Positions 1 to 64,000 of a stretch of DNA of 64,000 nt are shown here, in pieces. The DNA comes from an uncultured Prevotella sp. (GTDB taxonomy: Bacteria; Bacteroidota; Bacteroidia; Bacteroidales; Bacteroidaceae): the NCBI GenBank assembly GCA_900319905.1, contig ONQB01000010.1, forward strand, positions 1 through 64,000, in the 5' to 3' direction. Both the position numbers and the translations under genes were made by a program. The notes beneath the pieces were generated by a model that made no database searches, was not told where the DNA came from, and worked only from the letters and a program-made list of their open reading frames with translations. Numbering within the stretch: position 1 is the first letter of the stretch; the number at the start of each line of letters is the position of its first letter.

Positions 1-1
1 G

Positions 2-259
2 ATGTGTATATGGAAGTCATGGAAACTTCCCAAGACCCGAATCAAGAACCTCATTAAATGCGGAATAAACAAGTATAACGCACGCCGATGGGGATATGTA
101 AAGGGTAATTGGCGAGTAGCAGGCTCACCGATAATGCACACAGCAGCATCAAATATGAGCCTGCGAAAAGCGGGATATATCTGTTTTTCTGACGAGAATG
201 CCAAATGGTTACCCAAAAGAGGAACCGCCGTATGCGGAACCGCACGTACGGTGGTGTGA
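2..259 (+). CDS. ltrA: Group II intron reverse transcriptase/maturase, C-terminal fragment
   Basis: These 85 codons are the tail of an intron-encoded protein; the frame is open at the left edge, so the true start is upstream. The stretch with WKSWKLPKTRIKNL, then a WRVAGSP motif and SLRKAGY, matches the maturase-specific (GIIM/domain X) region that ends many bacterial group II intron proteins. No HNH endonuclease module follows, so this looks like an endonuclease-lacking protein. The reading frame runs on through the domain V hairpin and stops at 257-259; the last 15 or so residues therefore come from structured intron RNA. Protein function: binds intron RNA to help splicing, and with the missing reverse-transcriptase domain drives retrohoming. 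Confidence 0.75.
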   Translation: MCIWKSWKLPKTRIKNLIKCGINKYNARRWGYVKGNWRVAGSPIMHTAASNMSLRKAGYICFSDENAKWLPKRGTAVCGTARTVV

Positions 260-320
260 GAAGTCGGTAAACACGAAAGTAGGAGATAAGCAACTATGAT
301 TAGTGTTTACCTCCTACTTG
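222..320 (+). ncRNA. Group II intron domains V and VI
   Basis: ACCGCCGTATGCGG (224-237) pairs with CCGCACGTACGGTGGT (240-255) across a short AA-type loop. This is the highly conserved catalytic domain V hairpin, with CGC as the probable catalytic triad. A second hairpin with arms at 281-288 and 311-318 fits domain VI, which would carry the bulged branch-point adenosine on its 3' side. GTAAACAC (268-275) and GTGTTTAC (303-310) are also complementary and could compete with the domain VI pairing. Confidence 0.75.
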
Positions 321-321
321 A

Positions 322-598
322 TATAGGCAGGGTAGGCAGGGTAGGCAGGGTAGGCAAGGTAGGCAGAGTACGCAGGGTAGGCAAGGTAGGCAGGGTGGCA
401 GGGTGGCAGGGAAGGCAAGGTAGGCAAGGTAGGCAGGGTAGGCAGAGTAGGCAAGGTAGGCAGGGTAGGCAAGGTAGGCAGGGTAGGCGAGGTAGGCAGA
501 GTAGGCGAGGTAGGCAGGGTAGGCAAGGTAGGCAGGGTAGGCAAGGTAGCCAGGGTAGGCAAGGTAGCCAGGGTAGGCAAGGTAGGCGAAACAAGCAG
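322..598 (+). repeat. 9-bp G-rich tandem repeat (GGTAGGCAG type)
   Basis: About thirty copies of a 9-bp unit, GGTAGGCAG with variants GGTAGGCAA, GGTAGGCGA and GGTAGCCAG, run head to tail. One stretch (about 391-411) carries shorter GGTGGCAG-type units. Because 9 is a multiple of 3, five of the six frames stay open and would give low-complexity peptides (GRQ, VGR, LPT, AYL, CLP); I regard none as a real gene. The plus strand has regularly spaced GG and GGG runs and could form G-quadruplexes (inference). Confidence 0.95.
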
Positions 599-715
599 TA
601 AGCAAGAAATGCTTGTGTTTCTACTCTTTATTTTTATTTAATATCCTTTGTTGTACAGTTTTGTTTGATTATTGAAATTGTGAATGAATTATTTGGCGTT
701 GTGAGGGATTATTAT

Positions 716-723
716 TAACTTTG
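716..723 (+). promoter_or_regulatory. Promoter -7 box upstream of mrp
   Basis: TAACTTTG fits the Bacteroidetes -7 consensus TAnnTTTG and lies 23 bases before the mrp start codon. The sequence between the G-rich repeat and this box is AT-rich and has no gene. Confidence 0.6.
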
Positions 724-746
724 TTGATCATCAAGGTTTATAAATT

Positions 747-1847
747 ATGACACTATATCCAAAACTTATTCGTGAAATTTTGGCTACTGTTGTATATCCA
801 GGTACAAAGAAGAATCTGATAGAGAGTGAGATGGTGGCCGATAACATACGTATTAATGGACAGAAGGTAAGTTTTTCTCTTATCTTTCCACGTGATACCG
901 ACCCATTTATTAAATCAACGGTTAAGGCTGCAGAAGCAACCTTAAAGTATAAATTGGGTCCTGAAGTTGATGTTACAATTACGACGGAGTTTAAGAGCTC
1001 TCCACGTCCTGAAGTAGACAAGCTTCTTCCGAATGTCAAGAATATCATTGCAGTTAGCTCGGGAAAGGGCGGAGTCGGAAAGAGCACGGTAGCAGCTAAT
1101 CTTGCGATTGCTTTGTCTAGATTGGGCTATAAGGTTGGCTTGTTGGATACTGATATCTTTGGTCCGTCAATGCCAAAGATGTTTGGTATTGAAAATGAAA
1201 GACCTTATGGAGTAGAAAAAGACGGTCGTCAGCTTATTGAGCCTATCGAAAAATATGGTGTAAAGGTATTGAGTATTGGGTTCTTTGTTGACCCTAATAC
1301 GGCCACACTATGGCGTGGTGGAATGGCTACATCTGCTTTGAAACAATTGATTGCTGATGCTGATTGGGGTGATCTTGATTACTTTGTGCTTGATACACCT
1401 CCAGGAACTTCCGATATTCATCTCACACTCTTGCAGACGCTTGCAATTACTGGTGCAGTCATTGTTTCTACTCCACAAAAGGTGGCTTTGGCCGATGCTC
1501 GTAAAGGTATTGATATGTATACCAACGATAAGGTGAATGTTCCTATCTTGGGCTTGGTGGAGAATATGGCATGGTTTACCCCCGCAGAGTTGCCAAACAA
1601 TCGTTATTATATCTTTGGTAAAGAGGGATGTAAACAGTTGGCAGAGGAGATGAAGGTTCCATTGTTAGCTCAAATTCCTTTGGTGCAGAGCATTTGCGAC
1701 AGTGGCGATGATGGCGAACCAGCAGCCCTTCATGCAGATACTGTTACTGGACAAGCATTTATCAATCTCGCTCAGGCTGTGGTGACACGTGTAAATCTTC
1801 GCAATAAGACCTTACCTAAAACGCATATTGTCAAGGTGAAGGATTAG
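747..1847 (+). CDS. mrp: Mrp/NBP35-family iron-sulfur carrier ATPase
   Basis: 366 residues. The N-terminal ~85 residues form a DUF59/MIP18-type domain; a deviant Walker A, GKGGVGKS, lies at about 106-113, followed by the P-loop ATPase fold with DTDIFGPSMPK and DTPPGTSD motifs. The family binds and delivers Fe-S clusters to target apoproteins in the cytoplasm. In many Mrp/ApbC proteins a CxxC pair that bridges the cluster between subunits follows the ENM motif; here that position reads NMAWFTPAELPNN and has no cysteines. I recall this variant from other Bacteroidetes, so it is not a lesion. It is a single gene with its own promoter box and a terminator just downstream. Confidence 0.93.
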   Translation: MTLYPKLIREILATVVYPGTKKNLIESEMVADNIRINGQKVSFSLIFPRDTDPFIKSTVKAAEATLKYKLGPEVDVTITTEFKSSPRPEVDKLLPNVKNIIAVSSGKGGVGKSTVAANLAIALSRLGYKVGLLDTDIFGPSMPKMFGIENERPYGVEKDGRQLIEPIEKYGVKVLSIGFFVDPNTATLWRGGMATSALKQLIADADWGDLDYFVLDTPPGTSDIHLTLLQTLAITGAVIVSTPQKVALADARKGIDMYTNDKVNVPILGLVENMAWFTPAELPNNRYYIFGKEGCKQLAEEMKVPLLAQIPLVQSICDSGDDGEPAALHADTVTGQAFINLAQAVVTRVNLRNKTLPKTHIVKVKD

Positions 1848-1867
1848 TAATAGATATTTTGTTAATT

Positions 1868-1901
1868 GTTGGCTTGTGTTTTTTCGCAGGCCAACTTTTT
1901 T
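1868..1901 (+). terminator. Rho-independent terminator after mrp
   Basis: GTTGGCTTGTG (1868-1878) pairs with CGCAGGCCAAC (1885-1895) using two G-U pairs, followed by six T (1896-1901). Confidence 0.8.
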
Positions 1902-1963
1902 GTATAATATGGCAAGTACATTTCTTATTACTGATGTTGTGACTTCAACTGGATATGGTGGTT

Positions 1964-1971
1964 TAGGTTTG
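1964..1971 (+). promoter_or_regulatory. Possible -7 box upstream of the PorE-like gene
   Basis: TAGGTTTG fits TAnnTTTG, 50 bases before the start at 2022. No clear -33 element was seen, so this is tentative. Confidence 0.3.
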
Positions 1972-2021
1972 GTTTTCATCGTATTTCATAATAATAATGC
2001 TTCTAATACGTTAGTAATAAG

Positions 2022-4088
2022 ATGAAGAAGCTAAGTCTCGTTTTATTTTATTTGAGTCTGTTATTGTTGCTCGTCTCATGTGGCGCCGACCGATACTTTA
2101 AGCGCGGGGAGAAATTCCTTGCGCTGGGTGAATATTATGATGCGGCTTCAGCTTATCGCATGGCTTATCAGAAAACGCAATCCAAGGAGCGTGAGCGTCG
2201 TGGTAAGATTGCCAAGAAGATGGCTTATTGTTATGCAAAGAGTCTTCAAACGGCGAAGGCCATTGCTGCATATCGCAATGTAGAGCGTTATCATCAGGAT
2301 GATATTGCCGATCTTTTGTCATTGGCATCCCAACTCATGAAGACTGGCTCTTATAGAGAGGCAGCTGCTGTATATAAGGAAGTGCTGGACTCTGTTCCTG
2401 GCAATCCGTTGGCGGCTGAAGGTTTAAAGGCTGCTAATGAGGCGCCAAAAATCAAAGATTTGGGAAGCAGGTATACGGTGAAGCGTGTCAATATTGTCAA
2501 TTCTCGTCGAGCGGACTATTCTCCTATGCTCACCGGTGATAAGTATGATGAACTTTATTTTACTTCTACTCGCAATGATGCTGAAGGCGATGAGTTAAGT
2601 GGTATTACAGGAACGAAAGCCGGAGACATTTTTGTATCCAAGAAAGATGATAAAGGCAACTGGACGAAGCCTGAAGCGGTTCAAGGCGGTCTAAACACAG
2701 CGTACGATGAGGGGGCGTGTTGTTTCTCAACGGACGGTAGGGAGATGTATCTCACGCAATGCGTTACCGATCCATCCTATCCCCGCTTTGCGCAGATCGT
2801 GAAGTCTACGAGATCGGATGCCGCATGGGGTAAGGCCACCGAGGTGAAGCTGTCTGGTGATACATTGTCCAGTTTTGCTCATCCGGCCATCTCGCCTGAT
2901 GGCCAATGGCTATATTTTACATCTGACATGCCTGGCGGGAAGGGCGGATTAGACATTTGGCGCGTACGTATAACACCTGCAGGCTTTGGAGGTGTGGAGA
3001 ACCTTGGAGCGCCTGTAAATACAGAGGGTGACGAGGCATTCCCTACTTTCCGTAGTAATGGAGACCTCTATTTTTCAAGTACTGGGCATGGTGGCCTTGG
3101 AGGCTATGATATTTTTATAGCCCATGTAGGTGCTGACCATCACTATCATCTTTCTCATCCTGGCTATCCGCTCAATTCCCAAGGTGATGATTTTGGAATG
3201 ACCTTTGAGAATCCTTACAATAGAGGTTTCTTTTCCAGTAATCGAGGTGATGGAAAAGGGTGGGATCATATCTATTCTTTTGATAATCCTGAGATCATTC
3301 AGACCGTCAAAGGTTGGGTGTATGAGATGGATGGCTATGAGCTTCCTGCCGCACAAGTTTATTGTGTAGGCGACGATGGCACAAATGAGAAACTGACTCT
3401 CAAGAGTGATGGCTCATTCACTAAGGTGATGAGTCCGGGTGTGAGCTATCTCTTTATGGCTACCTGCAAAGGCTATCTCAACCATCAAGAAGAAGTGCAC
3501 GCATTGGCCAATCCCACAGCTTCATGTGATACGACGCTGCAGTTTGCTCTTCCTAATATCTCAGCGCCAACGTTGATTGACAATATCTTTTATGATTTTG
3601 ATAAAGCTACATTGCGGGACAGCAGTCGTACGGCTCTTGATCATCTGGTGACATTGCTGAAAGAAAATCCAAATATTACGATAGAACTGGCAGCACACTG
3701 CGACTACAAAGGTTCTGCAGAATATAACAAGCGTTTGTCGCAGCGCAGGGCCGAGTCTGTGGTCAACTACCTCATTGCCCACGGCATTCAGGCAGATCGT
3801 CTCACACCAAAGGGATACGGAAAAGAGAAGCCGAAGACTGTTAACAAAAAGGCCGCGCAGCATTATCCATGGTTAAAGGTGGGTGATGTGCTTACAGAGA
3901 GTTTCATCAATGCTCTGAAAAATAAGTCGCATCAGGATATCTGCAATCAGCTCAACCGTCGTACAGAATTCAGTGTGTTGCGTACGACTTATGGACTTTT
4001 TGATGAGCATGGTAAACTGAAGCAACTGCCTAAGCCCAAGCCACAGAAACAGACAACCACTGACGACATGGAAATTGAAGTGTACTGA
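2022..4088 (+). CDS. porE: PorE-like OmpA-family lipoprotein (type IX secretion)
   Basis: 688 residues. It starts with a lipoprotein signal peptide ending in LVSC (Cys20). The order is TPR-like helices (about 25-135), a WD40/PD40-type beta-propeller (about 150-420, with repeated ISPDGQWLYFTSD-like blades), a carboxypeptidase-regulatory-like segment (about 430-515), and an OmpA C-terminal peptidoglycan-binding domain (about 525-625, with YDFDKATL, LSQRRAESV and GYGKEKP motifs). This domain order is that of PorE, which ties the type IX secretion machinery to peptidoglycan in the periplasm. A different OmpA-family protein with the same architecture is possible. A porQ gene in the same window (34001-34948) is consistent with a T9SS-bearing organism. 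Confidence 0.8.
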   Translation: MKKLSLVLFYLSLLLLLVSCGADRYFKRGEKFLALGEYYDAASAYRMAYQKTQSKERERRGKIAKKMAYCYAKSLQTAKAIAAYRNVERYHQDDIADLLSLASQLMKTGSYREAAAVYKEVLDSVPGNPLAAEGLKAANEAPKIKDLGSRYTVKRVNIVNSRRADYSPMLTGDKYDELYFTSTRNDAEGDELSGITGTKAGDIFVSKKDDKGNWTKPEAVQGGLNTAYDEGACCFSTDGREMYLTQCVTDPSYPRFAQIVKSTRSDAAWGKATEVKLSGDTLSSFAHPAISPDGQWLYFTSDMPGGKGGLDIWRVRITPAGFGGVENLGAPVNTEGDEAFPTFRSNGDLYFSSTGHGGLGGYDIFIAHVGADHHYHLSHPGYPLNSQGDDFGMTFENPYNRGFFSSNRGDGKGWDHIYSFDNPEIIQTVKGWVYEMDGYELPAAQVYCVGDDGTNEKLTLKSDGSFTKVMSPGVSYLFMATCKGYLNHQEEVHALANPTASCDTTLQFALPNISAPTLIDNIFYDFDKATLRDSSRTALDHLVTLLKENPNITIELAAHCDYKGSAEYNKRLSQRRAESVVNYLIAHGIQADRLTPKGYGKEKPKTVNKKAAQHYPWLKVGDVLTESFINALKNKSHQDICNQLNRRTEFSVLRTTYGLFDEHGKLKQLPKPKPQKQTTTDDMEIEVY

Positions 4089-4121
4089 AGAACTTTATCC
4101 TTCTTACAAACAATATTATCT

Positions 4122-4167
4122 GTCTGAGTACTATCTGGTCTTACCGATAGCTACTCAGACGTTTTTT
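4122..4167. terminator. Terminator between convergent genes
   Basis: GTCTGAGTACTATC (4122-4135) pairs with GATAGCTACTCAGAC (4146-4160) with one bulged base, followed by GTTTTTT. It lies between the converging PorE-like gene and the AI-2E transporter gene and can serve the plus strand; the minus side has a weaker A/T run. Confidence 0.8.
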
Positions 4168-4175
4168 GGGGTTTA

Positions 4176-5303
4176 CTATTGTGTATCAGCTGGTGTCACC
4201 GTCGGGTTCTCATTCTTGTTCTTACTGATCTTGGGCTCTTCCTCTTTCGTGACATACCGTTTCCAGTAGGCGATGATAAGTGTGGTGAGTGGCAGGGCGA
4301 TGATCAGTCCGATGAAACCGAGTATGGCTCCCCATACCGATAATGAGAGCAGTAGGATAGCGGGGTTAAGCCCCATGGCTTTACCCATGATTTTCGGTGT
4401 TATTACCATGTCCGTAATAATCTGTACGACCACAAACAAGCCTACGGCCATTCCAAAGATGAGCCAAAAGTTCTGTCCAGTATCAGCTGCTTTGAGCATA
4501 GCCAGAAAGGCCGTAGGAATAAGGGCAAATGTGTGGAGATAAGGTACCAGATCGAGTATTCCGATGATGATGCCCAGGCTGATGGCCATAGGAAAGTCCA
4601 TGATGGTAAAACCGATACAGAACATAATAGCCATGCAGAAAGCCACTGATCCTTGTCCTCTGATATAATTGTTGAGCTCCCGTTCCACGTCCTGTGCCAG
4701 CTCATGCCAGAAGGGCCGGTTCTTCTTTGGGAAAATACGTATCCAGTTGGTTGTCAGAAACTCATAATCGAGCAGGATGAAGAATGTGTAAAGGAGGGTG
4801 ATAAGCGAAGCAATGATGCTGATGACGACGCTTGCCGTCTGTCCGAGGAAGTTAAACAACTTGGGAGCAGCCGTCTTTAAGGCGTCGGAGAAGTCCCGGC
4901 TCTTGAGGAAGCTCTGTATGGCATCCTGGTTCTCAATGATTCTGTCGCTGATCCATGTCGAGATACTGCTGGAGTGTGTGGTGCGATGCAGCCAATGGGT
5001 AAGAATGTCCGACAGCTTAGCGAACTGGTCAATCATTGGTGGAATGAGCAAATATACAATCAGTCCAATGACCGCTATGACCAGGATAAACGTCAGGATG
5101 ATGGCCAATGCCCTTACTTTGATGTGCAGCTTGTTCTCAATGAATTTGACAATGGGATATAGCAGATAAGCAAACACCCATGCCACAAAGAATGGTATCA
5201 GAACGGCGCTCAAGTAATTGATGGTATAGAGCACGAATATGACAAGCGCAATCAGTCCTGCATAACGTATGAATTTATCAAATGTGATTTCCTTTTGTGG
5301 CAT
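4176..5303 (-). CDS. AI-2E family transporter (PerM/YdiK-like)
   Basis: 375 residues of an integral inner-membrane protein with roughly seven to eight hydrophobic segments, including an N-terminal pair and a long C-terminal block with GIIIGILDLVPY, the signature region of the AI-2E exporter (UPF0118/PerM) family. The family has been linked to quorum-signal export and to sodium/proton antiport; the substrate cannot be read from sequence. The C-terminal tail is charged (KEEEPKISKNKNEN) and cytoplasmic-looking. The start follows tdk by only 15 bases on the same strand, so the two genes are probably co-transcribed from the tdk promoter. Confidence 0.85.
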   Translation of the reverse strand: MPQKEITFDKFIRYAGLIALVIFVLYTINYLSAVLIPFFVAWVFAYLLYPIVKFIENKLHIKVRALAIILTFILVIAVIGLIVYLLIPPMIDQFAKLSDILTHWLHRTTHSSSISTWISDRIIENQDAIQSFLKSRDFSDALKTAAPKLFNFLGQTASVVISIIASLITLLYTFFILLDYEFLTTNWIRIFPKKNRPFWHELAQDVERELNNYIRGQGSVAFCMAIMFCIGFTIMDFPMAISLGIIIGILDLVPYLHTFALIPTAFLAMLKAADTGQNFWLIFGMAVGLFVVVQIITDMVITPKIMGKAMGLNPAILLLSLSVWGAILGFIGLIIALPLTTLIIAYWKRYVTKEEEPKISKNKNENPTVTPADTQ

Positions 5304-5318
5304 AATTGTACTTCTTTA

Positions 5319-5954
5319 TTAATGATTGTTTGTGTCAAACAGATTGCCTGAACGTGCATTGCGTTGGTCTTCCTCAACGGCTTTCTTATAGCATTCGCGG
5401 CAAAGAGGTTCATATTCCGTTTTCTCTCCAAGCATCACTCTTGCCTCATTGTAGACCAGTCGGTGGCTGGCATAGGCAAGGGCACCACATTTTACACAGA
5501 TGGCATGCACCTTGGTCACTTCGTCAGCAATGGCGCACAGGTTGGGCATCGGTCCAAATGGTACGCCCTTGAAATCCATGTCGAGTCCGGCAACAATGAC
5601 ACGTACTCCATGATAAGCCAGACGGTTGCATACATCGACTAGGCCGAGGTCGAAGAACTGAGCCTCGTCTATTCCGACGACATCGTAGTTGACCGACTGT
5701 GTGAGTATGACTTGAATGTCTGTCACCGGTTGCGATGGGATAGAATTGTGGTCGTGGCTAACGACATTGATTTCAGAATATCGGGTGTCAACCTTTGGCT
5801 TGAAAATCATCACGCGTTGTTTGGCAATGCGTGCCCGTTTGAGTCGGCGGATAAGTTCTTCGGTTTTCCCCGAGAACATAGACCCACAGATTACTTCCAA
5901 TCTTCCTTGAAGGCGGTTTTCTCCTATAGCGTTTTCTATCATGTTTTCTGTCAT
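5319..5954 (-). CDS. tdk: Thymidine kinase (type II)
   Basis: 211 residues. The P-loop GSMFSGKTE lies at about 24-32; DEAQFFD supplies the catalytic/Walker B acid; the lasso region has zinc-ligand pairs CVKC and CREC. It phosphorylates thymidine to dTMP with ATP in the nucleotide salvage pathway. An internal ATG at 5942 is an alternative start; the outer one is kept because the promoter box ends only seven bases upstream of it, which would make the transcript almost leaderless. It is the first gene of a two-gene operon with the AI-2E transporter. Confidence 0.95.
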
Positions 5955-5961
5955 TATGAAT

Positions 5962-5970
5962 GCAAATTTA
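5962..5970 (-). promoter_or_regulatory. -7 box for tdk
   Basis: Read on the minus strand this is TAAATTTGC, fitting TAnnTTTG. It ends seven bases before the ATG at 5954, implying a leaderless or nearly leaderless mRNA. Confidence 0.55.
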
Positions 5971-6748
5971 ATGATATTTCTTGATTATTAGTTGTATTCT
6001 TCACTATATTTTTCATACAAAATTTTATTACGTCATTTGTTGATAACTTCCTGCGTATGGTTATTTCATTACGATTGGTTACCTTGGCTGTTGTGGATCA
6101 GTAACAAAGGCAGCCTAAGGCATGAATTCACTTCGTAAGATCATGTCGTCAGCCTTTTTTGAGTGTAACGGGTAGATTTGCGAGAGATAGACATGGAAAA
6201 AGTTTTGAAAATCGTTTACAAATCATCATCTAAATTTTAACACTTCGCAGCAGCGGAAAAGGTTCAGAATCGAGTCGGAATCATCCCGTAATCGTACTGC
6301 CATCGTTACTCCTGTGATATATTGACGGCGTTTCGGCGTATTGTCAGTGGCATTTCGGCGTATTGTCAGCGGCATTTCGGCGTATTGTCAGCGGCATTTC
6401 GGCGAAATGATGTTGCCTTTTCGGCGATATTCCGAAGCATAATGACCGTATTCCTTATCATTAAATATTTAACAGCTTAATCCTCAGTTGATTATCAAGA
6501 TGCTCAATAATCAGCATATTTCGGTTCGATGTTTGTCTTGTTGATTTGAACGCGACTCTCAAAGGCCATTTAACATAAATAATATTTACATTACCTGGCA
6601 TAAAGTCAGATGCATGATAATCCAGAGGCCATATTCCGGCATATTGTTTCTAGCCCACTAAAAAGCGTGTGCTGAATCCATCACAACTTTTCACTGAGAA
6701 AAATATCTACTATACTATGTTTTGTTTATTCACTTTATCTTATTTTTT
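5971..6748. other. Long intergenic region between tdk and exbB
   Basis: Almost 800 bases with no credible gene on either strand. It contains the 22-bp repeat array (6317-6426), a weak hairpin around AAAGGC...GCCTTTTTT (about 6103-6160), and AT-rich sequence leading to the exbB promoter. I see no known riboswitch or RNA gene in the remainder. Confidence 0.6.
6317..6426 (+). repeat. 22-bp repeat array, core GGCATTTCGGCG
   Basis: Five units of about 22 bp. The central three (6339-6360, 6361-6382, 6383-6404) share a TATTGTCAG(C/T)G half and the core GGCATTTCGGCG, with one base difference among them. The flanking units (about 6319-6338 and 6405-6426) are diverged but keep TTTCGGCG. There are no spacers between units. 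A matching array in the opposite orientation lies at 38627-38750. Confidence 0.9.
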
Positions 6749-6780
6749 TTTGCACTGTGCTAATTTTAGCGTAACTTTGC
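6749..6780 (+). promoter_or_regulatory. Consensus promoter for the ExbB operon
   Basis: TTTG (6749-6752), 19 bases, then TAACTTTGC (6772-6780). This is a textbook Bacteroidetes sigma-ABfr promoter, 56 bases before the exbB start. Confidence 0.75.
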
Positions 6781-6836
6781 GTCTGTTTAGATGCAGAGTT
6801 AAGTATAGAAGAAATTTTAGATAAATCAAATAGTCA

Positions 6837-7679
6837 ATGAAAACGAAATTTGCAGCCATCATGCTGCTTACCATTTTAATGCTGTTTCCTTTCAGTCTGT
6901 CGGCTCAACAAACTGCTGTCAATGATACGGCAGCGAGTGTATCGCAGGGCAATACAGCAACTGATTCTCTTGGCGACGCCCAGGTTTCCGACTCAATGGA
7001 TGAAGCTGCTTTGGCGGCAGGTGACGACATGCAGCCCGAACATCCGTCTTTTTATAAGTCATTGAAGACAAAGTTTATCGAGGGTAATGCCGGTTTTATG
7101 TCGTTTGTCGCCTTGGCTTTGGTATTGGGCCTTGCCTTCTGCATCGAGCGCATTATTTATCTGAGTCTCTCGGAGATCAATGCTAAAAGGTTTATGGCCA
7201 ATCTTGATGCAAAGATATCAGCAGGAGACATAGAGGGTGGCAAGGCGTTGTGTCGTGACACTCGTGGCCCGGTGGCATCAATCTGTTATCAGGGTTTAGC
7301 CCGTATCAACGAAAGCATCGACAACATTGAGCGCAGCATTGTCAGTTACGGTTCTGTGCAAAGTGCTAACTTGGAGAAAGGCTGCTCATGGATTACGCTT
7401 TTCATTGCCATGGCTCCTTCTTTAGGTTTTCTTGGCACGGTGGTAGGTATGGTGATGGCTTTCGATCAGATACAGACAGCAGGCGATATCAGTCCGACCA
7501 TTGTGGCAGCAGGTATGAAAGTGGCGCTTATAACGACTATCTTCGGTATCATAGTAGCCCTGGTGCTGCAGTTGTTTTACAATTATATACTCTCCAAGAT
7601 TGACCATCTGACCTCTCAGATGGAAGAGTCGTCAATCGCGTTGCTCGACTCCATCATGAAGTATAAACTAAACCATTAA
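6837..7679 (+). CDS. exbB: MotA/TolQ/ExbB-type proton channel protein
   Basis: 280 residues. An N-terminal hydrophobic segment ending in LSAQQ (about 1-24) looks like a signal peptide, followed by an acidic Ser/Asp-rich linker (25-70). Three membrane segments lie at about 90-108, 185-207 and 225-250, with the family motif MAPSLGFLGTVVGMVMAF in the second. ExbB forms the pentameric channel that couples the proton-motive force to TonB. It is the first gene of a four-gene operon (exbB, membrane protein, exbD, exbD); no tonB follows directly, and the only tonB in the window is at 35057. Confidence 0.92.
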   Translation: MKTKFAAIMLLTILMLFPFSLSAQQTAVNDTAASVSQGNTATDSLGDAQVSDSMDEAALAAGDDMQPEHPSFYKSLKTKFIEGNAGFMSFVALALVLGLAFCIERIIYLSLSEINAKRFMANLDAKISAGDIEGGKALCRDTRGPVASICYQGLARINESIDNIERSIVSYGSVQSANLEKGCSWITLFIAMAPSLGFLGTVVGMVMAFDQIQTAGDISPTIVAAGMKVALITTIFGIIVALVLQLFYNYILSKIDHLTSQMEESSIALLDSIMKYKLNH

Positions 7680-7682
7680 GAG

Positions 7683-8180
7683 ATGCAGAAGTGGAAATTA
7701 TGGTCTACGGAGAAGCGCTCGTCCAGGGTGTTGTATGCTCTTGTCGGCCTCATTATCATCGTATTTGCCCTGTTTTGGTTGATAGGCTTCGACCGTCCGT
7801 TCGACGATGATCCTAATTTCAACTCACCGCTTTTCACTGATGCCTTGTTGATAGTAACGGCGCTAATCTTCTTGTTTGGCGTTGGCCTTGCAGTGTGGTC
7901 CGTGGTGCGGTCAGCCCGTACGATTGGCAAGTCCGACCGTACGGTCAACAACATTCCTGTGCGCCGTATCTCGATGACGGTGTTGGTCAGCACGGTGGTA
8001 GTAATGCTGCTCTCATTTGTGTTGGGATCGTCAAAGCCCATGGTTATCAATGGTCAGTCGTATACAGATGGCTTTTGGCTCCATGTGTCCGACATGTTCA
8101 TCGTTACTTCCATGTTGCTCATTGTAGCTGCTATAGCAGCAGTGGTCTATGGAGCTACTAAATATAATAGAAAGTCATGA
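7683..8180 (+). CDS. Unrecognised four-helix membrane protein of the ExbB/ExbD operon
   Basis: 165 residues with hydrophobic segments at about 18-38, 57-77, 103-120 and 138-158, and basic termini (MQKWKLWSTEKR and TKYNRKS). I do not recognise a family. It starts three bases after the exbB stop and its last codons overlap the exbD start (ATGA at 8177-8180), so translation is probably coupled. Its fixed place between channel and ExbD genes suggests an accessory subunit of the energy-transducing complex (inference from position only). Confidence 0.8.
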   Translation: MQKWKLWSTEKRSSRVLYALVGLIIIVFALFWLIGFDRPFDDDPNFNSPLFTDALLIVTALIFLFGVGLAVWSVVRSARTIGKSDRTVNNIPVRRISMTVLVSTVVVMLLSFVLGSSKPMVINGQSYTDGFWLHVSDMFIVTSMLLIVAAIAAVVYGATKYNRKS

Positions 8181-8704
8181 TCATCCAACGTAGTAAGCAT
8201 CGAGTTCCTGGTCTTAATACGACCTCTACGGCTGACATCTCTTTCATGTTGCTTATCTTCTTTTTGGTTACGACCAACATGGATGTAGACAAAGGATTGT
8301 CAAGACAACTCCCTCCTGCCAACAAGGAAGAAAATCAACAGTCGTTTGCGGCAAAAGGAACTACGATGGCGCTTAAGATTACCGCTGACAACCATCTGCT
8401 TGTCAACGACAAGCCGTTGCCGGTAAAGGCCTTGCGCAGTCAGGTGATCAATTTTGTCAACAAGGTGGGCAAGAAACATTTGATCACGGTGGATGCTGAT
8501 CCACAGTCAGATTATAACACCTATTTCCAATTGCAGAACGAGTTGGTGGCAGCTTATCGTGTTCTTCGTGATCGTGCGGCACAGAGATTGTATGGCCGCA
8601 ACTATGATGAGTTGTCCGCATCGCAGAAAGATCATATAAAAGATGTCTGTCCGCAGCATGTGGCTGAGCAATACCACAGTGAAGTGAAAGGAGGCGTGCA
8701 ATGA
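8177..8704 (+). CDS. exbD: ExbD/TolR-family protein (first)
   Basis: 175 residues. A short cytoplasmic N-terminus (about 1-18) precedes one membrane helix that carries the conserved proton-path aspartate in TADISFMLLIFFL (Asp20). The periplasmic domain follows and includes ITVDADPQSDY; the C-terminus is longer than usual, with a charged YDELSASQKDHIKD segment. It overlaps the upstream membrane protein by four bases and the second exbD by four bases (ATGA at 8701-8704). Confidence 0.9.
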   Translation: MIIQRSKHRVPGLNTTSTADISFMLLIFFLVTTNMDVDKGLSRQLPPANKEENQQSFAAKGTTMALKITADNHLLVNDKPLPVKALRSQVINFVNKVGKKHLITVDADPQSDYNTYFQLQNELVAAYRVLRDRAAQRLYGRNYDELSASQKDHIKDVCPQHVAEQYHSEVKGGVQ

Positions 8705-9198
8705 GTGTTTTCAGACGACGCAGTCATGAGGTTCCAGGATTGAATACCGCTTCTTTGCCTGACCTTATCTTTTCGGTGTTGTTCTTTTTCATGATAGTAA
8801 CCCACATGCAGAAGGTTGCCGTCAAGGTGAAGTATACTACGCCGCAAGGCACTGAACTGACTCGCTTGACCAAGAAGTCAGCAGTGTCGTATATCTATAT
8901 AGGTAAGCCTTCCCAAGGGCTTCGCTCATCTTTTGGCACTAAGACACGCATTCAGTTGAATGATAAGTTTGCCTCTCCCTCGGATGTGGCTGACTATGTG
9001 AGTGCTGAGCGTGACCGGATGTCGCCTGAGGACCAGCAACAGATGACCGTTTCCATTAAGGCCGACCGTGGCACACAGATGCAGGTGATCAATGATGTGA
9101 AACAGGCTTTGCGCATAGCCAAGGCTTACCGCATCAGTTATTCTGCTACAGAAATGAATAAGGAAATTAATAAGGGGGATGTATCAAAATTGGAGTAG
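8701..9198 (+). CDS. exbD: ExbD/TolR-family protein (second)
   Basis: 165 residues. One N-terminal membrane helix carries the conserved aspartate in LPDLIFSVLFFFMIVT (Asp21), followed by a periplasmic domain ending TVSIKADRGTQMQVINDVKQAL, typical of ExbD. Two non-identical ExbD proteins in tandem are common in Bacteroidetes. The last eight codons (KGDVSKLE) and the stop lie in the left arm of the palindromic element at 9172-9320, so the insertion or growth of that element has written the C-terminus of this protein. Confidence 0.9.
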   Translation: MSVFRRRSHEVPGLNTASLPDLIFSVLFFFMIVTHMQKVAVKVKYTTPQGTELTRLTKKSAVSYIYIGKPSQGLRSSFGTKTRIQLNDKFASPSDVADYVSAERDRMSPEDQQQMTVSIKADRGTQMQVINDVKQALRIAKAYRISYSATEMNKEINKGDVSKLE

Positions 9199-9320
9199 TT
9201 CAGAAGTTCAGAAGTTCAGTCAAATGCATAAGTATCTGATAATAAGGTATCATTATAGTAATGACTGAACTCCTGGACTTCTGAACTCTTGGACTTCTCC
9301 AATTTTGATATACCCTCCTT
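9172..9320. repeat. Palindromic dispersed element, copy 1
   Basis: The left arm (about 9172-9195, ending GTATCAAAATTGGAG) and right arm (9297-9320, starting CTCCAATTTTGATA) are inverted repeats. Inside are AGTTCAGA-type short repeats, their complement GGACTTCTGAACT, and an AT-rich core (about 9220-9265). The core is nearly identical to the reverse complement of the core of copy 2 at 33131-33288. The element lies between the convergent exbD and lolA-like genes and could terminate transcription in both directions. Confidence 0.9.
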
Positions 9321-9364
9321 ATTCTGATTGTTACTCCGTATCAATGACGGATTGTTCTTTATTG

Positions 9365-9964
9365 TTAAGGATTGAATACCTTATCGTTGACTGATGCTCC
9401 GAATCGGAAGTTGGAGAAGTTATATTGTGTATATCCACGACTGCTGTTGAGCTTCAGAGTTTCCAGTGCACCTGTGCGCTTGTTGATTTCCAGTACAAAT
9501 GAAGTGAACATCAGCCGTTTGGCCTGCGCTGGTATCATCGTAACCACCACGTTGCCACTCTGTTGCGTTACTTTCACTCCTTGTATGTTGGAGATGTTGG
9601 TCTTGCCGCCTGAGAGCACGCTCAGCAGCACGGCTTTGAAAGCTGCAAACTGGCTTGCGGTCTTGGCCGAGGCAACGTGCTTGTGTCCGCCCATCACCAT
9701 GGTAAAGGTGTTGCCATTCATGACGAGTTGCTCTTTTCCATTGTTGGCCGTGATGGCCACCTTGTTGGGGTCTTTCATGTAAAGAGCACCGTCGTACGAT
9801 TTGTTTTTTGTCATGGCTTTGTTGTGTTTCACCATGACAGCGGTAGCCGAGGCTGTTTTCGCGCTTTTGTAGCGGCTCACGGCTTCGGTGAAAGCGGATT
9901 CCTGAGCGAATCCCATGGTTACTGTCAGCATTGACAGTAACATCATCAATACAATCTTTTTCAT
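9365..9964 (-). CDS. LolA-like outer-membrane lipoprotein carrier
   Basis: 199 residues with a signal peptide ending MGFAQ (about residue 21), then a LolA-type half-barrel with strands such as GALYMKDPNKVAI and VVVTMIPAQAKRLMF. LolA homologues in polyketide-lipid clusters are thought to ferry a lipid product through the periplasm rather than lipoproteins. It is the last gene of the minus-strand operon that also encodes ketosynthase, ACP, MMPL exporter and oxidoreductase, 42 bases after the oxidoreductase stop. Housekeeping LolA cannot be excluded from sequence alone, but the context favours the cluster role. Confidence 0.8.
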   Translation of the reverse strand: MKKIVLMMLLSMLTVTMGFAQESAFTEAVSRYKSAKTASATAVMVKHNKAMTKNKSYDGALYMKDPNKVAITANNGKEQLVMNGNTFTMVMGGHKHVASAKTASQFAAFKAVLLSVLSGGKTNISNIQGVKVTQQSGNVVVTMIPAQAKRLMFTSFVLEINKRTGALETLKLNSSRGYTQYNFSNFRFGASVNDKVFNP

Positions 9965-10006
9965 TGAATCTGTCTGATTATTTATGACGTTAATGATATT
10001 TCTCTG

Positions 10007-11533
10007 TTAAGCCTCTATGAGCTTTTCCCACATTCTCTGCCGTCCGATGATTTCAGCGCAGGTTATGAGTGCAGTCATTGTGACGCCCTCCACGCCATGC
10101 ACCATCAGGCTTTGGCCGGTGAGCAGGAGGTTGGGCTCAGGTGTGCGCGGCGAGAGGAAAGTTAGCAGTGGGTTTGCGCAATCCTTTCTCAAGCCAAAGG
10201 CGGAGCCGCAGGGCGTATGTGTATAGTCGCGGTAGGTAAGTGGCGTGCTGATGTATTGTGCCTCAATGGCCTCTTTCAAGTTGGGCACGACGGTAGCCGC
10301 CAGGTCGATACATTGCTCGGCCTTGCGCGTCTTCCATTGGTTGTAGTCTTGGCTGTTGTTTGTCTGCCGGTGCCCCAGACTTGTTGTTTCCCACGGCTTG
10401 CATTCTACCCAGTCGACAGGAGTAAGCAGGTCTATCTGCCTCACGTAGGTGTCGTGGTCTTCAGGCACTCTGTAGCTCACCATCACTCCGCTGACGGGAT
10501 GGTCTTTTTCGAAGTGCTCCCACAGATTGGGTCTTGCATAGATATGCTCATTATGGTTTACGTAGGGCAGAGTGTGCGGCTTGATGACGAGCGATACAGT
10601 CAGCATGCCATACGTGTTTTCCATCATATCCAAGCGGTAGCGCATACTCTTTTTCACTACCTTGCTTTCACTGATAAGGTCGATAGTCAGCTTCGGATGG
10701 ATATCACTGATGAAGCGGTCGGCCTCATAGCGCTCGCCATTGGTACAGACGGCGGCTACTATATGTCCGTCCTCCTCAACGAGATGTTCTACCTCAGCGT
10801 TGCAGATCACTTCGCCTCCATGCTGACGTATGCCGTCAAGCAATTTGTTGACCAGCAGATTGCCGGGACCGCGCAGGCGCCAGCTGCTGGCTATGTAGCT
10901 GCTGTTGATGTGGGCCAGGGTATAGAGCGGGAGCGTGTCTTTGCTTAATTCGATGCGTGAGGCGTTGCCTGACAGTACGTTGATGAGTGTTGAGTCGTGA
11001 AAATGACTGTTCAACCATTGCCACGCTGAAGTAGAGAGGGAGGACCCATAGGTGGCGTATATGTTTTGCAGATCACAGGCTTGCGATGAGCGGAGCAGGT
11101 CAAGCTGTTGTTTGCTGTATCCATCCAGCATGCTGATGTAGTCATTCAGCGCTTTCCGCTCTTCTGGGAATCGTTTGGCCAACGTGTCCACAAAGTTGTC
11201 ATAGCCTTGTGCGAAGTCGTAGGATTCGCCGTTGATATGGATGCGGTCAAAGCAGTTTTCATCCATTCGCACCCATGGCAACTGCATCAGGCCCAGCATG
11301 CGGAACGACTGGTAGACGGGACCTTTGTCAAGTCCTCCTACATAGTGCAGACCTGTGTCAAAGTCGAGGTTCTTGCGCCTGTAGCTTTGCATGCAACCGC
11401 CCGGCTGGTTTTCGCGCTCCAGTATCAGCACGTGATACCCCTCGCTGGCCAGAATATGGCCACAGGCCAGCCCGCCGAGTCCACTGCCTATAATGATGAT
11501 GTCGGGATGATGGTTTGGTGTCGTCTTTGTCAT
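10007..11533 (-). CDS. NAD(P)/FAD-dependent oxidoreductase, carotenoid desaturase/retinol saturase type
   Basis: 508 residues. The N-terminus has the dinucleotide-binding motif IIIIGSGLGGLACG (G16-G21) with an acidic end ILERENQPGGC, and the protein shows the phytoene desaturase / retinol saturase layout to the C-terminal FAD motif (NLLLTGQSLMVHGVEGV). Family members saturate, desaturate or isomerise conjugated polyenes. In this operon a polyene-type lipid is a plausible substrate (inference). It starts 14 bases after the MMPL gene stop, so it is part of the same transcript. Confidence 0.85.
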   Translation of the reverse strand: MTKTTPNHHPDIIIIGSGLGGLACGHILASEGYHVLILERENQPGGCMQSYRRKNLDFDTGLHYVGGLDKGPVYQSFRMLGLMQLPWVRMDENCFDRIHINGESYDFAQGYDNFVDTLAKRFPEERKALNDYISMLDGYSKQQLDLLRSSQACDLQNIYATYGSSLSTSAWQWLNSHFHDSTLINVLSGNASRIELSKDTLPLYTLAHINSSYIASSWRLRGPGNLLVNKLLDGIRQHGGEVICNAEVEHLVEEDGHIVAAVCTNGERYEADRFISDIHPKLTIDLISESKVVKKSMRYRLDMMENTYGMLTVSLVIKPHTLPYVNHNEHIYARPNLWEHFEKDHPVSGVMVSYRVPEDHDTYVRQIDLLTPVDWVECKPWETTSLGHRQTNNSQDYNQWKTRKAEQCIDLAATVVPNLKEAIEAQYISTPLTYRDYTHTPCGSAFGLRKDCANPLLTFLSPRTPEPNLLLTGQSLMVHGVEGVTMTALITCAEIIGRQRMWEKLIEA

Positions 11534-11547
11534 CTGGTTTGTTGTCT

Positions 11548-14040
11548 TTACTTCTTAATTTTCCTGAATATAGCCGGCTGCAGCACGTAGGAGAGAATCA
11601 CTGCCGAGAGCAGGCCGACGAGAGTGGAGAATCCAACGCTTTTAATGGCTGGGTGCTTGGCGATAAGCATTGACGATACCGTGACTACAAGTATGAATGC
11701 CGAGAAGAAAATGGCACTCTTGTGGAGCTGCAACAGACGGTTGTTGTCGCTGCCGTTTACGTTGTTGTGGCCAATGAGTCCGTTCATGACGAAGATGCTA
11801 TAGTCGACGCCGATGCCGAAAATGAACGTTGAGATGATGATGTTGAGTAAGTTGAATTTCATGCCGAAGATATCCATGGCACCGAGCACGATGATCCAGC
11901 TTAGGAGAATAGGCATGAAGCCAAGCAAGGTGTAACGGATGTTGCCGCGGAAACTTATCAGCAGCACGATGAACACAAAGCCCATCGAAACCCACTGCAG
12001 AATGTTGAAGTCGCTGTTCAATTTAGCCAGAGTGTCCTGCGTGTAATAAGACGTGTCAAGCACCATCATATTGGGCTCGTCGCCGATGGCACGTGTGATG
12101 CGGTCGTAGGCGCCGCCTTTGTCGCGTTCCGTGGCCTTGTCGTATTTCACGGAAGTGAAGCACAGATATTTCCCATCGTACGTTTTTTCCATAAGTGTGG
12201 AGAGGTAGCCGGGTGGCACAATGCCGGCCTCATACAATTTGCTGGGATGATAGTCAGCCTTGACAGCATCGAAGAAGGGATCAAATGCGTCGGGTGTAAA
12301 GCCTGCTGAAGCAGCAGTGGCGGCAATCAGCTGTCTCACCTTATTCACCCTTGCCGGTGTCCAGTAACGCTTCCATGCGTTGATACGCTGTTGCTGTATC
12401 TTTTCGGGTACCAACAGCTGGTTTGTCGGAGTATAGCCCTTTACGAGTCCGAGCTTCTTCAGACTATCGAGCTTATGTTCCAGAGCGTCGAAATTGTTAA
12501 GTGCATCCTCCATTGAGCTTCCTGTCGAGGCAAAGTACTTAGAGCCAATGCCACTGGCTGTCTTACTGGCCAATAGATTCTCGGAGTGTACCACCTCAGG
12601 CGACCGATAGCCGAGGTTGTTGAGATTGGTGTCGAAGTTTGTGCCTTTGACCGCCCACACGCAGATGCATACGACGACAATCGTGCAGATGACTGCAATC
12701 AGCGGTTTCTTGCGGTCGAAGGGGTAGTTGTTGATGCGGTCGATGATGGCGAAGGCCTTCTTGTTGAATCGGTTCTTCTTGGTGTCAAGCAGTTGCGGCA
12801 GGAAGATGAGTGAGAAGAAGGTTGTACCGACGATGGCGAAGGCTGCGAAGAGTCCGAAGTCCTTAAGCAGGTCGGTGTTGACGAAAATCAGTCCCATGAA
12901 TGAACCGATGGTAGTGAGGCAGCCAAGGAATACCGGAACAGTCTCGTCGCGGAGCACTTTCTCCGGGTCGGTCACATACTTATAATGGGTGAGCACATGC
13001 AGCACATAGCTCATGGCTACGCCCAGCACTACTGCTCCAATGCCCAATGCAAGGAGCGAGAACCTGCCCTCGATGAAATACATCATAGCGAGTCCGAACA
13101 AGGTGCCAAAGATTACGGGCAGGATGAGCAGTGGCAGGGTATCCCAATTGCGGAAGCAGATGAAGATAAAAACGAGCACGTTGATGAATGCACCAAGCAG
13201 TGTGGTGGTCAGATCGTGTTTGATGGTCGTGGAGTTATAGTAACCGCTGGCGGGAGTACCATGATAACAGACGCTGATATTGGGGTGAGACTTAGTGAAA
13301 CGTTCAATTTCGTTGTTGAGCATCTCGAACAGTCTGTTGCCCTGTCCGGTATCTGTGGCAGAAAATCTTGGAGTGATAAAGGCAATGCAAACAGTACCGT
13401 CGGGCACGAAGAAATGTCCGTCAATAGTTTTGAAGCCACCTTGCGATCCGGCGAAAAGTGGCTTCATCCGCTCAGCCAGCAGGTTGCGCATGCCCATGGG
13501 ATCCATCTGTATGAGTTCGGGATAGGTAGAGCCAAACTCGCCTTCCATGTCTTCGCTGTTTTTCGCCATTTGCTGTTGGAAGTGTTCGGTGGTGAGCAGA
13601 GAGTCCATGTGTGCATAGACCGTCGTGTCGATGTAAGCAGGGAAATGGGCTGTCATGTAGTCGATGGCATCGCCCATGATGTCTTCGGGTATCTGGTAGA
13701 AGACGTCGCTGATGACTCGCTGATTCTTTGGCTGGTGACGGTCGGTGGCTTCCAATGAGTCGATAAAAGCGTCGGCAGCAGCGGCTATACTGTCAGGGCT
13801 CATACCTTTAGGTCCCTCAAACAAGAGGTAGGTCTTGTCTTTGATGCGCAGGTCGGCGAAGGCAAGCTTGGTGGTTCCGTCTGGATTGCGTGACGACGGC
13901 ATCAGCTTGTTGAGGTCTTCTTCAAGTTGTATGCGGGATGCGAAGAAACCGAAGAATGCAAACAGAAAAATCATCGTGCACCAAAAGACAGGCCGATGAT
14001 TGCGGAAATAATGGTATATCTTGATTACAATCTCTGTCAT
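11548..14040 (-). CDS. MMPL/RND-family lipid exporter
   Basis: About 830 residues with the RND/MMPL duplicated plan: an N-terminal helix (about 12-32), a large periplasmic loop, five further helices, then the same arrangement repeated (VSMGFVFIVLLISF, GFMPILLSWIIVLG, FGIGVDYSIF). MMPL proteins use the proton gradient to export lipids and polyketides. The start at 14040 (MTEIVIKIYHY) is chosen over an upstream ATG at 14088 because the intervening 16 residues are not membrane-like and lie in poorly coding sequence. A 195-bp gap separates it from the ACP gene, the only large gap in the operon. Confidence 0.88.
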   Translation of the reverse strand: MTEIVIKIYHYFRNHRPVFWCTMIFLFAFFGFFASRIQLEEDLNKLMPSSRNPDGTTKLAFADLRIKDKTYLLFEGPKGMSPDSIAAAADAFIDSLEATDRHQPKNQRVISDVFYQIPEDIMGDAIDYMTAHFPAYIDTTVYAHMDSLLTTEHFQQQMAKNSEDMEGEFGSTYPELIQMDPMGMRNLLAERMKPLFAGSQGGFKTIDGHFFVPDGTVCIAFITPRFSATDTGQGNRLFEMLNNEIERFTKSHPNISVCYHGTPASGYYNSTTIKHDLTTTLLGAFINVLVFIFICFRNWDTLPLLILPVIFGTLFGLAMMYFIEGRFSLLALGIGAVVLGVAMSYVLHVLTHYKYVTDPEKVLRDETVPVFLGCLTTIGSFMGLIFVNTDLLKDFGLFAAFAIVGTTFFSLIFLPQLLDTKKNRFNKKAFAIIDRINNYPFDRKKPLIAVICTIVVVCICVWAVKGTNFDTNLNNLGYRSPEVVHSENLLASKTASGIGSKYFASTGSSMEDALNNFDALEHKLDSLKKLGLVKGYTPTNQLLVPEKIQQQRINAWKRYWTPARVNKVRQLIAATAASAGFTPDAFDPFFDAVKADYHPSKLYEAGIVPPGYLSTLMEKTYDGKYLCFTSVKYDKATERDKGGAYDRITRAIGDEPNMMVLDTSYYTQDTLAKLNSDFNILQWVSMGFVFIVLLISFRGNIRYTLLGFMPILLSWIIVLGAMDIFGMKFNLLNIIISTFIFGIGVDYSIFVMNGLIGHNNVNGSDNNRLLQLHKSAIFFSAFILVVTVSSMLIAKHPAIKSVGFSTLVGLLSAVILSYVLQPAIFRKIKK

Positions 14041-14149
14041 AATGATTACTAATCTGGCCCTTGGACAATGTGGAAATCCTCGCCACAACGAGAGGCTAAT
14101 GACCCAAGTTCAGGATGAGAGGGGCTTAGGGCATTAAAAAAAGTCGGCC

Positions 14150-14203
14150 TCAACCTTTCATGTCAATGTCCGCATAGATCGCGTGAGCGTCCTGTGCGGC
14201 CAT
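14150..14203 (-). other. Short open stretch in the ACP-MMPL gap, possible gene remnant
   Basis: On the minus strand an ATG at 14203, overlapping an AAGGAG Shine-Dalgarno-like string, opens a 17-codon frame (MAAQDAHAIYADIDMKG, stop at 14150-14152). The same frame is open upstream for about ten codons to just after the ACP stop. The peptide looks more like the end of a protein than a full gene. It may be what is left of a lost operon gene, or chance. Confidence 0.2.
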
Positions 14204-14235
14204 CTCCTTGAAAAGTATGATTGGCCGACAATCGA

Positions 14236-14481
14236 CTACTTAGCTACGTGGCTGTAGATGTAATCGTACAAATCATTGAAGGTGTTGATCTTGCGGAGAT
14301 CCTCCACAGGCACCTTCAGCTTGTAGGTATACTGAATAACAGCCACAAGGTCTACCAAACTGAGGCTGTCAAGATTAAGGGCATCCTTAAGGTTGGCATC
14401 AGGCGTCATCTTGCTCTCTTCAGTCTCAAACTCTTCTGCCAACACTTTGTTTACTTGCTTTACGATGTCTTCACGTGTCAT
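14236..14481 (-). CDS. Acyl carrier protein
   Basis: 81 residues, acidic, with the phosphopantetheine attachment motif NLDSLSLVDL (Ser39). It carries the growing acyl chain for the ketosynthase encoded 37 bases upstream. Its location in this operon rather than beside fabD/fabF suggests a dedicated ACP for a secondary lipid product. Confidence 0.93.
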   Translation of the reverse strand: MTREDIVKQVNKVLAEEFETEESKMTPDANLKDALNLDSLSLVDLVAVIQYTYKLKVPVEDLRKINTFNDLYDYIYSHVAK

Positions 14482-14518
14482 AATCGTTAACTTTACTAAT
14501 TTATACTTGTGTTAATGT

Positions 14519-15739
14519 TTATAAGTTCTTTATTATCAAGGTGGAATTGGTACCGCCGAACCCGAACGAGTTGCTCAGGAACATGTCGAAGTGTTGTTCG
14601 ATGGTCTCTGGAATGATATTGATCTGAGCAGTTTCATCATCCGGGTTCTCAAAATTGATGTTACCGGCAATGAAACCGTTCTTCATCATCAGCATGGAAT
14701 AGATGCACTCGCTGGCACCTGCCATCCACATCTCGTGTCCTGTTTGGCTCTTGGTAGATGTCACTGGCACTTTATAGTCACCAAATACGCGTGCAATGGC
14801 CAAAGCCTCTCTGCCGTCACCGGCATGTGTAGAGGTAGCATGTGCGTTGACGTAGCCTATCTGTTTGGGATCGATATTGCCATTTCTCAGACACATCTCC
14901 AGACTGGCAGCAGGGCCTTCTACGTTAGGTGTGGAGATGTGGTCACCGTTGCCGGAGAAGCCCCAGCTCATCACCTCTGCCAGGATGGGCGCTCCGCGCT
15001 TGACGGCATGCTCGTAGTCTTCAAGGATGATAGTTGCTGCACCGCCACCCGGCACAAGGCCGTCGCGGTCGCGGTCGAAAGGACGGCTGGCCTTTGTTGG
15101 CTCACTTTCATGGGTAGAGAAGGCCTGTATGCCATCGAAGGATGCTATGCCGTACATATTGTTCTCTTCAGCTCCACCGGCAATGACATAGTCTTGTAAA
15201 CCTTGCGAGATGAGCAGGGCACCCAGACCGATAGCTTGTGAACTGGAGGCGCAGGCAGCGCTTGCAGTCAGGTTGATGCCGCGCAGTTTGAATATCGTCG
15301 CAAGGTTCATGGTGATGGTGGAATTCATCGACTGGAAGATAGCACCACTGCCGCATGCTGCGGTGTCTTTGAACTCGCGGAATTTGTCCAGGCCTTCCAT
15401 CGTGGCTTGTGCCACTGAGTCGTTGCCGTAGATAATGCCTACAGTATGCTTGTCAAGGAAGTCCTGATCCATTTTTGCATTTTCCAATGCCTGACGTGTT
15501 GCCATGTAAGCGTATTGTGCCTCCTCGGGCATGAATTGGCGCTGGTTGCGCTTGATGAAAGGCTTAAGATCGGGCTTTTTGACGTTGGTACACAGCGCAG
15601 AACGGAACCCTGCGTCCTTGCGCTCTTGACTAAAGATTACACCGCTCTTGCCTTGATAAAGGGCATCGCGTACTTCATCCAATGTCGTGCCAAGGCAAGA
15701 CCAGATGCCCATTCCTGTGATTACAACTCTTCTACTCAT
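14519..15739 (-). CDS. Beta-ketoacyl-ACP synthase (FabF type)
   Basis: 406 residues from MSRRVVITGMG at 15739. All three catalytic residues are present: Cys163 in TASAACASSSQ, His300 in NAHATSTHAGDG and His335 in KSQTGHEMWMAG, so this is an active condensing enzyme and not a chain-length factor. The FGFGGTNS C-terminal motif is also intact. A longer frame opens at 15883 but overlaps the upstream GNAT-like gene and adds 48 non-homologous residues, so the inner start is used. It would extend an acyl chain on the neighbouring ACP. Confidence 0.93.
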   Translation of the reverse strand: MSRRVVITGMGIWSCLGTTLDEVRDALYQGKSGVIFSQERKDAGFRSALCTNVKKPDLKPFIKRNQRQFMPEEAQYAYMATRQALENAKMDQDFLDKHTVGIIYGNDSVAQATMEGLDKFREFKDTAACGSGAIFQSMNSTITMNLATIFKLRGINLTASAACASSSQAIGLGALLISQGLQDYVIAGGAEENNMYGIASFDGIQAFSTHESEPTKASRPFDRDRDGLVPGGGAATIILEDYEHAVKRGAPILAEVMSWGFSGNGDHISTPNVEGPAASLEMCLRNGNIDPKQIGYVNAHATSTHAGDGREALAIARVFGDYKVPVTSTKSQTGHEMWMAGASECIYSMLMMKNGFIAGNINFENPDDETAQINIIPETIEQHFDMFLSNSFGFGGTNSTLIIKNL

Positions 15740-15771
15740 ATTATAATATTCGTTTTCTTTTTTCTTTATGT

Positions 15772-16902
15772 TCAAATATCTTTCTGGAAGCACCGGCGTC
15801 GTTTCACGTATCGCGGCTTGAGCGCATTCCATAGAGACAGCTCCTTGAAGTTGTCTTCCAGTTGTGGTCCGGTTTCGGCCCACTCAAATCCTTCCTTATT
15901 ATAAGCCTCAACCAATCGGTCAAATAGCATGGCCGTGATGCCAAGTCCTTGCATGTCGGGCCTTACAGCGATGAGCAATAGTTCGACGGTGTCCTCATTT
16001 TTCCATTTTAAGGCTTTCAGCAGATGATACCATCCGAAAGGAAACAACTTGCCCTTTGTCTTGTGCAGCGCATGGGAGAGACTGCCAATGGTTACGGCTA
16101 TGCTGATCAGTTCACCTTTACTATTCTCGACTACTGGTATCATTTCAGTTTTAAGCAGAGGCAGATAAATGTTCATAAACTCCTTGGCCTGATCATTGGT
16201 GAAAGCAGAAAAACCGAAAAGAGGAGCAAAAGAAGCGTTTAGCAAATCGAACACTTTATATATATAACCATTCCTGATTTCTTTCTTGGTCAGGATGCGG
16301 GTGTGCACATCGAACATCTCTGGAGCAAGTTTGGCCACTCGTGCGTATTTGGCAGGTGTCTCTTTTGGTACTTTGATGCGTATGGATAACCAATCAACTG
16401 CCTTCTGATACCCTAATCGCTCCATGTGAACGGGGTAGTAGGGGTAATTATAATAGGTAACCATCGACCCCATCATGTCGAAGTCGCTTATGAGCATACC
16501 TTCTTTGTCGTAGTCGGTAATGCCCAATGGACCCTCTACCTTGTTCATGCCCCGGCTTTTGCCCCATTGCTCCACAGTGTGGAGCAGTATGGCGGACACC
16601 TCGTCGTCGTCAATAAAATCGAGATAGCTGAACCTGACAGCCTTAGTGTTCCATTTTTCATTAGCATGTCTGTTGATAATAGCTACGACGCGTCCTACGG
16701 GCTCATCATTGCGATAAGCCACAAACCCCTCCACTTCGGAGAATGACAACCCACTGTTGCGTTTAGGGTTGAACATGTTGCGTACATCTGCGTCCAGATC
16801 AGGCACAAATTGTTGACAGTTAGCGTATAATTTCTTGGGAAGCGCTATAAAGTCTTTCATGACCTTGGACGAGTGAACTGAAACGACTGTCAAAGTTTTC
16901 AT
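15772..16902 (-). CDS. GNAT-superfamily acyltransferase-like protein
   Basis: 376 residues. An N-terminal segment (VEGFVAYRNDEPVGRVVAIINR, residues about 60-80) and a C-terminal one (VRPDMQGLGITAMLFDRLVEAY, about 312-333) carry GNAT-like acyl-CoA binding features. I recognise it only as a GNAT-like family seen in Bacteroidetes and give no substrate. It is the first gene of the minus-strand lipid operon, 32 bases ahead of the ketosynthase, so it may be a biosynthetic member. A -7 box lies seven bases before its start codon. Confidence 0.75.
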   Translation of the reverse strand: MKTLTVVSVHSSKVMKDFIALPKKLYANCQQFVPDLDADVRNMFNPKRNSGLSFSEVEGFVAYRNDEPVGRVVAIINRHANEKWNTKAVRFSYLDFIDDDEVSAILLHTVEQWGKSRGMNKVEGPLGITDYDKEGMLISDFDMMGSMVTYYNYPYYPVHMERLGYQKAVDWLSIRIKVPKETPAKYARVAKLAPEMFDVHTRILTKKEIRNGYIYKVFDLLNASFAPLFGFSAFTNDQAKEFMNIYLPLLKTEMIPVVENSKGELISIAVTIGSLSHALHKTKGKLFPFGWYHLLKALKWKNEDTVELLLIAVRPDMQGLGITAMLFDRLVEAYNKEGFEWAETGPQLEDNFKELSLWNALKPRYVKRRRCFQKDI

Positions 16903-16909
16903 ACTGACT

Positions 16910-16918
16910 GCAAAGTTA
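16910..16918 (-). promoter_or_regulatory. -7 box for the lipid operon
   Basis: On the minus strand TAACTTTGC, ending seven bases before the ATG at 16902. It implies a leaderless or nearly leaderless transcript. Confidence 0.6.
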
Positions 16919-17049
16919 CGAATTTATTATTAATAACTAACTCTTTCTTTAATGTTATTTTTTTGCTTGTTTGGGGTATATAGTGTTCTAAATTACGCTT
17001 ATACGCTATTTTAATGTGAAATAAAAAGAAGTATTAGAGAAATTAGTTG

Positions 17050-17058
17050 TAACTTTGC
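17050..17058 (+). promoter_or_regulatory. -7 box upstream of the DUF5686 gene
   Basis: TAACTTTGC, 57 bases before the ATG at 17116. With the box at 16910-16918 it makes the 16903-17115 interval a divergent promoter region. Confidence 0.6.
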
Positions 17059-17115
17059 ACAAAACTTTGACAAGGTAGAAAGTTTACATAATATAATAAG
17101 GTTTTGCCACTGATT

Positions 17116-19644
17116 ATGGTTAGAAAAATACTGTTTCTGTTGTTATCTATTGCATTGCTTCCACTCTCAGCTATGGCTCAGATTAAAGGTATGGTAGTTG
17201 ATGCTGATGATGGCTATGGTGTACCTTACGCTAATGTGTTCATTCCAGAGTCTCATGAGAATATAATGTGTGATGGTGAAGGTCGTTTCATCATCAAGCG
17301 ACGTCATGTGGCAAGCATTGTAGTAAGTAGTGTGGGTTATGACAAGCTGACCCTCTCTATTCCACGAGGACAGGACAGCATTACTGTGAAGTTGCATGGA
17401 GCCAATAACAATCTGGCGGAGGTGAAGATTAAGGCTCGCCGCCGTCGTTACAGCCGAAAGAACAATCCTGCCGTGGAGCTCATGCGCAGGGTGATTGCGC
17501 GTAAGAAGGAAACCGTCTTGGAAAACCGCCCTTATTATTCAGAAGTGCGTTATCAGAAGATCACATTGTCGGAAAACGCTGTCGATACGGTGAAGAAGAA
17601 ACATAAACCGTGGTTTATTGCTCAATTGGAAAAGTCGCCCTTTGACACGACAAAGCTCATTCTGCCGATTATGGTCAATGAACAGCTGACCAAACATTAT
17701 TACCGTCGTGATCCCAAAAAGTCACTTGACGAGATTATGGCCTCACGTAGTTCTGGTGTCAACAAAATCTTTCAAACAGGGGAAATATTGAATACTGTTA
17801 TGAAGGAGGTGTTCTCTGATGTCAATATCAACAACGACTATGTGCGCCTTTTGCAGTATCCTTTTCCAAGTCCATTGGGAAAGACAGCTATCTCGTTCTA
17901 TCATTTTTATATTCAGGACACTATAAAAGTAGGTAACGACAGTTGTTATCATTTGCTCTTTTATCCAGCCAATCAGCAGGACTTCGGCTTCAAGGGTGAG
18001 ATGCTCATCACAAAGGATTCTGACTTGCAGGTGAAGACTTGTATACTCAACATACCCAAAAAGAGTGATGTGAACTTTGTTGACAACATGCGTGTGTTGC
18101 AGCAGTTCGAGCGCCTGCCGGGTGGTGGCTGGGCGCTGACTGAAGACAAGATGCTGGCTGAAGTGCGTTTTATTTCGCTGTTGCCACGCATGTTGGTAGA
18201 GCGAAACACCCTTATCAAGGATTTCCGTTTCGACTCCATACCTGACAAGACGCTGGCAGTGAAGGCATCGGTACGTGAACAGCCTAGTGCTCGCATCCGT
18301 AACAACGCCTATTGGCTGGCAAACCGTCCCATACCTCTCACCAACGGAGAGGAGGGCATGGACTATTTCGTTTATCGCCTGACCAAAAGCAAGAATTTCG
18401 GTTGGATGAGTATCATTGCTAAGATGGTGATGGAGAACTATATCGAGACCAGCAAACCCGGTAATCCTGATTACTTCGACTTTGGTCCCGTTAGCACAAT
18501 TGTGTCTCACAATTTCGTTGATGGCTATCGCCTGCGTCTGAGCGGCCGTACAATGGCAGCGCTCCATCCTAATCTCTTTTGGAAAGGGTTTGCGGCTTAC
18601 GGCACTGACAGTCATAAGTGGTATTATAGTACTGAGTTGACGTGGTCGCTCAATAAGAAGGAGAACTCACCTTTCGAATTTCCCATGCGTAACCTCACCT
18701 TCGAGACGACGTACGACCTTATGTCGCCTGCCGATAAGTATCTGACCAATAACAAAGACAATATCTTCGAGTCGTTCCGTACACAGAGCGTCAAGCAGAT
18801 GTACTTCTATAACCGTCAGAAACTGGAGTTCACTTATGAGACCGACTGGGGCCTTAGCTACAAGGCTTCCGTCAAGACCGAGAGCAACCGTACGGCCGGC
18901 GACTTGCACTTTATCCGGCTGACCGATGGCTTGGAGACTTTCCGCATTCGCACCACAGAACTGTCGGCAACGTTGCGCCTTAATCCTCACCAGACGTACA
19001 TCAACACCAAGCAGCGTCGTTGGCCCATCAACCTTGACAGCCCTGACATCCAACTCACTCATACCATGGGCATCAAAGGTTTCTTAGGAGGCCAGTACCG
19101 TTCCAATATGACTGAGCTGAATATTTACAAGCGTCAGTGGCTTGGCTCGTGGGGCTATATTAATCTTCATGCCATCGGCCGTGTACAATGGAACAAGGTG
19201 CCCTTCCCGTTGTTGTGCATGCCGCCGGTGAGCCTCACTTATCTGATGGATGCCAACGATCAGACGTTTAACCTCATGCGCAACCTTGAATTCCTCAACG
19301 ACCGTTATGTCTTCTGGAGTGCACTGTGGGATCTCAATGGTAAGGTATTCAACCGTGTACCTCTTATCAAGAAGCTAAAGTGGCGTGAGTTTGTGGGCAT
19401 CAAGGGCATGTGGGGACATCTGACGAGTAAGAACAATCCTTATCTCCATACCAATGACCCTACGCTCTTCAAATTTCCTGCTGAGAGCCATATCATGAGC
19501 AATCAGCCTTATTGGGAAGCCTTGGTGGGCATTCATAACATCTTCAAGTTCTTCGGCGTTGACTATGTATGCCGTCTAACCTACCGCAACCTGCCCAACG
19601 TGGATATGTGGGGTCTGCGTTTTAATTTCATGATGTCGTTCTGA
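17116..19644 (+). CDS. DUF5686 family outer-membrane protein with CarboxypepD-regulatory domain
   Basis: 842 residues from the ATG at 17116 (a TTG twelve bases upstream is less likely). A signal peptide ending LSAMAQ is followed by a carboxypeptidase-regulatory-like domain (about 22-105, KGMVVDADDGYGVPYANV) and a long DUF5686 region predicted to be rich in beta strands, ending in LRFNFMMSF as expected of an outer-membrane barrel. The function is unknown; the family is widespread in Bacteroidetes. A strong terminator follows. Confidence 0.85.
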   Translation: MVRKILFLLLSIALLPLSAMAQIKGMVVDADDGYGVPYANVFIPESHENIMCDGEGRFIIKRRHVASIVVSSVGYDKLTLSIPRGQDSITVKLHGANNNLAEVKIKARRRRYSRKNNPAVELMRRVIARKKETVLENRPYYSEVRYQKITLSENAVDTVKKKHKPWFIAQLEKSPFDTTKLILPIMVNEQLTKHYYRRDPKKSLDEIMASRSSGVNKIFQTGEILNTVMKEVFSDVNINNDYVRLLQYPFPSPLGKTAISFYHFYIQDTIKVGNDSCYHLLFYPANQQDFGFKGEMLITKDSDLQVKTCILNIPKKSDVNFVDNMRVLQQFERLPGGGWALTEDKMLAEVRFISLLPRMLVERNTLIKDFRFDSIPDKTLAVKASVREQPSARIRNNAYWLANRPIPLTNGEEGMDYFVYRLTKSKNFGWMSIIAKMVMENYIETSKPGNPDYFDFGPVSTIVSHNFVDGYRLRLSGRTMAALHPNLFWKGFAAYGTDSHKWYYSTELTWSLNKKENSPFEFPMRNLTFETTYDLMSPADKYLTNNKDNIFESFRTQSVKQMYFYNRQKLEFTYETDWGLSYKASVKTESNRTAGDLHFIRLTDGLETFRIRTTELSATLRLNPHQTYINTKQRRWPINLDSPDIQLTHTMGIKGFLGGQYRSNMTELNIYKRQWLGSWGYINLHAIGRVQWNKVPFPLLCMPPVSLTYLMDANDQTFNLMRNLEFLNDRYVFWSALWDLNGKVFNRVPLIKKLKWREFVGIKGMWGHLTSKNNPYLHTNDPTLFKFPAESHIMSNQPYWEALVGIHNIFKFFGVDYVCRLTYRNLPNVDMWGLRFNFMMSF

Positions 19645-19659
19645 TGATTTTGGAGCGAA

Positions 19660-19697
19660 ATGGTGTTGTAATTGTAATAAAATTGCAACACCGTTTT
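19660..19697 (+). terminator. Terminator after the DUF5686 gene
   Basis: ATGGTGTTGTAATT (19660-19673) pairs with AATTGCAACACCGT (19681-19694) with two wobble pairs, followed by a T run (19694-19697). It lies directly ahead of the response-regulator promoter. Confidence 0.8.
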
Positions 19698-19721
19698 AAC
19701 GCAAATGACAAGAATTACGCT

Positions 19722-19730
19722 TATCTTTGC
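19722..19730 (+). promoter_or_regulatory. -7 box for the two-component system
   Basis: TATCTTTGC ends seven bases before the ATG at 19738, again implying a leaderless or nearly leaderless transcript. Confidence 0.6.
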
Positions 19731-19737
19731 AACCGAA

Positions 19738-20433
19738 ATGGAAGAAAACAAAGACATACACATCCTTGTGGTGGACGATGAGGAGGACCTCTGTGAAATC
19801 CTCAAGTACAATCTTGAGACTGAAGGTTATCAAGTAGATACTGCTTTTTCTGGTGAAGAGGCGCTGTCGCTTAACGTTACTAATTATCAGCTCATCCTGC
19901 TTGATGTGATGATGGGTGGCATGAACGGCTTCAGCGTAGCCCGTAAGCTGCACGACAATGAGCAGACGGCTCACATCCCTATCATCTTTCTAACAGCCAA
20001 AGGTTCGGAACAGGACAAGGTGACAGGTTTCAACTTGGGCGCTGATGACTATATCTCCAAGCCATTCTCCATACGGGAAGTGCTGCTAAGAGTGAGAGCG
20101 GTGTTACGGCGTACCAATATTGACAAGTCAGAGGAGCCCAAGCATCAGCTGCAATATAAGGGGCTGATTATTGACCTTGACCGCAAGGTAGTAGAGGTCG
20201 ACGGGCAGGACGTGGTGTTCACCAAGACTGAGTTTGGCATTCTTTGTACCCTGCTGGAAAAGATGGGACGCGTGTATTCTCGTCACGATCTCATCCGCCG
20301 CATCTGGCCCACCGATGTAATTGTTTCCGACCGTACGGTGGATGTCAACATCACTCGTGTCAGAAAGAAGCTCGGTCCTTATGCCGACAACATCGTGACA
20401 CGTCTTGGATTTGGTTATTATTTTGACGCATAA
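19738..20433 (+). CDS. OmpR/PhoB-family response regulator
   Basis: 231 residues from MEENKDIHIL. The receiver domain (5-120) has the acidic pair DD (13-14), phospho-acceptor Asp56 in LLDVMMGG, Thr in FLTAKG and the lysine in ISKPFS. The C-terminal winged helix (about 135-230) contains the RTVDVNITRVRKKLG recognition helix. A start at 19705 would place the promoter box inside the gene and was rejected. Its partner kinase is encoded 86 bases downstream across an intra-operon hairpin. The target genes are unknown. Confidence 0.93.
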   Translation: MEENKDIHILVVDDEEDLCEILKYNLETEGYQVDTAFSGEEALSLNVTNYQLILLDVMMGGMNGFSVARKLHDNEQTAHIPIIFLTAKGSEQDKVTGFNLGADDYISKPFSIREVLLRVRAVLRRTNIDKSEEPKHQLQYKGLIIDLDRKVVEVDGQDVVFTKTEFGILCTLLEKMGRVYSRHDLIRRIWPTDVIVSDRTVDVNITRVRKKLGPYADNIVTRLGFGYYFDA

Positions 20434-20460
20434 CACTTGGCGGTGGGATGCCTCTTTCTC

Positions 20461-20497
20461 GGGAGGCTCCTATTGGCGGTTGTAATAGCAGCCTCCC
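20461..20497 (+). promoter_or_regulatory. Hairpin between response regulator and kinase genes
   Basis: GGGAGGCT (20461-20468) pairs with AGCCTCCC (20490-20497); after one C-C mismatch the stem continues with CTATT (20470-20474) against AATAG (20484-20488), leaving a nine-base loop. No T run follows, so it is not a standard terminator. It sits just before the AAGGAG (20499-20504) and the kinase ATG at 20520. Confidence 0.7.
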
Positions 20498-20519
20498 AAG
20501 GAGATACTTTCATTGTTAT

Positions 20520-21959
20520 ATGCAGAAGCGAGTTTCAATTGGCAACAAATTATATCTGAGCGTAGTCTCGCTCTTTCTTATCTTTGCTGTTTCTTTTGTA
20601 GTTTTCCAGCAGTACAGAGAGAAACAGTATAAGGTGGACACGCTCAATCTACGCCTGCAAGCCTTCAACAATGAATTGCATGATGCCATGCAGATTTCTG
20701 GCAAGGGTATTGATGAGGCTTTTATCAATTCTTTCCTATTGTCACATAATGACCGATTGGGCAACCGCGCTACAACTAATGACCTTCGCGTAACCATTAT
20801 TCTTCGCAATGGTAAGGTAGTGTTCGACAACGTGCATAAGAATTATGAGTCGATGGCCAATCATGCGAGTCGTCCCGAGGTGAAGGAAGCCTTGGCCAGG
20901 GGTAACGGCTCTATCGTTGACCGCAATAGCCGCACACTCAACCACGATTATTTTTACAGCGCCACTTATTTTTCCAAAGAGGGCTACATCATTCGTTCGG
21001 CCTTGCCTTATAATGTTGACCTTGCCCGTAACTTGCAGACGGACCAACACTACATTTGGTTCTCGTTGGCAGTGATGATCATCCTGATTCTTGTGCTTTA
21101 TCGTTTCACCCATCGTCTGGGCAGCAACATCACGATGCTCAACGACTTCGCTGCCCGGGCCGACCGCAGTGAAAAACTGGATGCAGAGGAACTTATAGGG
21201 TTCTATAATGATGAATTGGGAGATACTGCCGCACGTATCGTCAAGTTGTATCTTAAGCTTCAGCGTACGCAGCAGGAGCAGAACGTGCTAAAAAGGCAAC
21301 TTACGCAAAATGTGGCTCATGAATTGAAGACTCCTGTTGCCAGCATCCAGGGCTATTTGGAGACCATTCAGGAAAACCCGCGAATTGATGACAAGACGCG
21401 TGACTTATTCCTTCAGAGGTGCTATGCACAGAGCAAGCGGCTGGCTGCTTTGCTCAACGACATGTCCATGCTCAACCGTATGGATGATGGCGCCGATGTT
21501 ATAACCTATGAGGATGTAGATGTGGCTGAGCTCATCCGTGCCATTGCCAAGGAAAGCCAGTTCAATCTTGAGCAGAAAGAGATGACCATGAACTATACGG
21601 TCCCGCAGCAGATCATGCTGCATGGCAACAGAAGTTTGCTTTACAGCATCTTCCGCAACCTTACCGACAATGCCATAGCTTATGCAGGCAAAGGAACGCA
21701 TATCGAGCTTACTGCACATTGGAAAGCTCCTTATTGGTGCTTTGTCTTTAGCGACAATGGCATTGGAGTCGCACCGGAACATCTGCCCAGGCTTTTCGAG
21801 CGCTTCTACCGCGTGGATAAAGGCCGGAGCCGGAAGATGGGTGGTACAGGACTGGGACTGGCTATCGTGAAGAACGCTGTGAGGGTGCACGGAGGGTCTA
21901 TATCGGTGAAGAATAACCCAACTGGCGGATTGCGTTTTGACTTCACTCTGAAGCCATAA
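20520..21959 (+). CDS. Sensor histidine kinase
   Basis: 479 residues from MQKRVSIGNK. Two membrane helices (about 11-30 and 178-195) flank a periplasmic sensor region; then come a HAMP-like linker, the H-box VAHELKTPVA (His267), the N-box RNLTDNAIAYA, and the G-boxes DNGIGV and GGTGLGLAIVKNAV. The frame opens 24 codons earlier at 20448, but those codons are encoded by the hairpin region and not signal-like. It phosphorylates the response regulator encoded upstream; the signal is not identifiable. The layout is PhoR-like. Confidence 0.92.
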   Translation: MQKRVSIGNKLYLSVVSLFLIFAVSFVVFQQYREKQYKVDTLNLRLQAFNNELHDAMQISGKGIDEAFINSFLLSHNDRLGNRATTNDLRVTIILRNGKVVFDNVHKNYESMANHASRPEVKEALARGNGSIVDRNSRTLNHDYFYSATYFSKEGYIIRSALPYNVDLARNLQTDQHYIWFSLAVMIILILVLYRFTHRLGSNITMLNDFAARADRSEKLDAEELIGFYNDELGDTAARIVKLYLKLQRTQQEQNVLKRQLTQNVAHELKTPVASIQGYLETIQENPRIDDKTRDLFLQRCYAQSKRLAALLNDMSMLNRMDDGADVITYEDVDVAELIRAIAKESQFNLEQKEMTMNYTVPQQIMLHGNRSLLYSIFRNLTDNAIAYAGKGTHIELTAHWKAPYWCFVFSDNGIGVAPEHLPRLFERFYRVDKGRSRKMGGTGLGLAIVKNAVRVHGGSISVKNNPTGGLRFDFTLKP

Positions 21960-22077
21960 GCGGGATGGTACATTGAAAGGTGAGTATCAAGTTGTTACTC
22001 TCAGTGGTCTGCTTGAAATAATTGATAAAAGATATTAAATTGTGGAGAGTGTTATGTTGCTCTTCGTTTTTTTATCT

Positions 22078-22086
22078 TAACTTTGC
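22078..22086 (+). promoter_or_regulatory. -7 box for the candidate metal module
   Basis: TAACTTTGC with a TTG at 22057-22059 (18-base spacing). It ends nine bases before the ATG at 22096. Confidence 0.6.
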
Positions 22087-22095
22087 AACACAACT

Positions 22096-22482
22096 ATGAG
22101 AAAAGTGCTCAGGATAATTGTCAGTAGCCTGCTCTCCTTAATGATTGTTTATATGGGAGTAGGTGTCGCCGTGGTGTATTGCTTGCACGATGGCGAGGCA
22201 ATGTCTGCGGCACATGTTGAGCAGGTTGCACATGACAAAAAGGACTGTCACGAGCCGATGAGCTCTTGTATGAAGGTGATGGTTTCGAAATTGTCGCCCA
22301 CGTCGATGGCTCAGGCCTTGCATTTCGACTTTCATGCTTTTCAGCCCATCATGTTTGTAAACGACTGCTCCCAGTTAGTACCAAAACCAGTTTTTCATCT
22401 TGTCAATCAGCAGCTTGTCGAGATCAACCCCAATGGTCCGCCTCGAGCGTGGCTCAACAAGATTTCCGTTTTGATCATTTGA
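22096..22482 (+). CDS. Small membrane-anchored Cys/His/Met-rich protein
   Basis: 128 residues. An N-terminal hydrophobic helix (about 6-28) is followed at once by Cys29 and His31 and then a Cys/His/Met-rich stretch (about 36-62, with KKDCHEPMSSCMKVM). I do not recognise a named family. The residue content suggests metal binding, and the two genes downstream encode a TonB-dependent receptor and an HMA protein, so a metal-related role is likely (inference). The C-terminal half is not obviously structured. Confidence 0.7.
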   Translation: MRKVLRIIVSSLLSLMIVYMGVGVAVVYCLHDGEAMSAAHVEQVAHDKKDCHEPMSSCMKVMVSKLSPTSMAQALHFDFHAFQPIMFVNDCSQLVPKPVFHLVNQQLVEINPNGPPRAWLNKISVLII

Positions 22483-22550
22483 TAGTAGGAACGTATGTAT
22501 TACGCCCCTTATATTTTTATTGCTATCACATTCATCAAAACACTTTATTA

Positions 22551-24596
22551 ATGATAAATAAGATTATTTTCTTGGGCATAGCATCAATGCTACCTTCCAT
22601 TTTATGGGCTCAAGATCAACAGCGTCCGACGACAGAGGACGTTGATACTACTCAATTGTCCTATGGTGAGCAGCACCTTCATGAGGTGTCTGTTATGGCT
22701 CGCAAGCCCGGTCTCACTCGATCGACGGGCATACTCAATGGTTTGATGACTCATCAGGATGAGTTGTTCAAGGCCGCCTGTTGCAACCTTGGAGAGAGTT
22801 TCACAACCAATCCGTCGGTGGATGTCAACTATTCCGATGCTGCCACAGGTGCCCGACAAATCAAATTGCTTGGTCTCTCCGGCACTTACGTACAGATGCT
22901 TACCGAGAACCTGCCGGCCTTTAGGGGGGCAGCCTTGCCTTACTCCTTGGGTTACATCCCAGGACCTTGGATGAAAAGCATTCAGGTAAGCAAAGGCTCT
23001 GCCTCGGTGAAGAATGGCTACGAGTCGGTCACTGGTCAGATTAACGTAGAATATCTCAAGCCGGAGGACGAAGAGCATGTCACTGCCAACGTCTACGGCA
23101 ATACAATGGGTAAGTTTGAGGCCAATGCGGAGGCCAATGTCCACTTGAGTAAAAAGGTTGCCACGGAGGTGCTTACTCACTTCGAGAATAATTGGGGGCA
23201 TCACGACAAGAACGGCGATAGCTGGCAAGACTCTCCCAATAACCGTCAATACAATGTGCAGAACCGTTGGTTCGCCAAGACCGGCAACTATATCTTCCAC
23301 GGAGGTCTCTCGCTGATTAATGAGAACCGCAGCTTCGGTCCGGCTATGCATCATACGGCCGTCAATGCCAATGGTGACCCCTGGACAGGCAGCATTGAGA
23401 CCAATCGTTACGGAGCTTACATGAAGCATGCCTTTGTACTCAATCCTGAGCACGGTACCAACATAGCTTGGATGACCGATGCCAGCATGCATCAGCAGAA
23501 TGCCGGCTTTGGCTATAAGGCGTATGATGTGAACGAAAAGAACCTCTACAGCAGCTTGATGCTGGAACATCATTTCACGATGCATCATGAGCTGTCAGTG
23601 GGCGCAAGCTTCAATCATGACTACTTCGGGCAGCGCTACAATCTGTTCAACGACCATAATGCATCCCTCATTCGCGACAATGAAAAGGAGAACGTAGTGG
23701 GAGGCTATGCACAGTATACCTATTCGTTAGGAACCCGTTTCCTGGCAATGGCAGGACTACGTGTCGACCACAGCAATCTCTATGGCACTTTCCTCACCCC
23801 GCGCTTTCACCTCAAATGGCAGGTGAGCGATCTTGTGGCGCTGAGGGCATCGGCCGGTAAGGGCTATCGCAGCGTTCACGCGCTGGCAGAGTACAACTAC
23901 CTCTTGGCCAGCAGCCGTCAGTTGGTGGTGGATCATCTCGATCAGGAGTCGGCCTGGAACTATGGCGTGAGCAGCCAGTGGAATATTCCTTTGGCCAATA
24001 AGTACCTGTTGGTCAATGCCGAATACTACTATACTCGCTTTGGTAATCAGGCGGTTGTAGACTTCGATTCTGACCCACACCAGGTACGTATCAGTAACTT
24101 GAAGGGACTGAGCTATTCGCATGTCTTTCAGATAGATGCTTCTTATCCATTGTTAAAAGGATTGACCCTTACGGCCGCTTATCGCTACAACTATGTCAAG
24201 GAAACCTATAATGGCGTTAGAGCATGGAAGCCGCTGCAGAGCCGGCACAAGGAGTTGTTTACAGCTTCTTACAAGACTCCGCTTGGCATCTGGCAGTTTG
24301 ATGCTACCTTGCAGTTAAATGGAAGTGGCCGTATGCCGACCCCCTATGTGCTCGACGATGGGCAGACCTTGAGCTGGAACCGATACTTTAAGGGCTATGA
24401 ACAGCTCAACTTGCAAGTAACCCGGTGGTTCCGTCATTTCTCTATCTATGTTGGAGGTGAGAATCTGACCAATCGCAAACAGCATAATGCAGTTATCGAC
24501 GGAGCAAACCCTTGGGGCTCCAACTTCGATACAACGATGGTGTATGGCCCGGTGGAAGGTGCTATGGGATATGTCGGCATCCGCCTCAACATCTGA
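22551..24596 (+). CDS. TonB-dependent receptor, metal-uptake type
   Basis: 681 residues from MINKIIFLG. A signal peptide ending LWAQ is followed by a plug domain (about 45-160; IKLLGLSGTYVQMLTENLP and VSKGSASVKNGYESVTGQI motifs) and a 22-strand type barrel ending in GYVGIRLNI. There is no carboxypeptidase-regulatory domain and no SusD partner, so it is of the ferric/copper/vitamin class rather than the SusC class. Neighbouring HMA and Cys/His/Met-rich proteins point to a transition metal such as copper (inference). The frame upstream of 22551 overlaps the previous gene and is not used. Confidence 0.9.
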   Translation: MINKIIFLGIASMLPSILWAQDQQRPTTEDVDTTQLSYGEQHLHEVSVMARKPGLTRSTGILNGLMTHQDELFKAACCNLGESFTTNPSVDVNYSDAATGARQIKLLGLSGTYVQMLTENLPAFRGAALPYSLGYIPGPWMKSIQVSKGSASVKNGYESVTGQINVEYLKPEDEEHVTANVYGNTMGKFEANAEANVHLSKKVATEVLTHFENNWGHHDKNGDSWQDSPNNRQYNVQNRWFAKTGNYIFHGGLSLINENRSFGPAMHHTAVNANGDPWTGSIETNRYGAYMKHAFVLNPEHGTNIAWMTDASMHQQNAGFGYKAYDVNEKNLYSSLMLEHHFTMHHELSVGASFNHDYFGQRYNLFNDHNASLIRDNEKENVVGGYAQYTYSLGTRFLAMAGLRVDHSNLYGTFLTPRFHLKWQVSDLVALRASAGKGYRSVHALAEYNYLLASSRQLVVDHLDQESAWNYGVSSQWNIPLANKYLLVNAEYYYTRFGNQAVVDFDSDPHQVRISNLKGLSYSHVFQIDASYPLLKGLTLTAAYRYNYVKETYNGVRAWKPLQSRHKELFTASYKTPLGIWQFDATLQLNGSGRMPTPYVLDDGQTLSWNRYFKGYEQLNLQVTRWFRHFSIYVGGENLTNRKQHNAVIDGANPWGSNFDTTMVYGPVEGAMGYVGIRLNI

Positions 24597-24645
24597 TGTG
24601 AGGTGGTACTATCATGAATTCATTCATTATTATTAATATTGTATT

Positions 24646-24978
24646 ATGAGAAAGAGTTTGTTTGCAATGTTGGTCATGCTGATGGTTTCGGCAGTGACCT
24701 TCGCCAAAGACATCAAGACGGTGGTGTTCACCACCACGCCGCAGATGCACTGTGAGAACTGTGAGAATAAGATTAAGAACAACCTGCGTTTTGAGAAAGG
24801 CGTGAAGGAGATCACAACTAGTGTCGACAATCAGACCGTCACCGTGAAATACGATGCCGACAAAACTACGCCCGACAAAATCCAGCAGGGTTTCAAGAAG
24901 TTTGGCTATGAGGCACGCCAACTGAAAGATGGGGAGAAGATAAAGCGCGACCTCAACGAGCAGTGCGATAATATGTAG
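24646..24978 (+). CDS. Periplasmic heavy-metal-associated (HMA) domain protein
   Basis: 110 residues. A signal peptide ending TFAKD is followed by one HMA domain with the metal motif MHCENC (Cys36, Cys39) and a typical KVTVKYDADK-like beta strand (QTVTVKYDADKTTP). It should bind a soft metal ion such as Cu(I) and hand it on. It is the last gene of the module, 49 bases after the receptor gene, with a terminator 45 bases on. Confidence 0.88.
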   Translation: MRKSLFAMLVMLMVSAVTFAKDIKTVVFTTTPQMHCENCENKIKNNLRFEKGVKEITTSVDNQTVTVKYDADKTTPDKIQQGFKKFGYEARQLKDGEKIKRDLNEQCDNM

Positions 24979-25008
24979 CCTGTGGCTGTAATATGTAGCC
25001 TGTGGCTG
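24969..25008 (+). repeat. Tandem duplication of 20 bp over the HMA stop codon
   Basis: Two perfect tandem copies of a 20-bp unit beginning TAATATGTAGCC (24969-24988 and 24989-25008). The first copy contains the stop codon of the HMA gene. Confidence 0.9.
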
Positions 25009-25022
25009 AACTCCTGTATTTG

Positions 25023-25066
25023 AAAAGCCGGTATGTTGTCTGTTGGTAACATATCGGCTTTTTGTT
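25023..25066 (+). terminator. Terminator after the metal module
   Basis: AAAAGCCGGTATGTT (25023-25037) pairs with AACATATCGGCTTTT (25048-25062) with a single G-U, followed by T residues. It has a 15-bp stem. Confidence 0.9.
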
Positions 25067-25215
25067 ATCCTGTATTTTCCCAGATAAGTTATAGTTTCGC
25101 ATGATTTTAGTTGAATAGCCGATTAACTGTTATTTTGCTAACTTTTTTTATCAAAAAGATTTCGATTTGTTTTATCCTTTTGAAGGATTTGTTTGTCTTT
25201 GCCATTGAAATGAAT

Positions 25216-25223
25216 TAACTTTG
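25216..25223 (+). promoter_or_regulatory. -7 box upstream of putA
   Basis: TAACTTTG, 16 bases before the short leader frame at 25240 and about 200 bases before the putA start. Confidence 0.5.
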
Positions 25224-25239
25224 AAAAACATTGAGAGAC

Positions 25240-25368
25240 ATGAAGAGGTTCTACTTTGATTTATTTAGTCGACAAGCCTTATCGGAGTTGCACCGATACC
25301 GTGCTGTCATGTTTAGTCCCACACGTGTGCTATCTCTCAAGCACGTACATTTTTTATTCAAACACTAA
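25240..25368 (+). CDS. Possible 42-residue leader peptide upstream of putA
   Basis: ATG at 25240 (MKRFYFDLFSRQALSEL...) to TAA at 25366-25368. It follows the promoter box closely. It has no recognisable domain and no strong ribosome binding site, and could be chance. It is listed because the promoter lies directly ahead and a similar arrangement precedes the SusC gene. Confidence 0.25.
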   Translation: MKRFYFDLFSRQALSELHRYRAVMFSPTRVLSLKHVHFLFKH

Positions 25369-25419
25369 ACATGATTTACTATAGACTAACCAACAATCAA
25401 AGAGGTCGAGTCCTGGCTC

Positions 25420-28400
25420 ATGACCTTATACAAGACCAGTCAGGAAAGTATTACCCCCGCTGAACGTCGGGAACAGAACATGTATGCCACGATGGTGGAA
25501 CGACCCAGCGACAAGAAGTTCCTTGTTCAGATGCTGGATGAGAGTTCTCAGATTCGAGACAACCGCAAGTTGGCCAAGCGCATCAAAACGCTTATAGACG
25601 AGTTTGGCGTCCCCCGAGTTCCTCAGCAAGCGTGACGCATGGCTTTTTCGTATGTACCAGTCGTTTGGTTATCATTTCTATCCCATTGCCATCCCTATCA
25701 TCAAGAAGCGCCTGCGTACCGATACTTCCCGTGTCATCCTCGATGCGGCTCGCCCGGCGCTGACCAAGCACCTCGCTGAACGTAATCATGAGGATATCGG
25801 GCAGAACGTCAACCTCTTGGGTGAGGTGGTGTTAGGAGACAAAGAGGCCGACAAGCGTTATTACGACACGATTGAGGCACTGAAACAACCAGATATCAAC
25901 TACATCTCGGTCAAGATTTCCGGCATCTATGCCCAGACCCACGTGCTGAACTACGAGGAGAGCTTCCCCGAACTGGTGCGTCGCATGTCGAAGCTTTATC
26001 AGACTGCCATCGACTATCCTTATGTAGACGAGAAGGGTAATAAGACTCCGAAGTTCGTCAACCTTGACATGGAGGAGTACAAGGACTTCGATATGACTAT
26101 CCGTGTGTTCTTTGCTACGCTGTCTAAGCCAGAGTTCCTTCATTATTCAGCCGGCTTCGTAGTGCAGGCTTATCTGCCCGATGCTTATGGCTTCCAGACA
26201 CGTCTGCTTGAGTTTGCCAAGGAGCGTTGCGCACGTGGCGGAGCATGGATCAAAATGCGTATCGTCAAGGGATGTAACCTTGATATGGAAACTGTCTCCT
26301 CGTCGCTGCGTGGCTGGCCTTCGCCGGTGCGCCCCAACAAGACGGAGGTGGACGCCAACTATCTGCACATCATCGAGCGCGGGCTGCTTCCCGAGAACTC
26401 TAAGTATTTGCACATTGGTATGACATCGCACAACCTATATACCATCTCGTATGCTTATCTGCTGACGCAGAAATACCAGACACCGAAGGACACCTTCTGC
26501 TTTGAGATGCTCGAGGGTATGGCAGATCACGTATGGCGTGCGCAGTCGAAGGTTGGCAATCATGTGGTGCTCTATGCTCCTGTCGTGCATGACAAGGAGT
26601 TTCTCTATGCCGTGTCCTATCTCGTGCGCCGTATGGACGAGAACACAGCTCCTGGCAACTTCCTCAGCCATTCGTTCAACCTCAAGCCGGGTACGGAGAC
26701 TTGGAAGTTCCTGCAGAAGCAGTTTGAGGATGCCTATGCCATCAAGGATAAGCTCAACCACACTCCTTTCCGTACGCAAGACCGCCGCAAGCCTTACATT
26801 CCTATTCCGCCGTCCGATGTGATGGTTAACGAGCAGGATACTGATTTCGACCGTGAGTGCAACCAGGAGTGGCAGCGTGACATCTTCAAGAAATGGAAGA
26901 AGAGTCTGTCGGACAAGCCCGAGGTGATCCCAACGCAGATTGGAGCAGCAACCGTCGTCAATGACAGCCGTTACAAGTACTACGACCGTAGTCAGGATGA
27001 GGACGTGGAGGTCTGCGAGATGTCGAGGGCTAATGTCAGTCAGGTGGAGCAGGTACTGAAGATTGCTGCTGAGGATCCTGGTCATTGGCGTGATACAACC
27101 ATCGAGGAGCGTCATAAGATTATGTACGATGCCGCCAACCGCTTGGGTAATATGCGCGGTGATCTGATTGGCGCAATGTGTGCCATTACGGGTAAGACGG
27201 TTGTAGAAGGCGATGTAGAAGTGTCGGAGGGTATTGACTACTGTCGTTTCTACACCACGTCGATGAAGAAATTCTATGCCCTCCGTGATGTCGATATCAA
27301 GGCCAAGGGCACGGTGCTTGTCATCTCTCCTTGGAACTTTCCTTGTGCCATACCGTGTGGTGGTGTCGTCGCAGGTTTGGCATCCGGCAATACCGTCATC
27401 CTGAAGCCTGCGTCTGTAGCTGCACCTGTGGCATAGCTCTTTGCCAAGGCTTTTTGGGATGCTGGCGTTCCGAAGGAAGCCTTTCAGGTGATTATCACGG
27501 AACGTGATGCGCTGAACAAGCTCACGCAGGCACCCGAGGTGAAGCACATCATCCTTACGGGTGGTACTGATACCGCACAGTCTATTCTGCGTGCAAAACC
27601 CACGACTTCATTGTCAGCCGAGACTGGTGGCAAGGATGTGATTATTGTGACTGCTTCTGCTGATATGGACCACGCTATCATGTGTGCTTGTCATTCCGCT
27701 TTCGGCAATGCAGGACAGAAGTGCTCGTCGTGCTCGTTGTTGTTGGTGGTGGAGCGCTCTGTCTACGATCGCCCTGAGTTCCGTGAGAAGCTTCGTGATT
27801 GTGCCACCAGCATGAAGGTGGGAGGCGTCTGGAATGCAGGAAATGTCGTAGGCCCGCTGATCACCAACAAGAATGAGAAACTGCTTAAGGCGCTCAGCAC
27901 GCTAGAAGATGGGGAAGAATGGCTTGTCGCTCCGCGTTGGGTTGACAAGAAACACTACATCCTCGCCCCGACGGTAAAGATTGGTGTAAAGCCTCTGAAC
28001 TATTCCTTCCGTACAGAGCTCTTTGTCCCGATGCTGTCGGTTGCGCCTTTTGATACTTTACAGGAAGCCATCGACTTGGTCAATGGCCTTGACTATGGCT
28101 TGACTTCAGGTATCCAGACCCTCGACGAGAACGAGCGTCGCTACTGGCATGACTCCGTCATGGCGGGCAACCTCTATATCAACCGAGGCATCACGGAAGC
28201 CATCGTCAACCGTCAGCCTTTTGGTGGCATGAAGCTCTCAGCCTTCGGCCCTGGCATCAAGGCTGGTGGTCCTAACTACTGTCAGCAGTTCACCATCATT
28301 ACTGTCAAACCGGATTCCACGACAGACTACAAGAAAAGCTATGCTGAGGCTTGGGAGTCGGAGTTCCGCCGTCCGCGGGATTGGAACCACATCCATGGAG

Positions 28401-28852
28401 AACAGAATGTCTTCCGTTATCTGCCGCTGAAGGGTGGTATGGCATTGCGTCTGTTCAAGGACGACCCCGACACACTGGCCGAGATGGTGGCATTGGCCGC
28501 GCATTTATGTGGCACGCCTCTCACTGTCAGTATCGATCCCAGTGACAAGCGTGAAGATCTGAGTGAGAAACTGTCTGAATTAGGAGCCGGAACAAAAGTG
28601 GAATCGTTGGCTTCGTTCATCGAGTCAATGCCGAGCTATGAGCGCATTCGCACTTGTTCCCCCGACATCCCCGTTGAGATGTATCAGCGTGCTGCCGCCA
28701 CCAATCGGTTCATTGTTACGGACGCTCCTGTGAAGGATGGTCGTGTAGAACTCATTCATTACCTGAAGGAGCAGAGCATAGCCTTCGAGTATCACCGCTA
28801 TGGCAGTGGACAAGATAAGGAGCCGAAGATAGAAGAAGAGTACACATTCTAA
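25420..28852 (+). pseudogene. putA: Proline dehydrogenase / glutamate-semialdehyde dehydrogenase, broken
   Basis: The full gene would encode about 1,140 residues: a proline dehydrogenase domain, then an aldehyde dehydrogenase domain (GTVLVISPWNFPCAIP, ETGGKD and the catalytic Cys in NAGQKCSSC), then a C-terminal extension, oxidising proline to glutamate. Two lesions divide it. At the C5 run 25611-25615 one extra C shifts the frame: frame 1 stops at 25635, while the correct frame resumes with PEFLSKRDAWLFRMYQSFGY. At 27434-27436 an in-frame TAG interrupts PVA-LFAKAFWDAG inside the NAD-binding part of the dehydrogenase. Everything else is intact, so the damage is recent, or is an assembly error. 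Coding-like sequence extends upstream of 25420 to a TAA near 25387, so the original start may also be altered. Confidence 0.88.
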
Positions 28853-28858
28853 TTATGA

Positions 28859-28901
28859 AAAAGGGCTGCGACAAGGTATTCATACCTCACGCAGCTCTTT
28901 T
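28859..28901. terminator. Terminator between putA and the pectinesterase gene
   Basis: AAAAGGGCTGCG (28859-28870) pairs with CGCAGCTCTTTT (28890-28901) with one wobble; an inner AGGTA/TACCT pairing lengthens it. A and T runs on both sides make it usable from both convergent genes. Confidence 0.85.
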
Positions 28902-28959
28902 CCCTTTGCTCCTTCTTCGGAATTTCAATCGATGAAATACATGGAATAACGTTGAATGG

Positions 28960-29946
28960 TTATTTTGTCGGAATCCAGCTCACATCCCCGTTGAACACCT
29001 CTTTAAGCGTTATTTTCGAGGCCTCAGCCTTGGTAAGTTGTCTTGACCATTTCACGCGCTCCTTAGTGTCAGCGCCAGCGCCATGGTTGTTATATTCCAT
29101 GTAGCGCACGGTACCTTCCTTGGCTGGGTCGTGGTAGTCGACCCAGTTCTTCCAGCCTGCTGGCGCGATGTGCTTGCCGAGCTCGCAGTTCATGAACAGC
29201 GTGTAGGCATAAGCTCGCCAGGGTCGCCCCAACTTAACATTGGTCACTGAGTCAGCTGCCGTCAGTGTGCTGTTATTGAAGATATAGCCGTACTTACAGT
29301 CTTTGGGTGTTGATGCTGCGGTGACATACGAGTTGATTTTGCTGTAGATCTCGCAGTTTTCGAACCAGGCTGTTGACGGGCCGAAGATAAAGTCCGTGGT
29401 ACCCTCAATGTAGCAATTGAGAAAATAGAGTAGGGTATAGGGCATACCTGTGTAGACCGTATCTTGGCAACCTAAGAAGCGGCAGTTGACAAAGGCAAGG
29501 CGTGTGCCCTCAGTGTGCAGGGCGACAGCTTGTCCCAGGCGCGGGGCATTGTTCTCGATGGTAAGGTTGCGCAAAGTTATATTGCAACCCTCTATCTTCA
29601 AAGTGTACGTGCGGAACGTGCCCATGGGCTTGCCAGTAGGAGGATAGGTGATATTGGCATGGTCATCGTAGGTGATAATGGTCTTGTCACGGTCCTGCCC
29701 GATGATCTCAATATTAGTAAGCCATGATGGGATGATGAGCTTCTCCTTGTAGATGCCATTCTTCACATAGATCACCTTTTTGTATTCCATGAAAGCACGG
29801 CACACCTCCACGGCTTCGCTGATGGTTCGGAACGCACCGCTCCCGTCGCGGGCAACTATCAGTGTGTCGGTATTGTCGTACTTGCCACGGGCATTGGCCT
29901 GATAACAGCTGAGGATGAGCATTAGAATGATGAGTGTCTGTCTCAT
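28960..29946 (-). CDS. Pectinesterase (CE8)
   Basis: 328 residues. A signal peptide (about 1-20) precedes a right-handed beta-helix. Conserved pectin methylesterase residues are present: GQAVAL (138-143), Asp162 in GCQDTVY, Asp185 in GTTDFIFG, and Arg/Trp in LGRPWRAYA (about 239-247). It removes methyl groups from homogalacturonan so that GH28 enzymes and lyases can act. It stands alone, about 10 kb from the SusC-led pectin region, but clearly fits the same substrate. It is secreted, with no C-terminal sorting tail visible. Confidence 0.93.
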   Translation of the reverse strand: MRQTLIILMLILSCYQANARGKYDNTDTLIVARDGSGAFRTISEAVEVCRAFMEYKKVIYVKNGIYKEKLIIPSWLTNIEIIGQDRDKTIITYDDHANITYPPTGKPMGTFRTYTLKIEGCNITLRNLTIENNAPRLGQAVALHTEGTRLAFVNCRFLGCQDTVYTGMPYTLLYFLNCYIEGTTDFIFGPSTAWFENCEIYSKINSYVTAASTPKDCKYGYIFNNSTLTAADSVTNVKLGRPWRAYAYTLFMNCELGKHIAPAGWKNWVDYHDPAKEGTVRYMEYNNHGAGADTKERVKWSRQLTKAEASKITLKEVFNGDVSWIPTK

Positions 29947-30140
29947 TGTTTGACGTTGTTTGATGTTTTTTTTGATGTTATCGTAAGTGTTTCATATCTA
30001 TGCGGACATCGTTGCTGCTCCACATTTCCTTTGTGGGAAGACAGCGGCGTTGTCATTGTTTGTCCGTAAAAGAAACGATGGAGTTGTGAATAATATTGTA
30101 AGAAACAATGATAAAAACATTATTGCTCCATTTTTTTTGC

Positions 30141-30149
30141 TAACTTTGC
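30141..30149 (+). promoter_or_regulatory. -7 box for the C10 protease gene
   Basis: TAACTTTGC, 25 bases before the ATG at 30175. Confidence 0.6.
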
Positions 30150-30174
30150 AAGTGATAACTAACTCCATATTATC

Positions 30175-33081
30175 ATGAAACTCAAATACACATTAGCAGC
30201 ACTTGCCGCCTTGTCCACCATGTCGGCGCAGGCGTTGCCCATCAAGAAGTCAGAGGCTCGTGAGATTGCCCAGACGTTTATTGACATCAACGATACTACC
30301 GCTGATGACGATACCTATTGTCCTTATTACATTTTCTCCCGTGGCTCTGGTAAGGGCTTCGTCATTGTCTCCGGTGACGACAGCACGACGCCCATCCTTG
30401 GCTACACCGACCAGGGCGACTACGTGAAAGGCGGCATGCCCGAGCCCTTTGAACAGATGCTTGCGCAATGGGCCAACCGCATCCAACAATTACAGAAAAC
30501 CCATACTGCAGGGGCTAAGCGCATGCCTCAGACACCGGCGCTCATACAGCGTCGTCTGGCTGCAGCCGCCAGCCACCCCAGTTGGAGCAGTGTCTCACCG
30601 TTGATTGTCACTCACTGGCATCAGAGCTATCCTTACAACATGCTTGCACCTCGTCGTACCGACAACAACCAGCAGGCCATGACGGGCTGCGAGGCCACTG
30701 CGGCAGCACAAATCGTGTATTACTTCCGCCGCGACAATCCATCTGCGCTTCTCTATGCCACACCCACCTATAGTGGTAGTTGGTTTCATGCGCCTGTCAC
30801 CATGTCGCTTCCCGCCGGCACACCCGTTCGCTACGACTTGATGAAGCTCAGTGGCACAGGAACGCTACAGCAAGACTCGGCTGTGGCTGTGCTCATGTAT
30901 GCGGTGGGCACCTGCGCACGGCTGGGTTATGGCTATCAAGATGGTACGGCAACTGCCGGACAGACCTCTGACATGGGCAACAGCATCAGCAGTGAATTCA
31001 ACCTGCAGAACGACTACCTCTACAAAGGCTCCTACTCGCAGTCTGGTTGGGAAGCGATGATCTACGCCAACCTTTCTTCGGGTCGCCCGTTGCTTTATTC
31101 GGGTTCCAATCCCACTTCTGGCGGACATGCCGTTGTGCTAGACGGCTATCAGTCAAGTACTGGACTCTTCCACTTCAATTTCGGTTGGGGCGGTCAGGGT
31201 GACGGCTACTACACTGTGAACGACTCCACGGGCATGAATGGCTTCAACTCAGACCAGGCCGTTTTGGCAAACATCACGCCTAAAAAGCAAAATATCAAAG
31301 GTGAGCTCTCAACCAACGGCCTGTATACAAAAGCACAGTCGACGATACGTGCCAAGATTTTCAACAACAGTACGTTAGCTTACAAAGGCATTAACCTGTA
31401 TTGTTCCAACATCAACTTGATGCCCACCACAGACCCGACGGCTTCTGACAATGTCTCGGAGATAGTGCCAGGTGACAGCCTTACTATTGACTTCGTCTAC
31501 CATCCCACAAGTGCCAAGCCACTTTACATTTTTCTCACCGACGCCAACAAGAACTTGCTCGATTCCATGCAGGTGATGGTGCAGACCTCTAAGGCTGACC
31601 TTGTGCTCAACAGTATCAAGGTAGATGCCAGTGGAGTTACAGTAAACCACGAAGGTCAGGCTTATCAGCAGGTGAACAATACCACAGTCAATGTCAGTGT
31701 AAACTTGACCAATGGCCCGGAGGGCACCTACTGTCAGCCTTACATCAGATGCCATCTCGACAGCTTGGATCAGTCGACGAAGGAATGGAAATCAGTTAAG
31801 ACGTTATCCATTAACAAGTTGATCTTTGAGGCTGGTGCTACTCGCGATACCCTTTTTACTTACTCCAGCTTGGAGCCTGAGCGCTATTATCGTGCTTACA
31901 TGGAGAAGCGCGTGAATGCCGGTGTCACCTCTCAGATGACGTTTGCAACGGCAGACTCTGTAGTCTATTTCGTCGTGGCCAAGCCCGATTTCGCCCTTAC
32001 CGTGAATGGGCGTGGAGCGATAGCTACTGGCCATTGGAATGAGGCGCTTTTCAACAAGGCCGCTACCGATGCTAATGTGACGTCCTATGACCTTACCGCC
32101 GTGAAGGATCTGAATATCCAACCGGTGTCTGCTAATGGCAATGCAGTGTTCTATTTGAGCTATCGTGTGCCAGGAACCATCAATACTGTTGTGGACGGAC
32201 AGTGCGACAGTCTGGTAATTCACACGTCGGGTGAGTTCCTGCCCACACAGGCTTTCACCGCAAAGAAAGCGGTGCTCGTGCTCGACAGCGTCCGCACCGG
32301 ACAATGGGGTGAGGTGGTTGTGCCGTTTGCCGTGTCGTTGCCCTCAGGCATGCAGGGACGTCAGGTTACAGCAGTGGGTACCACTAGACTCACGATGGAG
32401 AATGTGCGCAGTGTGAGTACTATGCAGCCACTGCTTTATCTCACTGACCGTGATGCTTTGCATACCTTGGAGGCCAGCGATGTCACGATTACGACTGACA
32501 GCGTTGCTACTGCAGCCAATGGATTGTGGATGGGCTACACCGTCACAACTACGACTGGTGATGGCGTCTCTCTCTTGGGTGAGACGAAAGGCGTGCCAGC
32601 TTATCTTGCTGCTGAGGCCGGCTCCCGTGTGGTTCCGTTTGCCACGCAAATCACTGGCACTTATGCCAATGGCTACCGCGTATACATGAGTGGCCGCTAT
32701 GCATCTATCGACGCGCTCTATACCGCATTGGCCGACACCTTGAACAAAGCTTATCAGATAATGGATGAGTATGGGGCCACTGCCGTGCAGTCACTCGGAG
32801 ACAGCGTAGCCAAGGCTGAATCTTTCTTCAACAATTATGAGGCTACGGGTTCGCAGCAGGTGAAAGACTATATTACGATGCTGAGTAATCTGATGAAGCA
32901 ATACCTCAACCAGGGTGTTACCGATGGTATCAGCCGTGTGAGTGTGACTAAGCCGGAGACCGACGATGAGGCTGCACGCACGGAATATTTCAGTGTTGAC
33001 GGTCGCCGCTTGTCCCATCCTGTTCCTGGCCTTGTCATTGTGAAGCGTGGCTCCGTTGTGAGGAAGATTTGGGTGAGGTAA
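30175..33081 (+). CDS. C10 family (streptopain-like) cysteine protease with C-terminal sorting-like tail
   Basis: 968 residues. A signal peptide ends at about Ala20 (MSAQA). A Spi/propeptide-like region follows (22-110), then the C10 peptidase domain with catalytic Cys172 in MTGCEATAAAQI and His318 in SGGHAVVLDGY. A long C-terminal region looks like several beta-sandwich domains. The last ~35 residues (EYFSVDGRRL, then PGLVIVKRGS and RKIWVR) resemble the type IX secretion C-terminal signal common in Prevotella. It is an extracellular protease, possibly surface-attached. A palindromic element separates it from the convergent cmk gene. Confidence 0.9.
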   Translation: MKLKYTLAALAALSTMSAQALPIKKSEAREIAQTFIDINDTTADDDTYCPYYIFSRGSGKGFVIVSGDDSTTPILGYTDQGDYVKGGMPEPFEQMLAQWANRIQQLQKTHTAGAKRMPQTPALIQRRLAAAASHPSWSSVSPLIVTHWHQSYPYNMLAPRRTDNNQQAMTGCEATAAAQIVYYFRRDNPSALLYATPTYSGSWFHAPVTMSLPAGTPVRYDLMKLSGTGTLQQDSAVAVLMYAVGTCARLGYGYQDGTATAGQTSDMGNSISSEFNLQNDYLYKGSYSQSGWEAMIYANLSSGRPLLYSGSNPTSGGHAVVLDGYQSSTGLFHFNFGWGGQGDGYYTVNDSTGMNGFNSDQAVLANITPKKQNIKGELSTNGLYTKAQSTIRAKIFNNSTLAYKGINLYCSNINLMPTTDPTASDNVSEIVPGDSLTIDFVYHPTSAKPLYIFLTDANKNLLDSMQVMVQTSKADLVLNSIKVDASGVTVNHEGQAYQQVNNTTVNVSVNLTNGPEGTYCQPYIRCHLDSLDQSTKEWKSVKTLSINKLIFEAGATRDTLFTYSSLEPERYYRAYMEKRVNAGVTSQMTFATADSVVYFVVAKPDFALTVNGRGAIATGHWNEALFNKAATDANVTSYDLTAVKDLNIQPVSANGNAVFYLSYRVPGTINTVVDGQCDSLVIHTSGEFLPTQAFTAKKAVLVLDSVRTGQWGEVVVPFAVSLPSGMQGRQVTAVGTTRLTMENVRSVSTMQPLLYLTDRDALHTLEASDVTITTDSVATAANGLWMGYTVTTTTGDGVSLLGETKGVPAYLAAEAGSRVVPFATQITGTYANGYRVYMSGRYASIDALYTALADTLNKAYQIMDEYGATAVQSLGDSVAKAESFFNNYEATGSQQVKDYITMLSNLMKQYLNQGVTDGISRVSVTKPETDDEAARTEYFSVDGRRLSHPVPGLVIVKRGSVVRKIWVR

Positions 33082-33130
33082 TCCTTATTGGCAATCATCC
33101 TACTTAGACGACAGTGTCGTCAACCATTAG

Positions 33131-33288
33131 AAAAGGAGGATGTATTAAAATTGGAGAAGTCCGGAAGTTCAGAAGTCCGGAAGTTCAGTCATTGCTATAA
33201 AGATATCTTATTATCAGATACTTATTCATTTGACTGGACTCCTGGACTCCTGAACTTCCGGACTTCTCCATTTAGTTACACCCTTTTT
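33131..33288. repeat. Palindromic dispersed element, copy 2
   Basis: Left arm 33131-33156 (ending AAAATTGGAG) and a degenerate right arm (about 33264-33288, TTCTCCATTTAG...CCCTTTTT), with AGTCCGGAAGTTCAG-type repeats inside and an AT-rich core (about 33190-33230). The core reads as the reverse complement of the copy 1 core with only a few differences over about 50 bp, so this is the same element inverted. It lies between the convergent C10 protease and cmk genes. Confidence 0.9.
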
Positions 33289-33292
33289 GTAA

Positions 33293-33991
33293 CTATTTGT
33301 CTTCCATTACTGCCTTTTTGTAGTGCTCAATGAGCCACTCGTCTTGTTCGGCAATAGTGAGGTGGCTGTTGTCCAATACGATGGCATCTTCGGCCTTACG
33401 CAGGGGCGACACCTCACGGTGGGTGTCGATGTAATCGCGCTCCTGCACATTCTTTAAGATGTCGTCATATTCTGCATCCATGCCTTTTCCTTTCAGTTCG
33501 TCGTAACGGCGTTGCGCCCTAACCTCCGGTGATGCAGTTACGAAGATTTTGAGTTCGGCATCGGGGAAGACCGTCGTGCCAATGTCGCGGCCGTCCATGA
33601 CTATGCCTTTATTGCGGCCCATGGCCTGCTGCTGGGCCACCAGCGCCTCTCTCACGAATGGGATGGCAGCGATGGGACTTACATGATGGCTGACTTCCAT
33701 TGTGCGGATGTCCTGCTCAACCATTTGGCCGTTCAGATACGTCTCAGGCAAACCCGTAGACGCATTCAAACGGAAGCTGATGGTCACCTCCGGCATGAGT
33801 TCACGCAACGCATCGACCTTCACGCTGCCATCAGCATTGAACAGTTGGTGACGCAATGCAAACAAGGTGACGGCGCGGTACATGGCACCAGTATCAACAT
33901 ATACATAACCGATTTTTCTGGCCAGGGCTTTGGCCATTGTACTTTTGCCACACGACGAATAGCCGTCTATGGCAATGGTAATCTTTCTCAT
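33293..33991 (-). CDS. cmk: Cytidylate kinase
   Basis: 232 residues. The P-loop GYSSCGKST lies at about 10-18; DTGAMYRAV and [14 protein letters not shown] are family signatures. It phosphorylates CMP and dCMP with ATP. It starts nine bases after the porQ stop on the same strand; I recall cmk beside porQ in other Bacteroidetes, which supports both calls. The palindromic element begins four bases beyond its stop. Confidence 0.95.
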
Positions 33992-34000
33992 ATTGTTTGT

Positions 34001-34948
34001 TTATAAGCTATAAGCCAGGTTCAGCACAAGGCTCGAACTTGACACATGATATTTTCCGTAAGCCACGCCTACCTTAATGCGGTTCAGCGACAAGCCTGCG
34101 CCCAGTGACAGTCCTGCGCTATGGCTGCTCTCGCTGTCGTCGGTAGAAATCTTCATCTCATTGGCCCTGCGGAAGTTGTAACCGCCGCCAAACCAGAAGT
34201 TATCAGTAAGCAAGATGTCGGCTCCTATCACCAAGTGGTTGATGAACTTATAGTCTAAATGATTGAGGTCAACCATCGTGAGGTGAAGGCGGAGAGGCGA
34301 ACCAACGAAATGTTTCGACACACCCATCTGAATATCGAACGGCATCGAGCCATAGTCCTCATCATAGGCTTTCAGCTGACCGCCAAGGTTCTTCATGACA
34401 AACGACAGCGACCACTCATGTTTGGGGTCGAAGTAATTGATGCCAAGGTCGACGCCGCAGGCCACGGAGTTGTAGTCGCCGATATAGGAGAGCAGGAACT
34501 TTGCTGCGATACCGCCCGACAGATTGTCTGTGAGCAGATAAGAGAAGTAGCCCGCCATGGAGATGTCTTTGGCTGAGAATTCGCCTGTCTGCACATTGTT
34601 CTCATCTACTTCCTTCATGCTGCCATAGTCGAGAAACTGTCCAGACACCGCCCACGAGGCACGTTCCTTGACCACACGGTTGAAACTTGCGCTGGCGGCA
34701 TTGACGCCCGACATATAGTTCATATAATTGAAGTTGATGGTCTTGTCGCTAACCGAACTCAACAAGGCAGGATTGCTGAAGATGAGCGACTCGTCGTCGT
34801 CAATGATGGTCGTGTTGTCTCCTCCAAGCGCTGCTGCATGCGCACTTACCGGCAGTCGGAGGAAGTTGTACTCCGTCTGACTGTCATTCTGTGCACTTGC
34901 AACCCCACAGGCGAGGGTCATCCCAATGACAATAAGGGCCTTTTTCAT
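34001..34948 (-). CDS. porQ: Type IX secretion system protein PorQ
   Basis: 315 residues. A signal peptide ending ASAQ is followed by a PorV/PorQ-type outer-membrane barrel (FLRLPVSAHAAALGGDN, SNPALLSS, FWFGGGYNFRRANEMKI) ending in a terminal strand SLVLNLAYSL. PorQ belongs to the attachment complex that handles T9SS cargo at the cell surface. It is first in an operon with cmk. Confidence 0.88.
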   Translation of the reverse strand: MKKALIVIGMTLACGVASAQNDSQTEYNFLRLPVSAHAAALGGDNTTIIDDDESLIFSNPALLSSVSDKTINFNYMNYMSGVNAASASFNRVVKERASWAVSGQFLDYGSMKEVDENNVQTGEFSAKDISMAGYFSYLLTDNLSGGIAAKFLLSYIGDYNSVACGVDLGINYFDPKHEWSLSFVMKNLGGQLKAYDEDYGSMPFDIQMGVSKHFVGSPLRLHLTMVDLNHLDYKFINHLVIGADILLTDNFWFGGGYNFRRANEMKISTDDSESSHSAGLSLGAGLSLNRIKVGVAYGKYHVSSSSLVLNLAYSL

Positions 34949-34968
34949 TTAATTTCACTAATTATTCG

Positions 34969-34977
34969 GCAAAGATA
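34969..34977 (-). promoter_or_regulatory. -7 box for porQ-cmk
   Basis: On the minus strand TATCTTTGC, 20 bases before the porQ ATG. Confidence 0.6.
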
Positions 34978-34999
34978 CGGCTTTTTTGAAGATTTGCTG

Positions 35000-35008
35000 T
35001 AATTTTGC
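35000..35008 (+). promoter_or_regulatory. -7 box for the tonB operon
   Basis: TAATTTTGC, 48 bases before the tonB start at 35057. Confidence 0.5.
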
Positions 35009-35056
35009 ATTATGGATTTGTCATTATAACGTGACAAACCTCAGAAAATTGCGATA

Positions 35057-35764
35057 ATGGAAATTAAGAAAAGCGACAAAGCCAATTTAGACCTCCACCG
35101 TAGCACTGGATTCCTGCTAGGGTTGACATTTGCGTTGGCCTTGCTTTTTGCGGCCTTTGAATATACGACACGTCCTGCTGATCTTAAGGAAGACGACTCT
35201 ATGCTCGACGACATGTCGGAGGAAATGGAGATGACACCCGCTTTGAGCAACAAGGACATGGTGTCGGCAGCGCCGGCACCGGCATCAAAGGCGCTGACTC
35301 AAAATGTCAAGGAGGTAGACAAAGTTGACAACAGCGATAAGGTAGCACCTATCACCAGCAAACTGGTCATCGGCAATGGTCAGGGACTGGCTCAACAGGC
35401 GAATGTCACCGAGGCCATCCCGCAGATTACCGCTACGCCACAAGACACGGCTGTGGTGCTGCGTACGGTGGAGCAGTTGCCTGAGTTCCCAGGCGGCATC
35501 GTAGAGTTTATGAAATGGCTCACACGCAATCTTCACTATCCTCCACAGGCTCAGCAACAGAAGATACAGGGGAAGGTTGTTGTGTCGTTTATCATCAACA
35601 AAGACGGCTCCATATCCAGTCCTCGCATCGTCAGGTCGCTTGATCCCTTGCTCGACCGAGAAGCCATGCGGGTGGTGAAGATGATGCCCCGGTGGAAAGC
35701 GGGCCTTGAAGACGGTAAACCTTGCCGCACCATGTTCGCTATCCCTATCAACTTTCAATTATAG
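35057..35764 (+). CDS. tonB: TonB-family energy transducer
   Basis: 235 residues. A cytoplasmic basic N-terminus is followed by one membrane helix (about 18-36), an acidic and Ala/Pro-containing periplasmic linker (about 42-130) and a TonB C-terminal domain (about 145-235) with LPEFPGGIVEFMKWL, GKVVVSFIINKDGSI and MPRWKAGLEDGKP motifs. It transmits energy from ExbB/ExbD to outer-membrane receptors such as the SusC protein here. It is the first gene of an operon with prenyl synthase, tatD and an SDR gene (gaps of 18, 12 and 23 bases). Confidence 0.92.
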   Translation: MEIKKSDKANLDLHRSTGFLLGLTFALALLFAAFEYTTRPADLKEDDSMLDDMSEEMEMTPALSNKDMVSAAPAPASKALTQNVKEVDKVDNSDKVAPITSKLVIGNGQGLAQQANVTEAIPQITATPQDTAVVLRTVEQLPEFPGGIVEFMKWLTRNLHYPPQAQQQKIQGKVVVSFIINKDGSISSPRIVRSLDPLLDREAMRVVKMMPRWKAGLEDGKPCRTMFAIPINFQL

Positions 35765-35782
35765 GAGAAACCTTTAAAATAT

Positions 35783-36763
35783 ATGATAATGTATACTGCC
35801 GACCAACTTTTGAAGAAGGTGAACGACTTCTTGGCTGCCATGCCTTACGACCGTCAGCCACAGAGTCTTTATGAACCCGTTAAATACGTGCTCTCCATTG
35901 GGGGTAAGCGCATGCGTCCTGTCCTGATGTTGCTTGCCTACAATCTCTTCCGTGATGATCCGGAGCGCATCCTCATGCAGGCTATTGGACTGGAGACGTA
36001 TCACAACTATACATTGCTGCATGATGACTTGATGGACAATGCAGACCTGCGCCGTGGTCATGAGACGGTGCATCGAAAGTGGAATCCCAACCAGGCCATC
36101 TTGTCGGGCGACGCCATGCTGGTGCTGGCTTATGAGCGGATGGCTCAGTGCCAGTCGGACAAACTGGAAGAAGTACTTCGGACGTTCACCGAGACGGCTC
36201 TGCAGATTGGAGAGGGACAACAGTATGACATGGACTTCGAGACACGCACCGACGTCACCGAGGACGAGTACATCGAGATGATCCGTCTGAAGACGAGCGT
36301 CCTTTTGGCCTGCGCGCTGAAGATTGGTGCTCTTATGGCTGGAGCGTCAGCCGACGATGCTGACAACCTGTATAAGTTTGGAGAGCAAGTGGGTCTTGCC
36401 TTCCAGTTGCAAGATGACTTCCTTGATGTTTATGGCGACGAAAAAGTGTTCGGTAAGGCCATTGGGGGGGATATCACTTCCAATAAGAAAACTTACATGC
36501 TCATCAATGCGTTTATCCATGCAGATGAGAACCAGCGTAAAGAACTGACGCGCTGGATAACGGCAAAGACCTTCGACCGTGAAGAGAAGATCAAAGCGGT
36601 CACCAAACTCTATAATGAAATTGGCATTGACAAGCTGGCTCAGGAGAAGATAGCCTATTACTTCGCCCAAAGCCAGAAGTATCTGGCCGCTGTCAGCGTG
36701 GACGATGCGCGCAAGGCTGAGCTAAGACGCTACGCTGAGAGGTTGATGGCTCGTAAATATTGA
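35783..36763 (+). CDS. Polyprenyl (geranylgeranyl-type) diphosphate synthase
   Basis: 326 residues. The first aspartate-rich motif is DDLMDNADLRRG, the second LQDDFLDVYGD; GGKRMRP near the N-terminus binds diphosphate. It condenses isopentenyl diphosphate onto an allylic primer to make prenyl chains for quinones or undecaprenyl carriers. Product length cannot be read from sequence. An alternative start lies two codons downstream at 35789. Confidence 0.93.
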   Translation: MIMYTADQLLKKVNDFLAAMPYDRQPQSLYEPVKYVLSIGGKRMRPVLMLLAYNLFRDDPERILMQAIGLETYHNYTLLHDDLMDNADLRRGHETVHRKWNPNQAILSGDAMLVLAYERMAQCQSDKLEEVLRTFTETALQIGEGQQYDMDFETRTDVTEDEYIEMIRLKTSVLLACALKIGALMAGASADDADNLYKFGEQVGLAFQLQDDFLDVYGDEKVFGKAIGGDITSNKKTYMLINAFIHADENQRKELTRWITAKTFDREEKIKAVTKLYNEIGIDKLAQEKIAYYFAQSQKYLAAVSVDDARKAELRRYAERLMARKY

Positions 36764-36775
36764 TAGGTTTTACTC

Positions 36776-37627
36776 ATGATACCTTATTATATAGATACCC
36801 ACGCGCATCTCGACGGTGAGGAGTTCGCTTGCGACCTGCCAAGTGTCATTCAGCGGGCCAAAGAAGCCGGCATCGGTGCTATTTTCGTGCCTGGTGTTGA
36901 CCGGTCATCTATCGATTCCGTCATGCACGTCTGTCGCGAGTATCAAGGCTTCTGCTTCCCGATGATTGGTCTGCAGCCGGAGGAGGTGAAGGCCGACTGG
37001 CAGGAAGTGCTGCAAGTGATGCGGAAGAGTCTGGAGAATAATCTTCAGTTGCCATCGTCATCGCCGCTGAGGTATATTGCCATAGGAGAGTTCGGCCTCG
37101 ACTTTTATTGGAGTCGTGAGTTTGAAAAAGAACAGTTGAAAGCCTTTGAGCAACAGGTGGAGTGGGCCGTTGAGACGCGTCTGCCGTTGATGATACATTG
37201 TCGAAAGGCGCAAAACGAGTTGCTCCATATCCTCAGTCATTACGAGAACGAACTGACGGGTGGTGTTTTTCATTGTTTTACGGGCAATCAGAAAGAGGCT
37301 GAGGCTTATTTGCGGTTCAGTCGGTTTGTATTGGGGGTAGGTGGCGTATCAACGTTCAAGAGCAGTCATCTGCGAGAGGATCTGCCTGCGTCGGTGCCAC
37401 TGAACCGTATCGTGCTTGAGACTGACAGTCCATATATGGCTCCCGTCCCGCATCGGGGTGAGCGCAATGAGAGCAGTTTTGTGAAGTTGGTTCTGGCCAA
37501 TCTCGCCCATTGTTATCAGGTGAGCGAGGAAGAGGTGGCCCGCGTGACGACAGATAATGTATTGCGCGTGTTTGGACAGAGCAAGGCTTTAGTGCAGGCT
37601 TTAACTCCGTCATCGGTAGCCGAGTAA
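36776..37627 (+). CDS. tatD: TatD-family deoxyribonuclease
   Basis: 283 residues with the TIM-barrel metal motifs DTHAHLD (8-14), GEFGLDFYW, HCRKA, HCFTGN and ETDSPYMAPVPHRG. The family has metal-dependent DNase activity. The motif that is usually GLHP reads GLQPEE here. It lies within the tonB-led operon. Confidence 0.93.
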   Translation: MIPYYIDTHAHLDGEEFACDLPSVIQRAKEAGIGAIFVPGVDRSSIDSVMHVCREYQGFCFPMIGLQPEEVKADWQEVLQVMRKSLENNLQLPSSSPLRYIAIGEFGLDFYWSREFEKEQLKAFEQQVEWAVETRLPLMIHCRKAQNELLHILSHYENELTGGVFHCFTGNQKEAEAYLRFSRFVLGVGGVSTFKSSHLREDLPASVPLNRIVLETDSPYMAPVPHRGERNESSFVKLVLANLAHCYQVSEEEVARVTTDNVLRVFGQSKALVQALTPSSVAE

Positions 37628-37650
37628 TAATTGTAATAATCATATCAATA

Positions 37651-38409
37651 ATGTCAAAGAAGATAGTACTTGTCACTGGAGCAACGAGCGGTATAGGCGA
37701 GGGTTGCGCCAGGCGCTTTGCCCAAGGCGGCTATAACGTGATTGTCACGGGCCGCAATCTTGAGAAGTTGGAATCACTCAAAACGCAACTTGAGAAAGAA
37801 GGTGTCGATGTATTGCCGCTGGCCTTCGACGTGCGCGACCGTGAGGCGGCAAAGGAAGCCATCGAACATTTGCCGGAGCAATGGAAGTCAATTGACGTGC
37901 TGATCAACAATGCTGGTCTCGCGCGGGGGCTTGAGCCGGAGTATGAGGGAAGCTTTGACGATTGGGACCAGATGATCGACACCAACATCAAAGGTCTGCT
38001 CACGATGACGCGCCTCATAGTACCCGATATGGTGAAACGCAACCACGGGCATGTTATAAATATTGGCAGCGTAGCGGGTGATGCCGCTTATGCCGGTGGT
38101 AACGTCTATTGTGCTACTAAGGCGGCTGTCAAGGCCATCACTGATGGCTTGCGCATTGACATCGCCAATACCGATTTGCGAGTCACCAATATCAAGCCTG
38201 GACTGGTAGAGACCAATTTCTCCAATATTCGCTTCCATGGTGACACACAACGTGCTGATAACGTGTACAAAGGCATCACACCGCTCAATGGCAACGATAT
38301 CGCAGAGGTAGCATACTTTGCCGCCAGTGCTCCGGAGCATGTACAAATCGCTGAGGTGCTCGTTCTGGCCACGCATCAAGCCAATGGTACGGTCATCTGC
38401 CGACAATAG
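37651..38409 (+). CDS. SDR-family NAD(P)-dependent oxidoreductase
   Basis: 252 residues. The Rossmann motif TGATSGIGEG (about 9-18), NNAGLARG, the catalytic Ser in NIGSVAGDAAY, and the YxxxK pair in YCATKAAVKA are present. It is close to the YdfG (serine/3-hydroxy acid dehydrogenase) group, but substrate prediction is uncertain. It is the last gene of the operon. Confidence 0.9.
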   Translation: MSKKIVLVTGATSGIGEGCARRFAQGGYNVIVTGRNLEKLESLKTQLEKEGVDVLPLAFDVRDREAAKEAIEHLPEQWKSIDVLINNAGLARGLEPEYEGSFDDWDQMIDTNIKGLLTMTRLIVPDMVKRNHGHVINIGSVAGDAAYAGGNVYCATKAAVKAITDGLRIDIANTDLRVTNIKPGLVETNFSNIRFHGDTQRADNVYKGITPLNGNDIAEVAYFAASAPEHVQIAEVLVLATHQANGTVICRQ

Positions 38410-39056
38410 TCCGCCCATGAGCATGCTATTGCGCCATCCTATGTGATGCCAATAGCAGCTTTGTCAAATACTTTCATGTTTTAAGGCGCCTGAGAATCGC
38501 GTATTTGATGACAAGGTTGCACTTGGTTTCAAATATGCCATTCTTGACGCACTTAGCATAAGCCTTTGTTTATCAATTGCTTATGCTCTTCTTTTATCAC
38601 TCTCTGATTTTTTGAACAGTCAATGTCGATGGAACGCCGTTGCTTTTTCGCCGAAATGCCATCACTATATCGCCGAAATGCCATCGCCATATCGCCGAAA
38701 TGCCATCACTATATCGCCGAAATGCCATTGCTTAATCGCCGATATCGCTTTCCAACATAGCTGAAGCATGGGGTTGTAAGCAGCTCTATGGCGTTTTTGT
38801 CCCGATTACATTCATCTTTTTTCTCAGGATTGTCTTTAAATCTCATGTGCTTTTTGTCATCTATTTTCCATGAGACAGAAAAGGCTTGTTTGGGTTAGAT
38901 GAATAATTAATATTGTACAAAACTAAAGTTTCGCGTACAATGTTGATGTCAAAAATGACAGAAATGGAAGATTTTCCCCGCTATTCCAAATAAAATTCCA
39001 CCATTATTCTCCGTTTCTTGTGTATCTTTGTGGTTACTTAAAAGCCAAAGGCAAAT
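38410..39056. other. Long intergenic region upstream of the pectin locus
   Basis: About 650 bases with no credible long gene. It contains the inverted-orientation 22-bp repeat array (38627-38750) and a -7-like box TATCTTTG (39023-39030). Together with 39057-39374 it forms the ~965-base gap before the SusC gene. I saw no known riboswitch. Confidence 0.6.
38627..38750 (-). repeat. 22-bp repeat array, core CGCCGAAATGCC
   Basis: Four clear 22-bp units (38649-38670, 38671-38692, 38693-38714, 38715-38736), each beginning CGCCGAAATGCCAT, plus diverged units at both ends. The core is the reverse complement of the GGCATTTCGGCG core at 6317-6426, with the same 22-bp period, so both arrays are one family in opposite orientations. 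There are no spacers. Confidence 0.9.
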
Positions 39057-39215
39057 ATGAAAATGATTAATAATATACTATCGTTCTATACTCTTCAACA
39101 ATGCTTGCTCTCAGGAGTAAAGTTGTTGTACATTCAAAGTGTGACAGGAATGATGTGCAAGCGCACAGTAGCGTTCAGTGTTCCGCATGCGGATGTTGGA
39201 TCTGTCTATATATAA
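39057..39215 (+). CDS. Possible 52-residue leader peptide upstream of SusC
   Basis: ATG at 39057 (MKMINNILSFYTLQQ...) to TAA at 39213-39215, starting 26 bases after a TATCTTTG box. It has no known domain and no clear Shine-Dalgarno sequence, so it may be chance. Confidence 0.25.
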   Translation: MKMINNILSFYTLQQCLLSGVKLLYIQSVTGMMCKRTVAFSVPHADVGSVYI

Positions 39216-39275
39216 TAAGGTGTAGCGCGAAGTGAATAAAAAACCAAAAAAGTTAACAGATATACATTCGTAAGT

Positions 39276-39307
39276 TTTGTAGAAAGACTTAAAATATGTA
39301 TCTTTGC
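39276..39307 (+). promoter_or_regulatory. Consensus promoter for the SusC/SusD operon
   Basis: TTTG (39276-39279), 19 bases, then TATCTTTGC (39299-39307), 67 bases before the SusC start. It is a near-perfect match to the Bacteroidetes promoter consensus. Confidence 0.75.
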
Positions 39308-39374
39308 ATTAACTCTTAAAGTCAGAGAATATTTCTTTTATGAACACTAATTTATAAACTAACAGTTTAATCAC

Positions 39375-42300
39375 ATGTCTAATTATCATCTTACGCATTT
39401 TCGCATGGCGCTCATAGGTTTCCTGCTGTTGATAGTAGGAACGGTGCAGGCGCAGACGGTAAAGGGAAATGTAGTGGACGCAACCGGTGAGCCGGTGATA
39501 GGAGCCACCGTTAAAGAAAGTGGACTGCCGAGTAATGGAGCGGTTACTGACCTTGACGGTAACTTTACACTACAACTCAAAGGCAAATCTAAAAAAGTAG
39601 AAATCTCTTTTATTGGATTGAAGACACAGACCGTAGATGTTTCCAAGGGGAATGTCAAGGTTACAATGCAGGACGATGCAACATCGCTCAACGACGTGGT
39701 GGTCATCGGTTATGGTACCGTACGCAAGAAGGACCTTACAGGTTCAGTTGCTTCCATTGGTGCCGACAAGCTCGAAAACCTTCCTGTCGCTTCGGTGGGT
39801 GAGGCAATGACTGGTAAACTCGCAGGTGTGAACATCACGACTACGGAGGGCTCGCCAGATGCTGACGTGAAGATTCGTGTGCGTGGAGGTGGTTCTCTGT
39901 CGCAGGACAACTCACCTCTTTATATCGTTGATGGCTTCCCCGTGAGCAGTATCAGCGATATTGCCCCTTCTGAAATTGAAAGCATCGACGTACTGAAGGA
40001 TGCTTCGTCTACCGCCATCTATGGTGCGCGTGGTGCCAATGGTGTTATCATCATCACTACCAAGAGTGGTCGTGAGGGTAAGACCGAGGTTAACTTCAAC
40101 GCGTCGATGGGATGGAAGAAGCTAACCAAGGAGATCAAGGTGATGGATCCTTACAACTATGCCCTCTATCAGTATGAGCTCGGTGGTACCAATTATGGTA
40201 ATTACGACGACCTGGAGATTTGGAAGTCTGTTGAAGGCAACGACTGGCAGGACCAGCTCTTTGGCCGTACCGGCGTGCAGAAACAGTACAATGCCAATGT
40301 CAGCGGTGGTACGAAGGATTTCAAGTATAATGTGGGCTATGCCCGCAATGATGAAACCAGCATCATGCGCGGTTCCGGCTATTCAAAGGACAATATCAAT
40401 GCCAAGTTGAACGCTAATCTCAATAAGTGGTTGACACTCGACTTCAACGCCCGTCTGACTTACGCAAAGATTAGAGGTTTGAGCGGTGGCGCTGAGACTA
40501 ACCAGAGCAATGCAGCCAACTCCATCGTGGCCAGCACGATCAGCTATGCTCCTGTCGATCCGTTGACGACCGATGACGACGATGAGGCTAACTCAACGTC
40601 AACCCGGCGCAGTCCGTTCCAGCGTATTGATGCTACGATGAAAGAGGCACGCCGTTTCCGTCAGGACTACAATGCAGGCATCAATTGGAAGCCGTGGAAG
40701 CATGTCACCTTCCGTTCGGAGATCGGTTATGGCTGGCGTTATGAAAACACTGACAACGTATGGGGCACCGATGCCGTGCAGAATTCCAAGTACGGCTATA
40801 ATGGTATGCCGCAGCTGCGCCTGGAACGTAAGGATTACCGCAACTGGCGCAACGCTAATACTTTTACTTACGATAACAACAAGCTCTTCAATGGCCGCGA
40901 CCACATCAATTTGTTGCTGGGTCATGAGTGGAGCAGCAATAAGGAAACCAACCGTGCCAGCACATCGGTAGCCTTCCCTGCTACTATGACGATGGCTGAG
41001 GTGCTTGCCAACGCAGCAGCCGGCACTGCACTGCCCAATGAGACCGACATTCTGGCTGATGAAAACTTGCTCTCATTCTTCGGTCGTGTCAACTATACGC
41101 TTGCCGACAAATATTTGGCTACCTTTACATTGCGTGCAGATGGCAGCTCGAAGTTCGGAAAGGACAACCGTTGGGGTTACTTCCCCTCTTTGGCTTTGGC
41201 CTGGCGTCTGAGCGACGAGAACTTCATGAAGGGTTCGTCAAAATGGTTGAGCAACCTTAAACTCCGTCTTAGTTTCGGCTCGGCTGGTAACAACCGTATC
41301 TCCAGCGGACTGCTCACCACCACCTATTCCATGGCCGCAGCCAGTGGCAAACATCCTGGTTTCAACGAGACCAGTGCTTCCATGATAGAGCATGGTACCT
41401 ATTTGGCTAATCCCAACCTGAAATGGGAAACGACGATCACCCGTAACTTCGGTGTTGACTATGGTTTCCTCAATGGAAGAATCAACGGTACTCTCGATTT
41501 ATATTGGAACACCACCAAGGACCTGCTGATGCGTGCTGAGGTGCCTTCACAGACTGGTTACAGCTATCAGTATCAGAACTTTGGTCAGACCTCTAACAAG
41601 GGTATCGAGTTCACCATGAACGCTGCTATCATCGACAAGAAGGACTATAATCTCACCGGTACCTTCAATATCTCTTGGAACAAGAACAAGATTGACAAGC
41701 TGAATACCGATAATCCTTGGCAGAGCTCCAACTTCGCTGGCAGCACAATCTCTAAATATGAGGACTTCTATGTGGCAAAAGGCTCAAGCTTAGGCGATGT
41801 CTATGGCTACAAGACCAATGGCTTCTTTACCGCTTACGATGCTGTGAACAATCCTACCGGCGAACTCGTACTCGACGGTACAACTTGGAAGCTGCGCGAC
41901 GGACTGAAGGACAACAGTCCTACCATCACTGGTGGTAATTACTATCCTGGTGGCCTGAAGGTGCAGGTTGATGAAAACGGTGACCCCATCAAGCAGAAAC
42001 TGGGTAACACAGTACCTGAAGTGACGGGTGGCTTCGGCTTCAATGGAAAGATTAAGAACTTTGACTTCAACGTCTTCTTCAACTATTCACTGGGAGGTGA
42101 CGTGGTCAATGGTACGAAGTTGGCTAACGCCTTCTATCATGGTTCGGCACGTAACTACAACCTTGTGGCAGATTTCAACTCATCCAACCGTTACAACTGG
42201 ATCGACCCCGCCACAGGCTTGAACATTGGCCGTCCGAGCACTTCTACCATTGCTGCATACGGTGGAGCTGACGCCTTGATACAGAGGCTCAACGAATTGA

Positions 42301-42620
42301 ACGCCAACGCTAATATCTACAATCCGGCAGCTGTGTCGAACATGCAGATTATTGACTATGCTGTGGAGGATGCTTCCTTCCTGCGTCTCAACACGCTCAC
42401 AGTGGGTTACACCTTCCCGAAGAAATGGATGAAGTCGATTTACCTCACCAGTCTGCGTCTCTACTTCACAGCTTACAACCTGTTCTGCATCACTGGTTAT
42501 GATGGCTATGATCCTGAGGTGGATACCAGCAGTAAGAACACGCCAATGTGCCCGGGTATCGACTATGCAGCCTATCCTAAGAGCAGAACCTTCATGGTAG
42601 GTGTGAATGTTAACTTCTAA
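39375..42620 (+). CDS. SusC/RagA-family TonB-linked outer-membrane receptor
   Basis: 1081 residues. A signal peptide ending VQAQT is followed by a carboxypeptidase-regulatory-like domain (about 28-105, KGNVVDATGEPVIGATV), a TonB box/plug domain with the SusC signature DVVVIGYGTVRKKDLTGSV, KLAGVNI and SSTAIYGARGANGVIIITTKSG, and a 22-strand barrel ending SRTFMVGVNVNF. It imports oligosaccharides across the outer membrane with the SusD protein encoded one base downstream. The surrounding GH28, CE8 and galacturonate genes suggest pectic oligosaccharides as substrate. Confidence 0.95.
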   Translation: MSNYHLTHFRMALIGFLLLIVGTVQAQTVKGNVVDATGEPVIGATVKESGLPSNGAVTDLDGNFTLQLKGKSKKVEISFIGLKTQTVDVSKGNVKVTMQDDATSLNDVVVIGYGTVRKKDLTGSVASIGADKLENLPVASVGEAMTGKLAGVNITTTEGSPDADVKIRVRGGGSLSQDNSPLYIVDGFPVSSISDIAPSEIESIDVLKDASSTAIYGARGANGVIIITTKSGREGKTEVNFNASMGWKKLTKEIKVMDPYNYALYQYELGGTNYGNYDDLEIWKSVEGNDWQDQLFGRTGVQKQYNANVSGGTKDFKYNVGYARNDETSIMRGSGYSKDNINAKLNANLNKWLTLDFNARLTYAKIRGLSGGAETNQSNAANSIVASTISYAPVDPLTTDDDDEANSTSTRRSPFQRIDATMKEARRFRQDYNAGINWKPWKHVTFRSEIGYGWRYENTDNVWGTDAVQNSKYGYNGMPQLRLERKDYRNWRNANTFTYDNNKLFNGRDHINLLLGHEWSSNKETNRASTSVAFPATMTMAEVLANAAAGTALPNETDILADENLLSFFGRVNYTLADKYLATFTLRADGSSKFGKDNRWGYFPSLALAWRLSDENFMKGSSKWLSNLKLRLSFGSAGNNRISSGLLTTTYSMAAASGKHPGFNETSASMIEHGTYLANPNLKWETTITRNFGVDYGFLNGRINGTLDLYWNTTKDLLMRAEVPSQTGYSYQYQNFGQTSNKGIEFTMNAAIIDKKDYNLTGTFNISWNKNKIDKLNTDNPWQSSNFAGSTISKYEDFYVAKGSSLGDVYGYKTNGFFTAYDAVNNPTGELVLDGTTWKLRDGLKDNSPTITGGNYYPGGLKVQVDENGDPIKQKLGNTVPEVTGGFGFNGKIKNFDFNVFFNYSLGGDVVNGTKLANAFYHGSARNYNLVADFNSSNRYNWIDPATGLNIGRPSTSTIAAYGGADALIQRLNELNANANIYNPAAVSNMQIIDYAVEDASFLRLNTLTVGYTFPKKWMKSIYLTSLRLYFTAYNLFCITGYDGYDPEVDTSSKNTPMCPGIDYAAYPKSRTFMVGVNVNF

Positions 42621-42621
42621 T

Positions 42622-44601
42622 ATGATTAAATCAATGAACAAGATATTTTCAATTTCAGTACTTGCTGCCGGAGTTCTGACTTTTGCTTCTTGCTCTGACT
42701 TCCTTGATCAGAAGTCACCATCAGAGCAGGATAACGAGTCGGTATACAACTCGGAATATTACACCGGTCAGCAGATTAATAAGATCTATGGTCAACTCAC
42801 TCTAGACCGTACCTATTCCCAGGACTGGGCGTTCATCTTTGGAATGAACAGTGATACGGAACTTGTTGATGGTCTGGGCTCTAACGCTACTAATACTTCA
42901 AGCGAGCGTGGTAACATGAATTATAACGCCAGTCCAGGATGGAGCAAACTCTCCGGTACTTGGACAGCCATGTACGATGTTATTGAGCAGTGCAACCTTG
43001 CCATTGACGGCATCGAGAATAGCGGCATCAAGGACAATTCCACCATGCAACATTACTTGGGTGAGGCCCGAACGGTTCGGGCTATGGTTTATTTCGACCT
43101 CTTGCGTGTCTTTGGAGACATTCCTTTGAAGCTGGAGCCTACTAAGAGTGACTTGAGCAATGCCTACATCGGCAAGACCGACCGTGACAGCATCATGGAC
43201 GTGCTGATGGATGACCTCGACAAGGCTATCGATGAACTGCCTTGGGCAGGTCAGAGCAGCTACACCACAGAGCATGCTACTAAGGGCTATGCCCATGCAC
43301 TGCTTGCACAAATGGCCTTGACACGCGCTGGCTACGCCATCCGTGAGAGTGCTAAGAGTGGCTATGAGACCGCAAGTTATTCCGACCCCACTTATCCTAC
43401 ACAACGTCCTGATGCTGCTACGCGCAAGGCGCTGTATGAGCGCGCGCTGAAGCATCTCACGGCTGTCATCAGCAGCGGTGTGCATCAGCTCAATCCCTCT
43501 TTTAAGAATGAGTGGTATCTGATCAACCAGCTTACACTTGACCAGACCTATCGTGAGAATCTTTTTGAGATTCCTATGTTGCGCAATGTCAGTGGTGAGC
43601 TCGGCTATACGGTAGGTGTCCGTCTCAACGGCGTTACTACCGATTATGGCTACAGCAACTCGTCAGGTAAGATGAAGGTGACGGCTCCTTTGTTCTATTC
43701 TTATAAGTCAGGCGATGAGCGTCGTGACATCACCTGCTCGCAGATTCAGATCTCGGAAGGTACTGATGTCAAGGGCAACCAGGCTACGGTGGAGTCGATG
43801 CTCGGCAATGCGCCTTTTGCCCTTTATGTTGGCAAATGGGATCCCCGCAAGGAGTCCGAGGCATGGCTCTCTGAGAACAAAAAAGCTTCTGCCAAGCACA
43901 TGACAGGTATCAACGTTGTGAAGATACGCTACTCACAGGTGCTGCTCTGGTATGCTGAGGTGATGAATGAACTTGCCGGTCCTGATGGCAGCTATTCTGG
44001 TGATGCCGGTCTGACAGCACGTCAGGCCTTGGCTCTCGTGCATGAGCGTGCTTACAGCAGTGACGACAAGAGCACCGCTGCCAATTACATTGCTTCTCTG
44101 CCAACCGATAAGGAAGGCTTCTTCAACGCTATTGTTGATGAAAACGCATGGGAGCTGACGGGTGAGAGCGCACGTAAGTATGATCTTATCCGCTGGAATC
44201 TTTTGGCAGAGAAGATTAAGGAGATGAAGCAGACCTATCTGCAGGAACTTGCTGACGGAACCTATCAGAAGACCATCTATTTCAACTATGCCGATGCTGC
44301 GCATAAGACCATCGATATGAGCAGTGTGACATGGAATGGTCTGCCTGACAACAAGACGGCAGCTGACTATGATGCCAGCGTCAATTCGTTTGGCAACAGT
44401 GATGCAAGCAAGGTCAGTGATACTCAGGTTTATACCAACCTGCCTTCAATCTCGAGTGGTCTTGTGCCGACTTCGGTGAGTGGTGGCGAGATTACATTCT
44501 CAGAGCCTTCGGTCATCAACCGCTATCTGATGCCTATCGCTTCAACGACGATCTCGGCATCCAACGGCAAGCTTCACAATTCTTATGGATATTCCGATTA
44601 A
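42622..44601 (+). CDS. SusD/RagB-family glycan-binding lipoprotein
   Basis: 659 residues from MIKSMNKIF. The signal peptide has a lipobox ending FASC, then SDFLDQKSPSEQ typical of SusD N-termini, TPR-like helices (for example GEARTVRAMVYFDLLRVFGDIPL) and a C-terminal RagB part (WELTGESARKYDLIRWNLL). It caps the SusC barrel and binds the oligosaccharide at the cell surface. It starts one base after the SusC stop, so translation is coupled; a second Met is four codons in, and a frame opening at 42607 overlaps SusC and is less likely. Confidence 0.94.
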   Translation: MIKSMNKIFSISVLAAGVLTFASCSDFLDQKSPSEQDNESVYNSEYYTGQQINKIYGQLTLDRTYSQDWAFIFGMNSDTELVDGLGSNATNTSSERGNMNYNASPGWSKLSGTWTAMYDVIEQCNLAIDGIENSGIKDNSTMQHYLGEARTVRAMVYFDLLRVFGDIPLKLEPTKSDLSNAYIGKTDRDSIMDVLMDDLDKAIDELPWAGQSSYTTEHATKGYAHALLAQMALTRAGYAIRESAKSGYETASYSDPTYPTQRPDAATRKALYERALKHLTAVISSGVHQLNPSFKNEWYLINQLTLDQTYRENLFEIPMLRNVSGELGYTVGVRLNGVTTDYGYSNSSGKMKVTAPLFYSYKSGDERRDITCSQIQISEGTDVKGNQATVESMLGNAPFALYVGKWDPRKESEAWLSENKKASAKHMTGINVVKIRYSQVLLWYAEVMNELAGPDGSYSGDAGLTARQALALVHERAYSSDDKSTAANYIASLPTDKEGFFNAIVDENAWELTGESARKYDLIRWNLLAEKIKEMKQTYLQELADGTYQKTIYFNYADAAHKTIDMSSVTWNGLPDNKTAADYDASVNSFGNSDASKVSDTQVYTNLPSISSGLVPTSVSGGEITFSEPSVINRYLMPIASTTISASNGKLHNSYGYSD

Positions 44602-44625
44602 TGTTGATCTGCTAATTGAACTGAC

Positions 44626-46284
44626 ATGAAAAGATTGAATAAAATAAATACTGCCGCAGCCTTGATGATTGGTCTCATGGCTTTATCCTCTTGTACTGAC
44701 GGTCAGGACTGGAGCGTTGACAGTGCCTTCGACCGATTGTTCGGTACGCAGGACATCACGGTTACTCCTTTCGATACGAAGGCTGCTGTAGCCTTTGGCA
44801 AGACCCCTAATACAACGAGCTATCAGGTGGAGGTGAGCACTGATTCGCTTTATCTGGACGATGTGAGCAGCACGTCTATCGTACAGACCTTCACGTCTTC
44901 ACCCGACACGATTCGTGGTTTGATGGGTGAGACCAAGTATTACTTGAGAATGCGTTCTCTTGCCGATGGCAAGAATCCAAGCCGTTGGGTTTATTACGAG
45001 AGCACCAGTGGCAATCATTACTTCACGACGAAGGCCGAGCAGATCTTCCATGAGGTTGCTGCCGACGACTACGATGAGAGTAATATCACAGTAAGCTGGG
45101 ATGCCAGTAAGGAAGTGACGTCGCTGGTTCTGCTTCAAGGTGACAATACGGTGCAGACCGTTACCCTCACCGACGAACAGAAAGCTGCCGGTACTTACAC
45201 ATTCACGGGGTTGAATCCAACGACGACTTATGTGATTGAGATTTACAACGGAGCGTCCCGCCGTGGCTCGTTAACAGTGACAACTGCAGCTGCTATGCCG
45301 GCCGCAAGTTACCGCTACACGTTGCCAGAGGGTACAACAACGATTTCGCAGCAGTTGATCGATGAGCTGGCTGCTACAGCCAAAGAGCGTGCTGGCAGTG
45401 AGACCAACTACAGTTTGACTATCGGTATTCCTGCCGGTATGACCGTTGACCTCGTGGGTACTGATGCTGAAACAGGCGACCCAGCAGCCATTAAGCTGCC
45501 CGATGGCATGACTATCAACTTCTTTGGACTTTCTGGTGGTGATGTGCCAGTTATCAATATTCCGAAGGCGCTGAACATGGCAGGCACACATAGTGCCATT
45601 ACCTTTGAACATCTGAAACTGGTTGACAAAGGCTCCAACTATCTGATTAACCAGAGTGCAGCTTGCACGGTGGATGAGGTGAAGTTTACCGATTGTGAAG
45701 GCACAGGTTTCAAGAACGCCTTCTTCCGACTGCAGGGCTCTGAATCAAAGGTCATCAACAAACTGAAGATCGACAATTGTATCTTCCATGACATGTGTGC
45801 TGGATATAGCTTCATCCACGTTGATGCCAGCAAAGGTGCTGGCGTGGTGAAGAACATCAGTATCAGCAATACCACTATATATAATGTGGCCGTAACTGGT
45901 AAGATGTTCATCTATTCGAGAAACACTGACATGGAGTCTATTGCCATCGACCACCTCACGATGTACAACTCGATAGGTAACAACCAGTACCTCATCGACT
46001 TCGACAAGAACGGACAGGGTGCCAAGAGTCTCACTATTAGCAACAGCCTCTTCACGAAGTCGGCTGATGGCGCAGTAGCCAACAAGGGCATCCGTCAGTC
46101 TGGTACGACAACGTATGACAACGTTTACTACACCAGTGACTTCGTGATGCCACTGAGTGGAGCCAGCGCTTTCGATGGTACTGCCGATGATGTCTTCACC
46201 GACCCGGCAAATGGTAACTTCACTTTGAAGGGAACTATCATCCGGCTTGGAGTGGGCGACTCACGCTGGATTCCTACGGAGTAA
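44626..46284 (+). CDS. Surface lipoprotein with fibronectin-III-like and beta-helix domains (DUF4957/DUF5123 type)
   Basis: 552 residues. The lipobox ends LSSC (about Cys23). Two fibronectin-III-like domains (about 40-215) precede a right-handed beta-helix-like region (about 265-500; repeated IDNCIFHD, ISNTTIYN and IDHLTMYN strands). This layout is typical of the third gene of pectin utilisation loci, probably a surface glycan-binding protein; no catalytic residues are evident. It follows SusD by 24 bases in the same operon. Confidence 0.82.
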   Translation: MKRLNKINTAAALMIGLMALSSCTDGQDWSVDSAFDRLFGTQDITVTPFDTKAAVAFGKTPNTTSYQVEVSTDSLYLDDVSSTSIVQTFTSSPDTIRGLMGETKYYLRMRSLADGKNPSRWVYYESTSGNHYFTTKAEQIFHEVAADDYDESNITVSWDASKEVTSLVLLQGDNTVQTVTLTDEQKAAGTYTFTGLNPTTTYVIEIYNGASRRGSLTVTTAAAMPAASYRYTLPEGTTTISQQLIDELAATAKERAGSETNYSLTIGIPAGMTVDLVGTDAETGDPAAIKLPDGMTINFFGLSGGDVPVINIPKALNMAGTHSAITFEHLKLVDKGSNYLINQSAACTVDEVKFTDCEGTGFKNAFFRLQGSESKVINKLKIDNCIFHDMCAGYSFIHVDASKGAGVVKNISISNTTIYNVAVTGKMFIYSRNTDMESIAIDHLTMYNSIGNNQYLIDFDKNGQGAKSLTISNSLFTKSADGAVANKGIRQSGTTTYDNVYYTSDFVMPLSGASAFDGTADDVFTDPANGNFTLKGTIIRLGVGDSRWIPTE

Positions 46285-46304
46285 AATCAGCTATATTTTT
46301 CTGA

Positions 46305-46328
46305 GTGACCGGTCTTCGGACCGGCCAC
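46305..46328. promoter_or_regulatory. Hairpin with TTCG loop upstream of GH28
   Basis: GTGACCGGTC (46305-46314), loop TTCG, GACCGGCCAC (46319-46328): a ten-base stem with one A-C mismatch and a stable UUCG tetraloop. There is no T run. It lies between the SusD-linked lipoprotein gene and the secreted GH28 gene and may be an mRNA processing or stability element. Confidence 0.6.
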
Positions 46329-46364
46329 TACAGATATTCATAGAACGATATAGATTTGAATAAC

Positions 46365-47870
46365 ATGATGATCAATTCTCTCAAGTATCTGTTTTTGGCC
46401 GTGGCTTTAGCCGGTAGTCTTTCGGCTACGGCTCAGTCCTACACCTTTGCGGGGGTGGAAGAGGAAAAGCAGGAACAGAATACGCCTAATGGCTGGCCGG
46501 TAGTCGCTTTGCCTCAATTGCCTGCTATTACGAGTAGTAACACATTAGTCATTACGAGCTTTGGCGCTGTTGCTGACTCTACGGTCGACAACACAGCAGC
46601 CATTCAGAAAGCGCTCAATGCTGTTCCGGCATCAGGCGGTATGGTGGTGATTCCAAAGGGTACCTGGCTCTTTGGTACTAAGTCGCTTACCATTAAGAGC
46701 AAGACTATCCTGCATCTTGCTGCAGGAGCCACGTTGAAATTGCTGCCTTATGGCAAGGCTCCCAACAACAAAACGAATTTCATTACTAATGCCAGTAAGG
46801 CTACTGACATCGTGATAGAGGGAGAAGATAAGACAACCTCTATTCTCGAGGGACAAGGAGCCAGATGGTGGCTCGCACGCGAGAAGAAGGAGACATTCAA
46901 TCCGGGTGCTTTTGTACGCTTTACTTCAGGTGCCCGTTTCCTCGTAAGAAACATTAGGTTCCAGAATACGCCTGGCGTTAACCTTACCATTGGCCAGAGT
47001 GGAAAGGGAAGCGATGCCACGGTACATGATGTGGTCATGCGTGAGCCCTCATCACGTGCTGGTGCGGGAAAAGCTTCTCACAATACCGACGGCATTCCTA
47101 CATGGTGCCCGCGTATCAATATCTACAATTGCGACATCAGCAACGGCGACGACAATGTGGTGGCTGATCGTGAGACGCAATACTTGCATGTGTGGAATTG
47201 TAAGTTCGGTAATGGACATGGCGCGTCAGCAGGAAGCTATACGACAAATGTGAAGCATGTTATCTTCGAGGATATTGACTTCAATGGTACCGACAGCGGT
47301 ATCCGCCTGAAGTCGAACACTGATCGTGGTGGCGGCGAGGAGGATTTCTTGTATCAGAACATTACTATGAATAATGTGAGATATCCTTTCAGCATTGACT
47401 GCTATTACGATAAGGATTATACAACTCCCGATAACGACAAGGCCAATGCAAAACCATTGACAGCTACAACGCCGTCGTTCAAGAATATATACCTGAAGAA
47501 TATTGTGGTAAAAGGCGCTACGCAGAATGCTATTTTCCTCTATGGGCGTCCGGAGTGTCATATCAAAAACGTGACGCTTGACAATGTACAGATCAGTGCG
47601 GCAAAGGGCATCAGCGCTCAATTCGTGGACAGCCTTCGCTTCATCAATGGTACTAAGATCACAGTGACCAAGGGTGACGTCTGGATTTCCAATTACGATG
47701 TGTCCTTCACAGAAGATAGCAATCCGGCCGGTATCAAGACGGTGACTGCAGACGGTGGACTTCGTAAAGCCGTGGTCTATGATCTTTCCGGTCATCGGAT
47801 GATGGGCGACCTCGCCATGCAACATCAGGGCATCTACATTGCCAATGGTAAAAAAGTATTGATTAAATAG
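46365..47870 (+). CDS. GH28 polygalacturonase with C-terminal sorting-like tail
   Basis: 501 residues from the ATG at 46365. The signal peptide ends SATAQ. The beta-helix carries the GH28 motifs NTDGI, GDDN, GNGHGAS and SGIRLKSN (the usual NTDG, GDD, GHG and RIK; here the last reads RLK). The last ~30 residues (VVYDLSGHRMMGD, then QGIYIANGKKVLIK) match the type IX-type C-terminal signal, suggesting export to the surface. It cleaves de-esterified galacturonan. It lies in the SusC operon between the lipoprotein and uxaC. Confidence 0.9.
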   Translation: MMINSLKYLFLAVALAGSLSATAQSYTFAGVEEEKQEQNTPNGWPVVALPQLPAITSSNTLVITSFGAVADSTVDNTAAIQKALNAVPASGGMVVIPKGTWLFGTKSLTIKSKTILHLAAGATLKLLPYGKAPNNKTNFITNASKATDIVIEGEDKTTSILEGQGARWWLAREKKETFNPGAFVRFTSGARFLVRNIRFQNTPGVNLTIGQSGKGSDATVHDVVMREPSSRAGAGKASHNTDGIPTWCPRINIYNCDISNGDDNVVADRETQYLHVWNCKFGNGHGASAGSYTTNVKHVIFEDIDFNGTDSGIRLKSNTDRGGGEEDFLYQNITMNNVRYPFSIDCYYDKDYTTPDNDKANAKPLTATTPSFKNIYLKNIVVKGATQNAIFLYGRPECHIKNVTLDNVQISAAKGISAQFVDSLRFINGTKITVTKGDVWISNYDVSFTEDSNPAGIKTVTADGGLRKAVVYDLSGHRMMGDLAMQHQGIYIANGKKVLIK

Positions 47871-47902
47871 AACTTAAATTTTAAACCTTAAATACAAGAA
47901 TT

Positions 47903-49309
47903 ATGATTCGTGACTTTATGGACAAAGACTTCCTCCTTCAGACTGAAACAGCAAGGAGGCTCTATCATGAGCATGCTGAGCACATGCCAATTATTGACTA
48001 TCACTGTCATCTCAGTCCTAAGGAGATAGCAGAAGACCATCACTATCGTTCCATTACTGAACTGTGGTTGGGCGGTGATCATTATAAGTGGCGTGCAATG
48101 CGCACCAATGGTGTCGACGAGCACTTCATCACGGGTGATGCCTCCGACTGGGAGAAGTTTGAGAAATGGGCTGAGACCGTTCCTTATACATTCCGCAACC
48201 CTCTTTATCATTGGACCCATCTGGAGCTCCGCACGGCCTTTGGCATCAACAAGGTGCTCAATCCCGATACGGCTCGTGAGATTTATGATGAGTGCAATGA
48301 GAAACTCAAGCTTCCTGAATTTAGCGCACGCAGCCTGATGAAGCGCTACAACGTGGAGACCGTATGCACTACTGACGACCCCATTGACAGCCTTGAATAC
48401 CATCAGCAGCTCCGCAAGGAAGGTTTCAGCGTGAAAGTGATTCCCGCTTGGCGTCCTGACAAGGTCATGAATCTTACCAACCTTGACGCTTACCGCGAAT
48501 ATGTTGACAAACTGGCTGAAGTGAGCGGTGTGAAGATCAACTCCTATAAAGACTTAATCGATGCCCTTAAGGTGCGTCATGAGTTCTTCGAGTCTATGGG
48601 TTGCCGTCTGTCTGACCATGGTGTCAACCGCATGTATTATGCAGAATACACAGACCAGGAGATTGAGACCATCTATAAGAACATCTTGGCAGGCAAGGCA
48701 CCAAACGCCCACGAGGCTGAGCAGTTCTATACAGCTATTCTTCACGACCTCGCTGTCATGGATGCAGAAGCTGGATGGGTACAGCAGTATCACTATGGTG
48801 CGCTGCGCAACGCCTGCACACGCATCTTCAAGAAGCTCGGTCCAGACGTGGGCGTCGACTCCATCGGTGACCAGAGCACTGCAACAGCCATGGCTCGCTT
48901 CCTCGACAGTCTCGACCGCGAGGGCAAGTTGGCCAAGACAATCCTCTACAACCTCAATCCTGCCGACAACTACTTGATGGGCTCGATGATTGGTAACTTC
49001 CAGGATGGTTCAGTTCCTGGCAAGATCCAGTGGGGATCTGCTTGGTGGTTCTGCGATCAGAAAGAAGGCATGGAGGCACAATTGAATACGCTCTCTGTGC
49101 TCGGTTTGCTCAGCCGATTCGTAGGCATGCTTACTGATTCACGATCGTTCCTTTCTTATCCGCGTCATGAATATTTCCGTCGCATCCTTTGCAACCTCAT
49201 TGGCCGCGACGTGGAGAATGGTGAGATACCTGCTTCTGAAATGAAGCGTATCGGCGAAATGGTGGAGGACATCTGCTATAACAATGCCAAGAGGTATTTC
49301 CAGTTCTAA
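47903..49309 (+). CDS. uxaC: Glucuronate/galacturonate isomerase
   Basis: 468 residues, as for the family. The N-terminal metal motif DYHCHLSP (about 30-37) and later motifs (WTHLELRTAFGI, TTDDPIDSLEYH, SDHGVNRMYY, LYNLNPADNY) are present. It converts D-galacturonate to D-tagaturonate (and glucuronate to fructuronate) in the cytoplasm. It is the first of four consecutive plus-strand galacturonate genes. Confidence 0.96.
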   Translation: MIRDFMDKDFLLQTETARRLYHEHAEHMPIIDYHCHLSPKEIAEDHHYRSITELWLGGDHYKWRAMRTNGVDEHFITGDASDWEKFEKWAETVPYTFRNPLYHWTHLELRTAFGINKVLNPDTAREIYDECNEKLKLPEFSARSLMKRYNVETVCTTDDPIDSLEYHQQLRKEGFSVKVIPAWRPDKVMNLTNLDAYREYVDKLAEVSGVKINSYKDLIDALKVRHEFFESMGCRLSDHGVNRMYYAEYTDQEIETIYKNILAGKAPNAHEAEQFYTAILHDLAVMDAEAGWVQQYHYGALRNACTRIFKKLGPDVGVDSIGDQSTATAMARFLDSLDREGKLAKTILYNLNPADNYLMGSMIGNFQDGSVPGKIQWGSAWWFCDQKEGMEAQLNTLSVLGLLSRFVGMLTDSRSFLSYPRHEYFRRILCNLIGRDVENGEIPASEMKRIGEMVEDICYNNAKRYFQF

Positions 49310-49330
49310 TTTGAGTATCCTGACTAAGAT

Positions 49331-50767
49331 ATGAAAAAAGCAACAAATTTCAGATGGGTAATATGCACCATGCTGTTCCTTGCCACGTTGGTCAACTATA
49401 TGGACCGTCAGGTGTTGTCGCTGACGTGGAAGGACTTTATCGCTGTTGACTTCCACTGGAACGACAATGACTATGGTAACATCACGGCCATATTCTCCAT
49501 CTTCTATGCAATCATTTCTCTCTTCGCAGGCCGTGTCATCGACTGGCTGGGGACGAAGAAGGGATATGTGTTAGCCATCTTCGTATGGTCTCTCGGTGCA
49601 TGTATGCATGCGGCATGCGGTATAGCCACACTGAAGCTAACTGGCATTCCCAACATGGATGCTTTGCGTGCGGTGCAGGCTGGTTCGCAGACGGCACTCA
49701 TGGTGAGTACCATCTCTGTTTGGTTGTTCTTGGGCTGTCGTATCGTCCTCGCCTGTGGTGAGGCCGGCAACTTTCCATCAGCTGTCAAGGTGACGGCTGA
49801 ATACTTCCCAAAGAAGGACCGTGCATACGCTACGTCTATCTTCAACTCTGGCGCTTCTATTGGTGCACTTGTTGCCCCGCTTATCATCCCTGTTCTGGCT
49901 AACGTGTTAGGATGGGAGGCCGCCTTCTTGATCATTGGTGGTATTGGTTTCCTTTGGGCAGGTGCTTGGATGTTCCTCTATGATGCACCGAAGAAGAGCC
50001 GTTTTGTCAATAAGGAAGAATTGGCTTACATCGAGTCGGACAAGGATGAGGAATCTGCTGATGCCAAGGCTGATGCTGAAGATGAGAATGGTATCAAATT
50101 GTCGTTCCTTGACTGCTTCAAGTATCGTCAGACGTGGGCCTTCATTGTGGGTAAGCTCCTCACCGATGGTGTGTGGTGGTTCTACCTGTTCTGGGCCCCT
50201 GCTTATTTCTCTGAGCTGGGTCATCCAGCAACGACATTCATGGGACAGATGCTCATCTTCGTACTCTACCTCATCGTAACCGTCATCTCTATCTATGGTG
50301 GTTATCTGCCGAGGCTGTTCGTGGACAAGCGCGGCATGGATCCATATGCAGGACGTATGCGTGCTATGCTCATCTTTGCCTTCCTTCCTTTATTTGCAAT
50401 GTTCGCACAGCCACTGGCAGGCTATTCGGTCTGGTGGCCTTGTGTACTGATTGGTCTTGCAGGAGCCGGACACCAAGCGTGGTCAGCCAACCTCTATTCA
50501 ACCATTGGTGATATGTTCCCTAAGAGTGCCATTGCTACCATTACGGGTATCGGCACAATGTTCGGTGGACTTTGCTCGTTTGCTATCAACAAATGCTCGG
50601 GCATGCTCTTCACGTTCGCTGAGCAACAGGGTGACGCTTTCACCTTCTTTGGCTCACATGGTAAGCCTGCAGGATATATGATCGTGTTCTGTTATTGTGC
50701 TATTGCCTACCTTCTCGCGTGGGTTATAATGAAAGCCCTTGTACCAAGATACAAGAAAATCGGCTAA
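49331..50767 (+). CDS. MFS hexuronate transporter (ExuT-like)
   Basis: 478 residues with about twelve membrane helices. The N-terminus reads CTMLFLATLVNYMDRQVLSL, typical of the ACS/hexuronate MFS family, and CGEAGNFPSAVKVTAEYFPKKDRA is the family loop motif. It imports galacturonate or glucuronate across the inner membrane by proton symport. It lies between uxaC and uxaB, 21 bases after the former. Confidence 0.9.
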   Translation: MKKATNFRWVICTMLFLATLVNYMDRQVLSLTWKDFIAVDFHWNDNDYGNITAIFSIFYAIISLFAGRVIDWLGTKKGYVLAIFVWSLGACMHAACGIATLKLTGIPNMDALRAVQAGSQTALMVSTISVWLFLGCRIVLACGEAGNFPSAVKVTAEYFPKKDRAYATSIFNSGASIGALVAPLIIPVLANVLGWEAAFLIIGGIGFLWAGAWMFLYDAPKKSRFVNKEELAYIESDKDEESADAKADAEDENGIKLSFLDCFKYRQTWAFIVGKLLTDGVWWFYLFWAPAYFSELGHPATTFMGQMLIFVLYLIVTVISIYGGYLPRLFVDKRGMDPYAGRMRAMLIFAFLPLFAMFAQPLAGYSVWWPCVLIGLAGAGHQAWSANLYSTIGDMFPKSAIATITGIGTMFGGLCSFAINKCSGMLFTFAEQQGDAFTFFGSHGKPAGYMIVFCYCAIAYLLAWVIMKALVPRYKKIG

Positions 50768-50830
50768 TCATTTACTTTAAAAAATCAACTAGATATATAT
50801 AAATTAATTAAATCATTCAATATTACAATT

Positions 50831-52282
50831 ATGAAAGCATTAAATAGTAAAACGGCCCCCAAGCCAGTACGCCCAGAGCGTATTATTCAGTTCGGTGAAG
50901 GAAACTTCCTTCGTTGCTTCGTTGACTGGATCATCTCCAACATGAATGAGAAGGCTGACTTCAATAGCGATGTCGTGATCGTTCAGCCTCTGGGTATGGG
51001 ACGCATAGACAATCTTATGGAGCAAGACTGTCTCTACCATGTCAATCTGCAGGGATTGGACAATGGTAAGCCTGTCAACTCTTTCCGTCTGATTGATTGC
51101 GTCAGCCGTGCACTCAATCCTTATAAGCAGTTTGCTGAGTTCCTGGCTTTGGCTGAGCAACCAGAGATGCGCTTCGTGATTTCCAATACTACTGAAGCCG
51201 GCATCGCTTACGATCCTTCATGCAAGCTCGACGATGCTCCTGCCAGCTCTTATCCTGGCAAGCTTGTGCAGTTGCTGTATCATCGCTACCAGTATTTCAA
51301 GGGCGACATGAGCAAGGGCCTTATCATCTTCCCATGTGAGCTTATTTTCCTCAACGGCCATAAGCTGAAGGAGGTCATCTACCAGTATATCGATCTCTGG
51401 CAGCTGGGTGACGGCTTCAAGGAGTGGTTTGAGAAGGCATGCGGTGTATATGCGACGCTTGTAGACCGTATCGTTCCCGGCTTCCCAAGAAAGGATATCG
51501 ATAAGATCAAGGCTGAGCTTGATTACGATGACAACAATGTGGTGCAGGGTGAGTTCTTCCACCTATGGGTGATTGAGGCTCCTGAGAGTGTTGCCAAGGA
51601 GTTCCCTGCTGACAAGGCTGGCCTCAATGTGCTGTTTGTGCCTAGCGAGGAGCCTTATCATGAGCGTAAGGTGACGTTGCTCAATGGTCCTCACACGGTG
51701 CTTTCACCGGTAGCTTTCCTGTCGGGCATCAATATTGTGCGCGATGCTTGCCAGCATCCTGTAATTGGTCGCTTTGTGCACAGAGTGATGTATGATGAGC
51801 TGATGCCAACTCTCAATCTGCCTCAGGACGAGCTGAAGCATTTCGCTGATGCCGTACTGGAGCGTTTCTGCAATCCGTTCGTCGATCATCAGGTTACTTC
51901 CATCATGCTTAACTCCTTCCCGAAGTATGCCACTCGCGACCTGCCCGGTCTGAAGACATATCTCAAACGTAAGGGTCATCTGCCTGAGGGACTTGTGTTG
52001 GGCCTGGCTGCCATCATGGTATACTATCGTGGCGGTAAGCGCGCCGATGGCGTGGATATTGTTCCTAACGATGCTCCTGAGATCATGGAACTGCTCAGCA
52101 AGCTTTGGAAAGAGGGCGATGTGGAGAACCTTGTCAAGACAGTGCTGGCACAGACCTCTATCTGGGGCGAGGATCTCAACGCTATCCCTGGACTGAAAGA
52201 CCGTGTGGTGTATTACATCAACCGCATCAACGAGGTTGGTATGCTCGATACGGTAAAGGAACTCCTGGATTCAGACAAGTAA
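50831..52282 (+). CDS. uxaB: Tagaturonate reductase
   Basis: 483 residues of the mannitol dehydrogenase family. The NAD-binding N-terminus reads RIIQFGEGNFLRCFVDWI (about 18-35); the C-terminal half has the conserved KVTLLNGPHTVLSPVAFLSG stretch. It reduces tagaturonate to altronate with NADH. A 63-base AT-rich spacer precedes it; uxaA follows after 20 bases. Confidence 0.94.
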   Translation: MKALNSKTAPKPVRPERIIQFGEGNFLRCFVDWIISNMNEKADFNSDVVIVQPLGMGRIDNLMEQDCLYHVNLQGLDNGKPVNSFRLIDCVSRALNPYKQFAEFLALAEQPEMRFVISNTTEAGIAYDPSCKLDDAPASSYPGKLVQLLYHRYQYFKGDMSKGLIIFPCELIFLNGHKLKEVIYQYIDLWQLGDGFKEWFEKACGVYATLVDRIVPGFPRKDIDKIKAELDYDDNNVVQGEFFHLWVIEAPESVAKEFPADKAGLNVLFVPSEEPYHERKVTLLNGPHTVLSPVAFLSGINIVRDACQHPVIGRFVHRVMYDELMPTLNLPQDELKHFADAVLERFCNPFVDHQVTSIMLNSFPKYATRDLPGLKTYLKRKGHLPEGLVLGLAAIMVYYRGGKRADGVDIVPNDAPEIMELLSKLWKEGDVENLVKTVLAQTSIWGEDLNAIPGLKDRVVYYINRINEVGMLDTVKELLDSDK

Positions 52283-52302
52283 TTCACTTTTAGCGAATAA
52301 AC

Positions 52303-53790
52303 ATGTCAGACTACATACAAATCAATCCCTCGGACAATGTGGCAGTTGCTCTGCGCGCATTGCCCAAGGGCTTTTCAGCAACAATCGGCGACAATACGGT
52401 TACGCTGGCTGAAGATATTCCGGCCGGCCATAAGTTCGCATTGCGTGATTTCGCTGAGGGTGACAAAGTCATCAAGTATGGCTTCCCCATCTCTCACACC
52501 ACGCAGGCTGTGGGCAAGGGTCATTGGCTGAATGAGCATAATGTTCATACCAATCTTTCTGGTTTGAGCACTTATACTTACAATCCCACTCATGTCAAGC
52601 CGGTGTTTACCGACGAGCACCGAACCTTCAAGGGCTACGTGCGCAAGAATGGTGACGTTGGCATCCGCAATGAGATATGGATTGTGCCTACCGTAGGTTG
52701 CGTGAATGGCATTGCCAACCGTTTGGCTGAGCAATTGCGCAATGAGACACATTGCGATGGAGTGGATGCCATAGAGGCATTCCCCCATAACTATGGTTGC
52801 TCACAGTTGGGTGATGACCATGAGAACACGCGTAAGATCCTGCGTGACATCGTGCTCCATCCGAATGCCGGTGCTGTGCTCGTGTTGAGTTTGGGTTGTG
52901 AGAATAACCAGCCTGATGCTTTCCGCGAGTTGCTGGGTGATTATGACGAGAGCCGCATCCGCTTCATGGTGTGCCAGCGTGTGGATGATGAAGTGGAAGA
53001 GGGTATGCGCATCTTGCGTGAGCTTTATGCCATAGCCCGTGAGGATCGTCGTACGGATGTGCCATTGTCGAAGTTGCGCGTCGGACTGAAGTGTGGTGGT
53101 TCAGATGGCCTCTCTGGTATCACGGCCAATCCCATGCTGGGCGTGTTCTCAGATTGGCTTGTTGCTCAAGGCGGTACCACGGTGCTTACAGAGGTACCTG
53201 AGATGTTCGGCGCTGAGACACTGCTGATGAACCGTTGTCGCGACGAACGCGTGTTCAACGATACCGTGAGCATGATCAATAACTTCAAGGAATACTTCAT
53301 CCAGGCCGGTCAGCCCATCTATGAGAATCCATCCCCGGGTAATAAGGCAGGTGGCATCTCGACGCTTGAGGAGAAATCGTTAGGCTGTACACAAAAGTCT
53401 GGCAGCTCCACGGTCGAGGCAGTGCTGTCTTATGGTAGTCGTCTCTCTACCCCTGGACTCAACCTGCTTTCCGCTCCTGGCAATGACCTTGTGGCCAGCA
53501 CCGCTCTTGGGGCTGCCGGTTGTCATCTCGTGCTCTTCACGACGGGCCGTGGAACACCTTTCGCAACGTTTGTGCCGACGATCAAGGTTTCCACTAACAC
53601 ACCGCTGTATAACAGTAAGCGTCAGTGGATTGACTTCAACGCGGGTACTCTCGTCAGCGGTGACTCCATGAAAGAGATTAGCAGTCGTTTTGCTGAATTC
53701 GTACTTGACGTGGCAGGTGGACAGCGGACCAACAGTGAAAAGAATGGCTATCACGAGATTGCTATTCTTAAGAAGGGTGTTACGCTCTAA
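52303..53790 (+). CDS. uxaA: Altronate dehydratase
   Basis: 495 residues, the usual family length. The N-terminal SAF-like domain (about 1-95) is followed by the UxaA core with EIWIVPTVGCVNGIANRL, FPHNYGCSQLGDDHENT, LSLGCENNQ and LKCGGSDGLSGITANP motifs; the cysteines fit the iron-dependent enzyme. It dehydrates altronate to 2-keto-3-deoxygluconate. KDG kinase and aldolase are not in the window. Confidence 0.95.
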   Translation: MSDYIQINPSDNVAVALRALPKGFSATIGDNTVTLAEDIPAGHKFALRDFAEGDKVIKYGFPISHTTQAVGKGHWLNEHNVHTNLSGLSTYTYNPTHVKPVFTDEHRTFKGYVRKNGDVGIRNEIWIVPTVGCVNGIANRLAEQLRNETHCDGVDAIEAFPHNYGCSQLGDDHENTRKILRDIVLHPNAGAVLVLSLGCENNQPDAFRELLGDYDESRIRFMVCQRVDDEVEEGMRILRELYAIAREDRRTDVPLSKLRVGLKCGGSDGLSGITANPMLGVFSDWLVAQGGTTVLTEVPEMFGAETLLMNRCRDERVFNDTVSMINNFKEYFIQAGQPIYENPSPGNKAGGISTLEEKSLGCTQKSGSSTVEAVLSYGSRLSTPGLNLLSAPGNDLVASTALGAAGCHLVLFTTGRGTPFATFVPTIKVSTNTPLYNSKRQWIDFNAGTLVSGDSMKEISSRFAEFVLDVAGGQRTNSEKNGYHEIAILKKGVTL

Positions 53791-53899
53791 TAGAATGAAC
53801 TGGCAATAAGGAAACAGGATTGACACTCCAAATTCCAATAGGCCAATCGACATACTATCAATAAGATTTTGCCAAGAATGTGGAATCTTATGACTGAAT

Positions 53900-53938
53900 T
53901 TTCGGGCACATGTGGTAATAGACCTTGTGTGCCCGAAA
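53900..53938 (+). terminator. Hairpin after uxaA
   Basis: TTTCGGGCACA (53900-53910) pairs perfectly with TGTGCCCGAAA (53928-53938) across a 17-base loop. There is no T run directly after it, so termination is uncertain; it may mark the 3' end of the SusC-uxaA transcript. Confidence 0.5.
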
Positions 53939-54047
53939 TGGTAAGGACGTATGCATATTACCTTATTCATATTCTCATGGATGCAACGCAATACTAATCA
54001 AGAACTAAAATACCCATTTAATAATTTCTATCCAATACATCTTGTCA

Positions 54048-56615
54048 ATGAATAGGAAATACTTTTTCAGTTTATTAAGTCTTTTAATAGGACTTTTTAC
54101 TTTTCAGTCGTCCTTTGCCCTCACATGGGACAAAGCGACTTATGCCAATATTGAAAAAAGCGTGAGGCATCCGGTCTTTGGAAGTTACTCATGCAAGATT
54201 ACGGATTTTGGAGCCTCCGTCAAGGCTTCGGCAGCTGCTAACCAGAAAGCCATCAATAAAGCCATTGCCGCTTGTTCGAAACGGGGTGGGGGAAAGGTAA
54301 TTGTTCCCAAGGGGCTTTGGAATACGGGTGCCATTCGCTTACAAAGCGGTGTGAATCTTGTCGTAGACTCCGGTGCCACCCTGCGCTTTGCCTTCGACAC
54401 GAAGCTTTATCCATTGGTTAAGACCTCGTGGGAAGGAATGGATTGTTGGAATTATTCTCCATGCATCTATGCTTATCAGTGTAAGAACGTGGCACTGACG
54501 GGCCAAGGTGTCGTCGACGGAAACGGCAACAATAACACCTGGTGGCAGATGTGCGGAAAAGGCAGCTTTGGCTATTCTGAAGGAAAAACCAAGGAGGCAC
54601 AAGACCTCGGCAGCAGAAGCAAACTGCTGCAGATGGTAGAGGATAAGGTGCCTGTCGACGAGCGGAAGTTTGGTCTGGGCTGTGGCTTGAGACCGCAGTT
54701 GGTGAACTTCGTTGAATGCGATGGCATCCTTATCAATGGTTTAAAGTTTATCAATTCTCCTTTCTGGGTGCTTCATCCGCTTAGAAGCCAGAATATCATT
54801 GTCGACGGCGTGACCGTTTACAATGAAGGCCCCAATGGTGACGGTTGCGACCCTGAAGCCTGCAAGAATGTGATTATTCAGAATTGCACCTTCCACACTG
54901 GTGATGACTGTATCGCCATCAAGAGCGGCCGCAACAATGACGGTCGTCGCTGGAATACGCCCTCAGAGAACATTATCATTCGTCATTGCAAGATGGAGGA
55001 TGGTCATGGCGGTGTCGTCATAGGCTCTGAGATCTCGGGTGGCGTCCGTAACGTCTTTGCTCACGACTGCTATATGGACTCTCCTAATCTTGACCGTGTA
55101 CTGCGTATCAAGACCAACACCATCAGAGGTGGAGTGGTCGAGAATATCTTCATGAAGGACGTCACGGTCGGGCAGTGCGGTGAGAGCGTCTTGCGTATTA
55201 ATCTCAAGTATGAGCCTAAGGAACCTGGTTATCGTGGTTACCAGCCTATTGTTCGTCGCGTGTGTATGGAGAACGTGACATGCCAGAAGAGTAAGTACGG
55301 TGTGCAGGTAAACGGCTTGAGCGACATCACCAATGTGAGCGATGTCACCTTGCGCAATTGCACTTTCAATGGAGTGAGCAAGTCCCCGTTGCTGATCAAC
55401 GGCAAGACGAGCAACATTCATCTTGACAACGTGACGATCAATGGTCAGCTTGTGCTGATGCCTGAGGACCGTCCTTACAAAAACTACTCTCAGTGGATGG
55501 TGGCCTCAGAGATGAAGCGTAATCCCGATCCCGCTTTGCTTGACTTCTCCAAGCGTCCTAAGTGGAGTTACGTGATGGGAATAGAGATGGAGAGCATGCT
55601 CGATACTTATAAGGCATATGGCGACACGGCCATTTTGAATTACCTCTGGCGCTACCCCGCCACGATGATCGATGCGAAGGGTAACATCACTGGCTATAAG
55701 TATGAGGACTATAACCTTGACAATGTGCGCACGGCTAAGTTCATTTATCGTATGAATGAACTCAGGCCACAGACCAACATCGATAAGGCTCTCAAAACTT
55801 TATTCAAGCAGTTGGAGCATCAGCCTCGTACTAAACAGGGCGTGTGGTGGCACAAGGCCATATATGCCAACCAAGTATGGCTTGACGGTATCTTCATGGG
55901 ACTGCCTTACTATACGTTGGCCGCTCCTCATTTCAAGGGACAGAAGAAAGCCGTTAAATATTGGGACGATGCAGTCAATCAGATCACCAAGACGGGTCAG
56001 TTTACTTACGATGAGCGGACAGGCCTGTGGAAGCACGCTTGGGATGAGACACACAAAGCCTTTTGGGCTGACTCCGTCACGGGATTGAGCCGTCACACAT
56101 GGGGACGTGCTATGGGATGGTATGCCATGGCAATGCTTGAGGTACTTGACGAGCTGCCCGACAGTTATGAAGGGAAGGCAAAGGTCAAGGGAATGTTCCA
56201 AAAGGTGATGAAAGCCGTGGTGCGCTACCAGGACAAGAAAACTGGTGTGTGGTATGATGTACTCGATGTGAAAGACCCTCGTAACTACTTGGAATCCACC
56301 TGCTCAAGCATGTTCGCTTACTGTTTACTGAAAGGCTCACGCATGGGATGGCTTGATAGCAGTTATCGTGAAGCGGGTGTGAAGGCTTGGAAAGGCATAC
56401 TGGAACAATTTGTCAGAGTAAATGCAGACAAGACCATCTCTCTTACTCGTTGTTGTTCGGTGAGTGGCCTTGGTCCGGCTCCCGGTCCATATGTGAAGAA
56501 GCCAAATTTCAAGCGCGATGGCTCATTTGCTTATTACATGAGCGAGCCCATACGTGACAACGACGCCAAGGGCGTAGGACCTTTTGTATGGGCCGCGCTC
56601 GAGATGGAGAAATAA
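54048..56615 (+). CDS. GH28-GH105 fusion enzyme
   Basis: 855 residues from the ATG at 54048 (an upstream TTG at 54042 is less likely). A signal peptide (about 1-25) precedes a GH28 domain (about 45-480) with NGDGCDPEAC, TGDDCIAIKSG, DGHGGVVIGSE and LRIKTN, all complete. A GH105 unsaturated galacturonyl/rhamnogalacturonyl hydrolase domain follows (about 505-855; VWWHKAIYANQVWLDGIFMG, SRHTWGRAMGWYAMAML, ESTCSSMFAYCLLKG, GVGPFVWAALEME). The pairing of an endo-type and an unsaturated-end hydrolase suits sequential breakdown of pectin oligosaccharides made by lyases. Such fusions are known in Bacteroidetes. A palindromic element copy lies 30 bases after the stop. Confidence 0.92.
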   Translation: MNRKYFFSLLSLLIGLFTFQSSFALTWDKATYANIEKSVRHPVFGSYSCKITDFGASVKASAAANQKAINKAIAACSKRGGGKVIVPKGLWNTGAIRLQSGVNLVVDSGATLRFAFDTKLYPLVKTSWEGMDCWNYSPCIYAYQCKNVALTGQGVVDGNGNNNTWWQMCGKGSFGYSEGKTKEAQDLGSRSKLLQMVEDKVPVDERKFGLGCGLRPQLVNFVECDGILINGLKFINSPFWVLHPLRSQNIIVDGVTVYNEGPNGDGCDPEACKNVIIQNCTFHTGDDCIAIKSGRNNDGRRWNTPSENIIIRHCKMEDGHGGVVIGSEISGGVRNVFAHDCYMDSPNLDRVLRIKTNTIRGGVVENIFMKDVTVGQCGESVLRINLKYEPKEPGYRGYQPIVRRVCMENVTCQKSKYGVQVNGLSDITNVSDVTLRNCTFNGVSKSPLLINGKTSNIHLDNVTINGQLVLMPEDRPYKNYSQWMVASEMKRNPDPALLDFSKRPKWSYVMGIEMESMLDTYKAYGDTAILNYLWRYPATMIDAKGNITGYKYEDYNLDNVRTAKFIYRMNELRPQTNIDKALKTLFKQLEHQPRTKQGVWWHKAIYANQVWLDGIFMGLPYYTLAAPHFKGQKKAVKYWDDAVNQITKTGQFTYDERTGLWKHAWDETHKAFWADSVTGLSRHTWGRAMGWYAMAMLEVLDELPDSYEGKAKVKGMFQKVMKAVVRYQDKKTGVWYDVLDVKDPRNYLESTCSSMFAYCLLKGSRMGWLDSSYREAGVKAWKGILEQFVRVNADKTISLTRCCSVSGLGPAPGPYVKKPNFKRDGSFAYYMSEPIRDNDAKGVGPFVWAALEMEK

Positions 56616-56644
56616 TAGTAAGTCTTGATATTCTATTAAATACT

Positions 56645-56692
56645 GAGGGTGTATCAAAATTGGAGAGGCTTCTCCAATTTTGGTACACCCTC
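56645..56692. repeat. Palindromic dispersed element, copy 3 (short form)
   Basis: The left arm (56645-56666, containing GTATCAAAATTGGAG) and right arm (56671-56692, CTCCAATTTTGGTACACCC) pair almost perfectly around a four-base loop, GGCT. The arms match copies 1 and 2, but the central ~100 bp is missing. It lies between the convergent GH28-GH105 and GH115-like genes and has T residues on the plus side, so it also looks like a bidirectional terminator. Confidence 0.9.
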
Positions 56693-56749
56693 TTTGTTTA
56701 TTCGATTTTGGCAGTCTTTTCTATAGACGTACAAAGTCAAAAAATGAAA

Positions 56750-58867
56750 CTATCTTTTTGGGAAAACATAGAAATGACGGTTAACGTCACGGTCAATCAT
56801 CCATTGGTCAATGGCAACGTGGTCGTTGAGCGCTTTGATGGTCAGGGTATGTGATCCCGATGGAAGTGCAATGGGCAGTTCTACGAGAGATTGACCACGC
56901 AACACACCTTTGGCCCAGCGTTCTGATTGTGAACCATCGTTGATGATAATAGTGGTTGGCGGAAGGCTGTCGATACGTATGCTACATTCCGACGATGTAC
57001 CGTCGAGTGAGAATAACGGGACGAAGGCCAGACGAAGTACACCGCCAATGGTTCCTGTTTGAAACTCGTAGACCACGGAGTCATCTTTTTGTAAAGTGAC
57101 GGATCTTAACGATCGGCCAAGGAGACTGACTTCTGTGGCTCCTTTGCTGCCGGAGGCATATTCGTATCCTTGTCTGACGAGGCAACCGTCGTCCTCCAAC
57201 GGGGCATCAATCCTCATGTTGTTGCCATACTGGGTGATTTCCTGTTCGCTGATGGTATCAGTGAGCGCGGGTTTGCCAAAAAAGGCAAGACGACGAGGCG
57301 TATTGTCAACAATATTCTTCCATTTGCCATCAGCCAGGGAGTCGCTGTAATATTGGTTGAGCTTTTCCAGAGCCAGATATGCTTTCATGCTGCGGGCTGC
57401 CGACTCCAGTGCTTCGCTGTCATGGTGGAAGCTGGCAGGACGGCCAATGAGTCTTGACTCTTGCGCCTGCAACAGTTTGACGGCCATAAGAGAAGCTGCA
57501 TGTACGGGATATTGAATGGTTGCGAAATAAGCATCTTTATTTGACTCCTCAACAAGTTCTGCTGTCTTGTCGATGCTATTACAGATATCCTGATAATTGT
57601 TGAGGTAGCGTTCCAGCTCGTTCCCAAACTCCTCGGCGTTGAACGCCGTGTTCTTCACACCGGCGTCACCTGTAGGATTGGTTGTTGATGGACTTGTCTG
57701 TTGAGAGAAGTCCATCATGCTGGGTCGGCGAATCGTTGTCAACCGGATAAATTCCTCCAGTGGTTGGATCAAGCGTGTGGCGACAGCAGGTGTGAACTGT
57801 TCGCCGAGCCATGTCTGGAGATGTTGGTTCACATTGGTTACGCTCACACTGTTGATATTCCAGGCAAGGTCTGTGACAAGGCTAAGATTGTAGGCCAGCA
57901 CCTTAGGATTGTTGATAGATATCAGCCACAACCGATTGGCCCCATGAATGTAGGCAGTATGCAGTTCGTTGACGATCAGCCCTGGCGCTGTCGTTGGCAA
58001 CCACAGATTGTCGTGTGGCTGACCGGCAACGCAGAGATGATAGACCAGTCCTCCGCTATTCTCAAGCTCATTGTTGGTGGGCATCAGATAGCCATAACCG
58101 TCATCATGTAGCGTGATGTCAATGTTGGTGTTTTTCTTGTGATCATGCAGTCGCAGGACATTTCCATTGTGGGGCAAGACAGTTCTTATGCCGAAGGAGT
58201 CGGCCATTTCCCTAAAAGTCCTGTTGGCAGGTAGCTTGGAGGTGCCGCTATCCCATCCGGCGCTAAGTACGTTGATGCGCAGACGCAGCATCAATTCAAA
58301 CAGATGGCGATAGTCTGTCGTGGAAAAGTTGGATTGTTCAATGTTGATGCCCCGCAACTCAATTGATGGCGCACGGGTTATTTCAAACTGATCATCAATG
58401 GTGAGGCGGTTGCGTCTCATTGGCTTGACATCTCCCCACCATATCCATGGACTGACACCGGCCATGCGCGAGAGCTCCAGCACGCCATAAGCTGTTCCAC
58501 AGCCATTGGCACCGACAATATAGATCTTACCGTTGCGTACGCCCAGCCAAAAAGCGTCTTTCTTTGCGATGAATTCCATGATGGGAACATTTAGGTTTTG
58601 CAGTACCTTCAAGTCCTTGTTGGTGATGGAATTGAGTTGATACACCATCACATCGGCATTGTCACTTTCTTTCGCTTTTTCCCCTGTGACTGCCTGCATG
58701 TCGCTTGCAAAAAGGGCAATGGCCTTGTCCACGACAGCATCGTGTTTCTTCTGAACATCATAGGTGATATGGCCTCCACGGTACCAGTCGAAGGGTTTTG
58801 ACTGAATCGTAGCAGACAACATGAAAAAGATGACTAATATATAGAAAGTGCGTAAACTTTGTTGCAT
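56750..58867 (-). CDS. Divergent GH115-like protein
   Basis: 705 residues. A signal peptide ends near TIQSK (about residue 24). The alpha-glucuronidase-like N-terminal domain (about 30-170) contains GTAYGVLELSRMAGVSPWIWWGDVKP; the following TIM-barrel-like part has APSIELRGINIEQSNF, where GH115 enzymes usually read RGIFINDED, and lacks the usual active-site pattern as far as I can align by eye. The C-terminal domain (about 580-705) is beta-rich, as in GH115. It is shorter than most GH115 (about 800 or more). Substrate or catalytic status is uncertain; a binding role is possible. Confidence 0.65.
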   Translation of the reverse strand: MQQSLRTFYILVIFFMLSATIQSKPFDWYRGGHITYDVQKKHDAVVDKAIALFASDMQAVTGEKAKESDNADVMVYQLNSITNKDLKVLQNLNVPIMEFIAKKDAFWLGVRNGKIYIVGANGCGTAYGVLELSRMAGVSPWIWWGDVKPMRRNRLTIDDQFEITRAPSIELRGINIEQSNFSTTDYRHLFELMLRLRINVLSAGWDSGTSKLPANRTFREMADSFGIRTVLPHNGNVLRLHDHKKNTNIDITLHDDGYGYLMPTNNELENSGGLVYHLCVAGQPHDNLWLPTTAPGLIVNELHTAYIHGANRLWLISINNPKVLAYNLSLVTDLAWNINSVSVTNVNQHLQTWLGEQFTPAVATRLIQPLEEFIRLTTIRRPSMMDFSQQTSPSTTNPTGDAGVKNTAFNAEEFGNELERYLNNYQDICNSIDKTAELVEESNKDAYFATIQYPVHAASLMAVKLLQAQESRLIGRPASFHHDSEALESAARSMKAYLALEKLNQYYSDSLADGKWKNIVDNTPRRLAFFGKPALTDTISEQEITQYGNNMRIDAPLEDDGCLVRQGYEYASGSKGATEVSLLGRSLRSVTLQKDDSVVYEFQTGTIGGVLRLAFVPLFSLDGTSSECSIRIDSLPPTTIIINDGSQSERWAKGVLRGQSLVELPIALPSGSHTLTIKALNDHVAIDQWMIDRDVNRHFYVFPKR

Positions 58868-58897
58868 GATTGTTTTATCTTAATGACCAATTACAAA

Positions 58898-58905
58898 CAA
58901 AGGTA
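58898..58905 (-). promoter_or_regulatory. -7 box for the GH115-like gene
   Basis: On the minus strand TACCTTTG, 30 bases before the ATG at 58867. Confidence 0.5.
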
Positions 58906-59075
58906 TTGAAAAAACATGGAATGGAATAATTAATTGAGTTTATTTAGCTTTTATGTTCTTTTGTTTGCCAAACATTGTTTTGTGAATATACCAGCTTTTG
59001 AGGGGGCTTGCAGTCTGCCGTGGTTCTAGTCGTAAGGAAAAATAGGCCGAAAAACAGAAAAAAACCGCAATTTAT

Positions 59076-59107
59076 TTTGTCATTTCGTTAAAAAGACCTA
59101 CCTTTGC
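59076..59107 (+). promoter_or_regulatory. Consensus promoter for tRNA-Lys
   Basis: TTTG (59076-59079), 19 bases, TACCTTTGC (59099-59107), about 51 bases before the mature tRNA. Confidence 0.75.
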
Positions 59108-59158
59108 ACCCGATTTAAGGAAATGCTCATATGAGTTAGTTCTTTAAGTCAAGACGGA

Positions 59159-59231
59159 GACTCGCTAGCTCAGTTGGTAGAGCACAACACTTTTAATGTT
59201 GGGGTCATGGGTTCGAACCCCATGCGAGTCA
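59159..59231 (+). tRNA. tRNA-Lys (anticodon TTT)
   Basis: The acceptor stem GACTCGC (59159-59165) pairs with GCGAGTC (59224-59230) with A59231 as discriminator; the D-arm is AGCTCAGTTGGTAGAGC; the anticodon stem-loop is CAACA-CTTTTAA-TGTTG with anticodon TTT; the T-arm is ATGGGTTCGAACCCCAT. CCA is not encoded. Confidence 0.97.
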
Positions 59232-59233
59232 CA

Positions 59234-59266
59234 AATGGGGCGTCTGTTAAAAGCGCTCCATTTTCT
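59234..59266 (+). terminator. Terminator after tRNA-Lys
   Basis: AATGGGGCG (59234-59242) pairs with CGCTCCATT (59254-59262) with one wobble, followed by a T-rich run. Confidence 0.8.
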
Positions 59267-59306
59267 TTTATATCAGCGAGTTAGAAAACAATAATCAAAA
59301 CAAATC

Positions 59307-59402
59307 GGTATCATATTACCTATGTATTTATTGGTATATTAGTGGTTTGTTTACCGTTGTTTACCAAAATATGTACCCAACATGATACCTGCACATGATA
59401 CC
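59307..59402. other. Arm-site-like repeats downstream of tRNA-Lys
   Basis: GTTTACC occurs twice in a 10-bp tandem (59346-59355 and 59356-59365), ACATGATACC occurs twice 13 bases apart (59380-59389 and 59393-59402), and GGTATCAT (59307-59314) is an inverted copy of the latter. Direct repeats of this size beside a tRNA gene and in front of an integrase start resemble arm-type binding sites of a tyrosine recombinase. Confidence 0.5.
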
Positions 59403-59418
59403 AAAAAAAATAATCACA

Positions 59419-59517
59419 ATGAATACACTGAAAATACCGTCAGTAAGGCTTGTGTTTGACCGCAAGCATGTATTGGGCTGGCAATTGTCTCTATTGCCAG
59501 CCCGTTTCTACTCTTAG
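59419..59517 (+). pseudogene. Tyrosine integrase N-terminal remnant
   Basis: A 32-residue frame starts MNTLKIPSVRLVFDRKHV, which closely resembles the start of Bacteroidetes tyrosine-type integrases (arm-binding domain: short Leu/Ile-Pro, then VxFVFDRKxxAxxxK). After LGW the similarity stops; the sequence becomes a perfect hairpin (GGGCTGGCAAT 59475-59485 with ATTGCCAGCCC 59493-59503) and the frame ends at 59517. With the tRNA-Lys gene and repeats upstream this reads as the leftover end of an integrative element that was lost or deleted. Confidence 0.5.
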
Positions 59518-59606
59518 GTTGTACAGATAACTGTGAAAGTAAAGTTGAAAATACTATCTTTTCAAATAATTGTTGAAATCGCTTTTTGTCAGAGTTCAGC
59601 TTCTTG

Positions 59607-61058
59607 TCAATTCACAATCATTATTTTAGATGCTTTACCCCACACTGGTGCTTTGAGTTGGGTAATTTCTTGTTGTTGCACATCGTCAAGGATGACTGCA
59701 TGACGATAGTCGGGACGTTGTGTCTCAAACGTCAAGCCATGCAGTTGCAGACCGTCAACATGGCGGGCGAAGAGTCCGTAGGCAGGTGTGGGGCCAGCCC
59801 ATCGTGGTTCGGGATAGTTTGTGCCTTGCTCACGGTAGGTCTTCTGTGAGAGCGATTCTCCTCCTCCTCCCCGATATTGGATGTAGATGTTGCTGAGCGA
59901 GATGTTGCGAAGGGGTGTGCCAGGCATGCCCGTTAGTATGATGCCAGCCAGTGAGTCCACATCGGTGGCGATTATGTTGCTCAACTGGATGTTACCGCCA
60001 TAGGATATATCCTTGCGTTCCCTGGGACCTCTGTTGCGGCAACCTGTGGTTACATAGATAGGGTAGTGATGCACATGCTCCATCGTGATATTGCTCACCG
60101 TGATGTTCTCCATTCTTCCCTGGTCCACTTCCTCAAATGCCAGTCCGCTACTCCATAGGCAGGTGCAGTTGGTAATGGTGATGTTGCGGTAGCCGCCATT
60201 GCTCTCCGTGCCGAGTTTGATGCGACCGCACACCCAGTTCACTTTCTCAGGTTGGCGAGTGCCGTCGAGTAGTGTACCGAGCTTATAACCCGTGACGAGG
60301 CAGTTGCTGATCATTACTTCTTCACAAGCCACCGGCTTTTTCAGTGCATACGAGCTTTTCAGCACCAAAGCATCGTCGTGGGGTGTATTGATTTTTGAAT
60401 TGGTTACGCTGACAAACTTACAGCAGTCTATGTCTATGCCATCTCGGTTGGTGTCAATAGTCAGGTTGTCTATGTTCACCAATTCACATCCCGTGATGAT
60501 GACTCCGAAGTGACCGCCACGGAAGATGGTGAAGTCGCGGAGTAACACCTGTCTGCAACATTTCAAGGCAACAGCCTTGTCTCCCGTTCCGATGCTGCCA
60601 CCCTGTACTTGTCCGGCGCGTTCCGTATCCTTGCGTGTAAGTCCTTCACCATCTATCATGCCTTGCCCTGTGATGGCGATGTTGGTCTGGCCGTCGGCCC
60701 AGATCAGACTATTGTGGAAATAGGTGTGACCGCCGTCTTGATATTCCGGTCCTTCGAACGGCTCACTCTCGTCATAGGCTTTCATGCTCGCGGGTGCGGC
60801 CACAATAGTAGCCCCAGCCTCGAGATGCAGTTCCACATGACTTTTTAGGCGGATGCTGCCGCAGAGATAGCGTCCTGATGGCACCACCACACGTCCTCCG
60901 CCTTGAGCGACACATGAGTCGATGGCTCGGTTGATAGCGACATGGTCCAAGTGCTTGCCGTCGCCCTTGGCGCCCAGATCTCTTACGTTGAGCTCAATAG
61001 CCTGCAGGGGCAGTACTATTAGGAGAAGTAGGAATAAAGAGGAAAGTTGTTTGTTCAT
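59607..61058 (-). CDS. GH28 family protein, exo/rhamnogalacturonidase-like subgroup
   Basis: 483 residues. The signal peptide ends near LQAIE (about 19-21). The beta-helix has GGGRVVVPSGRYLCGSI, NRDGIDIDCC, HDDALVLKSSYAL and LGTESNGGYRNIT. The standard GHG and RIK motifs are replaced by GYKLGTLLDGT and GRIKLGTESNGG; this pattern belongs to a GH28 subgroup seen in gut Bacteroidetes and acting on side-chain or chain-end structures of pectin (from memory). It is divergent from the CotH gene and probably part of the same pectin programme. Confidence 0.87.
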   Translation of the reverse strand: MNKQLSSLFLLLLIVLPLQAIELNVRDLGAKGDGKHLDHVAINRAIDSCVAQGGGRVVVPSGRYLCGSIRLKSHVELHLEAGATIVAAPASMKAYDESEPFEGPEYQDGGHTYFHNSLIWADGQTNIAITGQGMIDGEGLTRKDTERAGQVQGGSIGTGDKAVALKCCRQVLLRDFTIFRGGHFGVIITGCELVNIDNLTIDTNRDGIDIDCCKFVSVTNSKINTPHDDALVLKSSYALKKPVACEEVMISNCLVTGYKLGTLLDGTRQPEKVNWVCGRIKLGTESNGGYRNITITNCTCLWSSGLAFEEVDQGRMENITVSNITMEHVHHYPIYVTTGCRNRGPRERKDISYGGNIQLSNIIATDVDSLAGIILTGMPGTPLRNISLSNIYIQYRGGGGESLSQKTYREQGTNYPEPRWAGPTPAYGLFARHVDGLQLHGLTFETQRPDYRHAVILDDVQQQEITQLKAPVWGKASKIMIVN

Positions 61059-61083
61059 ATCAGCTTCTGTTTTTTGGTTTACT

Positions 61084-61092
61084 GCAAAGTTA
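61084..61092 (-). promoter_or_regulatory. -7 box for the GH28 gene
   Basis: On the minus strand TAACTTTGC, 25 bases before the ATG at 61058. Confidence 0.6.
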
Positions 61093-61266
61093 CTAAAAGA
61101 AACTCGTCATTGTGGAACATTTATGTTCATAAATTTACAATTTAATTCAAATCATGTTTGTTTTTTGCTTTATTTCACTTTTCAATACTTTCCGGAACGA
61201 AGGATAACTGATTTCTTTTGTTTGACAAATATTGCCGAGTATTGTTGTTACTCAAATTATTTTGAT

Positions 61267-61274
61267 TATATTTG
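61267..61274 (+). promoter_or_regulatory. -7 box for the CotH-like gene
   Basis: TATATTTG, 19 bases before the ATG at 61294. With 61084-61092 this makes a divergent promoter region of about 230 bases. Confidence 0.55.
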
Positions 61275-61293
61275 CACATCCAAAAACTTTGAG

Positions 61294-62988
61294 ATGAGAT
61301 TGTTACATTGTCACTTGCTTTCTACGGCGCGCTTGATAGCCGCTGCTGCATCCCTTCTGTCTCCGGTGTTTGCATCTGCTCAGATGCTTATCAACGGTCA
61401 TAAACCGTTTGTTGATAAGTCTCAAGGTGGCTTGTTGTTTGTTGCCCCTGTTGCCAGGATGACGAACTATGCTGCGACTGTAGAGAAGACCAGTGACGAA
61501 TGGACTGAACTGACCGTTGAAGGTAAGGAGATATCAACAGCAACCACGATTGACTTTGGCGATGTCTCTAGAGGACGTTCCTTCTCCTTGTGTGGCAAAT
61601 ACAAGGGTAAGGACAGCACTATGACGGTAAGTTTTACTTCCTTTCCTGTTATCGAATTGAGGAAACCGTCAGCGTTTTCTAACGATTATGAGCCCTGCCA
61701 AATCATTATTGACGAGCCTGACTCGCCACGTGTCGCGCCAGTTTACTCGGCTACAGTCAAACACCGCGGAGGCTCTACCAATGCTGACGACCGCCATAAG
61801 CGTAATTATCATTTCAAGCTGTTGGATAACAAGGGGGCGTCGCTCGACCTTCCGTTGTTGGGCCTGCGTGATGACAACAGCTGGTTACTCGACGCGGGGC
61901 AGGTTGACCTCTTCCGCGTTCGCAATCACATCTGTCATGAACTGTGGCTTGACTTCTCAACACCACCTTACTATCATCAGCAAGAGCCAAAAAGCATCAA
62001 TGGCTGTAACGCGAAAATGATTGAATTGTTTGTCAATGATGAATATCGTGGCATCTATTCTTTGCTGGAACCAGTAGACCGTAAGCAACTGAAAATCAAA
62101 AAGTATAAGAAAGGAGTAAAAGGATGCTTATGGAAGACGAAGGACTGGCAGGGTACGACCTTCTATGATGTCATCAGCTCATATAACAATCAATCGGCAA
62201 CGCTCATGGGATTTGAGGCTAAATACCCGGAGCCGGGCGATGATGCCGATACAACAGATTATTCACCTCTTGCGGCTGCCGTTAACTTTGTGGTATCTTC
62301 TACAGATACTGACTTCAAACAACATATTGGTGAGTACATCGATGTGCCGGTGCTGATGGATTATTCGCTTTTCGTCGATCTGATTAATGGTATTGACAAT
62401 GGGGGCAAGAACTGTTACTGGAGTGTATATGATAAGAGCAAAGGTGTACGGATGAGTCTCACGCCATGGGATATGGACGCTACATTTGGACAGAATTATA
62501 CGAACAATCCTGTCACAGATGATCTCACGCAGCCCGACAACAATATTGGCAGTTTCACCAATATTGAGGCGCGACTCATCGCTGTGCTTGGAACAGCATA
62601 CGACCAGGCGAAGCAACAGCGATATGCCGAACTTCGGAAGACTTTCTTTGATGAGAAACAACTGGACACACGTTTTGAGGTTCACTACGACACGCTGGCC
62701 TACAGTGGGGCTGTCAAGCGTGAGACAGAGAAATGGAGTGGGGATACCGATTTAGGTGGTAAAGCGCTGGACTTCGAGGGTGAACTTGCAGCTATAAAGA
62801 ATTGGATTCAACAACGCCTCTCCTTTTTGGACAATAAATATGGCTATGTCTCTTCTGGCATCACCAGAATTGGCTTTGTGCCATCCGACGATGCCTTGTA
62901 CACGCTCTATGGACTGCGAGTAGCTCATCCTACCAAAGGGGTCTATATACATAAAGGTAAAAAGATAGTGGTAAGTTCGTTCCACTGA
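61294..62988 (+). CDS. CotH-type secreted protein with C-terminal sorting-like tail
   Basis: 564 residues from the ATG at 61294; the much longer open frame upstream crosses the GH28 promoter and gene and is not used. The signal peptide ends FASAQ. The CotH domain (about 140-510) has HRGGSTNADDRHKRNYHFKL, NDEYRGIYSLLEPVDR and SLTPWDMDATFG, typical of this family of atypical kinase-fold proteins. The last ~35 residues (DALYTLYGLRV, then KGVYIHKGKKIVV) resemble a type IX C-terminal signal. Its role next to pectin enzymes is unknown. Confidence 0.85.
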   Translation: MRLLHCHLLSTARLIAAAASLLSPVFASAQMLINGHKPFVDKSQGGLLFVAPVARMTNYAATVEKTSDEWTELTVEGKEISTATTIDFGDVSRGRSFSLCGKYKGKDSTMTVSFTSFPVIELRKPSAFSNDYEPCQIIIDEPDSPRVAPVYSATVKHRGGSTNADDRHKRNYHFKLLDNKGASLDLPLLGLRDDNSWLLDAGQVDLFRVRNHICHELWLDFSTPPYYHQQEPKSINGCNAKMIELFVNDEYRGIYSLLEPVDRKQLKIKKYKKGVKGCLWKTKDWQGTTFYDVISSYNNQSATLMGFEAKYPEPGDDADTTDYSPLAAAVNFVVSSTDTDFKQHIGEYIDVPVLMDYSLFVDLINGIDNGGKNCYWSVYDKSKGVRMSLTPWDMDATFGQNYTNNPVTDDLTQPDNNIGSFTNIEARLIAVLGTAYDQAKQQRYAELRKTFFDEKQLDTRFEVHYDTLAYSGAVKRETEKWSGDTDLGGKALDFEGELAAIKNWIQQRLSFLDNKYGYVSSGITRIGFVPSDDALYTLYGLRVAHPTKGVYIHKGKKIVVSSFH

Positions 62989-63163
62989 CTGTTGCTACAA
63001 TTTCCTTTTTCTGTACGTCAAAACCGCAGTCACGAGTTTAGCCCCTGCATCCTTAGTTGTGAATTGCCAATAGACTTTTATCATAAAATCCAGATGGTCT
63101 AAAACATTCGACCCTTCACAGAAAAACTCGTGGCTCCTCTTGTTGCCTATTATACTTTTTTTG

Positions 63164-63172
63164 TAACTTTGC
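63164..63172 (+). promoter_or_regulatory. -7 box for the epimerase-like gene
   Basis: TAACTTTGC with a TTG at 63140-63142, 24 bases before the ATG at 63197. Confidence 0.6.
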
Positions 63173-63196
63173 ATACGACATAATTCTTACATCCAT

Positions 63197-64000
63197 ATGG
63201 AACAAATCAAAAATGACAAGCTGACGGTAGTGGTCAGCGAACATGGTGCTGAACTTGTCAGCATCAAGGATAATGCAGGTAAAGAATACCTTTGGCAGGC
63301 TGACCCCGCTTATTGGAACCGTCATGCACCCATTCTCTTTCCTTTAGTGTGCAGTGTGTGGCATGACACCTATCGTGTCAATGGAAAAGAATATCATCTG
63401 CCGCGTCATGGCTTTGCCCGCGACACTGATTTCAGGCTGATAGCCCGTGGTGATGCCCAAGCCGTCTTTGGCCTTCACGACAATGCAGAGACGCTCAAGA
63501 ACTATCCATTCCACTTCAATCTTGGTGTGAGCTATAAGCTTGAGGACAATAAGATTCATGTTGTATGGCATGTAGAGAACACTGATGACCAGACCATCTA
63601 CTTCCAGATTGGCGGACATCCTGCATTCAATGTTCCGGGTGCAGTAGCCGGCGAACCCATGAAAGCAACGCTGCGGCTCGATAATGTGAGCCCTATCCGC
63701 ATCTTCGGTGATGTAGAGGGGTGTATTGACAAGGGCCGTCACGAGGTAGTGAAGACGGACAAAGGTATTTGGAATGTTACAGAGGACACATTCAAGGATG
63801 ATGCGGTCATCTTCGATCACAGCCAACTTCACCATGTGGAACTGCTTGGTGAGGGCAACAAGCCTGTCGTTGCCGTAGATTTCAAGACACCGGCTGTCGG
63901 CATCTGGAGCCCTTGTGGCAAGCATGCTCCGTTTGTGTGTATTGAGCCATGGTATGGCGTGTCCGACTATGCTGATTATGACGGTGAGTTTGGCGATCGC
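63197..64000 (+). CDS. Aldose 1-epimerase family protein (LacX-like), truncated by window end
   Basis: 268 codons are visible and the frame is still open at the right edge; full-length members are about 290, so only a short C-terminus is missing. Typical mutarotase-like features are PILFPLVCSVW with the following YHLPRHGFARD (catalytic-type His) and the later IGGHPAFNVP motif. It would interconvert sugar anomers in the cytoplasm. There is a good promoter box upstream, and it is not obviously part of the pectin locus. Confidence 0.85.
   Translation, partial: MEQIKNDKLTVVVSEHGAELVSIKDNAGKEYLWQADPAYWNRHAPILFPLVCSVWHDTYRVNGKEYHLPRHGFARDTDFRLIARGDAQAVFGLHDNAETLKNYPFHFNLGVSYKLEDNKIHVVWHVENTDDQTIYFQIGGHPAFNVPGAVAGEPMKATLRLDNVSPIRIFGDVEGCIDKGRHEVVKTDKGIWNVTEDTFKDDAVIFDHSQLHHVELLGEGNKPVVAVDFKTPAVGIWSPCGKHAPFVCIEPWYGVSDYADYDGEFGDR

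Follow-up and report, generated by a model that had tools for sequence, protein, structure and literature searches.

The window analysed here, a stretch of 64,000 nucleotides of contig ONQB01000010.1, belongs to the genome of an uncultured Prevotella sp., labelled G000 and 86% complete. It carries three copies of a palindromic element, flanked by genes whose products match, in Pfam, ExbD and LolA (copy 1), peptidase C10 and cytidylate kinase (copy 2), and GH28-GH88 and GH115 (copy 3). Their features are as follows.

9175..9317, minus strand: copy 1, full-length element of 143 bp by family-model match, between an exbD-like gene (+) and a lolA-like gene (-)
9219..9265, minus strand: 47-bp core of copy 1, from sequence reading
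9196..9198, plus strand: stop codon of the exbD-like open reading frame (8701-9198), within copy 1, from sequence reading
33136..33285, plus strand: copy 2, full-length by family-model match, right tip degenerate, between the peptidase C10 gene (+) and cmk (-)
33188..33234, plus strand: 47-bp core of copy 2, from sequence reading
56645..56692, no strand assigned: copy 3, collapsed core-less form of 48 bp, its two tips making a hairpin with a 22-bp stem and a 4-base loop

The three palindromes described in the first-pass annotation of this DNA proved to be real, two being full-length (approximately 150 bp) and one a collapsed 48-bp hairpin. For each copy, 0/200 shuffles reached its stability, with fold z-scores between -9.9 and -13.9 on both strands (plus and minus, respectively: -12.0 and -10.4 for copy 1, -12.2 and -13.9 for copy 2, and -11.5 and -9.9 for copy 3). 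The near-identical core reported for copies 1 and 2 after reverse-complementing was also borne out, as a 47-bp segment in opposite orientation that is identical at 43/47 positions by direct count. Copy 1, said to lie directly between its genes, is not purely intergenic, since the stop codon of the exbD-like frame falls inside it. The arm GTATCAAAATTGGAG occurs at 9181 (+), 9297 (-, one mismatch), 33142 (+, one mismatch), 56651 (+), and 56672 (-, one mismatch), and the right arm of copy 2 is degenerate (CCATTTAGTTACACCC). With an intragenic match at 24518, six arm matches with up to 3 mismatches were found in the window versus 1.9 expected, and 2/100 shuffles reached six, so that the arm by itself is weak evidence within the window.

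The repeat family extends beyond the window. A whole-genome search for the arm with up to 2 mismatches returned 133 places, compared with 5 for a reversed control, and at least 119 matches to the family were counted in the 38% of the genome covered. The 151-bp consensus consists of a tip, GAGGGTGTATCAAAA (= GAGGGTGTATCAAAATTGGAG), tandem 8-bp arm units, a 47-bp core, and mirrored arms, with the tips inverted relative to each other. The core was exactly 47 bp in 58 of 71 G000 cores, arm-to-arm lengths varied by 8-bp steps, and copies in unlike gene contexts (C55 and C42) were 98% identical. The tandem units in the arms were absent from the earlier description. Short, multi-copy, bounded by terminal inverted repeats, and too short to hold a transposase gene, of which it has none, the element conforms to a MITE, in agreement with the non-autonomous family first proposed. 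The suggested search of related genomes recovered it in two related Prevotella MAGs, and full-length copies were seen in only 2/398 genomes of the genus. Inspection by eye of the 100 arm places listed, of 133, revealed no autonomous copy bounded by these tips at a spacing of 0.7-4 kb. No target-site duplication, which the first-pass annotation had proposed looking for, was detected above shuffled pairing when 53 arm pairs were compared at offsets of 0-9 and lengths of 2-9. The elements had no match in Rfam, and viral contigs yielded 0 exact matches to three patterns. Arm pairing was no better than column independence except at position -19 (62 versus 51 expected, of 73); two-sided changes were observed in 6/25 predicted pairs, with a covariation term of only -0.3. 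In the titles and openings of the papers listed for palindromic repeats, MITEs, IS1182, and terminators of Prevotella and Bacteroidetes, no description of the family was found, which does not prove its absence from print.

The element was said to lie always between convergent genes. This holds for all three window copies, but across the genome, in a first G000 set, for only 39 of the 89 sites that have a gene on either side, together with 47 tandem and 3 divergent sites; element-free gaps comprised 41 convergent, 216 tandem, and 85 divergent ones. Convergent gaps were thereby enriched (OR 5.7, p = 1.9e-10) and divergent gaps depleted (OR 0.11, p = 6e-7), and the random placement with respect to gene orientation that had been named as speaking against the proposal was not found. 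A second G000 set gave 13 convergent, 12 tandem, and 0 divergent sites versus 3, 45, and 16, and the related Prevotella MAGs G150 and G365 showed the same tendency. The location rule is gene 3' ends, convergent and tandem, with promoters avoided, and not convergent gaps only. Of the 95 sites that make up the first set, a single one was a coding insertion, and some reading frames run on into elements.

Signs of transcription termination accompany this location. In 28 tandem arm pairs, the T count of the 8 flanking bases was 5.04 downstream versus 3.54 upstream with respect to the transcript (p = 2.6e-4), and 2.16 in controls. A hairpin with a U-tract on the transcribed side, as in an intrinsic terminator, is found, with a bias that weakens under other boundary definitions (p = 0.017 with full-length boundaries, n = 21; p = 0.034 pooled). 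The second set held only 2 tandem copies, with the opposite direction, and the bias was not significant in TIR-less copies (n = 10). No core-orientation bias was observed (19 versus 13). Another stem-loop was present at 14/147 gene ends with an element versus 99/321 without one in G000, and at 4/48 versus 56/188 in G150; this scarcity held, though more weakly, in a length-matched comparison (OR 0.42, p = 0.019) and was also weaker with a looser detector (p = 0.07 in G150). These data partly support the bidirectional terminator of the first-pass annotation: the 3'-end position, the hairpin, the T-rich downstream flanks, and the lack of orientation bias agree with it, whereas exclusively convergent placement did not hold. 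Judged by position and sequence signs, the element would probably terminate transcription in vivo in both directions.

The tips point to a candidate mobilizing enzyme. Two identical IS ends at G000 contig ends (C25:23746 and C28:41047) begin exactly with GAGGCTGTGTCAAAA, and the bases after this tip resemble the stretch preceding the transposase of ISBf3 (IS1182-like), whose tips are GAGGTTGTGTCAAAA. The element tip is identical at 13/15 bases to the G000 IS end and to ISBf3 (shuffled-tip control, 0/600000); a one-mismatch tip-like match is expected by chance about once per genome (control, 1), though not at an IS end. The tips are thus shared with an IS1182-family IS that is not fully assembled, and the transposase ORF of the tip-matching IS is absent from the assembly. 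TIR-less forms, which include an in-frame insertion in purL of G150 and all copies seen in G365, are without the IS-like tip and would need another mover. DDE_Tnp_1 matched two genes in G150, one in G365, and one in G000, the last being a partial match at the end of a contig. The two G150 genes look IS982-like and IS1380-like, and the inverted repeats flanking the former, the sole flanks read, are unlike those of the element.

Our preferred reading, to which we assign a probability of roughly 0.45, is that the copies belong to a mobile palindrome, itself non-autonomous, that rose in number within a single Prevotella lineage, replacing terminators and acting as a bidirectional intrinsic terminator. 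An IS1182-family transposase would act in trans on the element tips, and the element would be swapped in for a hairpin, usually the gene's own terminator, in a step that would leave the flanking T-tract and create no target duplication. Transcripts of the upstream gene, or of the two genes of a convergent pair, would then end at the element hairpin, and some copies, such as window copy 3, may later have collapsed to the tip hairpin with the terminator form retained. IS1272, of the IS1182 family, is reported to insert in place of hairpins at its targets, and RNA-seq is reported to have confirmed that five of these hairpins are terminators (PMC5678879, PMC4923244); non-IR targets were also taken (PMC5678879). 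The preference for terminator sites may stem from such an insertion mode plus selection.

Orthologous sites bear on the replacement step. A stem-loop was present at 12/30 orthologous ends without the element and at 2/30 ends of the same genes with it, and among 13 distinct empty sites homologous on either flank, nine showed a palindrome by eye, a weak one in one case; the empty purL site had no evident hairpin. In the L045/L307 pair, the G000 element occupies the position of a G150 stem-loop, and homology reaches the base of that stem-loop. On the lolA side of window copy 1, G150 likewise has a stem-loop, a perfect one. The window also holds two ordinary ends of the reverse kind.

1868..1895, plus strand: ordinary stem-loop with T-tract, 3' of a gene that ends at 1847 and whose G150 orthologue (comparison with L159) bears the element here; unscored by the strict detector
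4101..4170, plus strand: ordinary stem-loop region, 3' of a gene that ends at 4088 and whose G150 orthologue bears the element here

We hold it to be a serious though not favored prospect that the palindrome inserts anywhere it is tolerated, that selection clears it from promoters and genes and keeps it at 3' ends, and that native terminators decay later, with no hairpin-replacing step. This would account for the purL insertion and for the frames running into elements, both of which indicate that insertion is not confined to terminators. Also in its favor, element-free orthologous ends were no richer in stem-loops than ordinary ends (12/30 versus 32/84), and such a location by itself is reported to be typical of REPs too (PMC3733652). 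The missing target duplications, the sites where homology ends at a stem-loop foot, the rarity of a second stem-loop despite the similarity of many copies, and the IS1182-like tip argue against it. It is improbable that the element serves mainly as a protector or processing site of mRNA 3' ends, or acts at the DNA level (nucleoid, supercoiling): long 3'-end hairpins would suit these roles equally, and such hypotheses are named for REPs (PMC3733652), but the downstream-biased T-rich flanks and the scarcity of other stem-loops point to termination. A REP-like element, as the first-pass annotation had suggested, with a Y1 (RAYT) transposase as its mobilizer would share the palindrome, 3'-end location, and high copy number, but we dropped this mobilizer as very improbable, since PF01797 has no match in this 86%-complete genome, no element lies within ~1.5 kb of five Y1 loci of relatives (G150, G365, two in G367, and G009, with the G299 locus left out), and no GTAG or CGTC tag was noticed at the element foot. 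Equally hard to credit is the growth of immobile terminator hairpins in situ by slippage of 8-bp units and homogenization by recombination, which the 8-bp length steps and a palindrome of heptamer repeats 3' of cmk in G365 would suit but which the constant core, the near-identical copies in unlike contexts, the sighting of full-length copies in only two genomes, and, already, the empty purL site disfavor.

Returning to terminator replacement, a bolder version of it, about which we are rather doubtful, is that a transposase-less palindrome swapping for stem-loops now supplies much of the terminator set of one bacterium. A selfish element would in this way have become a main type of terminator in the species; its tandem 8-bp units would determine how long the hairpin is, collapsed forms would persist because they function, and copies at the same sites would show inversions relative to one another. 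If replacement is true, it would link terminator turnover in evolution to the spread of hairpin-targeting transposons, usually separate fields, would offer over 100 sites in a single genome at which to test whether a mobile element replaces terminators, and would suggest that hairpin-replacing transposition, described for staphylococci, also shapes Bacteroidales genomes.

Among known systems, the element resembles IS1272 and TnSha1 of staphylococci in its lack of target duplication, terminator positions, and IS1182-like tips (PMC5678879, PMC4923244), but it is a transposase-less Bacteroidales element of ~150 bp whose arms are built of octamers around a core of fixed length, and its replacement of hairpins is putative. 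BrickBuilt and PgRS of Porphyromonas gingivalis are also intergenic Bacteroidales MITEs with internal tandem repeats, and their GAG-N7-CAAAA-like tips (GAGACCTTTGCA, IS5 family) are a further likeness, although the IS family differs; they have direct repeats of 23 or 41 nt, ~19 BrickBuilt copies, and reported promoter activity (PMC4596501), whereas our element has mirrored 8-bp units, more than 100 copies, and terminator signs. REPs are described as palindromes whose neighboring genes are mostly convergent or unidirectional, with some intragenic, but measure 20-40 bp and are tagged by GTAG or CGTC, those with GTAG being tied to RAYTs (PMC3733652). The Rickettsia palindromic elements, also ~150 bp, are reported to enter frames in frame (PMC10969869), as in G150 purL, although coding insertion is exceptional here. 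SPRITE of Streptococcus pneumoniae, a repeat with the form of a Rho-independent terminator (PMC10969869), belongs to another phylum and is likened to our element by description rather than by sequence.

The first-pass annotation had reported three palindromic copies in the window, always between convergent genes, and both the copies and the neighbouring genes (Pfam) are as it described them. The copies were read in place, and the observation is correct, if understated.

9175–9317: copy 1, full-length, between exbD-like and lolA-like genes
33136–33285: copy 2, full-length, between peptidase C10 and cmk genes
56645–56692: copy 3, a hairpin only, its stem 22 bp long, between GH28–GH88 and GH115 genes

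On each strand, all three copies had predicted folds far more stable than those of their dinucleotide-shuffled versions (z −9.9 to −13.9). On its own, the arm motif was only mildly unusual within the window, with six matches at ≤3 mismatches against 1.9 expected, a count reached in 2 of 100 shuffles.

The first set from the window's genome (1.01 Mb: 56 stretches picked for containing matches, plus the window) included 53 arm pairs. Their arm-to-arm lengths clustered around 139 bp (24 pairs), flanked by classes of 131 and 147 bp, and short hairpins measured 32–51 bp. The element opens with a tip (GAGGGTGTATCAAAATTGGAG), followed by tandem units of 8 bp (GAAGTYCR), a core, mirrored units and a second tip. 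The asymmetric 47-bp core (GTCATTAC...CATWTGAC) had exactly this length in 58 of 71 cores of the window's genome, and in 10/15 and 6/7 cores of two related Prevotella MAGs, G150 and G365, respectively. Four more G150 cores at named loci measured 45–72 bp, and two from other species 38 and 45 bp; one 68-bp G150 core entry appears spurious. Tip-less forms also occur, and every G365 copy read was of this kind. The mean identity of the 151-bp copies (n = 24) was 84% (range 61–98%). Base pairing of the arms was no better than column independence predicts, except at one arm position (62/73 vs 51 expected), and Rfam gave no match at the elements.

A search of the whole genome (3.11 Mb, 63 contigs, 86% complete) bore out the idea of a repeat family, with the arm motif at 133 places (≤2 mismatches; reversed control, 5). 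With ≤1 mismatch, the arm pattern was found at 95 places, and at 0–4 in each of 148 other genomes searched. When 398 genomes of the genus were searched at the DNA level, with two candidates scored in each, 31 gave a match, the window's genome included: the full-length element occurred in this genome and G150, an inner part of ~100 bases or more was matched in G365, G367 and G225 (weak), and the rest gave shorter matches, mostly octamer arrays. A covariance model gave 149, 55 and 50 matches, both strands taken together, in the window's genome, G150 and G365, with up to 150 candidates evaluated per genome. A pattern scan of named genomes, possibly with the window's own genome excluded, found 19 stretches; uncultured Prevotella RUG137 accounted for 12 of them, RUG136 for 6 and Prevotella sp. 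UBA2725 for 1, RUG denoting rumen genomes. Viral contigs held no exact match to three patterns.

Sites of the first set were classified using gene calls from a home-made hexamer model. The 95 sites comprised 39 convergent, 47 tandem and 3 divergent sites, 1 in an ORF and 5 at stretch edges, compared with 41 convergent, 216 tandem and 85 divergent element-free gaps of at least 60 bp in the same stretches; convergent sites were enriched (OR 5.7, p = 1.9e-10) and divergent sites depleted (OR 0.11, p = 6e-7). A second set of 19 stretches from this genome contained 27 matches (13 convergent, 12 tandem, 2 edge; element-free gaps 3/45/16). The 33 distinct sites of G150 were 8 convergent, 18 tandem, 2 divergent, 2 in ORFs and 3 edge (element-free 11/47/23), and the 12 sites of G365 were 6 convergent, 2 tandem, 0 divergent, 1 in an ORF and 3 edge (element-free 1/30/4). 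At tandem sites the element lay a median of 30 bp past the upstream stop and 142 bp ahead of the next start, the stop being the closer at 39 of 47. Thus, the restriction to convergent gene pairs holds for all three window copies but not genome-wide, and the counts in the three genomes identify it as a local accident of a genuine 3'-end preference.

At 28 tandem arm pairs, the 8 nt past the tips contained a mean of 5.04 T on the transcription-downstream side vs 3.54 on the other (Wilcoxon p = 2.6e-4); convergent sites averaged 4.45 T, and 1230 control windows placed past gene ends averaged 2.16. With full-length model boundaries the contrast was 4.90 vs 3.81 (n = 21, p = 0.017). It was reversed in the second set, which included only two tandem copies, and the pooled values were 4.74 vs 3.83 (n = 23, p = 0.034). 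Tip-less tandem copies (n = 10) showed no significant difference (3.7 vs 2.6 T of 10 nt, p = 0.39), and core orientation was unbiased (19 sense, 13 antisense, p = 0.38). At the level of sequence, the T-rich flanks and 3'-end location support the predicted role as a bidirectional terminator.

Orthologous 3' ends were compared with 0.64 Mb of G150, whose loci partly overlap. Among 167 reciprocal best hits, 3'-end elements were shared by the two species in 7, confined to the window's genome in 21 and to G150 in 9, and absent from both in 130; the picking of stretches of the window's genome for their elements biases these proportions. A strict detector scored a stem-loop in 12 of 30 element-free alleles vs 2 of 30 element-bearing alleles (element masked); since ordinary element-free ends had one in 32 of 84, the former value is typical, not special. 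Across all genes of the window's genome, a stem-loop other than the element was present at 14/147 element-bearing vs 99/321 element-free ends, the latter being convergent or with gaps of at least 100 (p = 2e-7), and at 21/226 operon-like ends. The corresponding values for G150 were 4/48 vs 56/188 (p = 0.0015) and 16/196. A looser detector gave 40/147 vs 149/321 (p = 7.5e-5) in the window's genome and 15/48 vs 88/188 (p = 0.07) in G150. When orientation and leftover length were matched, the odds ratio for such a stem-loop was 0.42 (12 observed, 18.3 expected, p = 0.019).

The lolA end that adjoins copy 1 in the window carries a perfect stem-loop and T-tract in G150. Between loci L045 and L307, homology reaches as far as the base of a GAGGGCAG...CTGCCCTC stem in G150, a place occupied by the element in the window's genome. 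Conversely, two window genes (ends at 1847 and 4088) have ordinary stem-loops, of which the strict detector scored only the one at 4088, and G150 has the element at both places. The cmk end of copy 2 has neither element nor scored stem-loop in G150; in G365 (L230) it has a palindrome of another kind, with TTGAATG-like heptamer repeats and a similar architecture built from a different unit. At the GH115 end of copy 3, the G150 element is half-length (L159:8388–8483). Where both flanks were homologous, the element was also in the other species at 7 of 13 sites seen from the window's genome and 9 of 14 seen from G150, some loci of the latter count being present twice. The element-less counterparts of this kind (14 rows, 13 distinct) showed a palindrome by eye at nine, of which one was weak and another was a collapsed element copy; four had none (L061, L307, purL and one at L259).

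The cleanest empty site is purL, where a tip-less copy lies in frame in G150 (L196:5076–5216) and is absent from the window's genome (L045:16409–16424), PurL being 1315 and 1268 aa long, respectively. PurL was found in 106 of 120 genomes, and most matches listed cross the insertion point unbroken; in another genome of the genus (G062:C35:110827–111327) the match is split in two, ~60 nt apart, possibly by a second in-frame insertion. Octamer sequence also encodes the N-terminal part of an ORF in both species (L045:18094–18798, L196:2473–3273), which by our reading resembles a chromate transporter. A segment of the window's genome (L073:6949–10755) is inverted relative to G150 (L171), with elements of the former near both ends (6770–6885 and 11187–11303), and two adjacent genes (window 744–4042) are rearranged in G150 (L159:2728–6065), with an element at the junction. 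Other GC-rich palindromic repeats, of GGCCGGCC and GGGGCGGCCCTTGTGGCCGTCC types, occur at gene ends (L010, L166, L243/L311, L251/L181), sometimes nested with the element. Window positions 1–322 correspond to the 3' part of a group II intron (Rfam RF00029 match, 223–322). The bases ahead of the match resemble, in our reading, the closing part of an intron reverse transcriptase gene, and a tandem array of GGTAGGCAG-like units (325–600) lies directly behind the intron.

The REP/RAYT reading is unsupported, as the window's genome (86% complete) gave no match to a Y1 transposase and none of five Y1 loci of relatives carried the element. At L235–L237 and L240 (G367, G365, G150), Y1 genes lie amid short repeats of their own, none of them the element. 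The MITE reading is supported. Target-site duplications were seen in none of the 53 arm pairs. A search for relatives of the tip in the window's genome gave 77 places vs 1 for the control. Two identical 92–97-bp stretches at contig ends (C25:23746–23842, C28:41047–41138) start exactly with GAGGCTGTGTCAAAA and differ in their outward flanks, as expected if these were ends of a multi-copy IS with an IS1182-like tip that broke the assembly; the C28 copy lies ~55 bp past a stop codon. Four plasmid records match part of this putative IS end, one directly ahead of an ISBf3 transposase annotated as IS1182-like and another near an IS66 transposase. The tips of ISBf3 (GAGGTTGTGTCAAAA) are each followed by a mirrored stretch able to form a hairpin. 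Between the tips of the element and those of the IS, 13 of 15 bases are identical, a level reached by none of 600,000 shuffled tips.

An IS1182-type, hairpin-replacing MITE is the best single explanation, with insertion followed by selection, without hairpin replacement, as a close rival. Transposition of the IS1182 type would swap the element in for hairpins, and this mode would account together for the location, the absent duplications and the T-tract bias; tip-less copies would lie outside its reach. Such behavior is described in PMC5678879 for IS1272 of the IS1182 family, reported to replace target hairpins and leave no duplications, some older copies having non-hairpin targets, and in PMC4923244 for TnSha1/IS1272, reported to delete hairpins, of which RNA-seq confirmed five to be terminators.
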